Below, in pieces: positions 1 through 64,000 of a stretch of DNA of 64,000 nt. The translations under genes were made by a program, and so were the position numbers. Position 1 is the first letter of the stretch. Every line of letters begins with the position of its first letter. A model generated the notes under the pieces. The model ran no database searches. It saw only the letters and a list, made by a program, of their open reading frames with translations, and was not told the origin of the DNA. This DNA is from Owenia fusiformis (lineage: Eukaryota; Annelida; Polychaeta; Sabellida; Oweniidae): the NCBI GenBank assembly GCA_903813345.2, contig CAIIXF020000007.1, positions 10,421,730 through 10,485,729 on the forward strand. Reading direction: 5' to 3'.

Positions 1-3000
1 TTTGTTACTTTTCCAAAATAAAATGTAGATGATCTAAAAACAATGATCCCAAAAATGCAAAAGAAAGGACAAATCTGAAAAACATACTAAAAAAAATAAC
101 CAAAAAGATCCCAGATGTTCAGTGAAAAGCGCAAAGTAAATCATAGATGAAGATAAAATAAAATAAGTGTTTTAAGGGACTATACTAACATAAAGATAAC
201 TCCTTATTGATATAGTGTATGGTCAGTAAAAGTTAAAGCTAGTTTAAATAGATTTAGCTTTTTTCCACAAACTATAAAACATCATTTTGAAAGAGATTTC
301 AATAGTATACAGACAGTGATTGCCTTTGAGCAATGTAGTGCAAAATATGACAGTTACTATTTCTTTTGATTACTATATCTAGTATATAACCTATTATTAT
401 GTACTCTATTTGAAGAAACAAATAAGTAGTCTTTCATTTTCAACATTTAATGATGACAGCTTCGTATATGCATTTCTATTGCATTTGGCCATTCAAACCC
501 CTATAAGACCTGGTAGCAGGGAAGATAAAGGGTACTTTTGACTGCTCACATGATCTAATTAACTGGTCATTTGTACTTTTCATCTTCCCTGGTAGCAAGG
601 ATTTAGGTTTTCGAGGAAATTAGTATTTCTATTTCATATCATGTGGCCATGAATAATCCAATGAGCATCCATAATACAAAGAGTAATTGAGGGCATATAA
701 TTTGAATATGCATGGGATTACACATACTGTATCATTTTATTTTTTTGATCTACTTGTAATAGTTCTAAAACTAAAACATGAAAGGCCAGGCATGCAAACT
801 GGCATGGTATTGTGTTACAAAACATTATTTCATTCTAGATACAATAACATGCATATTGGCATACTTCGTTTTAAAATAAGATTGTTATAACTCCAAGTTT
901 TGCAAGTCACATGACCAATTCTTAGAGAGTTGATTGGTTGAAACAGTTGATATCAGATATGACAATTTGAAATTAGAAATAAGCTGTTTGTCTGGAGATG
1001 GTACAATTTCACACTGAATTCTAGCTTAATGAGAGGGAATTGAGATGGGGCATGTATCTGAGATGAAAGCCTGTGTTTCAAATAGTAAAATTCCATGTCT
1101 ATCTCAATTTTTTTGAAAATGGCAGTTAGTACAAAGTTATTCTCACGCGACGATATGTGCAATGTTGAATGGTCATTAGTATCATAATGCTTGTTTAAGT
1201 TTAGTCTTTCAAATTTGTCAATGATCAAAATTATGAAAAAAAGAAATAGATCTTCTGAATGAAATAATATAAAATCACATACCATTGATTTTCTAAAGAT
1301 AAAATTAAAGTTAACAATACAATAACATAAACTTTAAGGAAACAATTATGTTTAATTAACTTACATGTATATATGGGAGAGTCAACTGATTTACATTATA
1401 GGCAACATTTAAAACACAGTTTTAAGCATCAGTATCTTATTTCATTTTCATATCAAAAACAAGTTTAATGAGAGACTTTTGTTGTATATAAGTATTTAAT
1501 AGGATGTGTTCACATTGACATTGCATTTAGTTCATATCGACTTACGTTCACATTGACATGTACAATAATGAATAAAAATTATAAATAATGTTAAATGGCT
1601 AAATGTTATGCTGTACAATTACTGGATCCGGAAAGTAACTCAGACACTATTTACTCAAACATACTTGTGTAAACATCATATATAATTAACAATGATATAA
1701 AGCAGACATCTTTGTTATCTTTCCATTGTTATTTAAAGATCATTAGCATAAGTTTGAAAGATTTTCAGCTCTATTGCCTAAGTACAGGTGGTAGGGAGGG
1801 GCCACTTAACTTCAATCATTCCTCTTTAAATTAGGTTTATAAGATGTACTGTTCTTGCCAATGTACTTCTATTTCTTTTAAGAGAATAAAGATAAGTCAA
1901 ACTCATACTGCGAGCTTGGGTTATCAGGTTATTAGGAAAGTGTCATGTGTAGTTTCAATCTTTCCTGAGTGATTTTGTCAGATATATTTTTGTGCAAGAT
2001 TTTTTAAATGATGCTAAGAATAGATAGAAAATACTAAATCTAAACTGAGGACTGTATAATTTTAGTAACTTCCTTGTGATATTTAGATTCAACTGATACT
2101 TTTAATATTAGAGTGCTGCTTTCAAAAGTGCATGTTTAAATAAATATGAAATGAATAAATCACATCCTCCTACACTTAAATTGTACTTTAAACAGCTGAT
2201 GAGTTTTATTTTAAGAATTAATAGAAATGTGTTTCATAACTTAATTTACATTGTCTAGTTCCGCAAGTGATAATATATCACTCTAAGTTACTTCATCTAT
2301 AGAACAAGGTAACCTAGAAAATATATGAATGATTGTTGTTTCATCGTGAGTTTGTGATGATACAACCTGTACGAGCAAGTAGACTCGAATATATCATCTC
2401 ATAACTTTTCTTCATTATTTGATTCAGTAGAATTTTTTATCAGGTCTCTTAGCGATGGTAGTCATGGTTGTCATGGTACATATCTTGTGCTGGCCATTGT
2501 TGTCAAGGTGATTACTGTTGTCAGGGTAATCATCATGGTGATGGCTAGCAACATGCTTGAGGTAGATATTGAACATGACTGGAATGGATGTTTGCCAAAA
2601 GTGAATAATATCAAGCCTCTGCTGATTGCTAAACATAACCTATAAATCCTGAGTTTGCCCTTGGTGTCATGAAACTATGAGATGTTCTTGTTTTAGATGT
2701 TTATCATACCTATAATGGGAATTCTGCACTCTCTTGCTACTTTCATCCTTGTATAAAGTCGTTTCTGTTTTTGTTACTCAAAAATCCATTTCTTAGTTAC
2801 GGATCTACAAATCACTTATTTGATCCTTCATAGGTTTATGTGATATTATTTATAAAGCAGACAATAATATTGACTGTGGATCTGTTACTACATGTGTATA
2901 CCATTTAGGAAAAAGGATCCTAGCTCGTAAATAACATTTCATTTTTTCTCACATAACAAGCAAACAGGAACGTAATATGTTTTATCTCATGTAATGTTAT

Positions 3001-5555
3001 ACAGTGATGTTTATTCTAATGTCATCATGGCTTGAAGGTTTTCCTGCACCCAATGTTCTAATAACCTGTTGAGTTGTCCATTCTTACTGAACCACTGCTA
3101 ATGTTTAAACTGTGCACCCAGCCAGATGTGACTTCTGAGCTGAACAATGATTACAAAGCTAAAAGGAAAATTAATTGAGATTTTTCTTTTTGACTTGTAT
3201 GATGAAATCATTATATTATAACATAAATGTAGTGTAGACCATGTCAAATGGGTGCAGACCAAGATAAGGCTTCGTAAGTTGTGTAAGATGAGCATAATTT
3301 TGTCTTTTAGAACTGCATGCTTGCTGTTCAGCCTAGTTATCGACTTGTAAATCCAAAATATCTGATAAGTATAGATACATAGGTATACCTCCCTCGCATA
3401 CACAGGTCACACTGTTCCTCCTCTAAGGAAAAACACTCATGAATGTAAACCAGAATTTTTTTTCTTGACATGAAAAAGTCAGGAAGTTCTTGATTGCTCG
3501 CAAACATTAAAATGGTCAGGGAAACACAAATATGTTGCTAGCCATGGTGAGGAAAAAAAGAGATTGATCAATGTCATTGTTAAAATCAAAAGCCCTTAGT
3601 CGGGATTTGTATACCCTGGACCCCAGAGGGTAGTACTAATAACAGACGAAGCTCTCTTTTAATGAAGTGAAATCAAACTATTGTCAAGGAAGACTAGAGA
3701 AAAGGAGATTAATATGAGAATGGTGTTTCTGTAGGCATGCACCATAGGGAAGTAATGGTTAAGTCATGAGGTAACCATATTGTTATCCTTTGGAAATAAC
3801 AGCTCTCAAAATAACTGATAGATTAGCCACCCAGTTGCATTGTATATAGTCTCGCAGCAGGTCTTTACATACCCCCTCCAAGTATCTATTCTCTAACGAG
3901 TCTCATTGAAATAACGAAATGAAAACTTATTCTGTTATTCAGTAAATTTCCATCAATTAATTCCTTAAATATTGCATTAGACAGTTCAGCTTTTGTTATT
4001 GTAGACAGTTTAGTTCCAAATGCCTAGAATCAAAAATAGTTGAAAAAACAATAAGTTTCAAATTATTGATTATTATATTAAATTGATGACAGTCTCTGAT
4101 GATTCACCGGCTTGTTGTTGTATTACAATCGGTTTTACCAATCAGTTTGTCATATCTGATGAAATTGGGAATTCAAATACAATTACATTTATAAGGGCAA
4201 GCACTGGATTAAGCGATCACCAACATAAGATCAGAGAGGATATTATGTAAGTAAAAATAGTATTTTTTAACAAAAACAAAGATGTATTGACCAATATTAT
4301 TGATTATAGTGTTGCATTTTATTGGTAGAATGTATTTTGATGTATCAAAAAATGAGGAAGTACTTGTAATGACTATAAGGGTTTATATGATCTATTATTA
4401 GCATTTATGAATGGTTCATTATCAGAATTCCAAATGGTTTTATTGGTACATATTGTACCAAAGATCTTCAGGGTTTTTATCTCTATCAAAAGATGGCTAG
4501 GCCACAGGCTAAGGCCTGTCTCAAGTTTCCTGGTTTCCATTTACTAATAAATTTGTGGTTTTCCTTCCTTTCCGGGAATGTCATGTCTGTTTCTGTAAAT
4601 CTTTGTTCCATTGTTGCCTTACCAACAATGTCCCATGTCATCTCCTTGATGTCATCTCTTTGATGTCATCTCCTTCCTTCTCAGTCTTACTAGTTTCAAA
4701 AGGTGTTATGAGTATCAGGATGGTGCTGGCTCATCCAGGTAGTTCAAAGAAGATAGAAATAGCACCTGAGGTTTTTTCTCTGAACGATCCAAGGTTTAAA
4801 ATTTCATGTGAGTAGGAAAAAATGTGTAGAAAGGTTTTGGACCTCGTATTGGATTCATTTCAGTTTCCTGCTATTTGTGTACTGTTGTGGTTTCATTGAT
4901 TCCTTTTCATATATGTCATCTCTTACTATTTACTTAAAATCTTTTTGAAATTAGAACAACATTGAGGTTGACCATTCATCTGTATGTGGTACATATTTTA
5001 GTATCTAATAAAAAGTTCTTGTCATATCCTCCGCACCTTTAAAGCACACACTTGAATTTTAAAACTTGATCTTGAGATACATTCTGTATTTGAGTAATAC
5101 TAACTCAATCAAACTGACCAAAGGTCTAGAATATACCAGAAGGAATACTGATATATACCATTATATTACAGTCAGTATAAAGTAGAAGATTCAAATGCAC
5201 AAAATGTGTTTAGGTTGAGGGGTAAGTCTGATATATGGTATTTACATTTTCATGTTATTGGTATTTTTACAGTGTTTACTTTGATCTTATGTCAAACAAT
5301 ATTTCATGTTGAAGAGTAAACAAAATATATGACATTATATTAGATAAGTACCCTATTTTATATTTCTATTTTAAGAACATGAAAAAATTCAAAAGTGAAA
5401 GTAAAAGAATGTTCAGTTGTTTCACTATTTTTAGTGAATTTTCCATCATGGTATTGCTTATGTTATTCATATGTATAACTATTCACCGCCCCCCCCCCCC
5501 CGCCACCTACAATAATCTGATTCTTAATTTCATTAAATGTTTCTATGTGTTCCAG
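1..5555. other. 5' flank / upstream intron of the DnaJ gene, no coding seen
   Basis: AT-rich DNA with only short, unconvincing open frames. The first coding exon of the DnaJ gene is preceded by a good 3' splice site (acceptor AG ending at 5555), so a non-coding first exon and the promoter should lie in or before this stretch, but I cannot place them. A poly-C run sits near 5490-5502. No RNA gene or mobile element was recognised. Confidence 0.5.
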
Positions 5556-5600
5556 AGGGTCCAACATCAACCATAGGTAATGCCCAGCAGAAAGGGAAAC

Positions 5601-8600
5601 ATGGCGCAAGATTACTATGAGCTGTTGGGGATACCCAAGACTGCATCAGATGCAGATATTAAAAAAGCGTAAGTACAAATAACTTTCCTAAAGGCTCAGA
5701 GACAAGCACATTTGGTAGATGAACTTCTCTTTTAAAGAAACCAAATCAAAGTATTGAAAACAATAAGATAGCTACTATATTATTTATGAATAAAGTGATA
5801 ACTTTCAAAATGTAATTTTAATCCTAGTATATCTGAAATAAGATGCTCTTAGCCCAGCACTCAAAATCAAAAAGGAAAACTTAATTTAAAGATGGGCGTT
5901 TTATTGAATAGATATGGAATGCATGGATGTATGCTTTCTTTATGTTGCCCTGTGGTATTGATCAAGCACATCAAGGTTTGACATATTATGGTAATATACT
6001 TTTTTATGATCAACCTGAATTCAATAGACTTCAAGTGAAGTGTGTTATTTAATACAGTGTAGTCTAGATACACCATACATGTTCATTAAGTTGTAATTAT
6101 AAGTCTACAATGCCAAGACAACATTTTAAAGCTGCCACCTATACCAAGCAGATTTTGAGAGTAGAACAAATAGCAAAACTAAATAACAACAAAAACAGTA
6201 TGAAGTTAAGGAATAAATAATGATAGGCCATTCAATATGGTGAAATTCAGCACGAGTTGGACAGAATGTTGTACAAAGCACGAACCGAAGGTGAGTGCAT
6301 TTGTACTAACATTCTGTCCAACGAGTGCTGAATTTCACCATATTGAATGGCCTATCATTATTTATTCCGATTCAAACATAAATATTAGTAAAAGCCGTGT
6401 CTGTGGAACGGGCATGAAGGAAGAATACGCATGCTGTCAAGATTCTGAAGTCGGCCGGAAAAATTTTAGAATTTGTTTGGGCTGTTCTATTTTACTCCCC
6501 GTTTTAGATTTTATACGGTGTATAAACTTGAAGTCAGCCATAGTTAAATAGTTAGAGTAGTTACGGAGGGAGTAAAAAAGAACAGCTATCCCCGGACAGA
6601 GCCCCAGATGTGCAGCTGAGATGTGACGTCACTCAAAACAATGCAAATTGCAGATTGAATAGAGCATGGTCATGCATCTATGGAGAATTAGAGAACGTTC
6701 TATATTGGCTATGCTGCATTCTGATTGGTTGAGAAATTCGAATAAAGCACGGTCATGTTTGAATGAACAATCTTTCTACAATAATATAAGATTTGAGTTA
6801 TCATCATTTGAACACTAGCCTGAGATTTTGTAAATATTTTCAGAATAGATGTTGCAATATGCACCAATGTTTGATTTTGACACATGGGGATCAACTGGAA
6901 ACATAAACATGATATTAATGATGAATTTATAAAAATAAATCTCATTATATCATGAAAAGTTGTAATAAAAAGAATATGCATTTTAAAACTGAACACAACA
7001 GGCTGTTAAATAATGGCTCTATTATAGTGAGTTTACCATTGATACAGCATAGGTCATCTATGCTCATCACAGGCTCTCGCAGTCATTAATTAGGCAGAAC
7101 ATATGTAATGATGACACTTATGAATGCTATAAACTGGTTATATTATTCAGTGTGTATGTGTGTAAATGAACATGTACATATTAAAATGTTGCTTTATTAA
7201 ATTCTGTCTGATTTTTTATTAATTGTGTTTCAATCTACAGGTTATGGTGATTTTGTTTTGATATTCCTATCTGTATACCTTGTGATAAGAGTGGTCATAC
7301 AAATGAATGGTAAAACAATTAAACGATAAAATGATGTATGTACTGTACATGTATTGGTAATAAAGATAAAGTCACATTGCATGTCCAGCTGACCAGCTCT
7401 TTCCAAGAGATAATTAACAAACTACTCGTGTAGGGGATAATACTTAATAAAGATGTGTTGAATTTTCATATGTTCGGCATATAGGGCTGCCATTTGAACT
7501 CTGCAGACAACCATTATATATATATCTTTTATTGACTCTTTAGATGTCATGACCTGACATATTAGTCATTACAAAATGAAATTTCACAAAACTACACTAC
7601 ACTACACTAGTAGTATACAAGGTTGAAATATGAATTCTGCAGAAAACCATAATACAAGGTTGACATATGAACACCCACACATTCAGCTGCCAGGGTTGAT
7701 GTTTATAAATTGTCAAACATTAAATTATAATATTACCATGTACATGTTCAAACCTGGTTACCTGCCAGGTTGTGGTAGCACTGATCAGCATAGAAAACCT
7801 ATAAATATATCTTGACTTATATAATGATGCTCTCTTCATCGAGAAGAACAGGTTTTCTCTATATGAGATGTTTGGTCTGAACTGATGGTAGATTTTATAT
7901 ATATGTTTATGGTATAACTGGAGCTATTTTCCTGTATTTTTCAGGATTTTATTCAACCTGAAACAGCCTCTGTATGTCTTTTTATACTTCATGGATTTCA
8001 TTCCAAAATGTCTTGATTAAATGAAACACCTAGATTAACTCTAAAAGTGCTCGGTGACCTTGATCCTGTAATACCTTCTTGACCTTCGAAATTTACTTAC
8101 CATTTTATTTGTGAATTAAGGATTTATTACAATACCATGTTTTGATCTATCCATGAATTTGTATGCAGAGACTGTACCCATAAGGCAACATGGGAAAGGT
8201 TACAATGTTACATGGAATCAAACAACAAACAGCTTTTGAAGCTATTGTTAGTGCTATAACCTCCTCTAGGGTATATAACTGTCATTAGAGTTAAAGTGTG
8301 ACATTTTTGTGAAATATTGTTTTTGTATATTTAGAAAATATTATCAATTTCCCATATGGAACATGCAGGGGGGGGGGGGTATTAGAGTCCTTTGGGTTGT
8401 TCATTTAGGGGTTTGTACTTCACAGTTTTGGCTTTCTGTAAGAAAATTGAGCACATATTCATGAATATGTTGCCAAAAAAGGTAGCTGTAATTGTAAATT
8501 AACTATTGACTAGCAATGCATTTCAGTCAACCTTAAATACTGACTGCCCTATGACCAATCAGAATCAACGTTTTTGTTAACTTAAGTACCAATAATGAAA

Positions 8601-11600
8601 ATTGAGCTTATATTTGGGGCTTTATAATGAATAAGAGCTGCAGTTTGTAGGTTAAATTTGAACATGGTTTTACCACTCAGTCCAATGAAAACCAGAAAAA
8701 CTAGATAAAGAATACATGCAAATTATGCTGATTTGAGCCAATTCTTGAAGTTGTGCACTAAACTGTATAGCAACTCTAGTTTGTAGGCTGTATTGGAAAC
8801 AGATGGTAGGCAAAACCTGACTTGGTTCATCTGAATGTGTTGTTCTAACCAGAAATAAACAGCTTTGCCTCTAAACATTTATATGTAATTCTAAATTCTC
8901 TATCACCCTAAGATAATTCTTCAGTGCAATATGTGCAGTGGGGAATTTAGGTATTTTCTGTGGAAAGATAAGCCAGATAAATTCTTTGAAATATTAGACT
9001 GTAGAAACGTAAGCGTGAGCTGTGCATTGTCATCAATGACATCATTGCATGGAAACTGAATTACCAATGTGTTTGTTCATTGTTTCATTTAAAAAATTAA
9101 TGTACAGTATTTGATATTTATAGTCGCTTTGACTTTTTTACTGCTTACAATTATCCTTCTCATTTAACCATATTTTCCAACATGCAGCGTACTATTGGTA
9201 TTATTTATGACATCATTTCTTGGAAATAAAAGATGGATAGGGCTTACAGTTATGAAAGAAAAATCATGTGAATTGACAGAGCTTGTAAAAGTACAACACA
9301 ATCAATGGTGATTTGATCAATCTTATAATACCTACCAAGCGATGAAATCTGTGATAATTGTGGTAATCGGAACTGCTTTCATTTGTGAACTATATCCTAT
9401 TTGGATCAAACTGTCATGTTTTGTTAATGCTAGTGTTTACCTCTAAATCCAATATCAAATTATTATTTATGGCTCGATGTCTTAAGTAAAAATGTCTCTT
9501 AAGAGAATCACCCATACAAATAAGTGAACTTCTAAACTGAACAGTTGGATAGGATACAATTTACCTCTTTGTCTCACCCCTTACCTCTTTTGTTGAGGAT
9601 AGGATACAATTTACCTCTTTGCCTCACCCCTTACCTCTTTTGTTGAGGATAGGATACAATTTACCTCTTTGCCTCACCCCTTACCTCTTTTGTTGAGGAT
9701 AGGATACAATTTACCTCTTTGCCTCACCCCTTACCTCTTTTGTTGAGGATAGGATACAATTTACCTCTTTGCCTCACCCATTACCTCTTTTGTTGAGGAT
9801 AGGATAATACTGAGGTTTAACTCGATATGTCACTTTACTCTTACTGCTGTATACACACATTCTACCATGTTGTTTCCTAACATTCTCAAATAGCGCTGAA
9901 ATGCCAAAGAAAAGTTGGTCCAGATTTATGGGTGCAGTTTAGGTACACCTTTAACAGCACACATAGTACATAAACTATATACCAGGTAGTAGCTTGTGAG
10001 TGTAGTTTACATTGATATAATCATTCAGTTCTTGGTTACTAAACAACATTCCTGTATGACTATTACTAAGTACCTTCATTGAGAAAAACAACTCATGATG
10101 ATTATGTACCCATTTATGTTTCCAGTTACAGAAAACTAGCTCTTAAGTGGCATCCTGATAAAAATCCAAACAACAAGGAGGGTGCAGAGAAAAAATTCAA
10201 AGAAGTTGCTGAAGCATATGAAGTTTTATCAGACAGTAAGTCAGAAGTGCACTCCATCTGATTTCCATGTACATAATGATTTCCATTAAGTCAAGCAAGC
10301 TTTGAAAGAATAAGTATAAAACTGCCTATCCAATTTGGAGAAATTAATAAACAACAATTGCATATTTATACATGATTTTAGCATTCATGGTTACAAATAT
10401 ACATGTACACTGTATAGTTACAACGAGGGTGATGCCTACATCTAAATAAATTTTTTAACTTGTAGAAAAGAAAAGGGACATTTATGATAGATACGGCAAA
10501 GATGGCTTAAGCAATGAAGGCAGGAGTTCTACTCAGGACTTCAACTTTGGAAACTTTGGACATGATTTTGGAAGTCACCAAGGATTCCATAGTTTCCACT
10601 TCAGAGATCCCTTCGATGTTTTCAAAGAGTTTTTCGGTGGACGCGATCCTTTTGAAGATATGTTTGGCAGAGGCTCAGGTATATACATGCTTAGTTATTT
10701 TCTGATTTGTATGAATAATAAGTTTTATTATTTAAATTTCATGAGATTTAGTTTGGTTTTATTTGAATTTAAGTTGCAATATTCCTTGCATGCGTTTTCC
10801 AAAGCTAACCAATAAATGATTTTTTTGTAACTATTTTAAATTATATTATTTTGTAACTGCAAAATAGTGCAAAATTATATTGTAACTTATGTTTTGTTTC
10901 TTCTATCTTTTGTTTTCAATCTTAAGGTGGGTCATGTAGGTAACTTTAGGACCATTTTGATCATGTTGTCAGTATGCAAGTCTACATGTAATATGTCCAA
11001 GTTAAACTCTACTTGACCTACCTTAAGAGCATATTAACCATGAGCACAAGAGGATGAAATACCCCAGAACTCATAGATGAACATATCTCCATGTTAAGAT
11101 TAACCTCTATAAGTTCATGTTTACATGGAGATAGGTTCATCTGGGGAATTTCTCTTCTTGAGAACTGTATTACCTTAACTGTTTGCTGCTCCATCTTATG
11201 ATTCATTTCTCCATTTTATTCACTTTTATATAACAACATTCCAGTGAATATGTTAAATTTAAAGCACTCATTCTACAAAAATGCATTTCTTACATTATTT
11301 ACACAGTTTCTTTTTTATTTTCATAATTTACTCTCATGTAGGATATTTAGATTACTTTTCTCCATGCTGATTAATCAATTGTAAAATAACACATAACTGG
11401 CACCCCTCTGCAAAATTGAAATTTTCAAATTCTTGACTGGTTGCACATAGATTTTCAGCTGGTGGAGCAAGTTTATTCCTTGAGGTTTCATCAGAATCAG
11501 GGATTTAGGGTTCAAAACTAAGGTTGAAAACATGATTGCCACAATTAAACACATTGTGAATCAGTCCATTACCCAGAATAAAAGGTTTTTACCATTGACA

Positions 11601-14600
11601 GTAAGGCAGCTGTGAGTGTCAAATCCTGACTGACATCAGCCAAAGTGAATGAAAACAACAAGGAAGATTAATAGATTTAACAAGGAAAATAGCACGATTC
11701 CTCAAAACAACAAGCAATTTTGATGAAATGAACTGTAGAAAAATCCCTTGTTGCTCATGAAACCTCTGTCTTCAATTTCACGGAAATAATGTCATCCTCT
11801 ATCCTAAAAGCTATCTGGTGATTGGCCTCTTGTGTTCTGCTTTCAGGTCGCAGTGATTCAATGTTCCAGGATTCTTTTCCAGGGTTTCCTGGGTTTCAAG
11901 GTGGTTTTCATCACAATGCATTCTTCAACTCTGGGGATCCATTCGCCTCACACCAGCAGGGTAGCGGGTAAGTTATCTTGTCTTAATATGCCCATTTTAT
12001 TTTGTCGTTGCCTCATTGAAGAATTGAAAAATGTGCATTTCTAGTATCATGGAATATGACATTACCACCAAAGGATTTCAGCACATTGATGACATGATTC
12101 AAGTAAGATTTTTAAAGAAAGTAGATTTTTACATCCTTATTAACTTTTCATAAGTGGTCAATATCTGAATTTACGTAAGAACTAGAACTAGATTTAATTG
12201 GATTGATCACACAAAATCTGATGTTATCATCTCTGAAAACAATTAAGTCAACGTTATCTTGTTGTAATAAATTGAATGGAAATGTTCATTTGTTTGACTG
12301 AGTTTTGTTTTATACATTACATTTAATAATATGTTAAATTCAATTTTGCCATGCAAATAAATTGCATCTAAATACAAGAATGTTGTCTTTTAGCTCAATT
12401 GGGCATTTATCCATCTTATTAAGCTTTTAGACAATGCATGTAATTATTCAATTTTAATAATACATTAAAGTCGAGAACTTAAGATCTGAGCTTGTAGAAT
12501 GGGCATGTGCTGAAGAACCTGAATTAACTCATCTGCTTAAATTGTGCTGTGTACTTGTAACAATAGAAGCTTTTAGTTTTAGTATAGACTGACTTTTTGC
12601 ACAGCATGGGATTTACACAGCATGGGCAAGGAGTGGTGAAACACATCAGTACTGATATCATGGATGAATCTTGATTTTTATTATGTTCAAGGATTGTATG
12701 ACGATTGGCATATGATTTTGAAAATAATGCATGCTTACAGACATAACCATATATAGCTGTCATGTGGACATTTTCGAAAACATAGTGAATAACGATTCAT
12801 GATATTCAGTTGCTTTTACGATGTTGTCATAGTTACAGTGTATCATCTTGGTTTGGAATTTCCTGATCGGATGAAATTTTGGAACCAAGGGTGACGTTGT
12901 AAAAGACAAATGAAACAACGAATTGTGATTTCTGATATCATCAGAAATAATCATCCTATGATAGGTTTTATTTGGTTAGTTGTCTAATTTTCTTACTAAA
13001 AGATGAAGTTTTGTTAAGTCTTTCTGAAGCATCTTGCAAGTAGTTAATATATATCATAGGTCTAATAGATTATCTTTAATTTATTTATTTATATTTTGTA
13101 GGGGCTTCTTTCGTTCTTCACTTACTATCCCAATAAATATACGATCTGCGGGGACAGCTTCGAGACCAATGATACGGTCTGTTTCATACTGCTTTTTCAG
13201 CTTATTGTATCAAGGCCCTTTTTCAGAGTCTATGCCTTTACCATTATATCAACTTTACTGATGTAAAAGTATATGAAGTACTGATTGTACACAATATATT
13301 TCATATCATAAGGTTCTTTCTTGCTATAATAGCTTCTGGCCTATATGAAGTTCAAAGTTCTTGGTTAAAATGCGTTTTAGTACTTATTTGTATGTGGATA
13401 TTGCAATGTTAAATTGATCTTTCTCAGTAATGCTAGTAATATCATCTTCGCATGCTTGGTCTTCACTGCGTTCATTGACCGATGGGAGCCAAGTGAACAA
13501 AGATGAGTAATATAATATTGAGATTTTTGCTTTGTTTAATCACTGACCATGCATCGTTTTCATGACTTTTTTGTTTTGAATAATTTGTTAATTAGTTGAT
13601 GGTTGATACCTAGCTCTCTAATGAGTGTGATAGCCATATGTTGATCAGAAAGTGACTCATGTTGCTATGCAACATCAAACAACAAGAAAGGCACTTCAAT
13701 CCCATCAGGCCTTACCACCTATTGTTGTTTCTATACCACAACAAAAAAAGTACCTTAACCCAATCAAAGATGCCTTTATAAACTTAAGTCTCTAATCAGT
13801 ATAAGGCCCAGTGTCTCATATGTCTAAGCAACACCAAATAACAAAAAAAGGCACCTCAATCCCATCATTCCATCCCTGTCTCAATCACCTGTTTCATTAC
13901 ATTTAACACATGTATGACACTGGGTATTTATGTACTTTCCCTTGTTATCTTTGTTGGTTTTGTATTTAGCTGCACCTCCTTCCTATTTCTGAACCTTCTT
14001 CATATGAGTTCATGGCCTGTGAAGTGCTATCATCACTTCATCTCAAAACAACATCATATACATTGTGTTGTTTATATAGCTTTTTATGATATAGGATTTC
14101 ATTCTGTTGTTTGATTAACTGAATATCACACATCGGTGTGGTGAACATATTGATTTTTTGGTTGAATAGGTGTTCAAGGAAAAGAAATCTCTTTTCCCTA
14201 TCTCTCTTCATAATAAGAGACAAGATGTTAATCTGAAATTCATTTTTCTTGGTGGGCAGGGACCAACGTGAATTCTACGTATAGCTAGGTTGTGCAAAAT
14301 GTAAAAGAAAGCAATTTTTACTTCAAAAATAAGTGTTCATACATTACAAGGAAGGAGTCAGTCTTAACTGTAAATTGTTCAATTCTTTTACAACATTGAT
14401 GTATTGGTCTGATCCCTAAGTACTAAATATTCTTAGCTCTACACTCACTCTTTGCTTTGTATTAATTTAAGTAATTTGTAGACTTAATCTTTGTTTAAGG
14501 AATGCTTACAGCTTATTACAGGAACACGTTACACCATTTGGGCATGTAACCCATGTTGTCACACCATTTGGGCATGTAACCCATGTTGTCACACCACTAA

Positions 14601-17600
14601 TGCATGATTGGACTACTAATTCTATGCCTTGGATAGAAGGGGTTAACATTAATGGAAGGGGTTAACATTGATGGAAGGGGTTAACATATTGAGAGGAGTA
14701 TTCAAGGCAATAATATAATTTGTGGTAAATGCAGTTCTAATCTAGAAAACTTTTTTGTTTATGGGTTTTGTCTCATGTTCTTAACCCATAGTTTGAACTA
14801 TTCAATTTATCACATTTGGTCTGCCATTTGCAACAAATACCTGAGATGTCTCACCAGCTGACCCCAGGGAAGGTTCAAGGTGGGATATCTCATCTTCAGA
14901 CTGCTAAGATTTAATGTAACAAGTTTCCTATGATTTGTCAATACTCAATCTGTCGCAAAAGTTCTGCAGTTTCAATTCATGCTTCATCCAGCTTTAAACA
15001 CTTCTTGTCAAATGATTCCAACTGAACCACAAATCTATTGCCTTGCTTACTGTATATTTATCACTACTACCAGGAATTCGATAGATCATGTTGATGATGT
15101 TTTGATTTTAGTCGCCAAAGAACCAGACAGCAGCCTCAACAGCAACAACAGCAGAATCGGCAACGTATAACGGGACCTGGATTTGGGTTTAATTCATTCT
15201 TCAGTAACCAAGACCCATTTGGAAATTTTGGGTAAAGACTTTGCTCAACTTGATGTTAATCAAATGCATTTGCAGTCAAAAAATATTAAATGTACTGCCT
15301 CATCTGTGTATATATACTGTTGTATAATATTGTATAATGTTGTACTATTGTTGTAAAATATTGTACTTTGGGGCCTTGTCCAGATGTCCATAGTTGTACT
15401 TGGTCAGTAATTATATGTAATTATGTTTGGAGGAATCAAAAAGATAAATTAATTTTGAAAATTAAACTATTACTGGATTTTCTTGTAATGATGCTTTATT
15501 TATTATTTCAGAAGTATCTTCAAAATAATGTTAAAATGTCAATTAAAATAAATTTTGCAGTAATCTGGATAGTCCGCAAAATGAGGAGGGTTTAGTTATA
15601 TTAATGTACACATTTATCTATTATCATTATCATTTACCTATTATCATAACAGTAGACATTTGGATATGGTCCCTTAGATATCGCATTGTTATATAATTGT
15701 ATTTAAGAAATATAGACCAAAGAGCAGGGGTAATATTGTCGAATACACCCCGCAGGGCTAGGCACAATGTTTTCTGTACCCCGAACGACTGAAGGGAGTA
15801 AGGGGTTCGGAAGCTTTTGTGCCTAACCCTAAGGGGTGTATTCAATGATATTACACCTGCTCTGAGGTCTAAATTACGATTCAAACATGAAAACTCACCA
15901 AAATGTTTCGAATATTCATTATGGTCCGCCATTTAATTACTACGGTCCGCCGTTATGACGTCACACATTACAAGTAATACCAGGGGCATAGTTCGCGAAT
16001 ATACACTGGGTGAAATGTTGACTTTATTTACAGTTTATAGAAGGCGTGAATACAGTCATGTTTGAATCCTCATTATATTATATTATTTTATATCAAATGA
16101 TGTATGTTGCTTTGTGAAAATGTTTGTACATATTTTAGAAAGATAGATAAATAGATAGATAGACATTGTCTGTTGTAGAAGTGTTCATGTGTAGATCTGA
16201 GGAAAATGATCATGATCTTTGTGACTTTCTATTTGAGTAGTTGTTTTCAGTGTGACATAGGTAGATGGCCCTTATGATTTACATGTACATGTATATGTTT
16301 ATACTTTGTTTAAAAATGTTCTGTACTATTCTACACATGCAATTTTTTATCATTATAATGCCTCAGTTACATAAACTCTATGGCTAAGATATGGCTGTCA
16401 TAGTTCTTCAAGATTGGGAAATACCCATGGTATCCTTAGAAGATATGTTGTATGCTTTAATGTCACAATGTACAACTTATCCCTATTTTAACATGACATG
16501 GGTAGTCACTGTAAAATTGTCCATAGCATATGTGACTGCTGCAGTTTGTGACTGTGGAAATGCTAGCCTTATAGCAAATGTGGCTGAGCATAAACATGTT
16601 AGTTAAGCTATATGCATTGTGTTGTTATAAAATAATTATTTAGCACCATTAAACAAACATTTAGGATTAACCCAAATGACAGATGATGCCCATCCTGTTT
16701 TAATTGATTTCCTACTATTGCTTTGAGTTTCAGCGCAGCTTCATAAGAACAGTGTTTAAAGAATTTTAGAAATGTAGTATTCTGTATTTTGTATTTCAGG
16801 AGTCAAACTTCTTTCTCAAGTTCCACGTTCAGTGGGCCAGCAATGGGGGGAAGCTTTAGATCTTCTTCAACATCAACAAAAATAGTTAATGGCAAAAAAG
16901 TTGTCACAAAAAAGTAAGTGATGCATTTTGAGAACATATTCGTTTTGTCATTGTGTGAGTCAGTGATATGTTAACCAAAAAGGGTGTCGAATTTCGTATA
17001 TGTATTTTCAATGTAGCTAACAGAGATGAAACTATCATACAGTTGGGGACATAAATAAATGACAGGTGGATTTGCTGAAGTGAGGATTTCCCATGTTAAA
17101 AATAAGAGAATTTACAAGAGGCCATAAATCAGTGGATGAGATTATACAAAATGTAAAATATACAAATTTTAAGGGATATGTATCTAGACAATATTGGAAA
17201 TTATGGGCTTTCAGACCACCATAATTAGGAAATGGTGATCGAAAATCGACCTGTCATTTATTTTTGTCCCCAACTGTAGCACTTGATCTAAAAGGTTTAT
17301 TTCTGTAATATTTCATATCTAATTATCCGTTCTTTCTTTCTTAAAATAATTTTCTCTATTTTTCTCTTTATGAGTTCACTGTATATTCCATGGCCTACTG
17401 GTTTGTTGCAAGAGGTAGTATTATAGATCAGGCAGAACAAGACACGTTTTATTTAGCTCCCACATTTTAGCAAATTTTGTGTTGAAATAATCTATAGACT
17501 TGAACAATTTGTGTACAGCATGATACCTAAAGTACTGGAGAACCTCATGGATTTACTGTTTCAACAAGGACAAGGATTTATAGACTACAGAGTAAGAGGA

Positions 17601-20600
17601 ACATCTGGGGAAACAACAGTAACATTGAAATTTTCAACTAGCCATGACAGTACAGAGGTCAAACAAATGAACAGCAAGGTCAAGCGTGATAGAAATAGGA
17701 TTAGCCGTTTCAATGAACAGTTTGACACAGCTGATTCAGGAAACAATACACGGAGTAGTTTTACTGCAAGTGGTCAATCAAGCATGGATTTAAATCCACA
17801 AGCAGCAAGTACACCTCATTTGAATGAAAAATCAAGTCAGGTTAAAACATTTCCTAGTCAAGAAATCGAGGGACCGTATCAAATAGCACAGAGACGTTTG
17901 GTGGAGAACATGACACATTCAACAAATATGAACACACAACAGAGCAACAGTGATCATTTGGAAACCTTAGAAGTAACAAGTAGTAAACCAGGATTAGAAC
18001 CATTATCCCAAACAGTTAACATCAATAACATGGACAAACCTTTACATGGAATTATATGCTGCAATATCAATGATCAGGAATCACAAACAGAGACAGGAGG
18101 GATTAAGGTAACGCTTAAGTTAATCAAAAGTACAAAAAAAGGCAGGCATATTTTTTTGACTAAGTCACAAGATTTTGTTTTCTGTTTTCCTTATAAGTGA
18201 ATGCATTTCCTGACTAAAGAGACATGTCAAAGAAAGCTTCACATTTAAACACATTTTTTTTAACGATGAATTGGAGGTGCATGGGTCCCTAAAGCTAGCA
18301 TGGAAACCGTGAAGTGAGGATAACTTTTTAAAATTTCAAAGATTAGGATTGCAATGGAGACACATTTGTAAGACTCCAAAATTTCCACAAATCATCTTAC
18401 CTTACCAAGGAACACCAAAGGAGCATTAAAATGTGTACTTCATGCATTGTTAGAGTATAATAAAGCTCAAACCAAAGTAAATTCTAAATATTTCATGTCC
18501 ATCATTTTGTTTGCTGGGACTATTTTCTAGTCCAAAATAATCCTCACTCATGTATCCATTGTTTACATTTAAAAAACATCAATTATGTATCTATCATGAT
18601 TATTATACTGTTATATATAAATTATACTAGTGATAATCCATGCCACTTGGTGAAGTCACAAAAACTTAAATGAGGATTACAGGAAGTCTAGAAGTAGTTC
18701 CGGCAAAAAAATGGTGGACATGAAATATTTATCAGAAACTATGGTTTGAGCTTTATCATACTCTAACAATGCAAGAAGAACACATTTTCATGCTCCCTCG
18801 ATGTTCCTTGGAAAGGTAAGATGATTTGTGGAAAATTTGGATTCTTGCAAATGTTTGACTGTTGCAAGGCTACTCCTTCAAACTTTCAAAAATTAGCCTC
18901 ATTTCACGGTCTTAATGTTAGCTTTGGGGACCCATGCACCTCCAATTCATAGTTATAAAAAATGCGTTTAAAAGTGAAGTTTTCTTTGACATGTCTCTTT
19001 AGTCAGGAAATGCATTCACATATAAGGAAAACAGAATACAAAATCATGTGACTTAGTCAAAAATATATGGCTGCCATTTTTTTGTACTTTTGATTAAGTT
19101 AACGGTTACCTTAACCCTAGAAGCCCTAAGGTAAAAATAGTCACACGAACACCTAAGGGGGGGTCAAAAGGGCACCCCCCTTGTAAAAATTTTATTAGTA
19201 GAGCTAGGGTGTTCAAACTTTTTCCACGTATACTTCATTCAATTATATACAACTTGGTGTAAAAACTTTTACAATTACGATGATGTAAGATTGTGTAATT
19301 TTATTCTTAAGACAATACCTATGGTAGAATTACTGCTAGCTTTTTTCTGATTTTGTCTACCGGAGCTGATGATTACATCATAATTAATTAATAACAAATT
19401 AGTAAAGCTAGGATGTTCAAACTTTCCCAAAATATAGTTCATTTAATTATCTACAATTTGGTGTAATTACTTTAACTACTATGATGATGGAAGATTGTGT
19501 AATCTTATTCTAAAGATAACATGTATGGAAGAAATAGTGCTAGCTTTTTCCGATTTTGTCTATTGCAGCTGATGATTACATCATAGTAAATCAATTACCC
19601 TATGTACAATTTTGCTGATTTTTTCAGAAAACATTTGTTATATCTGTAGCTACAGCTACTGAAAATTTGAAGACACTGTCACATGCCAATAAAAGGTTAT
19701 GGGGAAAAAACTTAACAGGGGGGGTCATTTTGACCCCCCCTTAGGGCTTCTAGGGTTAACTGAGGATGATTTGTCTGACGAGGAAGAAACTACAACAGAG
19801 GAATTTAATGAGATGTGCCAAGCCGCTTTAGAAAGATCACTCCTAAAGTTTGACAGCATGTTTAAGCTTGAGACCAAGAATATCATTCTAAATAATTAAT
19901 CGCTCTTTTGGATTAAACAAACAGCATCTTCTTACTTACACAGTGAAACCGTGCCTAACACAAATAAAGGACATGATACAGAATGACACACTTATCAAAG
20001 ATGATATAATTTTAAACAATAATTGTAACATATTGGTTTCAATAAGGTTTTGACTTAAAAGGGGCTTGAATTAACGATACTCCCTATAGAATAGTTACAT
20101 GCTTGAATAATAGTCAATGAACAGTTGTGCCATTAATATCTTAATATTCCTATCTTATCAGCAGGTAATTTGCATAGTATAACATCTTCTGAGGTATCTA
20201 ATGACCGTCTTAAGTTGTTCTGGATCTCCAGATACTCAGGACAAGTTTAGATATAGCGCAAGAAGATGAAGATTGCTCTGTATAATTACATTTTATCTGT
20301 TTATAGCCACATATTTTTTGATTTAGGTCTTTTGGCTTTTGATGCCCCTTCTAGTTATATTTTATATCAATAAATGAAGTAAATTTGAATTTGCATTTCA
20401 AATTCACAGAAATGCTCTGATGATCTTTAACGTATTTAAAGAAGCATTATTGATTACTTATATTACGTAATATATTACTTTTAAAATGTACATAGTATGA
20501 CATTATCTGAGGTATTTAATAACCGCCAAGTTGTTCTTGGATTTCCAGAAACATAGGGCAAATTTAGATACAGCAAATGTGACTATGGATACTTTGCACA

Positions 20601-21102
20601 TTTTATTCCTAGTATTTTGAAATATTGATGCCTTCAAAGGTTTACAAAATTGCTATTTCCAGATTCAACATAAATACCTTATTGTTCGATTGATCTGTAT
20701 ATTATAGTCATGAATAAAACTGGAATAAAAAAAAAAAAAAAAAGGTTTGTTGCAAGGTAGCTGCACTGCGCTGCAAAGTTCTATTTTGATTCTCAAAATT
20801 AGTTTTGCGGCTCTATGTCATCGACACCATATCCAATAGATGACATTATCTACAATTTTTGTCTATTTATTGCGAGGTAAATGTACTTATAAAACAACTG
20901 AGGGCATCATATTGTTTCTGTATGAATGAAATTGTGATGTGTAATACGAGGAGTTATTTTTGGTGATATTTAATTTTTAAACTTTTGTTACATTTCCAGA
21001 GTGGTAGAAAATGGGATAGAGACAGTTACAGTAGAAGAGGATGGACAAATGACATTAAAGACAGTCAATGGGGAACCACAAGCCATTGAATATAGACATT
21101 AA
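5601..21102 (+). CDS. DNAJB6/DNAJB2-type J-domain co-chaperone, complete, 7 coding exons
   Basis: Exons: 5601-5668, 10126-10235, 10466-10678, 11847-11967, 15112-15231, 16800-16913, 21000-21102. All have GT-AG junctions, the phases agree, and the total is 849 nt (282 aa plus stop). The ATG at 5601 has a strong context (A at -3, G at +4), and the exon probably starts at 5556 after an acceptor. Residues 3-69 are the J domain, with the HPD triad at 32-34 that stimulates Hsp70 ATPase. A G/F-rich segment follows (FGNFGHDF..., [16 protein letters not shown]), then a Gln-rich insert (QQPQQQQQQ, exon 5), a Ser/Thr-rich stretch ([12 protein letters not shown]) and the family C-terminus ([16 protein letters not shown]). 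In this family the S/T region and C-terminus suppress polyglutamine and amyloid aggregation in cytosol and nucleus; that role is inferred from the family. DNAJB6 versus DNAJB2 cannot be separated here, and this may be a pre-duplication orthologue. Confidence 0.93.
6210..6368. mobile_element. Foldback (hairpin) element in intron 1
   Basis: Two arms of about 65 bp (6210-6275 and 6303-6368) are almost perfect inverted copies around a loop of about 30 bp. The sequence that follows, to about 6775, holds a TGACGTCA octamer (6624-6631) and ATTGG motifs and ends in an AT-rich part resembling the arm flank, so the whole unit may be about 560 bp. No transposase is present. This is a non-autonomous MITE-like insertion; the family is unknown. 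Confidence 0.6.
9548..9809. repeat. 50-bp minisatellite, about 5.2 copies
   Basis: Units start at 9548, 9598, 9648, 9698 and 9748, with a partial copy at 9798. They are nearly identical, differing by single bases such as gtctc/gcctc. The array lies in intron 1 of the DnaJ gene and is not coding. Confidence 0.93.
10926..11022. mobile_element. Short palindromic element flanked by TTAA
   Basis: The ends GGTGGGTCA and TGACCTACC are imperfect inverted repeats, directly bordered by TTAA on both sides (10922-10925 and 11023-11026). TTAA duplications are typical of piggyBac and Kolobok. The GGT end fits Kolobok-like elements better, but there are no internal genes to decide it. Confidence 0.45.
11081..11143. 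repeat. Small imperfect inverted repeat
   Basis: GAACATATCTCCATGT and ACATGGAGATAGGTTC face each other around a short AT-rich loop in intron 3 of the DnaJ gene. No function is apparent. Confidence 0.4.
13660..13905. repeat. Two-copy diverged direct duplication
   Basis: A stretch around 13665-13715 (GCAACATCAAACAACAAG and following bases) recurs in diverged form around 13825-13880 (GCAACACCAAATAAC and following bases). Non-coding, in intron 4 of the DnaJ gene. Confidence 0.45.
14531..14695. repeat. Two small adjacent tandem repeats
   Basis: A 30-bp unit (ACACCATTTGGGCATGTAAC...) is repeated at 14531-14560 and 14561-14590 with a partial third copy. A separate 20-bp unit (GGAAGGGGTTAACATTGAT) occurs about 2.7 times at 14636-14690. 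Intronic. Confidence 0.8.
15713..15871. mobile_element. Foldback element in intron 5 of the DnaJ gene
   Basis: The left arm (TAGACCAAAGAGCAGG...) and right arm (...CCTGCTCTGAGGTCTA) form a hairpin of about 55 bp per arm. Downstream sequence to about 16070 includes a TGACGTCA octamer (15956-15963) and a CATGTTTGAAT motif like that after the 6210 foldback, so the two elements may be related. No coding capacity. Confidence 0.6.
18107..19110. mobile_element. About 1-kb TTAA-flanked foldback element
   Basis: Bounded by TTAA at 18103-18106 and 19111-19114. The ends are GGTAACGCTTAAGTTAATC and its near complement. The two arms, about 440 bp each, are inverted copies of one another around a central loop of about 150 bp, so the single strand folds almost completely. 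No ORF of its own. TTAA duplication indicates a Kolobok- or piggyBac-type mover; the GG...CC ends fit Kolobok better. Confidence 0.78.
19115..19755. mobile_element. piggyBac-like MITE, 641 bp
   Basis: Flanked by TTAA (19111-19114 and 19756-19759), with terminal inverted repeats CCCTAGAAGCCCTAAGG / CCTTAGGGCTTCTAGGG. CCCTAGAA is the classic piggyBac terminus. G/C-run sub-terminal segments follow on both sides. It shares one TTAA with the foldback element on its left, so one inserted at the edge of the other. No transposase. Confidence 0.82.
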
Positions 21103-21897
21103 CATATATTAATAACATACATATATACAGTACATCACATATACATTGGGAACACTCTACAGTACAGTAACACATGTCTACTAGGAATCATATAAGATGT
21201 ATACTTACCGGTGGAACATAGAGAAATTATAAGTGCTACAACTGAAATGACAAACTGGAATAGAACAAAGTGTAAATGAAACTCAGAATGGAAAATTTAA
21301 AAGTGAGAATGAAAATTGTCAAATATGAACTCAAAGACCGGGAAACTGAAACAGTGGTTAAAGGGTCATATTCAGGATATAAATTTGCACATTCCATTCT
21401 TGCCTGGGAGGTTATTTCCTTATATGCTCATTTTCAGCCTGGATATGACCCTTTAAATCAAAGCTCTTTGGATAATATTAAATAGAGTTACTGCTGTAAA
21501 CAGTCGTGTAATAACTTCACTGGTTACAGTATCACATGTATTTGTTTTAATGTTGCATTGCCAGACTTGTATTGCACACATATAACATTTAATATGTTAC
21601 TATTAAGTCAAAATAGTTTTACTTTTTACATTTTTATTGCCAACCCCAAAATTTATACTAAAAATTTAGTATTACACTTTCTTGATTTCTTTCAAAAATG
21701 AATGCACATTACACCTTGTAAAGTGGGAGCAGCAATGAAAAGTCTTCAAAGGAGAATTTATTCTCATAAAGGTATTCATTTGGTTCAATTATTTCATTTT
21801 TCCTCAGCAGACCCTTGATTTAGTTTTCAAGAGATTCTAGCCATGTGGAAATCAAGAGATTTAATTTGTATTATGGGTACTCCTTCAGTACATTTTA

Positions 21898-21903
21898 AAT
21901 AAA
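21898..21903 (+). terminator. Candidate poly(A) signal of the DnaJ gene
   Basis: An AATAAA about 800 bp after the stop codon at 21102. Other AATAAA copies lie further down (for example in GCAATAAACTG near 22553), so the true 3' end needs transcript data. Confidence 0.3.
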
Positions 21904-24000
21904 CTTCTTTCCATTGATGTTTCACTTTTGATATGACATTAATCTATGTCGTCAAGCCACGAATGAAACATCTGGAATCTCCTATGGAGTCATGATTTTG
22001 CAGAGAAAAGAACGAAGTCACTATCATACTAAATGAAATGCTTGGAGATTGTGACGAAGGAGCATGTCGCAAAATAATGCAGATTTTATCAATGGAAAAA
22101 CTCAGATTCCATATTTTTTTTCTATTGTTTCCCTCCTTCATATGGTGTACTATGCATTTATGCAATTCAACAATCACCCAATTATGGAATTACCTTGTAC
22201 GATAATGTTTTTAAGTAAGGGTTCTTTGACATGCCATTTGTTAGAAGTCAGTAGTTCCTAATTATTTATTTCTCAAGTATTAGATTTAAATAATTTTGAG
22301 ACCAGAAGCATACATGTTCATTTAGCCATTTAGGCCTATTGTGTAATTTGCACATTTGCTTAACAGAAGTGAAGACATGGCTTTACTAACAAAGAACACC
22401 ATGATTGTCAAGTTATAAATTGCTAATTTGTGAACATAAACTGGTGAATTGATGAGCTAACACAGGGTTAACTGTAGTGTTGATTGGTGAACTGTAATTG
22501 TAATCGAGTGGACTGTTAACTTGTGATCTGTTCAAGCAAATGTTCGATGAAAGCAATAAACTGTGAATTGTTATATGTCTGTAAACTGGTGAACAGTCGA
22601 TTGTTTAACTGTTGACTGGAGAACTGTTTATTAGTTGACTGGTGAATTGATTATCTGTTGACTGGTGAACTGTTTATTAGTAATTTGTGAGACTCCACCT
22701 GACAATCTTGGTGTAATATGTTAGGAGCTGTATCAATTAGATTTTAAATGTGATAAAGCTACAGCTCATATTGGGCCCACTTTATTTTGCAGTTTTAGTT
22801 ATACATAACCCAAATTAAAAGTATAAGTATTAGAACTGTACATATGTTGACTCATCTATTCTAAGCATGTAATCAATGGTAATCAGTATAACTTGATATT
22901 CAGACTTTTAACTGTAAAGATTTGGATGTTGAATGTATGCAAACCCCTATAAACTATAGACATTATAGATAGGAGAGGTTCACCTTTTGTATATCTTGAA
23001 ACACCCTATATGTATTATTTATATATTCATCCATCCATCCAATCATTTTTGACATTTGAAAAAATGTTATGTTACACTCAGTCAATAGAGGCCAGGAGTG
23101 TATGAGAGAATTTCATCATGAAAAAGTTCAGAATTTGAAACTGTCTTGTGATTATGTAGTAGAGAATAATGGCTTCAATGTGACACATTCAGTTCAATTC
23201 AGTCACTTTCTTTAATAGTAGAAGTCTTGCATCATTTCCTGCAACCCATTTCCCTCACTCTCTCATATTATCCTTCTTAGAAACAAAAGCCTTAAGTGGA
23301 AATAGAGTAGCAGGGTGAAGAGGGTTGCAGAGATTTGATGCAAAAGATTTTTAGATTTTGCCAAATCTTAATTTGTCTGTCATACGTGATCAACATGTAC
23401 AGTTCTCTCCATAAATGTGGGGTCTTTTGTTATAACAGATATCAAACATTGTTGCCTCAAAAGGTTATAAAGAGCAGATTCAAAAGACAAATCATTTGTG
23501 GTTTTATTAAAATTTTATTTTTGTTATTATTTATTTTAAGTCATGCAATTTTCAATAATTGCTTTTAATTCATACACTTTCAACAGAAGTACATTTGATG
23601 CTACATGAAAATATATGTAGCTTGAATTTGCCATGCTCATTCATAGTAAATGTAGGACATAGCCACGTGTATATACTATTTTGTAACATGTATATAGAGA
23701 TATATTTGAAATATACACAGGTGATTTTATTTCATGTTTTGTCTTGTATTATCTCGAGAAAGTTAGAGGTGATCACAATTAGAGAGTTCACTCAGGTTCA
23801 TGGATTGTTGTGCACCGAGTTCATATCATTCTGTATGTGCAGAAAATGGAGTAGCAAATCCCAACGAACCCTATATATTCTTGAATCTGTAATGTCACAA
23901 TGTAGTTATTTACCATCTACTCTATCCCTGATCAAATTGGCAGATATTAAAATAAAAGACATACATTAGAGATACATCATAATTTCCAACGATTTAAGCA
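21904..24000. other. Intergenic stretch, no gene seen
   Basis: Between the convergent DnaJ and CIR1 genes. AT-rich, with only short open frames without recognisable features, apart from the degenerate repeat at 22440-22690. It may include long 3' UTR of the DnaJ gene. Confidence 0.4.
22440..22690. repeat. Degenerate tandem repeat around GACTGGTGAACTG
   Basis: Variants of TTGACTGGTGAACTGTTTAT recur irregularly across this stretch between the convergent DnaJ and CIR1 genes. Clearly decayed; no function inferred. Confidence 0.55.
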
Positions 24001-24665
24001 ATTGAGTGACCATTTAGGGTCAAATCATAAAGACAATACAATATTGAGATTTAATGTAGTATAAAAGAACCTTACTTTGAAGAAATCTCTGAAATACCAT
24101 AATTGTGATCTACTCTAAAATTCCTTCAATTTGAGTGTAATATTATTAAGCCATACTTTAAATAGATCAGGAAATTATTGTGTAATTCCACATAAGGTGG
24201 CCATTTTGAAATTTCGAGGCCCTGATCAGAAAAACGAAACAATATTTGCAATCTACTCTAAATTGCCTTTCATTTGAGTATAATATAGCTGTTCTTCAGA
24301 AAGATCTCAAAATTAACAAAAATTCCTGTTTTTTCCAACCCCCCATATATCGTTCCTGGGGTCAGGGTGAAAAACACAGAAAACATGTGAAAGACAGATG
24401 CTCTGAATATGGTATCAAAATTTCAAACAATAAAATATATAACTTTGATTTAAAATGAAAAACTTTTATTCCCACCATTTTTAAAGCGGCAGCCATCTTG
24501 AAAGATTTTTCGCATAAAACTATTTACCAATATACATCTTTTCACCAAATATGAAGAAAATCTGTCCACTAGTATTTGAGTAATTTTTTGGACAGACTGA
24601 CGGATGGACAGAGGGCTCCAATATATCCCCACCGAGCTTCATTTGTTGGGATAATGAGTGTTTGA
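24000..24665 (+). mobile_element. Interspersed repeat with GGACAGACTGACGGA tail
   Basis: The stretch contains CCATTTTGAAAT, CAAATATGAAGAAAATC and GACGGATGGACAGAGGG and ends in TTTGTTGGGATAAT. The same order of motifs occurs at 60934-62147, so these are two copies of one family in the same orientation. An internal segment (CTACTCTAAA...TTTGAGTGTAATA) is duplicated about 145 bp apart. No coding capacity. Confidence 0.5.
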
Positions 24666-24874
24666 CATCATATACACAATCAAAGGTATGGTTGTCTATA
24701 AACATAAAACTGGGTTATCATAAGATGACTGTAACTTCTGGTGGTGACATAAAAATGTGACCAATGTATTATACCTCAAAACCTACTAGTAATTGGTGAA
24801 AGGGAACACAATTATTCAACTGATATGAAAATATGAAATAACAAAAATGGAACTACCAAATAAGTGAATTTGTG

Positions 24875-24897
24875 TTTATTTATATCATTCTTTTATT
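24875..24897 (-). terminator. Candidate poly(A) signals of CIR1
   Basis: Two AATAAA hexamers on the minus strand (24875-24880 and 24892-24897) lie about 470 bp downstream of the CIR1 stop at 25357. The spacing is plausible for a 3' UTR; unproven. Confidence 0.35.
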
Positions 24898-25356
24898 TGA
24901 ACACTTACCCACAATTTTATATTTACATGGTCTTTTAGTTGACTCATATACAAATGTTATCCCAGTTCTGATCTAATCACTCTTACTCTGTTTTTGATTA
25001 CTCAGCAATACCAAGTTTGAAATTCAGTATATCAATCAGAAGTTGTTTCTTCTATGGTGGAGAGTATGGCTCAAGAGGGGGGGGGGGAACTGATACAGAG
25101 CAATACTGTACATTCAGGATTTCAGGGATAGGCCCCGCTTGTAAAGGTACAAACATTATTTACATAGACCCCATATATGGTGTAATTGTGTAAGTGTAAT
25201 CCTGAGAGGAAATGTAGCCAAATATTGTTTGTGTGGTTTAGTTTTATAGTATCCTGACAGATAAATTCTCTGACAAACAGTTGTAATGTAATTAATAGTA
25301 CAATATTAAATTTATATTCATAAAATAGATGTAAGTAATTTAAGCATTCACTAAAA

Positions 25357-28300
25357 TTAGTCACTTCTACTCCTTCTGTGTCTTCTTTTATCTCTGCGAT
25401 TGTCATGTGTTCTTTCTTCAGAACTGTCTCTAGACTGATGTCTAGCTCTCCTTGAATCAGGAGATCGTTCTCTATGCTTTCTATCTCGTTCACTTGAATC
25501 GTCCCTTCTTCTGTCCCTACTTTTACCATTCCTTTGTCTATCTCTCGAGTCATCTCTTTTTCTGTCCCTTCTTTTGCTATTTCCTTGTCTTTCTCTTGAG
25601 TCCCTGCTGGATCGTTCTCTAGAATGGTCCCTTTGTCTATTGCTTCTATGTAAATCTCTTGAATCATCTCTATAACTTTCCTTTGTTCTATCTTTTGTAT
25701 TTCTTTCCCTTGAATTGTCTCTCACTTGGTCCCTTCTATTTCTTTCATAAGAGTCCTCTCTATTTCTGTCCTTTCTAAGTCGTCTTTCCCTTGAATCACT
25801 TCTACTTCTGTCCCTGTTATCTCTATTATTGTCTCGTTCCCTTCGACTTCTATTATCTCTGTCTCTTTCTTCGACTCTTTTTCTGTCTCTTGTGTCTCTG
25901 TTGTTTCCATGCCTTGAATCTTCTTCATGTCTTTCCATTCTCTGTCTATCAGCTCCACTATGTTTCTCCTGTTTTATCTTCCTTTGTGCTCTATCATCCT
26001 CACTGTCATCTGAATCATCACTTGAGCTTTCAGAATCACTTTCCTGTTTCCTTTTCTTCTCTTTCTTCTGCTTCTTCTTTTTCTTAGGGGATTCATCTGA
26101 AAACACATATAGTGTTATAGTTAAAGGTTTAATTATATAGAAGCTATTTCGGATAATTTAATTAAAACAAGACACGCATTTATAAATATGACACTCTGAC
26201 GAATAAAATGGCCCTTAACAGACCTTGGCACTAGTCTGGTTTTGCATCTGTAAAAATTTCAAGTTGAATAGATAAGCAGTTTTCGTGAATTTTGATAACA
26301 AGATTTATAAATTGTCCACCCAGCTGCCCTCAGACAATGTAGCATTTTTCAGAAAGCACAGAAAGTTATACTGGAATTCTTATAATATTGTAAAACAGTA
26401 AAAAAACAGCTGTATAATTTAGTTCTATTCAAATATTGGTTTGTTCTGTTTTTTTCATATTCTTCCTTGTGAAAGGAGTGTATGTTTACCTGAATCAGTA
26501 TCACTGTTTTTCTTGCTTTTCTTTTTACTCTTCTTCTTCTTAGATTTTTTCTGCATCTTTTCCAGCTTCCTAATATATTGAATATTACACATGTTAGTGA
26601 AAATAGTATGAGTCAGTGAAAAACAGGCTTAAAGTAGTTCAATATAGTTAGCAAAGATAATTTTTATCAAATCATTTCTCAATATTTTTGACTGTGGCAC
26701 TAGAACTGTAACTAGAACTGGCACTAGAACTTGCACTAGAACGGACTGTGAAACTATATCTTTTGTGGACTTTACATGACATTCAGGGACATATCATTGC
26801 TTTATCAAAAATCTGCATTTGGGAAACTCTGTACATGCATCGCAGACACTATTGATGCTTCTCCTACCAGAAATATCATATCTGAAAAACCTTCAAGATA
26901 ATTTCAAGATATTTTTTATGAAATTGAATAACTGCATGCTACATATACATGACTTACTTGAGTAGTTTTTTCTTCTGTTTAGGAGTGAGGGATTTAAAGA
27001 ATGCAGCCTGTTCATCTTCATCATCTGAATCACCTGGAACCATTTGCTGAAAACATACAAAAATATTCAAGCAGTTGAAAAGACTGAGAATTACATGAAG
27101 TTGTCTTTTCAAAAGGATTCAATCGTTTTTTAGTATTATCAATAAAAAATATATCTCTGAGTATATATTTTGAAATAACTTTTAGGTAAGGTTAATGTTT
27201 ACAATAAACCAGATGTGAGTAGATAGTTACCTGATTAGGATCCATTGAGTTGATCCTGCGTCCCATGACTGCCTTAGTGAATGCCAAACCATCTTCTTTC
27301 ATCATACCAATTAGGTCTGCAGGATTGTTACCAGCTGAAATTTAAAATTTAATTTAGACCCACATGTTCTTTTGTAACTATTGACACAGTTCATTAAGGA
27401 ATCAAGGGCGAAGTCTACGTCTATGAAGTAGTTATGGACTTTGGTTTGCACTTTCACATGTAAAGAATAATGAGCCAAAAACATTTGTAATACTTACGTG
27501 CAGGAGGTTCAGCAGTGATGTTCTGTCCAAACAACGGACATATCCTGTCTGTATTCACATGACCCCATTTGTGGCATTTCATACAGCGCACATTGCGAAC
27601 CTCAATACCAAATGGCTGATCCCTAATCTGATCATCATCTTTTGCATAACTGCAAAATAAATTAGGAATGTATACTGAATAACATGTTTTGATAATATGA
27701 AAATTGGAATTTGCTGGGTCAATCAGAGTTCTGATATTGAATAAATTTTTGAATAAACTTTTGAATACTTTTAGCTAGTTCTAATAGGTTTTATGGTACT
27801 TCAATATCTGAATTTATTATTTCTATGCCGCGATACTCTTTCTCTCATTGGTCAATTAGATACCATGTGACTAAAAAAATATAGAGGTATTCCATGTCTC
27901 CCTGCTTAGAAAACATGTGAAGAGTGTATTCACCGACAGTGTCGTCATTTTTAGTGAATACCACTATATATTCAATTAAAATGACGTCACATCACTTAAT
28001 TCCATGGGACTAAATCTTGAAAGTTGTAAAAACATGTGTTGGTAATCTGTTATACTATATACAGTATTTATTAATTGTACACTTTACCTCTCTCTGGGTG
28101 CTTTATATTTTCTCTGCCACTCAAACTTGTACTCTGGTTCATTGTCCTCCTTTTCACGCTCCTTATTGGCACCTGGAGGTGCGTCATACATGAAGCTCAA
28201 TCCAACACGAGCCTTTTCATCTCCCAACAGAGCTCTGAAATATAAAGTTAACAAATATGATATGGATTATCCTATCAGAAAGTTCTTATCAGCAGTCATT

Positions 28301-30907
28301 TCAATGGTGTAATAACATACATAAAAAAGTCTTGTTTTGCTTCACAAGTGGTCAACTTAACCCCCATCACCCTCAAAGGAAAGTGCTGATGAAAACATTG
28401 AAATAACCACGAGGCTTATAATATACAAAAAACATTTACTTGAGGCCATACTGAGACACTCTTCAAAATATGTACTGCTCATTATACCACTTTAAGTCCA
28501 ATTACAGTTGTATAACATGGGTCTATAACAACGATATACAGTGGAGAGTGGTATATCGTCATCGTATACAACTCCTTCGTATACACTCCAGCGTATACCA
28601 CTGTAGAAGTGCATTCTGGGAACTAATGAATAAAAAAATCATGAAAATTTTCATGATTTCCTAGAATCAAGTGAGGTCATAAATGGTTCCGGCATGATTG
28701 CTAGAATCAGGCCATGTCCTAAATGGTCCGTCAATCGAGATCAACATCAGCATTATTGAGTTGGCTATGGGATATTTTTATGGTTTTTAATTGTTATGAT
28801 TGTGTTCGAATCAACTGTAATTGAACTTAGAGTGGCATAATAAGATTATATATAACCTCATAATATACCTCACAATTCAAGCATGTATTAAATAGAAGAA
28901 TTGATAAAAAGTTAAGCTCTAAATAGATGGCTTGAAATGATTTTTATCCCTACCAGATGACACCTCCAAGATTCTGTTCATAGTCATCTGTCCATTCTAT
29001 GTACATAACAGCTATTTGAATAATGGTGCAGAATTTGTATAAACAAACAAAAATGGTACATAACCCACCTGTTGTTCACAACATCTTGTTCCTTTTCATA
29101 TTGAGATTGGAGTTCTTCCTGTTTCTTCTGTTCGTGTTCAGTTTTCTGCTGAGCCATCCAAACCTAAAATAATTGAATGTACTTAAAGTCCCCGTCTAAA
29201 GTTTGAAAATATATTTTTATCATTCATTTGCTATCTGTCAGGACTTAAAAAGTGATTTTAGAGATTTTTGAACAAAAAAATTTTTTTGAAAAAAAAGTTG
29301 TGAGCATTTCATATCTCAAATATTCAAATTTCCCGCCATTTTACAAAAAAAGTTGAAATTTCTTAATCATCAAATATTTCTTAATGCATTTCAAAAAAGA
29401 TTATCTTTTTAACACCAATGCAAAGATTGAACAAAAGACACACTATTTCAATAATAAAATGTCATATTTAATGGGCCACTTCAATGTTTTAGCTTATCAA
29501 AAATATTTTGATACATTAGTGATGTCACTTTCGATGTCAATCTTTTCTAAATATGCTAGACTTTCATAAAAAACAATGTTGATTGTCTAACCAGGTTAAA
29601 AGGAAGAATAAATTATGTTTTAGATATCATTGTACCATTGGTTTCTATGAGAACTAAAATTTTGAAATGCATTTTTCTCAGAACCATTTTCATACACTGA
29701 TAAGTTCATTTCTCGCTTGTTTATCAACGGATTTTCTTAATTTTTTCGGCAAAAAACATGGGAGGATGAATGCTATGCATTGGTATGAATTGTGGCTAAT
29801 TAGAAGATATGAGTGACCTCTAAAAGTTGGTTTTAAATAAATTCACAAATTTTGGAACAAAAAGTCTATCAAAAACCACTTTTTGAAATTAAAAAAAAAA
29901 GTTTCACATATCACACTTTGATAACATTGGGTAAGACTACAATATAAGCCAAAGTGGTTTAAACTTTACATGGGGCCTTTAAACATTAGAAAGTATGGAG
30001 TTTAGCATACAGTTCAGCATAAATGTTAGATACAGAATAACAAGACGCTTACAATACATTCCAAATATTACTATTTCTTTATAGATTTGTTATCAAAATG
30101 TAGATTTCTTTATAAAACAGACGTATCTGTGTTGTATTTAGACTTGGAAGAAATATGGTGGACATTAATACGATTTTCAATTTGTTGAACTGACCGAATG
30201 TAGTACTGAACGAAATATGCAGCCGAAACTTCTCGATATTCTATGAGATCACAAACAGATTGCAGAAGAATTCTTCTTTTTGCTGCATTTAATAGTTTCA
30301 TTCTTATTTATTAGCCATAATCCAGCAATGGAAACATAATATAAATACAAAGTATGATACAAGGAACAAACACGTAAGTGTTTTTTATGATGTTTATTCA
30401 TTTGTCAGCAAGTATTATACATTGAAAAACCAGTGTGTTTTTTCTGTAGTAAATCACCCCTTTTTTGCATTGGACCTCGTCTGGCCCAGATCTACGACGT
30501 CGGGAGTAGATAACTGGGCCAGACGGTGTCGACTTTTGGCAAGCAACCGAAGATACCTCAAGAAAAGCCGGAGATTGCAGAAGCTTTTCTTTGCAAACGA
30601 AGTTGGCCGAGGGTACCACGAATGTGAAGAGGATGTCTCTAATTGGTCAAAAATAGGGGCTCGGCATTCTCCGTCAGATTGAATCTGCAAAATTCGGTTG
30701 TATGGCTTATCTTCGGTTGTATGGCTTACCTTCGGCTGCATAGCCCAACCTCGATTGATTGGAAAAGATGCTGTCCCGTTTGGTTAGGCTAGAGTCAGTG
30801 TCACGGCGGAGTAAAAAAACACGCAAAAAACTTACCCTTTTTATGTTGTCGAAATTCCCAGGATGGAAGAACTTCTTTGTCATGTAATTATTGTATCCTT
30901 TCCCCAT
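25357..30907 (-). CDS. CIR1, corepressor interacting with RBPJ, complete, 8 exons
   Basis: Exons in order: 30907-30836, 29163-29069, 28234-28088, 27649-27498, 27334-27231, 27046-26958, 26569-26490, 26096-25357. All are GT-AG, the phases agree, and 1479 nt give 492 aa; human CIR1, from memory, is about 450. The start [17 protein letters not shown] and following VWMAQQK match the Cir_N region. Exon 3 ([15 protein letters not shown]) and exon 4 ([14 protein letters not shown]) are strongly conserved, and exon 4 has a zinc-knuckle-like C-x2-C-x4-H-x6-C ([16 protein letters not shown]). Exons 6-7 are acidic, then Lys-rich ([11 protein letters not shown]). Exon 8 is a long Arg/Asp/Ser tail with SRD, SRER and RRSRSD motifs. 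Known family role: nuclear corepressor linking CSL/RBPJ to SAP30-HDAC in Notch signalling, with ties to splicing factors through the RS-like tail. Confidence 0.95.
25360..26010 (-). repeat. Codon-coherent RD/RS-rich low-complexity tract in CIR1 exon 8
   Basis: The tail of CIR1 is built from short irregular repeats of the R-D-x-S-R-E/D-R type (for example [19 protein letters not shown]). Because the repeats are imperfect and purine-rich, other frames also stay open on both strands; those are shadows, not genes. The expected product feature is a disordered, phosphorylatable nuclear-speckle-type tail. Confidence 0.8.
27826..28015. mobile_element. Foldback-like fragment with TGACGTCA in CIR1 intron 3
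   Basis: Contains CTCATTGGTCAATT, an inner inverted pair GTATTCAC/GTGAATAC and a TGACGTCA at 27982-27989. The layout resembles the elements at 6210-6775 and 57976-58786. Borders are uncertain. Confidence 0.4.
30110..30301 (-). CDS. Hypothetical 63-codon ORF in CIR1 intron 1
   Basis: An ATG-started frame, [20 protein letters not shown]..., on the CIR1 sense strand, about 530 bp downstream of exon 1. It reads as a plausible amphipathic helix followed by a polar tail, but I recognise no family, see no splice logic linking it to CIR1, and a frame of this size can arise by chance. Listed only as a candidate. Confidence 0.12.
   Translation of the reverse strand: MKLLNAAKRRILLQSVCDLIEYREVSAAYFVQYYIRSVQQIENRINVHHISSKSKYNTDTSVL
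30480..30533. repeat. GC-richer 11-bp inverted repeat near CIR1 exon 1
   Basis: GTCTGGCCCAG and CTGGGCCAGAC are perfect complements about 30 bp apart, in a locally GC-richer patch (about 30460-30700) just inside CIR1 intron 1. It could be a regulatory patch or an element remnant; no family recognised. Confidence 0.4.
30693..30749. repeat. 19-bp unit, three tandem copies
   Basis: TTCGGTTGTATGGCTTATC, then a one-base-class variant, then a diverged third copy (TTCGGCTGCATAGCCCAAC). It lies about 90 bp from the CIR1 first coding exon, inside intron 1. Confidence 0.7.
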
Positions 30908-30929
30908 GATTGCCTTGTTCAATTCTACG

Positions 30930-31120
30930 CACGTATAAAGCAAGAAAACACTGTATTTGAGCTTAAAAACAAGCAAACGTATGAAAAACTAAAACTACGA
31001 TTTTCAGAAATCTTACGGAGTGAATATGGACTGTGTTGAGTGATTACCCTACTACAATCACGAAATTCTTGAAGTTCCATTACACAGGTCACTTTTTGAC
31101 GTCGCGTAAGGTACGATCAT
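30930..31120 (-). promoter_or_regulatory. Probable CIR1 promoter/5' UTR region
   Basis: This is the stretch immediately upstream of the CIR1 start codon. No TATA box is placed convincingly. A TGACGTCG (CRE-like) lies near 31096-31103 in a locally CpG-containing stretch. Assigned by position only. Confidence 0.3.
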
Positions 31121-33275
31121 TGTCTACTCCGAATAATGTTTTCCGACCAAATATTGAGTTTCGATGGTTCAAAAAACATACTCTTGGATAGCAAGTTGCT
31201 ACTGATAGTACGGGTTTTGAATCTGAAGGTCTTGGCTTGGATTCCATTATTGACATTATTGGTATGTTGAATTTAGCACATTTCCTAAATGTATCAGGTC
31301 TACAGCTGGATTGTTACACTTCACTCTACATTGATTATTTTCCAGGGGTATCCTTTGGTCTTTACATGTTGTTAGTGGTGGGATCAAAGTGTTAATTGTA
31401 TATACAGGGTGTCCATAAAGTCATCACAGACTTTTATTGTATTTGAAGACTTTATAGACACCCTGTATATCTTTTGCTCTGAGTACTGTACTTGAGATGT
31501 CACCAGCCTATGCGTAAAACCAGGTCTGGTTCTGGGTGTGGTGCTTTCAAATAGGGATAGTGTATGACTCTGGAAACTAAGTTGCTAACTAAGCACACCT
31601 ACATGTATCTTAACTTTAGGTAGCTCTTTCTGTATAGCATCAATCAATTCATCACGATTCCTTCCATATTGTGATATACTAAGCTTGGTTTTGGAAATTC
31701 CCTACAGACACCCTTGGGTCATTACACAAATATATGACATCAATGATTTCAAAGAAGGGTGCAAAACATTTCTCTAATTCTCAACTAATATTACATCTGA
31801 TATTTATAATTGTTTGCGCCCATTGTCTCTTTTGTAAAATATTGGCTATTTCTAACACATTCTATTTTACTGAAACTATGATGGATGCCACATACCATGG
31901 CAATTTTGTCAATTGTAAAAAAGATATGTTGTTTGATATATGATAACTTAACAGGATGGGGCAAGAGTGAACAAGAAACAAAATAACAAGGTTTCATTTC
32001 ATAATAAATTAACAATCACAAAGTTGTAGTTTTATGTAATATTGCATTCTATTTATTGCATAATGTATATTCTAAATGGCTAAAATCATACATAAATCTA
32101 ACAGTAAAACAAAACATTAAAAGCAGATAATCTTTAACAAAATCACACATGGTTATTGGTTACCTTGTTTTGATTCAGAAATCTGAATAAAAAGTATGCA
32201 TCAATGGTTTAGTTTTGCATATGGTCATGTGCTCCCCAATATTATCTTTCATATACAAGTATGATGGATATATTGTATTACAAAAATATCAGAACATTGT
32301 AAAACAAAAATATACAATAGAAAAATAGTTGCAAATACAATTCATGGACGGATTGAAAAAAAGTTGCAAATACAATTTATGGACGGATTAAATGACATGT
32401 TTATAATAATTATTATAAACATGTAGAACAGTTTCATTATATATGAAGTAATATATTATGAACATTACCATGCATGTACTGGATTTGGAAGTAAATAAAC
32501 ATTTTTAGTCTTTCATTCAGTTAAGCTATACTTCAGTCAAGTACACACTTTGCTGTCCAAAACCTGTGAAATTGAACACTATCATGATCATGTAAAGATG
32601 TTCACATTGAAAGGTGTTCACATGAAGATTTTCACATACCAAGTTTTAATTTTTTTGTATGGATTTCAAGTGATCTACTGACATTGATATCAGATGCCAA
32701 AGTTACGTTTTAATTTAATACAAAGACAGTTTGTTATGAATACAAAATGCACATTGATTTGCACACTTTAAATATTTAAAAGTCAAACATTATGATCACT
32801 TTAAATATAGGGTGTTCATGAAAACTCAATTACAATTAGAAATACATGTGCAAAGCCTGTGTAAAGAGACTTTATGGACATTTCTAAATGATGTTAGTTT
32901 TCAAAGGTTTCTGTCATTCAAAAATATTACTATTACTAAATGACATTTTTTACGATTTTCTGTGAAATCAAATAATCTTTGGTGCATCAAAAGCATCTAA
33001 AATATCACAGTAATGTTGGTGTACATTTGTATATCAGCATATTATCTTCTATCAGAGAAGAATCCACTTAAGTCATTCCTCCTGTTGGCTTATTTTCATG
33101 TACCAATGGCTTGTGTTTGTGTACTGCATTTTTATACAACTACAAATTGAATTGGACGGATTGGGTCAGATATAAGCTGATGACTATGGTCACTCATACA
33201 CTGTGAATCCATATAGTTATTAATCGTAGTATCCATTCAGAGATGTTCTCATGCAATGTCCATGGCTATTTTTAG
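31121..33275. other. Intergenic/3' UTR stretch between CIR1 and ODAD4
   Basis: AT-rich, with no convincing coding frame. It should contain the CIR1 upstream region on its left side and the ODAD4 3' UTR on its right side (a minus-strand AATAAA occurs near 32050). A short duplicated segment (GCAAATACAATTCATGGACGGATT) lies near 32330-32395. Confidence 0.4.
31401..31469. mobile_element. 69-bp hairpin with TACAGGGTGTCC ends
   Basis: TATACAGGGTGTCCATAAAG and its near-perfect complement face each other around a loop of about 25 bp. The ends and bordering TA are like those of tiny mariner/Tc1-type MITEs; a diverged relative may lie near 32810-32890. No coding. Confidence 0.5.
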
Positions 33276-33400
33276 TTAGTCTTCATTCTTCACAGACCCC
33301 TTATCATCATCATCGCCATTCTTCACAGACCTCCTATCATCATCACTTTTCACTGACTTTCTGTCATTGTCATCATTATCTTTGATCGACTTGTCATCAT
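33276..33400 (-). CDS. ODAD4 alternative terminal exon 2
   Basis: Acceptor CATTTCCAG before 33400; phase 1. It encodes DDDKSIKDNDDNDRKSVKSD and a further acidic/basic stretch ending KGSVKNED, TAA at 33278-33276. The K/R-S-V-K triplets echo the DRSDKSD and NSVKSD motifs of exon 59660-59415, supporting membership in the same gene. Confidence 0.6.
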
Positions 33401-36400
33401 CTGGAAATGGAACAATTAAGAAGAATTAAATTTAATTCATGTTACTAATTCCACAATCATAAGAAGAAGTATCTAAATGATTAACAAATTCTTCCAAAAT
33501 TAGAAATGGAACTTTGAGGATATTTCAGAAAGAACATTTTCACATTGATTCACATTTTTTATATGTGATCTAATTGAGAAGTGCAGTAATCCCTCTTTAA
33601 AATTCACATTTTTGTTAGGAAATGCTAACGGATCAAAAAAAAAAAAAAAACGTTGCAAAAAGAGAACATAGTTTGCAGCTACATGTACCTATGCGTTTGG
33701 GGAACCCTTATTGTTGAACAATCAGTTAATTTGAAACACTTGAGTCGTCTTTGTTCTTCTGGATGTTATCAGCTTTATAAAGAAATGAAGAAAAATTAAA
33801 ACAAGATTTGCAAAGAAAAGAAAGTGGAACTAAACAATATATGCTCTATAAACTAAATGTACATCTAAGTCTAAAACAGAAAATTCGAAGGTGCAGGAAT
33901 ACACTCAGACAGTTAACTATAGTGCAAGTTTTGCGAAATAACAAATTCAATTTAACACTATAACTTTCAAAGCTATCTAAGTAAACAAATGGACTAAAGC
34001 AACATTATTAACATTTGTTGGACTTAAGCTACAAAAACCCACTTTTCCTTTAAGCATTTTACTAATTCTCTTGCATGAAATTTCATTTCTTCCGTGTTAC
34101 TACCTTTTCCCGAGTCAGCAGTTGTCACTGTATCATCTGGATTAGTCACACCATCTGTGGGTAAACTATGCCTTGGCTGATTTTTCTCAACACTTGCTGC
34201 TTTTACAGCAATATTATCTGCAGAGGAATCTTTTTCTCCATCTGTTTTAGACACACTGGATTCCTTATTTTCAGGACGTTCTTCATTACTTGTAATGTTT
34301 CTTGAAGTTTCTTCTATACTTGCGCCTCTAGGACTTTCTTCATTAGTAGTCTTGTCTCTTGGGCTTTCATCTTTACTAGCATTGTCTCTTGGACTTTCTT
34401 CTTTACTAGCCTTGTCTCTTGGGCTTTCATCTTTACTAGCATTGTCTCTTGGGCTTTCATCTTTACTAGCATTGTCTCTTTGACTTTCTTCTTTACTAGC
34501 CTTGTCTCTCGGGCTTTCTTCTTTACTAGTGTTGTCTCCTGGGCTTTCCTCTTTACTAGCCTCATCTCCTGGGCTTCCATCTTTAATAGTCTTGTCTCTT
34601 GGACTTTCTTCTTTACTAGCCTTGTCTCTTGGGCTTTCATCTTTACTAGCATTGTCTCTTGGGCTTTCATCTTTACTAGCATTGTCTCTTTGACTTTCTT
34701 CTTTACTAGCATTGTCTCTTGGACTTTCTTCTTTACTAGTGTTGTCTCCTGGGCTTCCATCTTTAATAGTCTTATCTCTTGGGCTTACATCTTTACTAGC
34801 CTCATCTCTTAGGCTTTCTCCTTTAACAGCCTTTTCTCCTGGGCTTTCTTCTTTAATAGCCTCATCTCTTGGACTTTCATCTTTACTAGCCTTGTCTCCT
34901 GGGATTTCATCTTTACTAGCCTTGTCTCTTGGGCTTTCATCTTTACTAGCATTGTCTCTTTGACTTTCTTCTTTACTAGCCTTGTCTCTCGGGCTTTCTT
35001 CTTTACTAGTGTTGTCTCCTGGGCTTCCATCTTTAATAGTCTTATCTCTTGGGCTTACATCTTTACTAGCCTCATCTCTTGGGCTTTCTCCTTTAACAGC
35101 CTTTTCTCCTGGGCTTTCTTCTTTAATAGCCAGATCTCCTGGTCTTTTGTCTTTAATAACCATATCTCCTGGGCTTCCATCTTTAATAGCCATATCTCTT
35201 GGGCTTTGACCTTTACTAGCCTTATCTTTTGGGCTTTTTTCCTTACTAGCCGTGTCTCTTGGACTTTCATCTTTACTTGCCTCATCTCTTGGACTTCCAT
35301 CTTTATTAGTCTTGTCTCTTGGGCTTTCATCCCCACTAGCCTCATCTCTTGGTCTTTCTTTTTTAAGAGCCTTGTCTCTTGAATTCCCTTCTTTACTAGC
35401 CTCTTCTCTTTGACTTTCATCTTCAGTAGTCTCATCTTTTTGAATATCTCCTTTGCTAGCTTTGTCCATAGGACTTTCATTTTTGCTAGCCTCATCTCTT
35501 GGACTTGTCTTTTTACTAGCTTCATCTCTTGGGTTTTCATCTTTAGTAGCATCATCTCTTGGGCTCTCATCTTTGGTAGTCCCATCTCTTGGGGTTTCTC
35601 CTTTACTATCTTTGTCTCTTGGGCTTTCATCTTTGCTAATCTCATCTCTTTGACTTTCCTTTTTACTAACCTCATCTCTTGGACTTTCATCTTTAGTAGG
35701 ATCATCTCTTAGGCTTTCTCCATTACTAGCTTTGTCTCTTGGGCTTTCATCTTTTCTAGCCTCTTCTCTTGGGCTCTCTTCTTTAGTAGTCCCATCTCTT
35801 GGGGTTTCTCCTTTACTATCTTTGTCTCTTGGGATTTCATCTTTGCTAGCCTCATCTCTTGAGCTTTCCTGTTTACTAGTTTCATCTCTACGGCTTTCAT
35901 CTTTAGTCGCATCATCTCTTGGGCTATCCTTTTTACTAGTATCATTTCTTGGGGTTTCATGTTTAGTAGCATCATCATCTCTTGGACTTTCACTTTTAAT
36001 AATCTCATAGCTTGGGCTTTCCTTTTTATCAGCCTCATCTCCCAGGGTTTCTGCTTTTCTAGCCTCATCTTTTGGGCTTTCATCTTTAGTAGCCTTGTCT
36101 CTTGGAATTGGATTTTCTTTTTTACTTGCCTCATCTCTGAAACTTTCTTTTCTTGTTTTTTGTCTTGAACTATCTGTCAATGTTGAACTACTCTCATTGC
36201 TCCCTGAACTGTTCACAGGACTCTCTCCTTGTCCTTGTGAATCTCCAACTGAGGTAACTGAATTTCTTTGATTTCTAGAGGCTGCTTTCTTATATCGTGG
36301 TGGTACTGGCCTTTTATTAGACTTCCCCTTTGGGGTGTTGTTAATAGAGCTATAACTTCCATCAGATTTGTCTCTTCCACTTGATTTAAGAGTAGAATTA

Positions 36401-39400
36401 CTATCTGAGCTTCTTGTGCTACTTAAAGGACTGTCATCTGCATTAATGTTGGTTTCATTATTAGATTCAATTTTATTCTTAGGGCTATCAGGTTCATCCA
36501 AACTTAACCTAATGTTTCTATGACTACCAGATGCTATAGAGCCTAATGCTGAAGAACACACAAAAAGAGAAAAATTAGAAATAGCATAAATAAAAAGCAA
36601 ACACAAATATCCAAGTGTTAAAAGCACACACAAACAAACAGTGAGACTAAAATGTGATGTAACAAGTGCGTTACAAGGCATAAAAAATAATATGTGGTTA
36701 GATAGGCATTTCCCAAGTTCTAAGCTACAAAGTTGTAAAGACAAGACAAGAACAGTCAGACAAGTAGAACAGTGTATGAAGCCTGAATTCTCCACAAGGG
36801 ATAACTATGGGGCTATACAGGGTTACCTTTAGCTTCCTCTGCTTGTTGAGTATCTTCTTTACTAGGGTCATCATCTTTAGACTCTGATTCTGAAGGTTGA
36901 TATAGGTTATATACAAAGGAGTTATGTTACATTTACAAATCAAATGAAATAAATGTTATTTGGCAAGCCACAATAATGAAGCAAGTGTAATAAAGATGAG
37001 CAATCGTATATGACATTTCTACTTCTGCCTTGTTAAAAGAAGTGCAAAACTTCTTACTATGAACCCAAAGCAAAATAAGATAGTCAGAGAATCGTGAAAC
37101 TAGTTAGTAGGATGTTTTGTTAGAGAAAACACACTGAATGTTCGGCAGCCGAAAATGCCACCTCAATATTCAACTTCAAAGCTCAACCCCCTGTATATAA
37201 TTATTGAACGTACCTTTATATCTTGAGTTTCCACTGTCGCTAGCATTGCTGTTCCTCCTACTGCTGGATTTATCTAAAATACAAGGTGGAGATGATTAAT
37301 AGAAATCAATTAGATCCTGTAATAGAGGAGAAATACATCAAGGCATAATCAAACAAAATGAGCAAAGAGGGAAACCAATTAATAGAAAAATATTGAAGAG
37401 CTTGTTTTGCAAAGGAAGTTTTCATCCTCCAAATAAAGTGCTCTAAGATCACTAAATTCCTGAGTATTTTTTAACGTGAAGTAAATATGGATTTTTTTGG
37501 TGGATCTTGAATGCATCTCATTTGGAAAATGGAATATTGTCGAAAAATCAGATTCTGGTGATTTAGCGTACACTGTATTATACTTAGTCAAATTGAAGAT
37601 AGTGAATCGTAATTATATTAGATACCATGATTGACTTTGACATGCTACTGTTACTTCCTACAGCTTCTCAAATGGAATAATACAATTATCAGATTAAGCC
37701 TGTTGAAGGAATTCAATAATTATCCAGAAACTGAACAAACCTGTCATTCTTTGAGATACTGAAATATAGCACTGAATATGACAATGGTACATATTCAAAG
37801 CCCAAAATAGGCCATTTATAGCACCGCAGCGACTTTTAATTTTTGTATTTCAAAGAGGAAAAATAATCGCATTACATATTTTGCTCTTTGATGTTTCTTT
37901 AGAGATATTAATAGATAAGATAAGCGCATAGAGGAACTTATTGAGAAGCTTGTTATTAGCACATTTATCAAAGTACGGCTTGATGCTCATGACAGTATTG
38001 ATTATTATACAAGATATATTCGAGTAGAGGATATTTCAAGGTTGCTAATTGTAGCGGATAACATAAGAGGCTGAGGCAAACGTAATCATAATTGCTTTTG
38101 AAAGAGTCATGCAAAATCACCTTCTTCAAATAGATCAGGTTTTCAAAGGCCCACTTGGAAACTCACATTGTGATTGTTGTCTATGAGCAGTTTATTATTT
38201 TACCGAAGTGCTACACAATCTGTATTCAATAAACTATAAATTATTTACCAGAAATTTTATCAGCCAGCAATGTTTTCTTCCGACAATAACAAATGTTTTA
38301 TAATAATTATTTTTATGATTAAAATCTCGAGGATAGCTTTAATTTAAGGTAGATCCACATGTTGAGTATTTTCATGTAATTTTTATGATTTCAATTACCA
38401 AGAAAAAATAATACATTTTTCAAAATTTAATGTTGATATTTATACAATACAGCAATACAGAATACATAGTTCAAAACCAAATATTTTGCCAAATTTGTGT
38501 TGAAATGACATATCACTGAATTATTTTTCAATTTGTTCTGAAAGTGCAGAACTACCTTAACAGCAGAGTACAGTACAATGTAAGTCTGCATACTCTGATT
38601 TGATGTACACAGAATCAAAGAATTATCTTAATTTAAGTGAAGTAGATCCTTTGCAAAGGGAATGCATTATTGTTTGGCTCAACCTCTTATCAAATATATC
38701 ATGCAAACCGTTTTGTATTTCATGCAATATATTTTCTATATTCTCGTAAACTACGATGCAATAATTCAATGTGATAAAAGAATTAAATCATGACAAAAAT
38801 CTTTTCATGTTCATCAATGTCTATTGTCTTGCTGCAATAAACGATTTGAACTTATCATTTTATCCTTAAAACATGTAAACTCCAACCTTACCTTTATATA
38901 TACAAGGGCCGATCAAAAAGTTTCTTACCATTGGCTCTCAATTTGTATTCTTTTATTAACTCTTACCTGTACCTTCCAATATATATGAGGCTAACCAAAA
39001 GGCATTTGGAAGGGATCACATGAAATATTTTATTTATCATATCACTGAATTTTAATATGCCTTTCCTTCAATTCAATGCATTTTGGTATAATGTATGAAT
39101 CCATTTAAGGGTAATACAACATGTTTTGACTTTCATAACACACAGTGCACATACACACATACATGCCCACTGAAACCCCATAACATCAAAGTTCACTTTT
39201 CATTTCATGTGATACATCATGTCGAATGTTTTGATATCCTTCAATGGATATACTTTGATATATTGCCTTTTGGAACAATGCATGGACACCAACATCATGT
39301 GAAACGACATCTCTGGACATTCATACATGCACTACATGTATATATACAGACGTTGCATACATCAAAATAATAAACCTAATATTCTACACTCGCATAAATG

Positions 39401-42400
39401 TAAACATCCATCCATACATCAAACATGTTCAAAATACAAACCCAATATTTCACACTTGCACATGTACCACAGTTATGGTGAGTGAGCATATCTTTAGTGA
39501 TGGTGATGCAATCAACATAAATGGGGAAAACGATGATGAGAGGGAACCTGAATATGGTTCACTGGCGGATTAGGGGGGGGGCCTGGGGGCCCGGGCCCCC
39601 CCCTTGGGTGGGCCCAGAAAAAAAAAATTGGGCTCAAAAAAATTTTTGGGCCAAAAAAGGCCTTCAGGCCCCAAAAAGTGGGCCTTTTTGGTCATTAATG
39701 GGCCTTTAAAGGCCTTATTTTTTAATTTCAGGCCAAATTTTGAAGAAAATGGGCCTCAAAATTTCAAAATTTGGGCCCACTTTAGGATTTTAGGGGCCCA
39801 AAGTTTTTTTCTCTGACCTGAAATTTGGGCCCCCCCCCTTGTTGGTTCCTGGATCCGCCCCTGTGGTTAACATTGGACAAAAAACATTCACATTTAATTT
39901 TAACAGTATTTCCAATATTAACAACGCAGCAATTTGAAGTGATACACCTATAACACTAAACAATAGTTATATCATAACAAAAACAGAAATAGAGGTCAGA
40001 GGGACCTTTAATCCTCTTTCAAAATGTTAATTGGATTTACATTTATAGATAAATATATGTGCCCACCCATCTGTCTATTCACTGCAATTTGAATTACAAT
40101 AGTTGCCATTTTAAGTGAAAATATAACGACAGAAAAATGATGTCTTTCCTAAAAAACTAATGACTACATTTAAAAGCCCAAATTGCTTCATCAAAAATGT
40201 ATTAATGAATTTTATTGTTCAGCTATTTAGTTATTGGTAAATCAGACTGAGGTAATAACTTTAAATGTAAAAGTGTCTTCAGAATAATGCTATTAAATGG
40301 ACTCAATATAATTATTTATATTCTTGAGTCAGTCGTTTTTGCCATCGTTTATCTTGAATGGGAAGTAAGTAATGCTTTGGGCAAATGGAACTAATTTGAT
40401 GAGAAAAAGGTAATCGAAGCATTAAATCTTTTGCTAATTATGTGCTCTGAAAGTTGCTGACAGCTTTCTCATATCAATTAAAGATGCTTCTATAAGGCAT
40501 TGAAATTATTGATCCCTTTGCAGGTTTCCGAACCAGCTGGAAATTTGCTGCATTTTCCAATAATCTGATAGCTTTCTAAGATTTTCGATAATTAGATATT
40601 GTACAAGGATCCGACTTTACAATACATCATAATATACGGAAGCCATTGATTCTTAATTATGAGAACTCATTATTGTGGATTATCAAATATAACTGATATA
40701 AAATCATCTTTATTGAGATGAAAAATTGTCCACATAAGTCATTTAATCACTCACATTTTAGTCATCCATTGTTACCTGTACTTGTAAAAGAAAGGTAAAT
40801 TAAGAACCAAGGGACTGTGACAAGGAAGTCTTATACGCAAATGAATTCTTGAAAAGGATAAGTTACTAGAAAACAACATGTATTCCCAAATCTGCCCATC
40901 CATCCAAAAGAATTAAAGGTTATAAAAACATTGAAGTATTCCCAGGATTGCTTCAATCGATTTCTGGAACTGCAATGGGACAAATTAGTCAAAATCTAAA
41001 TGTTTTATCAATTTTTATGTGTTGTATTTATTCTGGGAATTGTTTTCCATCTTCACAAATATTGTAACTATACTACTGTATTTGTATCTAACTTGAAGTG
41101 TATTTAGACTTCACAAATTCACAATAGCAATAGATAAATGTGAACAGGGGCGTAGCCAGCTTTCAGTCAGGGGGGGTGCGATCGCCGAAAATTTTTCAGT
41201 TTTCGGTCAGGGGGGGTGCGATTTTGCCATAAGCAACACAAAAAATTAAGATTTCTTTTGAATTTTACAAAAATTGATGCAACTTCCTTCAAAATTGAGC
41301 TAGAAGCTTCAAATAAAAAGCATTTTAAAGCTCTTTTCTACCTCTATCCAATGGTCATATTTTCAAAGGTTATGGGGGGGGGTGCGATCGCACCCATCGC
41401 ACCCCCCCTGGCTACGCCCATGGTGAAGCTCCTTGAAATTCTGTACACAGTATTTAATCGTTGTCATTGAATCTTGCCAGAATGACTTCACTGTAATTCA
41501 CACAGGAAAATTGTCCTTTTTGCCCAATCTTATTTATGTAATACTAAATGATTACAACCAAAAATACCAAGTTAAACTTGCTGATATTTCAAATTCTGAG
41601 TGAAAACAACATATTGCAGTATTGTGAGTAATATTAGGGTGATAACAGCTTTGACTGTAACCACAAACATACCTGTATAGAATCGAGTATAAATTATAAA
41701 TTTTAACATGCAGATTGCATGTGTGTTAATACATGTAAAAATCTATTTTCATAATCCAAATAGAGATTCTATTGGTGAGGATAAAATCAAAGACACTATT
41801 TTGATTTAAGGTAGGAAATAATTTCAAAGTCGTTTAATATGTATTGAAGAGCCTTAGTAAGAAGCATATCAAAAAATATATTCCATAAATGTTAATGGTA
41901 AATGTCTTCTTTATCTTTGTACCATTATTTCATGTATTAAGAATGAGAAAATAACGGAATATATTGCCATCAACATCTAAAGGGGATACTGGATTAATCT
42001 CCAACATCAATCATTTTTGTAGCTCTTCATTTATGCCAAGTGATTACAAACTCACTTTTAGATATCTAACAATCTACGTTATTGTACATTTTGCTCTGAT
42101 TTATTTCTTATCACTATTATGACTGTCACCTCCATTGACCTCTACAGAATTGAGAATAACACTGTTGTATTAATTGTTGATTCTAGTATAAATGTGAGTG
42201 GAAATATGTATGTTATTCATGGGAATTATCCATCCCAGCTTTGATTCTCATCAGAGTAAATAAGCTGTTTAAGTAAGGTTGATGATACATCAGAGTCACC
42301 GGACGTGGGGAATGGCATGTATCCCGTAAAAATGATTTTCTCTTAAATGAAATTTAAATCTAGTTCTTAAAATCAGGTCTGCAAGTGTAGTGTACAGTTA

Positions 42401-45400
42401 ATCATGTTGTTTTATCAACATAACTGATTTGTATGTTTAATTATGACATCAGGCATTTACTATTATATCAGAGTACATCATGTTATATCAGTATACATTG
42501 CAGGCCTGTCAACTGTCCCGCAATTTGCGTATTTGTCACGCATTTGCTGAAGAATTTGAAGTCACGCCAGTTATTTTTGTGTGACAGAAAATGTCACGCA
42601 AATACGCATTTTACCTGGTAATTGTCAAGCAAAAATATTTCTGTAGAAAAATTTCTAAAAAAGATCGTCTACACAGCAAAAATACGAACGCCGGAAAAAA
42701 ATGTACGCATTTTGTTCGGACTTTTCACGCGAATTACGTATATGTCACGCATTTCGTTTGAAATCTTTTGTACCTACTCCCCCCCCCCCCTGATGGATGT
42801 TTGAAACGCGAGCGTAGCGAGCGCGAAAAATTTGAGGTGTTCAAAATTTGGCAAGATGTAATAAAATTTAAACCAAGGTGTTCAAAATTTGGATCAAGGT
42901 GTTCAGATTTGGACCAGGGTGTCCACATTTTGAGGGGAGGTGTTCAACATTTCCAAGTCACTCATGTTAGGTGTTAGGTGTTCCCAAGTTGACAGGCCTG
43001 ACATTGTTTCTTGAAGCAGTGGATCTGGAAATTGTTGTTGTATCAGTGTACATAGTATTATTGTTGTATCAGTGTACATAGTATTGTTGTTGTATCAGTG
43101 TACATAGTATTGTTGTTGTATCAGTGTACATAGTATTGTTGTTGTATCAGTGTACATAGTATTGTTGTTGTATCAGTGTACATAGTATTGTTGTTGTATC
43201 AGTGTACATAGTATTGTTGTTGTATCAGTGTACATAGTATTGTTGTTGTATCAGTGTACATAGTATTGTTGTTGTATCAGTGTACATAGTATTGTTGTTG
43301 TATCAGTGTACATAGTATTATTGTTGTATCAGTGTACATAGTATTATTGTTGTATCAGTGTACATAGTATTGTTGTTGTATCAGTGTACATATTATTGTT
43401 GTTGTATCAGTGTACATAGTATTGTTGTTGTATCAGTGTACATAGTATTATTGTTGTATCAGTGTACATAGTATTGTTGTTGTATCAGTGTACATAGTAT
43501 TGTTGTATCAGTGTATCAGGAAATACCAGTGTACATCATTTTGTTGTTGTTCATTGTTGTTCCTCTAGCAGTATCACATGTTCCAATTGTCGAGAAAGAG
43601 TATTACATATCTTGCCAGTATATCCGATGTATTTCAATCGTATCAGTGTAACTTTTGCTGAATAAGTGTAAGTAACTTATCCTCCGATGAACATTTAGAC
43701 GATTCCATTGGTCTAAGAATATTCTTATTTGAGATGAATTGAAATGTATTTCCTCAATTACAAGTGTTTAATCCACTCAAGGGGTCTTTAATTAAACCAT
43801 GATTACAGGAATACTGTTAGTTTTCACTGTAATGGCACATTATGACCCGTGAGGTGACAATTAATAACTCTCTGTAGATATTTCACCGCCAACAAGGCTA
43901 ATGATTACTTCTCCACATGTCAGTGTCTTGAATCTTCATCCATTTTTACGAGCTGTAAAGATGCTTCCTCTGTGTAGAATAATACCTCCTCTCACTGTAG
44001 GTTGTTTATGTTTCAAATAATTCAGAATACCGTACAGGAAATATCCAAGTACAAAAGAGAAAAGAAATGACTGAGTTAAAGTCCAGATCATCGTAGCTAT
44101 TACGGATGCCATGTTATTTGGACTTTCCACTTAATCTGTTTTATCGCATTTGTATTTTCACTACATTCAATAATCTCTGCGGAGCAGTTAAGCTATTGAC
44201 TATCTATATTTAAAGCTTGTTGAACGCTTGTTTATATGTATATATTGAATATTTCAAACACTCTTGTATCGTCATTGATTTTCCCGCTATATGCTGCTGA
44301 TAACCTCTGGCAAACCTAGTGTTGCTGGGAACGATACATCGTATAAATAGCAATTATCTTTGCTACTTCTAACAGGTTGATGGCATTTCTTACTTTAATA
44401 TTACACTGGAGTTTGACATTAAACCCAAGTGGTAGTCATTGACAAAAGTCAACTTTACTCAAATAAATCTTGATTTAAGCGTTTCGGATCAATGTATTTA
44501 TTTTCCGAATTATATTTGCATTATAAGATAGTTAAAATAAGGCACATTATAAAATCATCTCTTGGAAGTTATTGTTAATGTTTCAGATATAATGCAACTA
44601 CTCCAAAAGCTCTACAGATTATTTCCTCATATTAAATCTGCTAAGTTCAAAAATGTGATGCAGTTACAACTGAGCCCAGTTTCTCTATTGGTAAATGTTG
44701 ATATACTCAAGTCCATTCAATACAACATAAGAATACTGTTACATTCTATCCTTTCATTACATTAGAATAATTATGTTACACTCTGCACCGAGTCTTAGTT
44801 GTTTAATTATTTATAGAGAAATGACTACTGTTTACAGATACTACAAATTCAATAATAAAAGCAGCAAAAGAAACATTTACTTACTTACTTCTTACCATGT
44901 ATAATGTAATATTGTATCTCAGGTGATTTCAATTGTTTTCATTTTGACTAATTAATGTTCATAGATCTTTATATGGAAGCAAACATACAAATACAATTAC
45001 AATAACATATAACATACGAGTATTTACAATTAAATGAAGCCAAGAAAATAAAATATGAAACATTCTTCAGCAAATATACGATGGGGACTTCAATTAAATT
45101 TTGCAATAACGCAATGTGCATGTAACATGAGTCCCAAAATGCTATTACTTTCCTACAATATGAATCAGAGAAGTTTTACATAGGATATACTACATATATA
45201 GTGTGATCTAATCAAATATAATTCTATTCAATATATTATTTTTTTAAAAACAGATATCAATAACCATGCATAAAAAATAAAAAATTAAAAGTTAATGCAA
45301 TGATGCACGTAATATTTCTAAAAATTCATAGATAGAAGAAACACATATAATTAAAAAATCTTGATATCTCTGCAAAGGAGTGGCATTCATGTAAGTTTAA

Positions 45401-48400
45401 TTATCAACTTGCTTTGTCAAAACTCTCCACTTGCATTGTCAACACTATCAGGTCTAGTTGCTTTGTCAACACTATCAGGTCTACTTGCTTTGTCAACACT
45501 ACCAGGTCTACTTGCTTTGTCAACACTATCAGGTCTACTTGCTTTGTCAACACTATCAGGTCTACTTGCAATATAAGCACTACCAGGTCTACTTGCTTTG
45601 TCAACACTATCAGGTCTACTTGCTTTGTCAACACTATCAGGTCTATTTGCTTTGTCAACACTATCAGGTCTACTTGCAATATCAGCACTACCAGGTCTAC
45701 TTGCTTTGTCAACAGTATCAGGTCTACTTGCTTTGTCAACACTATCAGGTCTACTTGCTTTGTCAACACTACCTGGTCTACTCTTTACGTCAATACTGCA
45801 AGATCTACTTGTTATGTCAACACTCATAGGTCTACTTGTTTTGTCAACACTACCAATACTTCTTGCTGTTTCAACACTACAAGGTCTACTTGCTTTGTCA
45901 ACACTATCAGGTCTACTTGCTATATCAACACTACCAGGTCTACTTGCTTTGTCAACACTATCGGGTCTATTTGCTTGGTCAACACTACCAGGTCTACTTG
46001 CTTTGTCAACACTATCAGGTCTACTTGATTTGTCAACACTACCAGGTCTATTTGCTTTGTCAACACTATCAGGTCTACTTGCTATATCAACACTACCAGG
46101 TCTACTTGCTTTGTCAACACTATCAGGTCTACTTGCTTTGTCAACACTATCAGGTCTACTTGCTTTGTCAACACTACCAGGTCTACTTGTTTTGTCAACA
46201 CTATCAGGTCTACTTGCTATATCAACACTACCAGGTCTACTTGCTTTGTCAACACTATCAGGTCTACTTGCGTTGTTAACACTATCAGGTCTACTTTCTT
46301 TGTCAACACTACCAGGTCTACTTGCTTTATCAACACTATCAGATCTACTTGCAATATCAGCACTACCAGGTCTACTTGCTTTGTCAAAACTATCAGGTCT
46401 ACTTGCTTTGTCAACACTATCAGGTCTACTTGCATTGACAACAGTATCAGGTCTACTTGCTTTGTCAACACTATCAGGTCTACTTGCTTTGTCAACACTA
46501 CCTGGTCTACTTGTTACGTAAATACTGCAAGGTCTACTTGTTATGTCAACACTCATAGGTCTACTTGTTTTGTCAACACTACCAATACTTCTTGCTGTTT
46601 CAACACTACAAGGTCTACTTGCTTTGTCAACACTACCAGGTCTACTTGCTTTGTCAACACTACCAGGTCTACTTGTTATGTCAAGGCTGCCAGGTCTACT
46701 TTCTTTGTCAACGCTATCGGGTCTATTTGCTTTGTCAACACTACCAGGTCTACTTGCTTTGTCAACACTATCAGGTCTGCTTGCTCTATCAACACTACCA
46801 GGTCTACTTGCTTTGTCAACACCATCAGGTCTGCTTGCTCTATCAACACTACCAGGTCTACTTGCATCGTCAACACTATCAGGTCTACTTGCTTTGTCAA
46901 CACTACCAGGTCTACTTGCTTTGTCAACACTATCAGGTCTGCTTGCTCTATCAACACTACCAGGTCTACTTGCATCGTCAACACTATCAGGTCTACTTGC
47001 TTTGTCAACACTACCAGGTCTACTTGCTTTGTCAACACTATCAGATCTACTTGCTTTGTCAACACTATTGGGTCTACTTGCTTTGTCAACACTACCAGGA
47101 CTACTTTCTTTGTCAACACTAATGGGTCTACTTGCTTTGTCAACACTACCAGGTCTTCTTTCTTTGTCAACACTGTCGGGTCTACTTGCTTTGTCAACAC
47201 TACCAGGTCTACTTGCTTTGTCAACACTATCAGGTCTACTTGCTATATCAACACTACCAGGTCTACTTGCTTTGTCAACACTATGAGATATACTTGCTTT
47301 GTCAAAACTATGATGTCTACTTGCTTGGTCAATACTATGAGGTCTACTCGCTTTGTTAACACTACCAGGTCTACTTGCTTTGTCAAAACTATCAGGTCCA
47401 CTTCCTTTGTAAACTCTATCAGGTCTACTTGTTATGTCAACACTGCAGGGTCTACTTGTTATGTCAACACTCATAGGTCTACTTGTTTTGTCAACACTAC
47501 CAAGACTTCTTGCTGTTTCAATACTACAAGGTCTACTTGCTTTGTCAACACTAGCATGTCTGCTTGCTTTGTCAACACTACCAGGTCTACTTGTTATGTC
47601 AAGGCTGCCGGGTCTTCTTTCTTTGTCAACACTATCGGGTCTATTTGCTTTGTCAACACTACCAGAACTACTTGCTTTGTCAACACTACCAGGTCTACTT
47701 GCTTTGTCAACACTACCAGGTCTCCTTGCTTTCTCAACAGTATCAGGTCTACCTGCTATGTCAAGGCTGCCGGGTCTACTTTCTTCGTCAACACTATCAT
47801 GTCTATTTGCTTTGTCAACACTACCAGGTCTACTTGTTATGTCAACAGTACCAAATCTCCTTACTTTGTCAACACTTCCAGGTCTACTTGCTTTGTCAAC
47901 ACTACCAGGTCTACAAACTTTGTCAACACTTCCAGTTCTACTTGCTTTGTCAACACTAGCAAGTCTACTTGCTGTGTCAATACTACCAGGTCTACTTGCT
48001 TTGTCGACACTACCAAGTCTACTTGCTGTGTCAATACTACCAGGTCTACTTGCTTTGTCAACACTACCAGGTCTACTTTCTTTGTCAACACTATCGGGTC
48101 TACTTGCTTTGTCAACACTACCAAGTCTAATTACTTTGTCAACACTACCAGGTCTACTTGCTTTGTCAACACTACCAGGTCTACTTGCTTTGTCAACACT
48201 ACCAGTTTTACTTACTTTGCCAACACTACCAGGTCTACTTGCTTTGTCAACACTACCAGACCTACTTCCTTTGTCAACACTACCAGATCTACTTGCTTTG
48301 TCAACACTATCAGGTCTACTTGCTTTGTCAACACTACCAGGTCTACTTGCTTTGTTAACACTACCATTTCTACTTGCTATGTCAACACTTCTGGGTTTAC

Positions 48401-51400
48401 TTGATTTGTCAACACTACCAGGTCTACTTGCTTTGTCAACACTACCAGTTCTACTTGCTATGTCAACACTGATATCTCTACTTGCTTTGTCAACACTACC
48501 AGATCTACTTGCTTTTTCAACACTACCAGTTCTACTTGTTATGTCGACACTACTGGGTCTACTTGCTCTGTCAACACTACCAAGACTACTTGCTGTTTCA
48601 ACACTATCCGGTCTACTTGCTTTGACAACACTACCGGGTCTACTTGCTTTGTCAACACTATCAGGTCTATTTGCTTCGTCGACACTACTGGGTCTACTTG
48701 CTTTGTCAACACTATCAGGTCTATTTGCTTCGTCGACACTACTGGGTCTACTTGCTATGTCAACACTACAAGGGCTACTTGTTATGTCAGCACTACCAGG
48801 TCTTAAATTGTCAACACTTCCAGGTCTACTTGCTTTGTTAAGACTACAAGGCCTACTTACAATGTCAACAGTATCGGGTCTACTTGCTTTGTCAACACTA
48901 CCAGGTCTACTTGCTATGTCAACACTACCGGGTCTACTTGCTTTGTCAACACTACCAGGTCTACTTACTTTGTCAACACTACTGGGTCTACTTGCTTTGT
49001 CAACACTACCAGGTCTACTTTCTTTGTTAACACTACCAGGTCTATTTGCTTTATCAACACTACCAGGTCTACTTGCTTTGTCAACACTACCAGTTCTACT
49101 TGCTTTGTCAACACTACCAGTTCTACTTGCTATGTCAACACTACCAGGTCTAATTACTTTGTCAACACTACCAGGTCTACTTTCTTTGTTAACACTACCA
49201 GGTCTATTTGCTTTATCAACACTACCAGGTCTACTTGCTTTGTCAACACTACCAGTTCTACTTGCTATGTCAACACTACAAGGTCTACTTGCTTTCTCAA
49301 CACTACTAGGTCTTCTTGCATTGTCAACATTACAAGGTCTACTTGCTTTATCAACACTACCGGGTCTTCTTGAATTGTCAAAATTGCCAGGTCTACTTCC
49401 TGTATCAACACTACCAGATCTACTTGCTATGTCAATACCCCCATTTTCACTTGTTTCGTCAACACTGTTAGGTTTACCTACTTTATCAACACTACCAAGT
49501 CTACTTGCTTTGTCAAAACTTCTTCCAAGCTTGCTTGCTTTGTCAACACTACCAGCAACACTAACAGAAGCAGGTGTTAGCAATTCATCAACAGACAGTG
49601 ATTTAAGAGCATTATTTGAACTTCTCAATTCATTTACACTATTAGCTTCACTCTCATTTGTACAACATTTTTGAAGTTTTCCAAACATTTCTGGCAAACT
49701 TTTCCTGCTTCTGAACCATGGTCTTTTACTTGTAAACAGATCCGCAATTATAGAGGTAACTGCATCTTCACTTGAACAGTCATCATCAACTTTGTTTTTG
49801 TTCACCTTTTCAACTTCAATTTCAATATCTTGAATCTCATTCCTATCTGTACTTATACATTTATCATTATGATCAGCTTTGTCAATATGTGTGGACATAC
49901 TTTTTGTGCATACAATGCCATCAAAATTGTTTATTGGAACCTTCTCACTGCTACTTGATTGAAGTGGCATCATAGATTCTTCCAATTCATTTGAATCAAG
50001 GAAGGTAAATCTGGACTTATTAGAATCAACATTAGATAAAGGGCTAAGAAGCTGTTCATTTGGATCACCACATTGTTTTTCAGTTTGAGCAATGAATAGT
50101 TCACTATTATGAACAATTTTAACAATAACAGGGCTACTTTGCTCCACTGATTTTTTATTTTCCCTCACAGCTGAATTCTCACAGGGATCATTGTGTTCTA
50201 TATCATCACTTAAAACATCCTTTGTTGATGATTCATCTTTACAGGGTCTTGTTTGATCATCTGAACTGTATACATCCTTGCATTGGGCTTCATCTATTGA
50301 TGCCATTGTTTCATCATTCGCACTACTTACATCTTCACTCTGAGCTGCATTCTGTGTTTGATCATCCTGGCTGTTTATCTTTTTAAACTTTGGTTCATCT
50401 TCAGATATCATATTTTGCGATGTAACTTCAGACGACATTTTACGCTCACTTTTAATGCCATCACATTTAGCTTGTGATTTTTCAGCAGAGCATTCTGCTG
50501 CATCCTTTTCAATATCTGCTTGACTGATTTGTTCTGAAGGGCCTGTCGTATGTCTTGGAGACTGAGAAGGTGTTGAGCTTGCGCTTGAATCATCCTCAAC
50601 CCAACCAAGTTTACTCAAACTTCCCCTGCCTAATACTGCAACACTTTCCCGGTGTCTTAGCTTTGGAGATCCTTCAATCATAACAATAAAATAAAATAAC
50701 AAAATGAAACATCTACATAAAGATCCATCTAAAAAGGAATATACATACACACGGGTCATTCCAAATTTTGAACATAAATATCCTGAATTCTCAAAGCTGA
50801 ATTATTCAAGGATACTTGAACAAAGAAAACTTTTTCACAAAATGCTTCCATCATACAGATGAAACATAAAAATGATTAAAAACAATTCTAATGATATTAG
50901 AAGCCAAATATAGTAGTACTATAGTATACATACTTGGTGTTTCCTTTTCCATTATTTCATTAATTTCATCATTATCAGCATTATCTACATTTTCACATTC
51001 CTCTTTCGGACTGCATTTCCTAATTAGTATACCATCTTGATTCAAAGCATTTGAGCCATTTGGGCTATTTGGCCTGCACACTTGGTCTATTGTGCAAGCT
51101 TGGTTCCCCGTATTATCTTTTTGATCTTCTGGACTTGATACTTTCAGTGTCACATTATCTTTTATTGCACCACTTGAACAATCAGCATCCTGAGAGTCTT
51201 CTGATATGTTTGAGCTCTTCGTCTGGACCAAATCGTCACTCTTACTCTGAGAAACCATTTCACTGCTCTTTTCTTTAACTGCTGTTCTATCATGATCTTT
51301 AATTTCCTCATTGAAATCATCATCACCACTGGAATCTTCTTCTACCCATCCCATTCTACTCTCAACCCCACAACTGGCCCTTTCATCATATGCACCTATA

Positions 51401-54400
51401 ATTTATAAAAATAATCATGTTTTGATTTATAATATAGTACATAAGTTCTTTCTTGAGTAAATTTATTATTAACACAGTACATGCTTACAAAATTACTGTA
51501 TTGATTCATATCTTACACACCTTGATTATTTGTTCCAGTATCTTCAAGAAAGGCACAATCATCTTGATCCCCTATGACTCCCTCACTATCGTCAACAGTT
51601 TGGTCATCATGAACATCCTCTTTGATTTTGGTCCCATCATACTGGTTTATGTTTTCTGTAGATCCAACCAGCGCATCTTTTTGTTCCATTTCATCCTCTT
51701 GTTCATCCTCTACTATGCTATCCAGAGTAACTGTGTTTATTTCATCATCTTTCATATGTTCTAAATTTTCATCTAAATCAATTTCCCCATACCCTTTTGA
51801 ACTTACAGATGATCTTGGATTGTCAAAGTAAACTTTGTCCTTGCTTTTCTGAATTTCAGCTTCAGCTAAATCATCTGAGGTGTCAACTTTAACATTGACT
51901 GCAGAAGCCATGTTTGAGGTACTAGAATCTGTTGAGGAAAGTGGACTATTAAAACCCAATGCAGTATGTTCACGAGATGCTTCATTGCTTGGAGGTTTTG
52001 AGTTTGTTCTGCTGGATATATCAAACAGAGTTTGTTCATCATCTCCACTCAGTTCTGTCAAAGTAGGCTCCTCACATGATGGTTTATTTTCAGAGCTAGC
52101 CTCATTACCATCTTCAGCTTCTCCCAAAAGTTGTTCCCTTGAATGTGTTCCCAACAGGGAACATCTTTCATCTCTTTCCTCATCATCACTTAATCCATCA
52201 CTGGAGTCCTCAATATTTCCATCCATTGATTTTGCAAGATTATCATCACTTGTATCAGCTGCTGAATCATTGTCATCCACTTTCGTCATTTTCTCTTGCT
52301 GTTGATCTTTAAGTGAAGTACTTGCTCTGCTCGACTTTCTGGAGATGTTACTTGATGTTGCAGTAGAGACTCTACTTGATACAAGACTTCCACCCTCAAA
52401 TATGACCTGATTATCTTCAAACTTTACATCATCAACCTCAGTAGGTGTTTTCTCAGCTACTCTGCTCATAGTCATATCAATGTGACTTTCTGCATGACTT
52501 TCTGATTGGGCTGATTCTGTTGTAGAAGGTCTACTCTCGAACTGTATGTTATTTTCCTGCCTTTCAATATCATGTTGCTCAGTGTTATCATCATCTGCTT
52601 CATAACCCTCTTCCAACTGTTTCTCTATCTGTTCCTGTTGCTCACAACTCAATTTCCCATGTGAACTATTTGTTTCAGATTTTCCATCCATTTCCAAGTC
52701 ACTTTCAAAATCTAATTCATAATCTGGTGTGGTGCTAATACAAGTTGATGTCCTACTGTGTACTTGTGCAACAGAGAAATGGCTATTAGAACTTGAGCTA
52801 CTACCTAGGACTTCTCGTTGCTCACTTATTTCTTCAAAAGCGTTGCTTGGTACAGGAGAAATTTTTTCATATTGGATTTCATCATCAGCTTTTGTAGTTG
52901 AAGAGGTAACTGGTCTACTCTCTAATGATTCTGCCTGAGATGCAGGCCTTGACTTTGTAGATTCTGCCTGTGAATCAGATCTTGACTTTGTAGATTTTGC
53001 CTGTGAAGTAGGTCCTGACTTTGTAGATTCTGCCTGAGAAGCAGATTTTGACTTTGTCGATTCTGCCTGTGAAATAGGTCTTGACTTTGTAGATTCTGCC
53101 TGTGAAACAGGTCTTGAATTTGTAGATTTTACCGGAGAAGCAGATCTTGATTTTAAAGATTCTGCATAAGAAGTAGATTTTGATTTTAAAGATTCTGCCT
53201 GTGAAACAGGTCTTGACTTTGTAGATTCTGCCCGAGAAGCAGATCTTGACTTTGTAGATTCTGCCTGTGATGTAGGTCTTGACTTTGTAGATTCTGCTTG
53301 TGAAACAGGTCTTGAATTTGTAAATTCTCCCTGTGGAGCAGATCTTGATTTTACAGATTCTGCCTGTGAATCAGATCTGGACTTTGTAGATTCTGCGTGT
53401 GAAGTAGGTCCTGACTTTGTAGATTCTGCCCGAGAAGCAGATTTTGACTTTGTCGATTCTGCCTGTGAAATAGGTCTTGACTTTGAAGATTCTGCCTGTG
53501 AAGCAGGTCTTGAATTTGTAGATTTTACCGGAGAAGCAGATCTTGATTTTAAAGATTCTGCATAAGAAGTAGATTTTGATTTTAAAGATTCTGCCTGTGA
53601 AACAGGTCTTGACTTTGTAGATTCTGCCCGAGAAGCAGATCTTGACTTTGTAGATTCTGCCTGTGATGTAGGTCTTGACTTTGTAGATTCTCCTTGTGAA
53701 ACAGGTCTTGAATTTGTAAATTCTCCCTGTGGGGCAGATCTTGATTTTACAGATTCTGCCTGTGAATCAGATCTGGACTTTGTAGATTCTGCGTGTGAGG
53801 CAGGTGTTGACTTTGTAGATTCTGCGTGTGAGGCAGGTGTTGACTTTATAGATTCTGCCTGTGAAGTAGGTCTTGAATTTGTAGATTCTGCCTTGGAAGC
53901 AGGTCTTGACTTAGTGAACTCCTCTGCCTGTGAAGCAGGTCTTGAGTTTAAAGATTCCGCCTGTGAAACGGATTTGGACTTTATAGAATCTACTTTTGAA
54001 GCAGGTCTTGACTTTGTTGATTCTGCCTTGGAAGGAGGTCTTGACTTTATAGATTCGTCAAGTGAAGCAGATCTGGACTCTGTAGATTCTACTTGTGAAG
54101 CAGGTCTTGACTTTGTAGATTCTGCCTTCGAATGAGTTCTTGACTTTACAGATTCATCATGTGAAACAGATCTCGACTTTGTAGATTCTACTTGTGATGT
54201 AGATCTTGACTTTGTAGATTCTACCTCTGATGCAGGTCTCGACTTTGCAGATTCTACTTGTGATGCAGGTCTCGACTTTGTAGATTCTGCCTGTGATGCA
54301 GGTCTTGACTTTGTAGATTCTGCCTGTGATGCAGGTCTTGACTTTGTAGATTCTGCCTGTGATGCAGGTCTTGAATTCACAGATTCTGCCTGTGATGCAG

Positions 54401-57400
54401 GTCTTGAATTTACAAATTCTGCCTTTGGAGATTCTGCCTGTGATGCAGGTCTTGAATTTGTAGATTCTGCCTGTGATGCAGGTCTTGAATTTACAGATTC
54501 TGCCTGTGATGCAGGTCTTGAATTTACAAATTCTGCCTTTGGAGATTCTACCTGTGATGCAGGTCTTGAATTTACAGATTCTGCCTGTGATGCAGGTCTT
54601 GAATTAACAGATTCTGCCTGTGATGCAGGTCTTGAATTTACAGATTCTGCCTGTGATGCAGGTCTTGAATTTACAGATTCTGCCTGTGATGCAGGTCTTG
54701 GATTTACAAATTCTGCCTTTGGAGATTCTGCCTGTGATGCAGGTCTTGAATTTACAGATTCTGCCTGTGATGCAGGTCTTGAATTAACAGATTCTGACTT
54801 TTGAGATTCTGCCTGTGATGCAGGTCTTGAATTTACAGATTCTGCCTTTGGAGATTCTGCCTGTGATGCAGGTCTTGAATTTACAGATTCTGCCTGTGAT
54901 GCAGGTCTTGAATTAACAGATTCTGCCTTTGGAGGTTCTGCCTGTAATGCAGGTCTTGAATTTACAGATTCTGTCTTTGAAGCAGGTCTTAACTTTACAG
55001 ATTCTGTCTTTGAAGCAGGTCTTAACTTTATAGATTCTGTTTGTGATGTAGGGCTTTTCTTCTCAGATTCTACATGTGGAGATGTTTTGGATGATTTGAT
55101 AGGATTTTGCTCTGAAGATGTTAATTTTTCGGATTCTTGCTTTGAGAAGCTTTCATACTTCGAAGTTTTCTTCTTTCGTTTCGATGCAGATGATTTGTTT
55201 GACTTATAACTTGTCCCACTGCTTTGCTTTTCTTCTATAACCTTAGATATCATCTTTCTTCTATCATGACGTTTTTCTAAAATTCAAAAAGAAAAAGTTT
55301 GAACATATCATTTACTTTTTAACAAAAGTGCAATTTACAAATCTAGCCAAATATCAAAAATGTTTAATTTCTATCTTTAAAATACTCACAATAAGATCAG
55401 TTTAATCACTTACCTCAAAACTATGTTTTAAAATACAGAAAACAAAACATGCTTCAATGTTTGCACCAGACAGACACTCCATAAAACGTGGGAAAGAAGA
55501 TATGGAATACAGTATATGCTGACATGCTGTTTGGAAACACTGAAGGTGACAACTCTAGTCACGATATAAAGATGTCACTCTTATTCAAAATTCATAACAT
55601 GGCATTAACATGACAAAATGTCACCACCTAGTTGCTCACAATATTATTAGTTCAAACTTAAGTCAGATTTGAATTTCTGAGAACTCTGTAGATGATTTTG
55701 AAAAATGGTCAATTTGAAACAAGTTCTTTTACTCTTCACATTGAAGGTGAAATCCCAAATCAGGTTTGAACTTCTGAGAACTTTAAGATGATTTTGAAAA
55801 AGAAAATTGGTCAATTTGAAGCAAGTTGAAAAAAGACCTTTTTAACCTTTTTTGACCTTGAAAAGGTCATTGAAGGACAAATCTTAATTCTAGAGTCAGA
55901 TTTGAGCTTCTGAAAACTTGTAGATGATTTTGAAAAAAAATTGCTCAATTTGAAGTACATGTAAGTTGAAAAAAGACCTTTTTGAACCTTTTATTGACCT
56001 TGAAAGGTCATCGAAGGTCAAATCTTAATTCTAGTCATATGAACTTCTGAAAACTTGTAGATGATTTTGAAAAAAGTCACTCTAAACAGTATTTGTCAAG
56101 TTACTGGAAGTTGTGTAAGAAATTGTGACAGACGCCAATCGCTGTCACAAAAAATGGTGACAATAACAATATGTCACCACTTTCTGGTGGTGACATAATA
56201 AAATTAGAAATTTCAAAATAACATGCATCTGGAATTGAGATAATAAGTGATAGATTTAGTTGCTGTTCTTCTACAATCATGCATTCAAAACAATTTTTAA
56301 AATATCATAAACAAGTACATGTTTAAATCAAAGATCTGTCTTCGGACTGAATAGCTGCATGTAATCTAGGTACACTGCAGTCTTTTCAGAGAAAATGGAC
56401 ATTCTAAAATGGGACAATATTCAAGGAAACATTACATGGCAAGTGTTTCAAGGATAGGATAGGTCAGTGCTTCAAAAATTTACATTGTTGCTTAACTCTT
56501 ACACTTTACATGTGTGATATACTAACTATGGGTAACATGAAAGTGTATGCAAACATCACATTTTCCCTTATCATTTACAGATTTCACATGAATTATCCAT
56601 TACATATCATGATGAGAGAATAATGAACTTTAAGACATATAGATGTCATGGTGGTCAAACTTATTTTGTTAAAAAATATCATGAACATAAATGTATCTTA
56701 TTTCATTCAAATAAAGAGGTTATTACAATGGTAATTTGTGTCAATGAAATAAGGATTTGAGATCAACTCAGCCAAAAATACAAAAATATTATGAACCAAA
56801 AAGAATTTCTCTAACATCAACAAAATATAGGGTACTGCTAAAAAAATTAAAGCTATACATATTCCGTTGACAATTTTTACAGAACTATGAAATAGAGTAA
56901 ATTCTAGTGTACTCTTTCAGCTTCATTTAAGGTGATGTTTATGCAAAATCTTGAAAATAAAAAAGTCCTTAGTGACCACCGTGACATATGTTGAAATGGG
57001 CATTACAAAGACTGTCAATGTTAAACACACCTCCGTAATAAAGCTCAAAGAAATCTGTATCAGGCTTAGGATTCTGGGTATTTTCCTCTTGTTTCTTGCC
57101 TATAAAATATGCATTAAGTTAGTGAAAAATATAGAGATTCACGTTTACAAATAATTGTGATGGGTTATTTAAATTGAAATGTAATATTATAAAAATCAAA
57201 CAATAAATAAACTCAGTTTCAACAATAGAATAACCAGAATGAGAAATTCCCATTAAGAGGAGGACAATGATAATTTATATTGGGGTTCCGATATCAAACT
57301 TTATGTTCAAGTACTTCCAAATTTTAGTATTATAATTAACTTAACAATACAGTATGTGGGAATAAACTCCATTTGTATGGTGTGTCATGCTTCAAATATA

Positions 57401-60400
57401 TATATGTATATGTTCACATATGTAGGACAGGGTTATGTGAGGGGCACACTTTTACCTTTATGTAGTATATACTCCATGTCATAGACAAACTCATGATCTG
57501 GTTCATGCTTTACTAAAATAGAATTTAAAAATCTAAATATCAAAATAAAAGTTTGCAAATATGCTCAGAGGTCATACTTTGCTTATACACCAAATGATAA
57601 TATCTACTAAGTTGATAATATAAATCACATCAATCATGACTTCAAGAGTTGAAGATTTAAATTAAGAATGCATGAAATGCAAATATTTTGCTCAGTTCAC
57701 CTACCAAGAAAGGAAAATTATGTGCTTATGTATAAAAGTGCAAACTCTGTTAAGTGTTGCATATTCCGTGTCATGCCTTTCATAAAAATCAAATATCACA
57801 CATCAAGTATCACAATTTCTATCAAATCATTCATCACACATTCTAACAATTCATACCACACAAATTCTATCAATTTTAATTTGACCAGTCATGCCATCAA
57901 GTCAAGTATAAATTATTTCTAGACCTACCTTAACCCATATATTCCATGGGCTATTCCCAATATTATATGATATATATAGGTTATTTACTGGGAGGGATTG
58001 GATATGGGTTTTATTCCGAGGGACAATATAATATTGACCGAAGGGTAATATGATATTGACCGAGGGAGCGCAGCGACCGAGTGTCAATATCATATAACCC
58101 AAGGTCAATATCATATTTTCCAAGGAATAAAACCCATATTCAATCCCGACCAGAAATAACCTATTTATTCCATAATACACCCACCCCTCTAAACTGCTAC
58201 ATTTGGATAATGCAAAAAACGGGAAAAAATAACCCGGAAACCGAAAATAGGTTAATATGCTCCAATACGATTTTTCTCGGGGACAATACGATTTTTTCAT
58301 GTAATACGCTCTAATACGATTTTTTCCTGGGGACAATACGATTTTTTCATGTAATATGATTCAATACGATTTTTATTCCTTCTTATAACATACCTATGAT
58401 GATGTATAGTGCAAAGTGTACACAAGACAGCGGGCCAATATAAGTTTTGAAAAGCCCGCGCCCGCTAACTTTCTGATTGGTCAAGGCGCTGACGTCATAA
58501 CCAATCAATCGAAGATAAAACTGCACGAGCAATTTTTCTAAACTCATTTCAACCATTTGTTCGTCAATTCTATAAGAAAACGGTACTCTCTGACCAGTCT
58601 ACATCATCATAGGTATGTTATAAATCGTTTATGTCACTATCGTGGCACATATGCCCTCGGTTCTCAGAGATCAATGTCCCTCCCAAGGTCGGGCCATATA
58701 TCACTGAGTCCTCGGGCATATATGCCACGATAGTGACATAACCTCTAAATATTTCCCTGGGAAAACAGTAGTATTATGGAATAAATGATTTTATTAGGCA
58801 TCCACTCTGTAATACTGTGAATTGCTGGTCCCATTTACTGCTCAGAGACAATGTACTTTAATACAACATAATAGCTCCTAGTCAACTCAACCCCAAGTCA
58901 TCTCAACCCTTGGTCATCTCAACCCCAAGTCAACTCAACCACAAATCATCTCAACCCTTAGTCAGCTCAAATGATCAACCCTTGGTCATATCAGAATCGA
59001 GGTTGACCAAAGCTTCAGTTGACTGTGGGTGGGTTGAAATTACTTGAGTTGAGTTGACTTAGGGCTGTGATTACTTGGGATTTATCTACCCAATTATCTG
59101 AACACACAATATAAGTGAACAAGAGGCATGACAGATACAAGACAGGTGCAAACTTACCTTTATCGTCCTCAAAGTCATCATCTTCATATTTGTCTGCACC
59201 TACAAGCCAAGCACAGTAACATGTGAGACAAAGCAGTGCAATATATACATAGTGCAATATGAGTACATTGTGCAATAAACACATAGCAATGCACACATAT
59301 TGTGTACATATATATGTTATGTCTTTACAATATATGTTAGTAGGTATTGTATATGGCCTGTCATGCATGTAAAACATTTGAACTTTGTTTTATAAATTGA
59401 ATGTTTATTCTTACCTTTGTCTGACTTCTTGGATCTTCTTGATCCATCAGATTTATCAGATCTGTCTGATTTCACTGAATTTGACCTTGATCTTGACCTT
59501 TGACTTTCATCGTCATCCTTAACTCCTCGCACAATTCTATCGTTTGCATCTTGGAGAGCCTTTTTAATGGCTGATTCTGCCGCAGAATCACCTTGTACCT
59601 TTGCCATGTCCAGTGCCGTCTCAAATGAATCTACAGCATTTTGCAAATCTCCAAGTTTCACTGTAAAATCAAATCGAAAACATAAACTCATGCAAGTGAA
59701 ACATTTTTTTGTTTTATAAATGGATTAAATTACATTTTTTCTTAACAAATGGTGGCAATGCCAATAACTGATCTTAAAGCAACTCAATATCAGGACTTCA
59801 TATTAAAGTTGAAAATGACAACATTGAGACAATAAATAAACAGTTTATTTCATCAAATACCAAACTAATGACTGTTAGTTATATGGTGTTTATCTTGAGT
59901 TAAGCTGCCAATATTTTCAATAAACAATGCTAAGATATAGAGCGGAATGCAATTATTGTATATTATAACAGGCAAAGCTCATCTCTAGGACTCTAGGAGA
60001 GTTGTCTCTGTTTATGAGATATATACACACCCATACAAGTGAGATAAACAAATATAAGAGCCAGAATTAATAAACAGACTACTAGGAAATTGTCTGCATT
60101 TTGCAGATTTACTATGCTATAGAGGTGCCAGGAATCATGTAGCTCTAATTACCCTTTGTAAATAAGAATTCACTCTCTGTATTCTGATTAGAGGAGTTAC
60201 TCGCGAGAAAAATCCAACTCGAGTTCAACTTGCCAAATATTTCCAAAACTCGAGTAAAACTCGAGTTCATTCATTTCGTCCAGTACATGTTGTAAACCCG
60301 GTTATACAAAATTACTATAGCTTCTTGCGGCAAGTTTCTCTGGTTTAGTCACATCTAAAAGCTGTTTAACACGTTGGGGACATATGAAAGTGTGGTATTC

Positions 60401-63400
60401 ATTGCAGTTTTATTCAATTTTAGTGACTTCTCTATTATCGCCCGCTTGAGTTCCTTCGATAGAAGATCTTTTTCTGATATTTTTGGTGTAACTCATCATT
60501 CCACGATATTTGTTGAACTTCGTGAAGCTTTGAGAGTGTTTTTTAGGTGACGGGCGCTAAATATGGCGATCTTTGGTATATTTATTCCACTAATGAAGTA
60601 ATGTTGCATGATCTCTGGGACCCGAATTTATTTTACATGCTTACAAGATAGGCAAAACTCGCGAGTTGACTCGAGTTATAGCTAGCTCGCGAGTTGAAAT
60701 AGATTCCGAGTTTCTAGAGGACAACTCGAGGCAATGTATAGGCAGCTCTGACGAGCTGTACTCGAGTTACTGACTCGGGAGTTACACCTCTAATTCTGAT
60801 ACTCATATTACATGTGCCATGGGCTTGGTACCATGACAACCTTCTTGGTACCATGACAACCTGTCAATGATATATCTGATAGAATATGGAAGTTATTAAA
60901 GATTTAAGATGATCTGAAATGTCATTCAAATTCATTAGAATTGAAAAAGGGCTGTTTATTTTTTCCAGAATTTCTTCAAATCAGATTAAAAACCAGAACA
61001 ACGGCAACGCCAAAGCGTAGCGAATCCCATCGAACAGAAATGGCTGGCATTTTTACAAACGAAGCGCAAATATCATTAAAACACACCAGAAAGGCCACCA
61101 TCATCAGAAGAAATAATATGCTTTTAAGTAAAGCCACCTCTACAATTTTTGAAAAATCGCACACATACTTGTAAAATAACACACATAAAAATGGTGGCCA
61201 TTTTTCAAAATGGCCGACTACTCACTAAAGTTTTATTAGACAATATGCCATGCTTAAAGTATTCACATATCAAATATGAACAAAATCGCTCCACTACTTT
61301 TCGAGTTATAGTAAAATAGATTAAAATGGCGGCCATTTTTCAAAATTGTTTTCAATATGGCCGCCTTCTACCAAAAGTGTCATAGGACAGTGTGCTGTGC
61401 TTATAGTATTCACATACCAAATATTAACAAAATCGCTCCACTACTTTTCAAGTTATAGTAAAATATGTTAAAATGGCGGCCATTTTTCAAATTTTTTTTC
61501 AAAATGGCCGCCTTCTACCAAAAGTGTCATAGGACAGTGTGCCATGCTTATAGTATTCACATACCAAATATGAACAAAATCGCTCCACTACTTTTCGAGT
61601 TATAGTAAAATACGTTAAAATGGCGGCCATTTATCAAAATGGCCACCTTCTACCAAAAGTGTCTTTAGACAGTGTGCAATGCTTATATAATTCACATACC
61701 AAATATGAACAAAATCGCTCCACTACTTTTTGAGTTACAGCAAAAATCGTAAAATGACGAGTAAAGGCCGCCATTTTTCAAGATGGCTGCCATGTGCTTC
61801 TTTAATATCTACATTTGTAGCATTATTAATGTCCTTTATAATTTTTTTACATTTAAAACATATTGCTATTACAGTTTTACATATTGCACCTAAATTACTG
61901 TAAAATCGTCACTAAAATGGCTGCCATTTTGAAATGAGCGGCCATTTTGGAAATCGGCTTTCAAACAGAACTTCTACCCCCATAGGGTATATGTGTACAA
62001 AATATGAACAAAATCGGGCCAACGGTATTTGAGTTATTGCCCGGACGGACAGACGGACGGACGTACGTACGGACGTACGTACGGACGGACGGACGGAGGC
62101 GTTCCCTATATCCCTCCGAACTTCGTTCGATGGGATAATCAAAGCAATATTCAACTGTTGAACCTTTTAAAAATAGGCATAATGTGAAATAGGTCCTTAA
62201 TGACTTCAACCTCTGGTTATCTTTAATTTCTCTAAGTGGTTTTGTGTATCAGCATAAGCAAAGAGTTAAAGGTTCAATCCCAGGTTTCAACACTTGATGT
62301 GTTAATGATTTGTACATCATGAAGGCAATTATTAGTGCATTAACTTGATAAAAGACCTATTCTAAGCTGGTACTGTTTATGGTTTTAGCTTGTTTCACAG
62401 ATGCATGTAGTTCTTGGTTTTGTATAAGGGAACATTTTCTGTATCATTTTATGAGACATTTTTTGTATAAAGTTATTATTTAAAGGAACATGTATATATT
62501 AAGTTCTTGGTCACACTTATATAGCCAGGGGGGATCTGGGAACCAACAAGGGGAGGGGGGAAATTTAAATAAAAAGCCCTTAAACCAAAATGTGGGCCCA
62601 AATCTTGAACATGAACATTTAAGGCCCATTTTCTTCAAAATTTGGCTTAAAATTAAAAATAAGGCCTTTATTTCCCAAAAAGGCCCACTTATTGGGACCT
62701 TAAGGAATTTTGGCCCAAAACCTTTTTGGGCCCAATTTTCTTTTCTGGGCACACCCAAGGGGGGGGGGGGGGCTGGGCTGGGCTCCTACCCCCAGATCTG
62801 CCAGTGATAGCTGTCACTTAAACACAAAGTCTGTACTCAAGTTTGGAAATCACACTTAATATCAACAACTTACCCTCAGCTTGTGCTACAAGGACAGTTG
62901 CATTCAGTTGCCAAACTTCATCATCAGACTCATTTGCAGCAGCTTTAGACTTCTCACCAAAATCCCTGGCCTCCTCATAGTTTCCTATTTGGAAATGACA
63001 TCGTCCCATTTCATGGTAAAGCCATGTTTTTTCTAGATCTGATTTAGCCATTGGTAGTTTTTCTTCCCATCTAAAATTCAAGATTTGAATTTATTAGTTT
63101 TACTTAATTTCCAATAAAAATGTATATTACATATGTAAATTCACTGTTTCATCAAAATATTATTGCACTTCGAACTCATCTTCAGAAAATTATTTGTATT
63201 TTGAGTAATTCTTATAAAATGCCATTTTATTTTGTTATAAAATGACACAATGGAAGCTCTAGTCTCCCCCTATTACTTACATTTCTATAGCATCCTTGAA
63301 GTCCCCTCTTCTGGCATAGACTCTGCCTATATTGTCTAAAGAACGGGACTTGGCATCCTCAATGTCACTAAAAAGTAAGAGATAGAGAAAAATATTAACA

Positions 63401-63974
63401 GTATACCATTAGAATAAATACTATACTACATACTGTATACACCTTATTCAAATATTAGGCATAAGTAAATCTGCATTTTATATTAAGCATCTTGGAAGAA
63501 ATCACTGTGCCTTTAAACAAAACCTGCAGTAATTCCTATGTACTTGTATATGATTAATTCATATACCATTAGAACCTTTATTTTCTATAGTTGTTGCATT
63601 GATCTTATATTACGCCTTATATTATGTCCAAAAGTTTAAACTACAATAAAACCCATCTCATTCAAAAGTGTCCAGATTTATCAAAAACATGAATATCAAA
63701 ATATATATCAAATATTATCAAAAACATTTAAAACATGGATTTTAGCATTGAATATTATATACTTACTGTTTGTCAGCTATGGCTTTGTCTTTTTTATGGT
63801 AGTCCATTGATTTATCATAAGATGCCATTTCAAGATATGCATTTCCAATACAGCTGTAGAGGTTGGCAATGACTTCTTGTTTGTTAGGGACATCATCTTC
63901 AGTCCAGTTCTGGACAGTTTTAAGCACTTTCTTGGCCTGTTTGAGGCTCTGTTCATATTCCCCTTGAGACTGGG
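33276..63974 (-). CDS. ODAD4 (TTC25) homologue, 3' part, with greatly extended repeat tail
   Basis: Visible exons: 63974-63767, 63367-63281, 63070-62874, 59660-59415, 59199-59158, 57512-57456, 57099-57031, 55276-51521, 51395-50934, 50671-45431, 37273-37214, 36889-36827, 36548-34104, then either 33772-33726 or 33400-33276. The 5' exons lie beyond the right edge. The first four exons hold TPR-type helices with strong identity, as I recall it, to vertebrate TTC25 (AKSRSLDNIGRVYARRG, EKTWLYHEMGRC, WQLNATVLVAQAE). ODAD4 is a subunit of the outer dynein arm docking complex in motile cilia. From exon 59660-59415 onward every junction is phase 1, and the product is charged and low in complexity (SRSRSNSVKSDRSDKSDGS...). 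Human TTC25 also has a degenerate repetitive C-tail, but a far shorter one. Which exons are used together is unknown; the 45417 exon also has an in-frame stop and may be terminal. Confidence 0.85.
33726..33772 (-). CDS. ODAD4 alternative terminal exon 1
   Basis: Acceptor TTATAAAG before 33772; encodes ADNIQKNKDDSSVSN then TAA, using the phase-1 G from exon C. No donor precedes the stop, so it competes with the next terminal exon. A weak polypyrimidine tract lowers confidence. Confidence 0.45.
34104..36548 (-). CDS. ODAD4 giant repeat exon C (30-bp / 10-aa repeats)
   Basis: A 2445-nt exon, phase 1 on both sides (acceptor TTCTTCAG, donor GTAGTA after 34104; read-through would end at a stop at 34024). 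It opens ALGSIASGSHRNIRLSLDEP, then a Ser/Asn-rich basic part (KSNKRPVPPRYKKAASR), then about 60 copies of a 10-residue unit DESPRDEASK (variants KEESPRDNAS, KDGSPGDKTI), then a short polar end. Each unit alternates Lys and Asp/Glu around a Ser-Pro, the shape of a proline-directed kinase site. Confidence 0.83.
34310..36140 (-). repeat. Coding 30-bp tandem array in exon C, about 60 copies
   Basis: Plus-strand unit of the type CTTTACTAGCCTTGTCTCTT plus 10 bases. The block starting at 34741 recurs at 35011, exactly 270 bp (9 units) away. Units near 34350-35100 are most alike; those near 35900-36140 are diverged and include a 33-bp variant with a GATGATG insertion. Confidence 0.92.
36827..37273 (-). 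CDS. Two small phase-1 ODAD4 tail exons
   Basis: Exon 37273-37214 (60 nt) encodes DKSSSRRNSNASDSGNSRYK; exon 36889-36827 (63 nt) encodes ESESKDDDPSKEDTQQAEEA plus K. Both have consensus borders (TTTTAG/GTACGT and CTTCAG/GTAACC), and both start and end in phase 1, fitting any neighbouring cassette. Called from splice signals, phase and matching composition. Confidence 0.65.
38348..38556. mobile_element. TTAA-flanked element with GGTAG ends, 209 bp
   Basis: TTAA at 38344-38347 and 38557-38560; ends GGTAGATCCACATG and CAGAACTACC. Similar in style to the elements at 10926-11022 and 18107-19110. The inverted match beyond the first bases is weak. Confidence 0.35.
39560..39863. mobile_element. Non-autonomous element, 304 bp, 5-bp TSD
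   Basis: Starts CACTGGCGGATT and ends GGATCCGCCCCTG, flanked by TGGTT on both sides (39555-39559 and 39864-39868). The interior is made of G/C homopolymer runs and GGGCC/AAAA tracts. An inverted-orientation relative lies at 62526-62806. The 5-bp duplication plus CA(G)...(C)TG ends fit the hAT5-like group, but the superfamily is not proven. Confidence 0.7.
41145..41422. mobile_element. Non-autonomous element, 278 bp, 5-bp TSD
   Basis: Ends CAGGGGCGTAGCCAG and CTGGCTACGCCCATG, flanked by GTGAA (41140-41144 and 41423-41427). Internal GGGGGGTGCGATCGC motifs are repeated. The terminus CA(G/T)GGGCG resembles the 39560 element, with the same duplication length. Confidence 0.75.
42501..43000. mobile_element. 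hAT-like MITE, 500 bp, 6-bp TSD
   Basis: Terminal inverted repeats CAGGCCTGTCAACT / AAGTTGACAGGCCTG, flanked by ACATTG at 42495-42500 and 43001-43006. CAG...CTG ends with a 6-bp duplication fit a hAT-like mover. The interior has CACGCATTT repeats and a C-run; no transposase. Confidence 0.75.
43031..43512. repeat. 26-bp minisatellite, about 18 copies
   Basis: Unit TATTGTTGTTGTATCAGTGT plus ACATAG, with rare G/A variants (ATTATTG versus ATTGTTG). It directly follows the hAT-like element. Non-coding and likely length-polymorphic. Confidence 0.93.
43936..44112 (-). CDS. Hypothetical 58-aa single-pass membrane protein in the large ODAD4 intron
   Basis: ATG at 44112, TGA/TAA-type stop at 43936. 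The frame begins MASVIATMIWTLTQSF, continues with a hydrophobic helix (LFSFVLGYFLYGILNYL, about residues 15-32) and ends in a basic tail (KHKQPTVRGGIIL...). The TM-plus-positive-inside layout is that of a small organelle or ER membrane protein, and the codons look normal, but I recognise no family and see no promoter. It is sense to ODAD4 and lies about 1.3 kb after exon B, so an unlinked small gene, an alternative exon or chance are all open. Confidence 0.3.
   Translation of the reverse strand: MASVIATMIWTLTQSFLFSFVLGYFLYGILNYLKHKQPTVRGGIILHRGSIFTARKNG
45417..50671 (-). CDS. ODAD4 giant repeat exon B (27-bp / 9-aa repeats)
   Basis: Acceptor TTGAAG before 50671. It opens RSPKLRHRESVAVLGRGSLSK, then GWVEDDSS, then about 350 acidic, Ser-rich residues. 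About 150 tandem copies of a 9-residue unit SRPGSVDKA follow (variants SRPDSVDKA, SRPDSVDIA, SRPCSVETA). The frame stays open for more than 1740 codons to a TGA at 45417-45419. A phase-1 GT (after 45431) could splice onto 37273; otherwise the exon is terminal. The repeats put a Ser-Val-Asp-Lys and an Arg-Pro every 9 residues, giving a regular charge pattern. The 27-bp unit lacks stops in several frames, so long spurious ORFs appear on the other strand. Confidence 0.83.
45420..49560 (-). repeat. Coding 27-bp tandem array in exon B, about 150 copies
   Basis: Unit of the type CTACTTGCTTTGTCAACACT plus 7 more bases on the plus strand. A marker sequence CACTCATAGG occurs at 45821, 46550 and 47468, i.e. 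729 bp (27 units) and 918 bp (34 units) apart, each time inside the same variant block (Met-Ser-Val-Asp, Thr-Ala-Arg-Ser variants). This shows large in-frame segmental duplications within the array. The 3' end of the gene (low coordinates) is more regular than the 49300-49560 edge. Confidence 0.93.
50934..51395 (-). CDS. ODAD4 462-nt phase-1 exon with GWVEEDSS motif
   Basis: Acceptor TTATAG before 51395, donor GTATGT after 50934, phase 1 on both sides. The first residues are GAYDERASCGVESRMGWVEEDSS, followed by an acidic Ser/Asn-rich sequence without repeats. The GWVEEDSS block recurs as GWVEDDSS near the start of the next exon, suggesting old exon duplication or a conserved short binding motif. 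Confidence 0.75.
51521..55276 (-). CDS. ODAD4 giant repeat exon A (33-bp / 11-aa repeats)
   Basis: A 3756-nt exon, phase 1 to phase 1 (acceptor TTTCTAG-type at 55277-55278, donor GTGTGTAAG after 51521). It starts EKRHDRRKMISKVIEEKQ, basic and helical, then a Ser/Lys-rich stretch, then about 60 copies of an 11-residue unit of the type SRPASQAESVN (variants SKAESTK, KSRSASR). A roughly 450-residue acidic non-repetitive C-part follows (DYELDFESDLEMDGKSE, DSIVEDEQEDEMEQK). No stop occurs in 1251 codons, which by itself shows purifying selection on the frame. The product is predicted to be disordered, with many Ser-Arg-Pro sites suitable for phosphorylation. Confidence 0.85.
52912..55050 (-). repeat. 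Coding 33-bp tandem array in exon A
   Basis: About 64 units of 33 bp. The sequence near 53322 recurs at 53718, exactly 396 bp (12 units) away, together with its neighbours; the duplicated block spans about 53000-53760 in total. A subset of units carries a five-residue insert (SPKAE). Homogeneity is highest at 54230-54950 and lower toward 53900-54200. Confidence 0.9.
55550..56215. repeat. About 150-bp direct repeats, three diverged copies
   Basis: Segments containing TGTAGATGATTTTGAAAAA, CAATTTGAAG and GACCTTTTTGAACC recur three to four times. The edges carry GTGACA/TGTCAC motifs, and the right border TTCTGGTGGTGACATAA also occurs near 24737. Probably an interspersed repeat in ODAD4 intronic DNA. 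Confidence 0.65.
57031..59199 (-). CDS. Three small phase-1 linker exons of ODAD4
   Basis: Exon 59199-59158 encodes GADKYEDDDFEDDK (42 nt), exon 57512-57456 encodes VKHEPDHEFVYDMEYILHK (57 nt), and exon 57099-57031 encodes KKQEENTQNPKPDTDFFELYYGG (69 nt, first codon split). All have AG/GT borders (GT variants GTAAGT, GTAAAA, GTGTGT) and are symmetrical in phase 1. They are too short to stand out as ORFs and are called from splice sites plus phase. The aromatic DFFELYYGG and EFVYDMEYI could be short binding motifs in an otherwise disordered tail. Confidence 0.65.
57976..58164. mobile_element. Foldback element 1 of a palindrome cluster
   Basis: Arms ATAGGTTATTTACTGG... and ...CCAGAAATAACCTAT, about 85 bp each, enclose GAGGGAGCGCAGCGACCGAG. 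It sits in the ODAD4 intron between exons 59199-59158 and 57512-57456. A further inverted pair ATTTATTCCATAATAC (58163-58178) / GTATTATGGAATAAAT (58771-58786) encloses the next two palindromes. Confidence 0.65.
58383..58623. mobile_element. Foldback/MITE 2 of the palindrome cluster, carries TGACGTCA
   Basis: Perfect-looking 24-bp inverted ends TTATAACATACCTATGATGA... and complement. The interior has TCTGATTGGTCAAGGCGC, TGACGTCA (58490-58497) and ATAACCAATCAATC, a compact CCAAT/CRE-like combination. No ORF. Confidence 0.7.
58629..58741. mobile_element. Foldback 3 of the palindrome cluster
   Basis: TTATGTCACTATCGTGGCAC and its complement enclose about 60 bp containing CTCGG/CCTCGGG. It begins only 5 bp after foldback 2, and both lie inside the same outer inverted pair (58163-58178/58771-58786). 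Confidence 0.65.
58870..58995. repeat. About 16-bp degenerate tandem repeat AGTCAACTCAACCCCA
   Basis: Seven or so variants of GTCATCTCAACCC(TT/CA) follow one another. The next 70 bp carry the complement sense (GGTTGAC, GAGTTGAGTTGACTTA), giving a weak inverted arrangement. Intronic. Confidence 0.7.
60189..60792. mobile_element. hAT-like MITE, 604 bp, perfect 8-bp TSD
   Basis: Flanked by ATTCTGAT at 60181-60188 and 60793-60800. Ends TAGAGGAGTTACTCGCGAG and CTCGGGAGTTACACCTCTA are inverted repeats. The interior has many ACTCGAGTT copies in both orientations near the ends (sub-terminal repeats, likely transposase binding sites). No ORF. The 8-bp duplication identifies the hAT superfamily with good confidence. 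Confidence 0.85.
60934..62147 (+). mobile_element. Composite repeat with AAAATGGCGGCCATTTTT units and CGGA tail
   Basis: About five units of 134-148 bp, each with AAAATGGCGGCCATTTTTC, ACCAAAAGTGTCATAGG and CAAATATGAACAAAATCGCT. A (CGGA/CGTA)n stretch and the end CCTCCGAACTTCGTTCGATG follow. It shares its end with the repeat at 24000-24665. It lies in the ODAD4 intron; no coding. Confidence 0.7.
62042..62097. repeat. (CGGA)n/(CGTA)n microsatellite
   Basis: A tetranucleotide tract mixing CGGA and CGTA units at the 3' part of the composite repeat. CpG-dense compared with its surroundings. Confidence 0.9.
62526..62806. mobile_element. Inverted copy of the 39560 element family, 281 bp
   Basis: Flanked by ATAGC (62521-62525 and 62807-62811). 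Ends CAGGGGGGATCTGGGAACC and CCCAGATCTGCCAGTG correspond to the reverse complement of the 39560-39863 element, as do the internal GGGCC/AAAA tracts. It lies just before the ODAD4 exon at 62874. Confidence 0.75.
62874..63974 (-). CDS. ODAD4 conserved TPR core exons
   Basis: Three exons (63974-63767, 63367-63281, 63070-62874), with a fourth at 59660-59415, encode about four TPR units. They are NLYSCIGNAYLEMASYDKSM, then SLDNIGRVYARRGDFKDAI, then WLYHEMGRCHFQIGNYEEA, and VKLGDLQNAVDSFETAL on the fourth exon. The alternating small/aromatic TPR positions (W/L, G/A, Y/F) are intact. In the docking complex the TPR part of ODAD4 mediates protein contacts on the doublet microtubule. Phases 2, 2, 1 link these exons. 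Confidence 0.9.
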
Positions 63975-64000
63975 CTGTAAACATAAGCAAGTGTTCTTAA

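Follow-up and report, generated by a model that had tools for sequence, protein, structure and literature searches.

The question raised by this locus is whether the ODAD4 (TTC25) gene of the annelid Owenia fusiformis encodes, behind its TPR core, a tail of several thousand residues built from three kinds of tandem repeat, and whether such a tail is a fixed or an optional part of the protein. Vertebrate ODAD4 is described, in passages of one paper (PMC8595878), as belonging to the outer-arm docking complex with its 24-nm spacing. The window, by which we mean the whole stretch of DNA analysed, comprises 64,000 nt of assembly GCA_903813345.2 (contig CAIIXF020000007.1, 10,421,730-10,485,729), and the gene lies on its minus strand throughout.

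The homology to ODAD4 proposed in the initial annotation is borne out. The TPR core in the window matches human ODAD4 with E=3e-68, the top three matches all being ODAD4/TTC25 chains, and seven joined window exons are identical at 328 of 328 residues to a public Owenia protein of 606 aa (P0001), which carries the name ODAD4 in one source. The 278 N-terminal residues of P0001 are encoded upstream of the window and its precomputed Pfam list includes TPR families. On this sequence identity we firmly assign the gene as Owenia fusiformis ODAD4 (TTC25). The TPR core stands ahead of the repeat exons in the same gene, as had been claimed, but is located (59415-63974 and beyond the window) outside the interval originally flagged, 33276-57512. 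The exons, and one further feature, are as follows.

63767..63974, minus strand: T1, TPR exon of ODAD4, with further exons upstream, beyond the window (identity to P0001; match to human ODAD4)
63281..63367, minus strand: T2, TPR exon (identity to P0001)
62874..63070, minus strand: T3, TPR exon (identity to P0001)
59415..59660, minus strand: T4, end of the TPR core and start of the tail; phase 1 donor, score 6.59 (identity to P0001)
57456..57512, minus strand: e5, putative short exon of the tail encoding 19 aa, phase 1-1, absent from P0001 (open frame, splice sites)
51521..55276, minus strand: e6, 3756 nt, phase 1-1, acceptor 1.10, donor 5.24; about 60 copies of the 11-aa unit TKSRPASQAES, followed by a non-repetitive stretch of 462 residues that contains a Y..DFE sequence (open frame, codon signature, units)
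50934..51395, minus strand: e7, non-repetitive, 462 nt, phase 1-1; its head, GVESRMGWVEEDSS, is similar to that of e8 (codon signature, splice sites, head comparison)
45431..50671, minus strand: e8, 5241 nt, weak acceptor and donor; a non-repetitive stretch of 372 residues leads into 151 copies of the 9-aa unit VDKASRPGS (open frame, codon signature, units)
45396..45401, minus strand: ATTAAA hexamer whose first base lies 16 nt beyond the final base of the stop that follows the e8 array; candidate poly(A) signal should e8 be terminal
37214..37273, minus strand: e9, annotated small tail exon, phase 1-1 (in P0001)
36827..36889, minus strand: e9b, annotated small tail exon, 63 nt, 21 aa, phase 1-1 (in P0001)
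34104..36548, minus strand: e10, 2445 nt, phase 1-1, acceptor 1.10, donor 0.31; a 133-residue non-repetitive stretch, then 59 copies of the 10-aa unit RDKASKDESP (open frame, codon signature, units)
33276..33400, minus strand: e11, annotated last coding exon including the stop codon (in P0001)

P0001 is spliced T4-e9-e9b-e11, with its small tail exons within 33276-37273, and the giant exons e6, e8 and e10 sit on the same strand inside introns of its gene structure. Because P0001 uses exons that flank the giant ones on both sides, one gene covers the flagged interval; the proposal that the repeat exons belong to a single gene is upheld to that extent. P0001, the sole public Owenia protein found for this gene, omits e5, e6, e7, e8 and e10, so that the giant tail is not constitutive.

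The three giant repeat exons are confirmed as real by the analysis of their sequence, with the lengths (3756, about 5240 and 2445 nt) and units (11, 9 and 10 residues) originally described. When TPR, small and giant exons are joined, a single reading frame stays open for 4,315 aa in the window, or 4,593 aa with the outside N-terminus, and the giant exons contribute approximately 3,800 codons without a stop. Among 60 simulated sequences of 64 kb the longest stop-free run was 181 aa; outside their repeats, e6 and e8 stay open for 462 and 372 aa respectively, which is above chance. The non-repetitive sequence of e6, e7, e8 and e10 was compared with the codon-position signature that annotated exons show: all 4 carry it in the model frame only, at +0.11 to +0.40 per codon, with negative values in the 20 other frames and in eight intron controls, each read in three frames; e5 is too small for this test. 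Repeat units were sought at any offset, making frame shifts detectable, and all 271 clear units (61 + 151 + 59 in e6, e8 and e10) share one frame, in agreement with the codon coherence first reported for these arrays. A laxer cut-off added a single out-of-frame, degenerate unit, which is located beyond the point where e8 presumably ends and overlaps the e8 stop. No stop codon occurs in 267 repeat units, and stop-making changes from consensus number 2 across the three arrays against 34.3 expected; for the sense frame of the e8 array the figures are 0 and 10.2. Two antisense frames of the e10 array are also stop-depleted (5 against 13.5 and 2 against 8.7 expected), so depletion there is not peculiar to the model frame, and an excess of synonymous changes was seen in one of the three arrays. 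The e8 array is open on the antisense strand too, for as many as 791 aa, which was set aside as a by-product of a period divisible by 3; one antisense frame shows 3 stop-making changes where 3.6 are expected, the other 3 where 10.6 are. A Pfam scan of the three giant open frames gave no match besides one to apolipoprotein in e6, which scored 31.1 bits where the cut-off is 90 and was judged compositional.

Other tandem arrays, with periods of 26 and 50, occur in presumably non-coding parts of the window. Were the giant exons likewise expanded minisatellites, formerly coding for tail and now silent or decaying and permanently skipped, their omission from the public isoform and the poor splice sites of e8 would follow, and array growth outside coding sequence would have a precedent in the same window; part of the e6 array, moreover, is 93-96 percent alike and may be young. 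We nevertheless consider this unlikely, given some 3,800 stop-free codons in arrays whose main rows are just 77, 80 and 83 percent alike, the single frame shared by every clear unit, and the retention in e6, e7 and e10 of acceptors comparable to those of annotated exons.

The best reading of the exon sequences is that the giants are alternative cassettes. All seven internal tail exons (e5, e6, e7, e8, e9, e9b and e10) are multiples of 3 with phase 1-1, and each is therefore includable or skippable in frame. The exon structure in the initial annotation missed the 63-nt annotated exon at 36889-36827 and relied on weak sites at e8, where the acceptor scores 0.30 against 0.90-1.17 elsewhere and the donor -1.27 against 0.31-6.61. 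An alternative e8 acceptor exists at 50728, and the frame of e8 meets a stop at 45417-45419, 11 nt into the presumed intron, such that e8 may be a terminal exon. The ATTAAA that follows is weak evidence, since the 64 kb contain 153 instances of AATAAA or ATTAAA on this strand, about one per 420 nt. With poor splice sites and a possible terminal exon, the three arrays need not share one protein. A constitutive ODAD4 of 4,593 aa, in which all tail exons and the three arrays are always joined, is consistent with the phase compatibility and single stop-free frame of the model exons, yet is quite improbable in view of the five exons omitted from the 606-aa isoform and of the weak sites and early stop of e8; equally, the tail of about 4,000 residues first proposed stands as a phase-compatible single open frame but not as a constitutive one. 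A scan of the gene strand for further hidden phase-1 exons gave 43 candidates, the best 14 of which are parts or variants of e6, e8 and e10; the best plus-strand control reached 20.5 bits against 504, and e5 is outside these 14.

A different possibility is that one or more same-strand genes are nested in the ODAD4 introns, with e6-e7-e8 forming a repeat-protein gene of its own. There is a methionine at residue nine of e6 (EKRHDRRKM), e8 has its own stop with ATTAAA shortly after, and no database protein links the TPR core to the giant exons; e6, however, begins with a good phase-1 acceptor, the 3 codons ahead of which contain no start, and includes an ODAD4-like Y..DFE sequence. In e10 no methionine precedes the array, so that a start is most simply provided by a phase-1 exon upstream, of which the P0001 exons e9 and e9b are nearest. 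One in-frame ATG does occur in the 86 codons preceding the e10 acceptor, making an unspliced start conceivable, but the stretch that bears it is hydrophobic and pyrimidine-rich, as expected ahead of an acceptor. We regard nested genes as improbable.

Comparison with other animals bears on how singular the Owenia tail would be. Residues 286-509 of human ODAD4 (PDB 8j07, 7rro) match the Owenia TPR core, and a charged, serine-rich tail follows likewise; what sets Owenia apart in this comparison is its three families of repeats, carried by giant exons of symmetric phase. The statement that the vertebrate tail is merely short and degenerate was overstated, as five models of elephant shark (Callorhinchus milii) ODAD4 (P0104, P0106, P0108-P0110) have a tail of tandem units varying in number from 2 to 21, albeit with a different unit from those of Owenia and a longest tail of 911 aa. 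In scallops, Ylistrum (P0103) has and Argopecten (P0113) lacks a 582-residue block directly behind a YEDDFEE motif, which, being a comparison across two species, is no proof of alternative splicing within one; scallop ODAD4, with a tail of 796 aa, is much shorter than the giant Owenia forms. A bdelloid rotifer protein (P0121, 1,725 aa) and two from echinoderms (P0008, P0016) resemble Owenia in joining the TPR core to an enlarged C-terminal part, although their additions, unlike those of Owenia, include PLAT domains (PF01477, precomputed Pfam lists). Judged by these protein models, long and model-variable ODAD4 tails recur in other animals. Among the matches listed no ODAD4 approaches 4,000 aa; a protein search for ODAD4 of 1,650-5,250 aa found none besides one rotifer protein, and the unique tail parts, those of e6, e7 and e8, had no match among proteins of about 1,240-3,940 aa.

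Published Owenia data cover embryos, larvae, juvenile and nine adult samples including testes, according to parts of PMC9977687. That the sole Owenia isoform found skips the giants despite such broad sampling counts against the cassette reading, though the annotation described in the same parts of that paper discarded 5,779 repeat-overlapping models. We judge it probable, all elements taken together, that ODAD4 has a tail of skippable phase-1 cassettes, that the giants are spliced in by some cell types and that the tail acts like a bristle. Symmetric exons would leave the frame unshifted whether skipped or included; an isoform with e10 is predicted at roughly 1,420 aa, one with e6-e7-e8 terminating at the stop behind the e8 array at about 3,700 aa, and one with all exons at 4,593 aa at most. 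Like its vertebrate counterpart, the TPR core would bind the outer-dynein-arm docking complex with its 24-nm repeat; the long, presumably disordered tail would extend off the doublet surface as a bristle, its length set by splicing and its charge by phosphorylation, and would tune how outer arms are spaced or loaded in a certain type of cilium or flagellum. The long tether or phase-separating scaffold first suggested is likewise conjectural. The tail is nearly net-neutral and serine-rich, with disorder assumed from composition. Candidate phosphorylation sites are R-x-x-S in e6 and e8 and S/T-x-x-D/E in e6 and e10. In the two R-x-x-S arrays R is kept in 84 and 91 percent of units and S in 96 and 93 percent, the intervening residues being less kept (68 and 61 percent; 79 and 53 percent); as only two arrays share the motif, it counts as two founding events rather than as hundreds of sites that arose independently. 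It is doubtful that the giant-tail isoforms go as far as forming a kinase-switchable polymer brush at 24-nm intervals on the outer doublet face of one cilium type or of sperm, with splicing controlling length and phosphorylation charge; a scaling law gives the full tail an Rg of about 28 nm, exceeding the docking repeat. Our literature search on ODAD4/TTC25 tails showed, in titles and abstract openings of the papers listed, nothing on repeat expansion or tail splicing, and passages of two docking-complex papers do not discuss the role of the tail.

Should the giant exons be in use, docking subunits of 606 to several thousand residues would come from one gene, and the Owenia tail, at up to 4,106 residues past the TPR core, would be more than three times the longest (1,222 aa) among 118 listed relatives, whose median is 105; the role of the ODAD4 tail could then be tested directly through the isoforms of different cilium types. 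There may also be a blind spot, to go by the parts of PMC9977687 cited above, in that coding exons built of repeats are lost where annotations drop repeat-overlapping models.

Smaller resemblances run through the tail, two of which, the e6 motif and the heads of e7 and e8, count in favour of the preferred reading. Exon e6 contains PDYELDFESD, which differs at one residue from the motif Y-x-[DEN]-[DE]-F-[ED] present in 23 of 123 listed proteins; the looser Y..DF[ED] is expected 0.0034 times in the tail, in a comparison made post hoc, after both sequences had been seen. A common origin of the three units is not claimed: the first two share ACAAAG and AGACCTG, equalled by 2.7-7.2 percent of shuffles, and the pairs 2-3 and 1-3 are similar at the level of chance. 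The heads of e7 and e8 align with a similarity score of 51, against a maximum of 37 in 1000 shuffles.

On sequence similarity, we take the gene in the window to be the Owenia fusiformis homologue of ODAD4 (TTC25), read from the minus strand. The four exons at 59415-63974 (T1-T4) encode the C-terminal half of the TPR core, and a phmmer search against solved structures matched human ODAD4 over its residues 286-509 (E=3e-68). Seven joined exons in the window (T1-T4 and the small annotated tail exons e9, e9b and e11) supply 328 residues identical to the public 606-aa Owenia protein P0001, the remaining 278 N-terminal residues of which are encoded outside the window. Judged by P0001, annotated transcripts extend from the TPR exons to 33276, and the giant exons therefore sit within the transcription unit; P0001 skips e6, e7, e8 and e10, as well as the candidate small exon e5. 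The three long repeat exons reported in the initial annotation were recovered at the lengths it gave and are listed here together with e7, which has no repeats (unit counts are for one-codon steps, then for any offset):

51521-55276, minus: e6, 3756 nt; 57 units of 11 aa, 61 at any offset; non-repetitive part 462 aa
50934-51395, minus: e7; non-repetitive part 154 aa
45431-50671, minus: e8, 5241 nt; 151 units of 9 aa, 151 at any offset; non-repetitive part 372 aa
34104-36548, minus: e10, 2445 nt; 59 units of 10 aa, 59 at any offset; non-repetitive part 133 aa

Giant and small exons join into a single frame of 4,315 aa inside the window and 4,593 aa in total. In a tandem array with a period that is a multiple of three, openness of the frame is weak evidence of coding, and antisense frames are also open, up to 791 aa. 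Three tests carry more weight. In the non-repetitive parts of e6, e7, e8 and e10, the codon-position signature learned from the annotated exons (a training set of seven exons of similar composition) shows in the model frame only, being negative in 20 other frames and in eight intron controls read in three frames each. Within the arrays, departures from the unit consensus that create a stop are rarer than expected, with 2 against 17.8 expected in e6, 0 against 10.2 in e8 and 0 against 6.3 in e10, with hypergeometric values of 0.021, 0.053 and 0.011 respectively when counted as distinct kinds; two antisense frames of the e10 array are likewise depleted (5 of 13.5 and 2 of 8.7 expected), so the test discriminates frames poorly there. 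All 271 clear units, sought at any offset, share one frame, and a laxer cut-off, which admits 278 units, leaves a single one out of frame, located at 45395-45421 beyond the presumed end of e8. The giant exons form a real coding set that is missing from P0001, the sole public protein retrieved for the gene.

All internal tail exons in the model are in phase 1 at both ends, so that each could be added or omitted in frame, and the set fits alternative cassettes. The heads of e7 (GVESRMGWVEEDSS) and e8 (GSLSKLGWVEDDSS) are related, scoring 51 against 37 for the best of 1000 shuffles, and because their starts are related the two exons probably belong together. No methionine lies ahead of the array in e10; an in-frame, unspliced ATG precedes its acceptor, within a hydrophobic, pyrimidine-rich stretch. 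By our own simple scoring, e8 has both the poorest acceptor (0.30 vs 0.90-1.17 in the others) and the poorest donor (-1.27 vs 0.31-6.61) of the model. A stronger acceptor lies 57 nt upstream at 50728, and its use would add a hydrophobic stretch. The e8 frame runs 11 nt into the presumed intron to a TGA (45419-45417), and an ATTAAA begins 16 nt beyond this stop. Exon e8 may be a terminal exon, in which case the e6 and e8 arrays would fall in one isoform (~3,700 aa) and the e10 array in another (~1,420 aa), both sizes being summed exon lengths.

Relatives comprised the best 120 of 390 matches, the other 270 being at most 1,750 aa by the length limit of the search, with three more from a search for long relatives. 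Tail statistics leave out P0001, P0002 and P0053 (fused- or duplicated-looking models) and P0122 and P0123 (bacterial-type TPR proteins). Among the 118 proteins kept, isoforms counted apart, the median tail is 105 aa; 13 exceed 300 aa and four exceed 800 aa. The longest, 1,222 aa, belongs to a rotifer protein with PLAT domains, and the longest repeat tail among the listed relatives, 911 aa, to elephant shark, whereas the Owenia tail could reach a maximum of 4,106 aa. No ODAD4 besides the rotifer protein was found in the range 1,650-5,250 aa, and the unique tail parts matched none of the proteins of ~1,240-3,940 aa (scored: the 7,997 candidates with the most words in common). The published Owenia annotation drew on RNA-seq of embryos, larvae, one juvenile and nine adult samples, testes among them, and discarded 5,779 repeat-overlapping models (PMC9977687), which may in part account for the lack of a database match. 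Tail length also varies between models of other animals, elephant shark having 2 to 21 units across five models and scallop a 582-aa block present in one model and missing from another, and Owenia is an extreme case. The novelty lies in the degree, and perhaps the regulation, and does not amount to a new type of gene. Precomputed Pfam lists the PLAT family (PF01477) for P0008, P0010, P0016, P0024 and P0121, ODAD4 proteins of echinoderms and bdelloid rotifers; these would represent a second way of lengthening ODAD4, by folded domains.

A short Y-x-D-D-F-E motif recurs in molluscs, an annelid (Ridgeia) and amphioxus, within ODAD4 tails that are otherwise unlike. Of the 123 listed proteins, 23 have the form Y-x-[DEN]-[DE]-F-[ED] (same-species isoforms counted apart), and e6 contains PDYELDFESD, one residue off; the number of Y..DF[ED] expected by composition is 0.0034, in a post hoc comparison, both having already been seen.

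With an NCPR of -0.015 the tail is close to neutral, and it has 35 percent charged, 24.5 percent S+T and 1.4 percent aromatic residues, a composition that suggests an expanded disordered chain, and the paucity of aromatics would argue mildly against strong self-association. For the full-length tail, literature scaling laws put the Rg at ~28 nm and the contour at 1.5 um. The e6 and e8 exons contain 60 and 137 instances of R-x-x-S/T, against 21.9 and 39.3 in shuffles; this motif is at chance in e10 (14 vs 13.7) and slightly more frequent than chance in the unique parts (13 vs 9.7). S/T-x-x-D/E occurs 83 times in e6 and 115 in e10 (shuffles 58.5 and 44.3) and is at chance in e8 (61 vs 62.5). In two arrays, the R and S of R-x-x-S are better conserved within units than the residues between them. 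We presume the corresponding kinase classes to be PKA-like and CK2-like, and the Owenia tail could act as a phosphorylatable bristle, its length set by splicing.

Other features of the window are as follows:

9547-9806: 50-nt unit, five copies, 99 percent alike
10459-10815, plus: fragment that may resemble a DnaJ-B6-type protein; no Pfam match
17457-18200, plus: stop-free stretch of 247 aa (maximum of 60 simulated windows, 181 aa), perhaps a candidate coding exon; no Pfam match
25357-27774, minus: open frames in which RS/RD/KE dipeptides abound, with a CxxC..H..C stretch, which we take to be CIR1-like; no Pfam match for two single frames
43031-43506: 26-nt unit in 18 tandem copies, 98 percent alike, within the e8-e9 intron; this array is young and adjoins the older coding arrays
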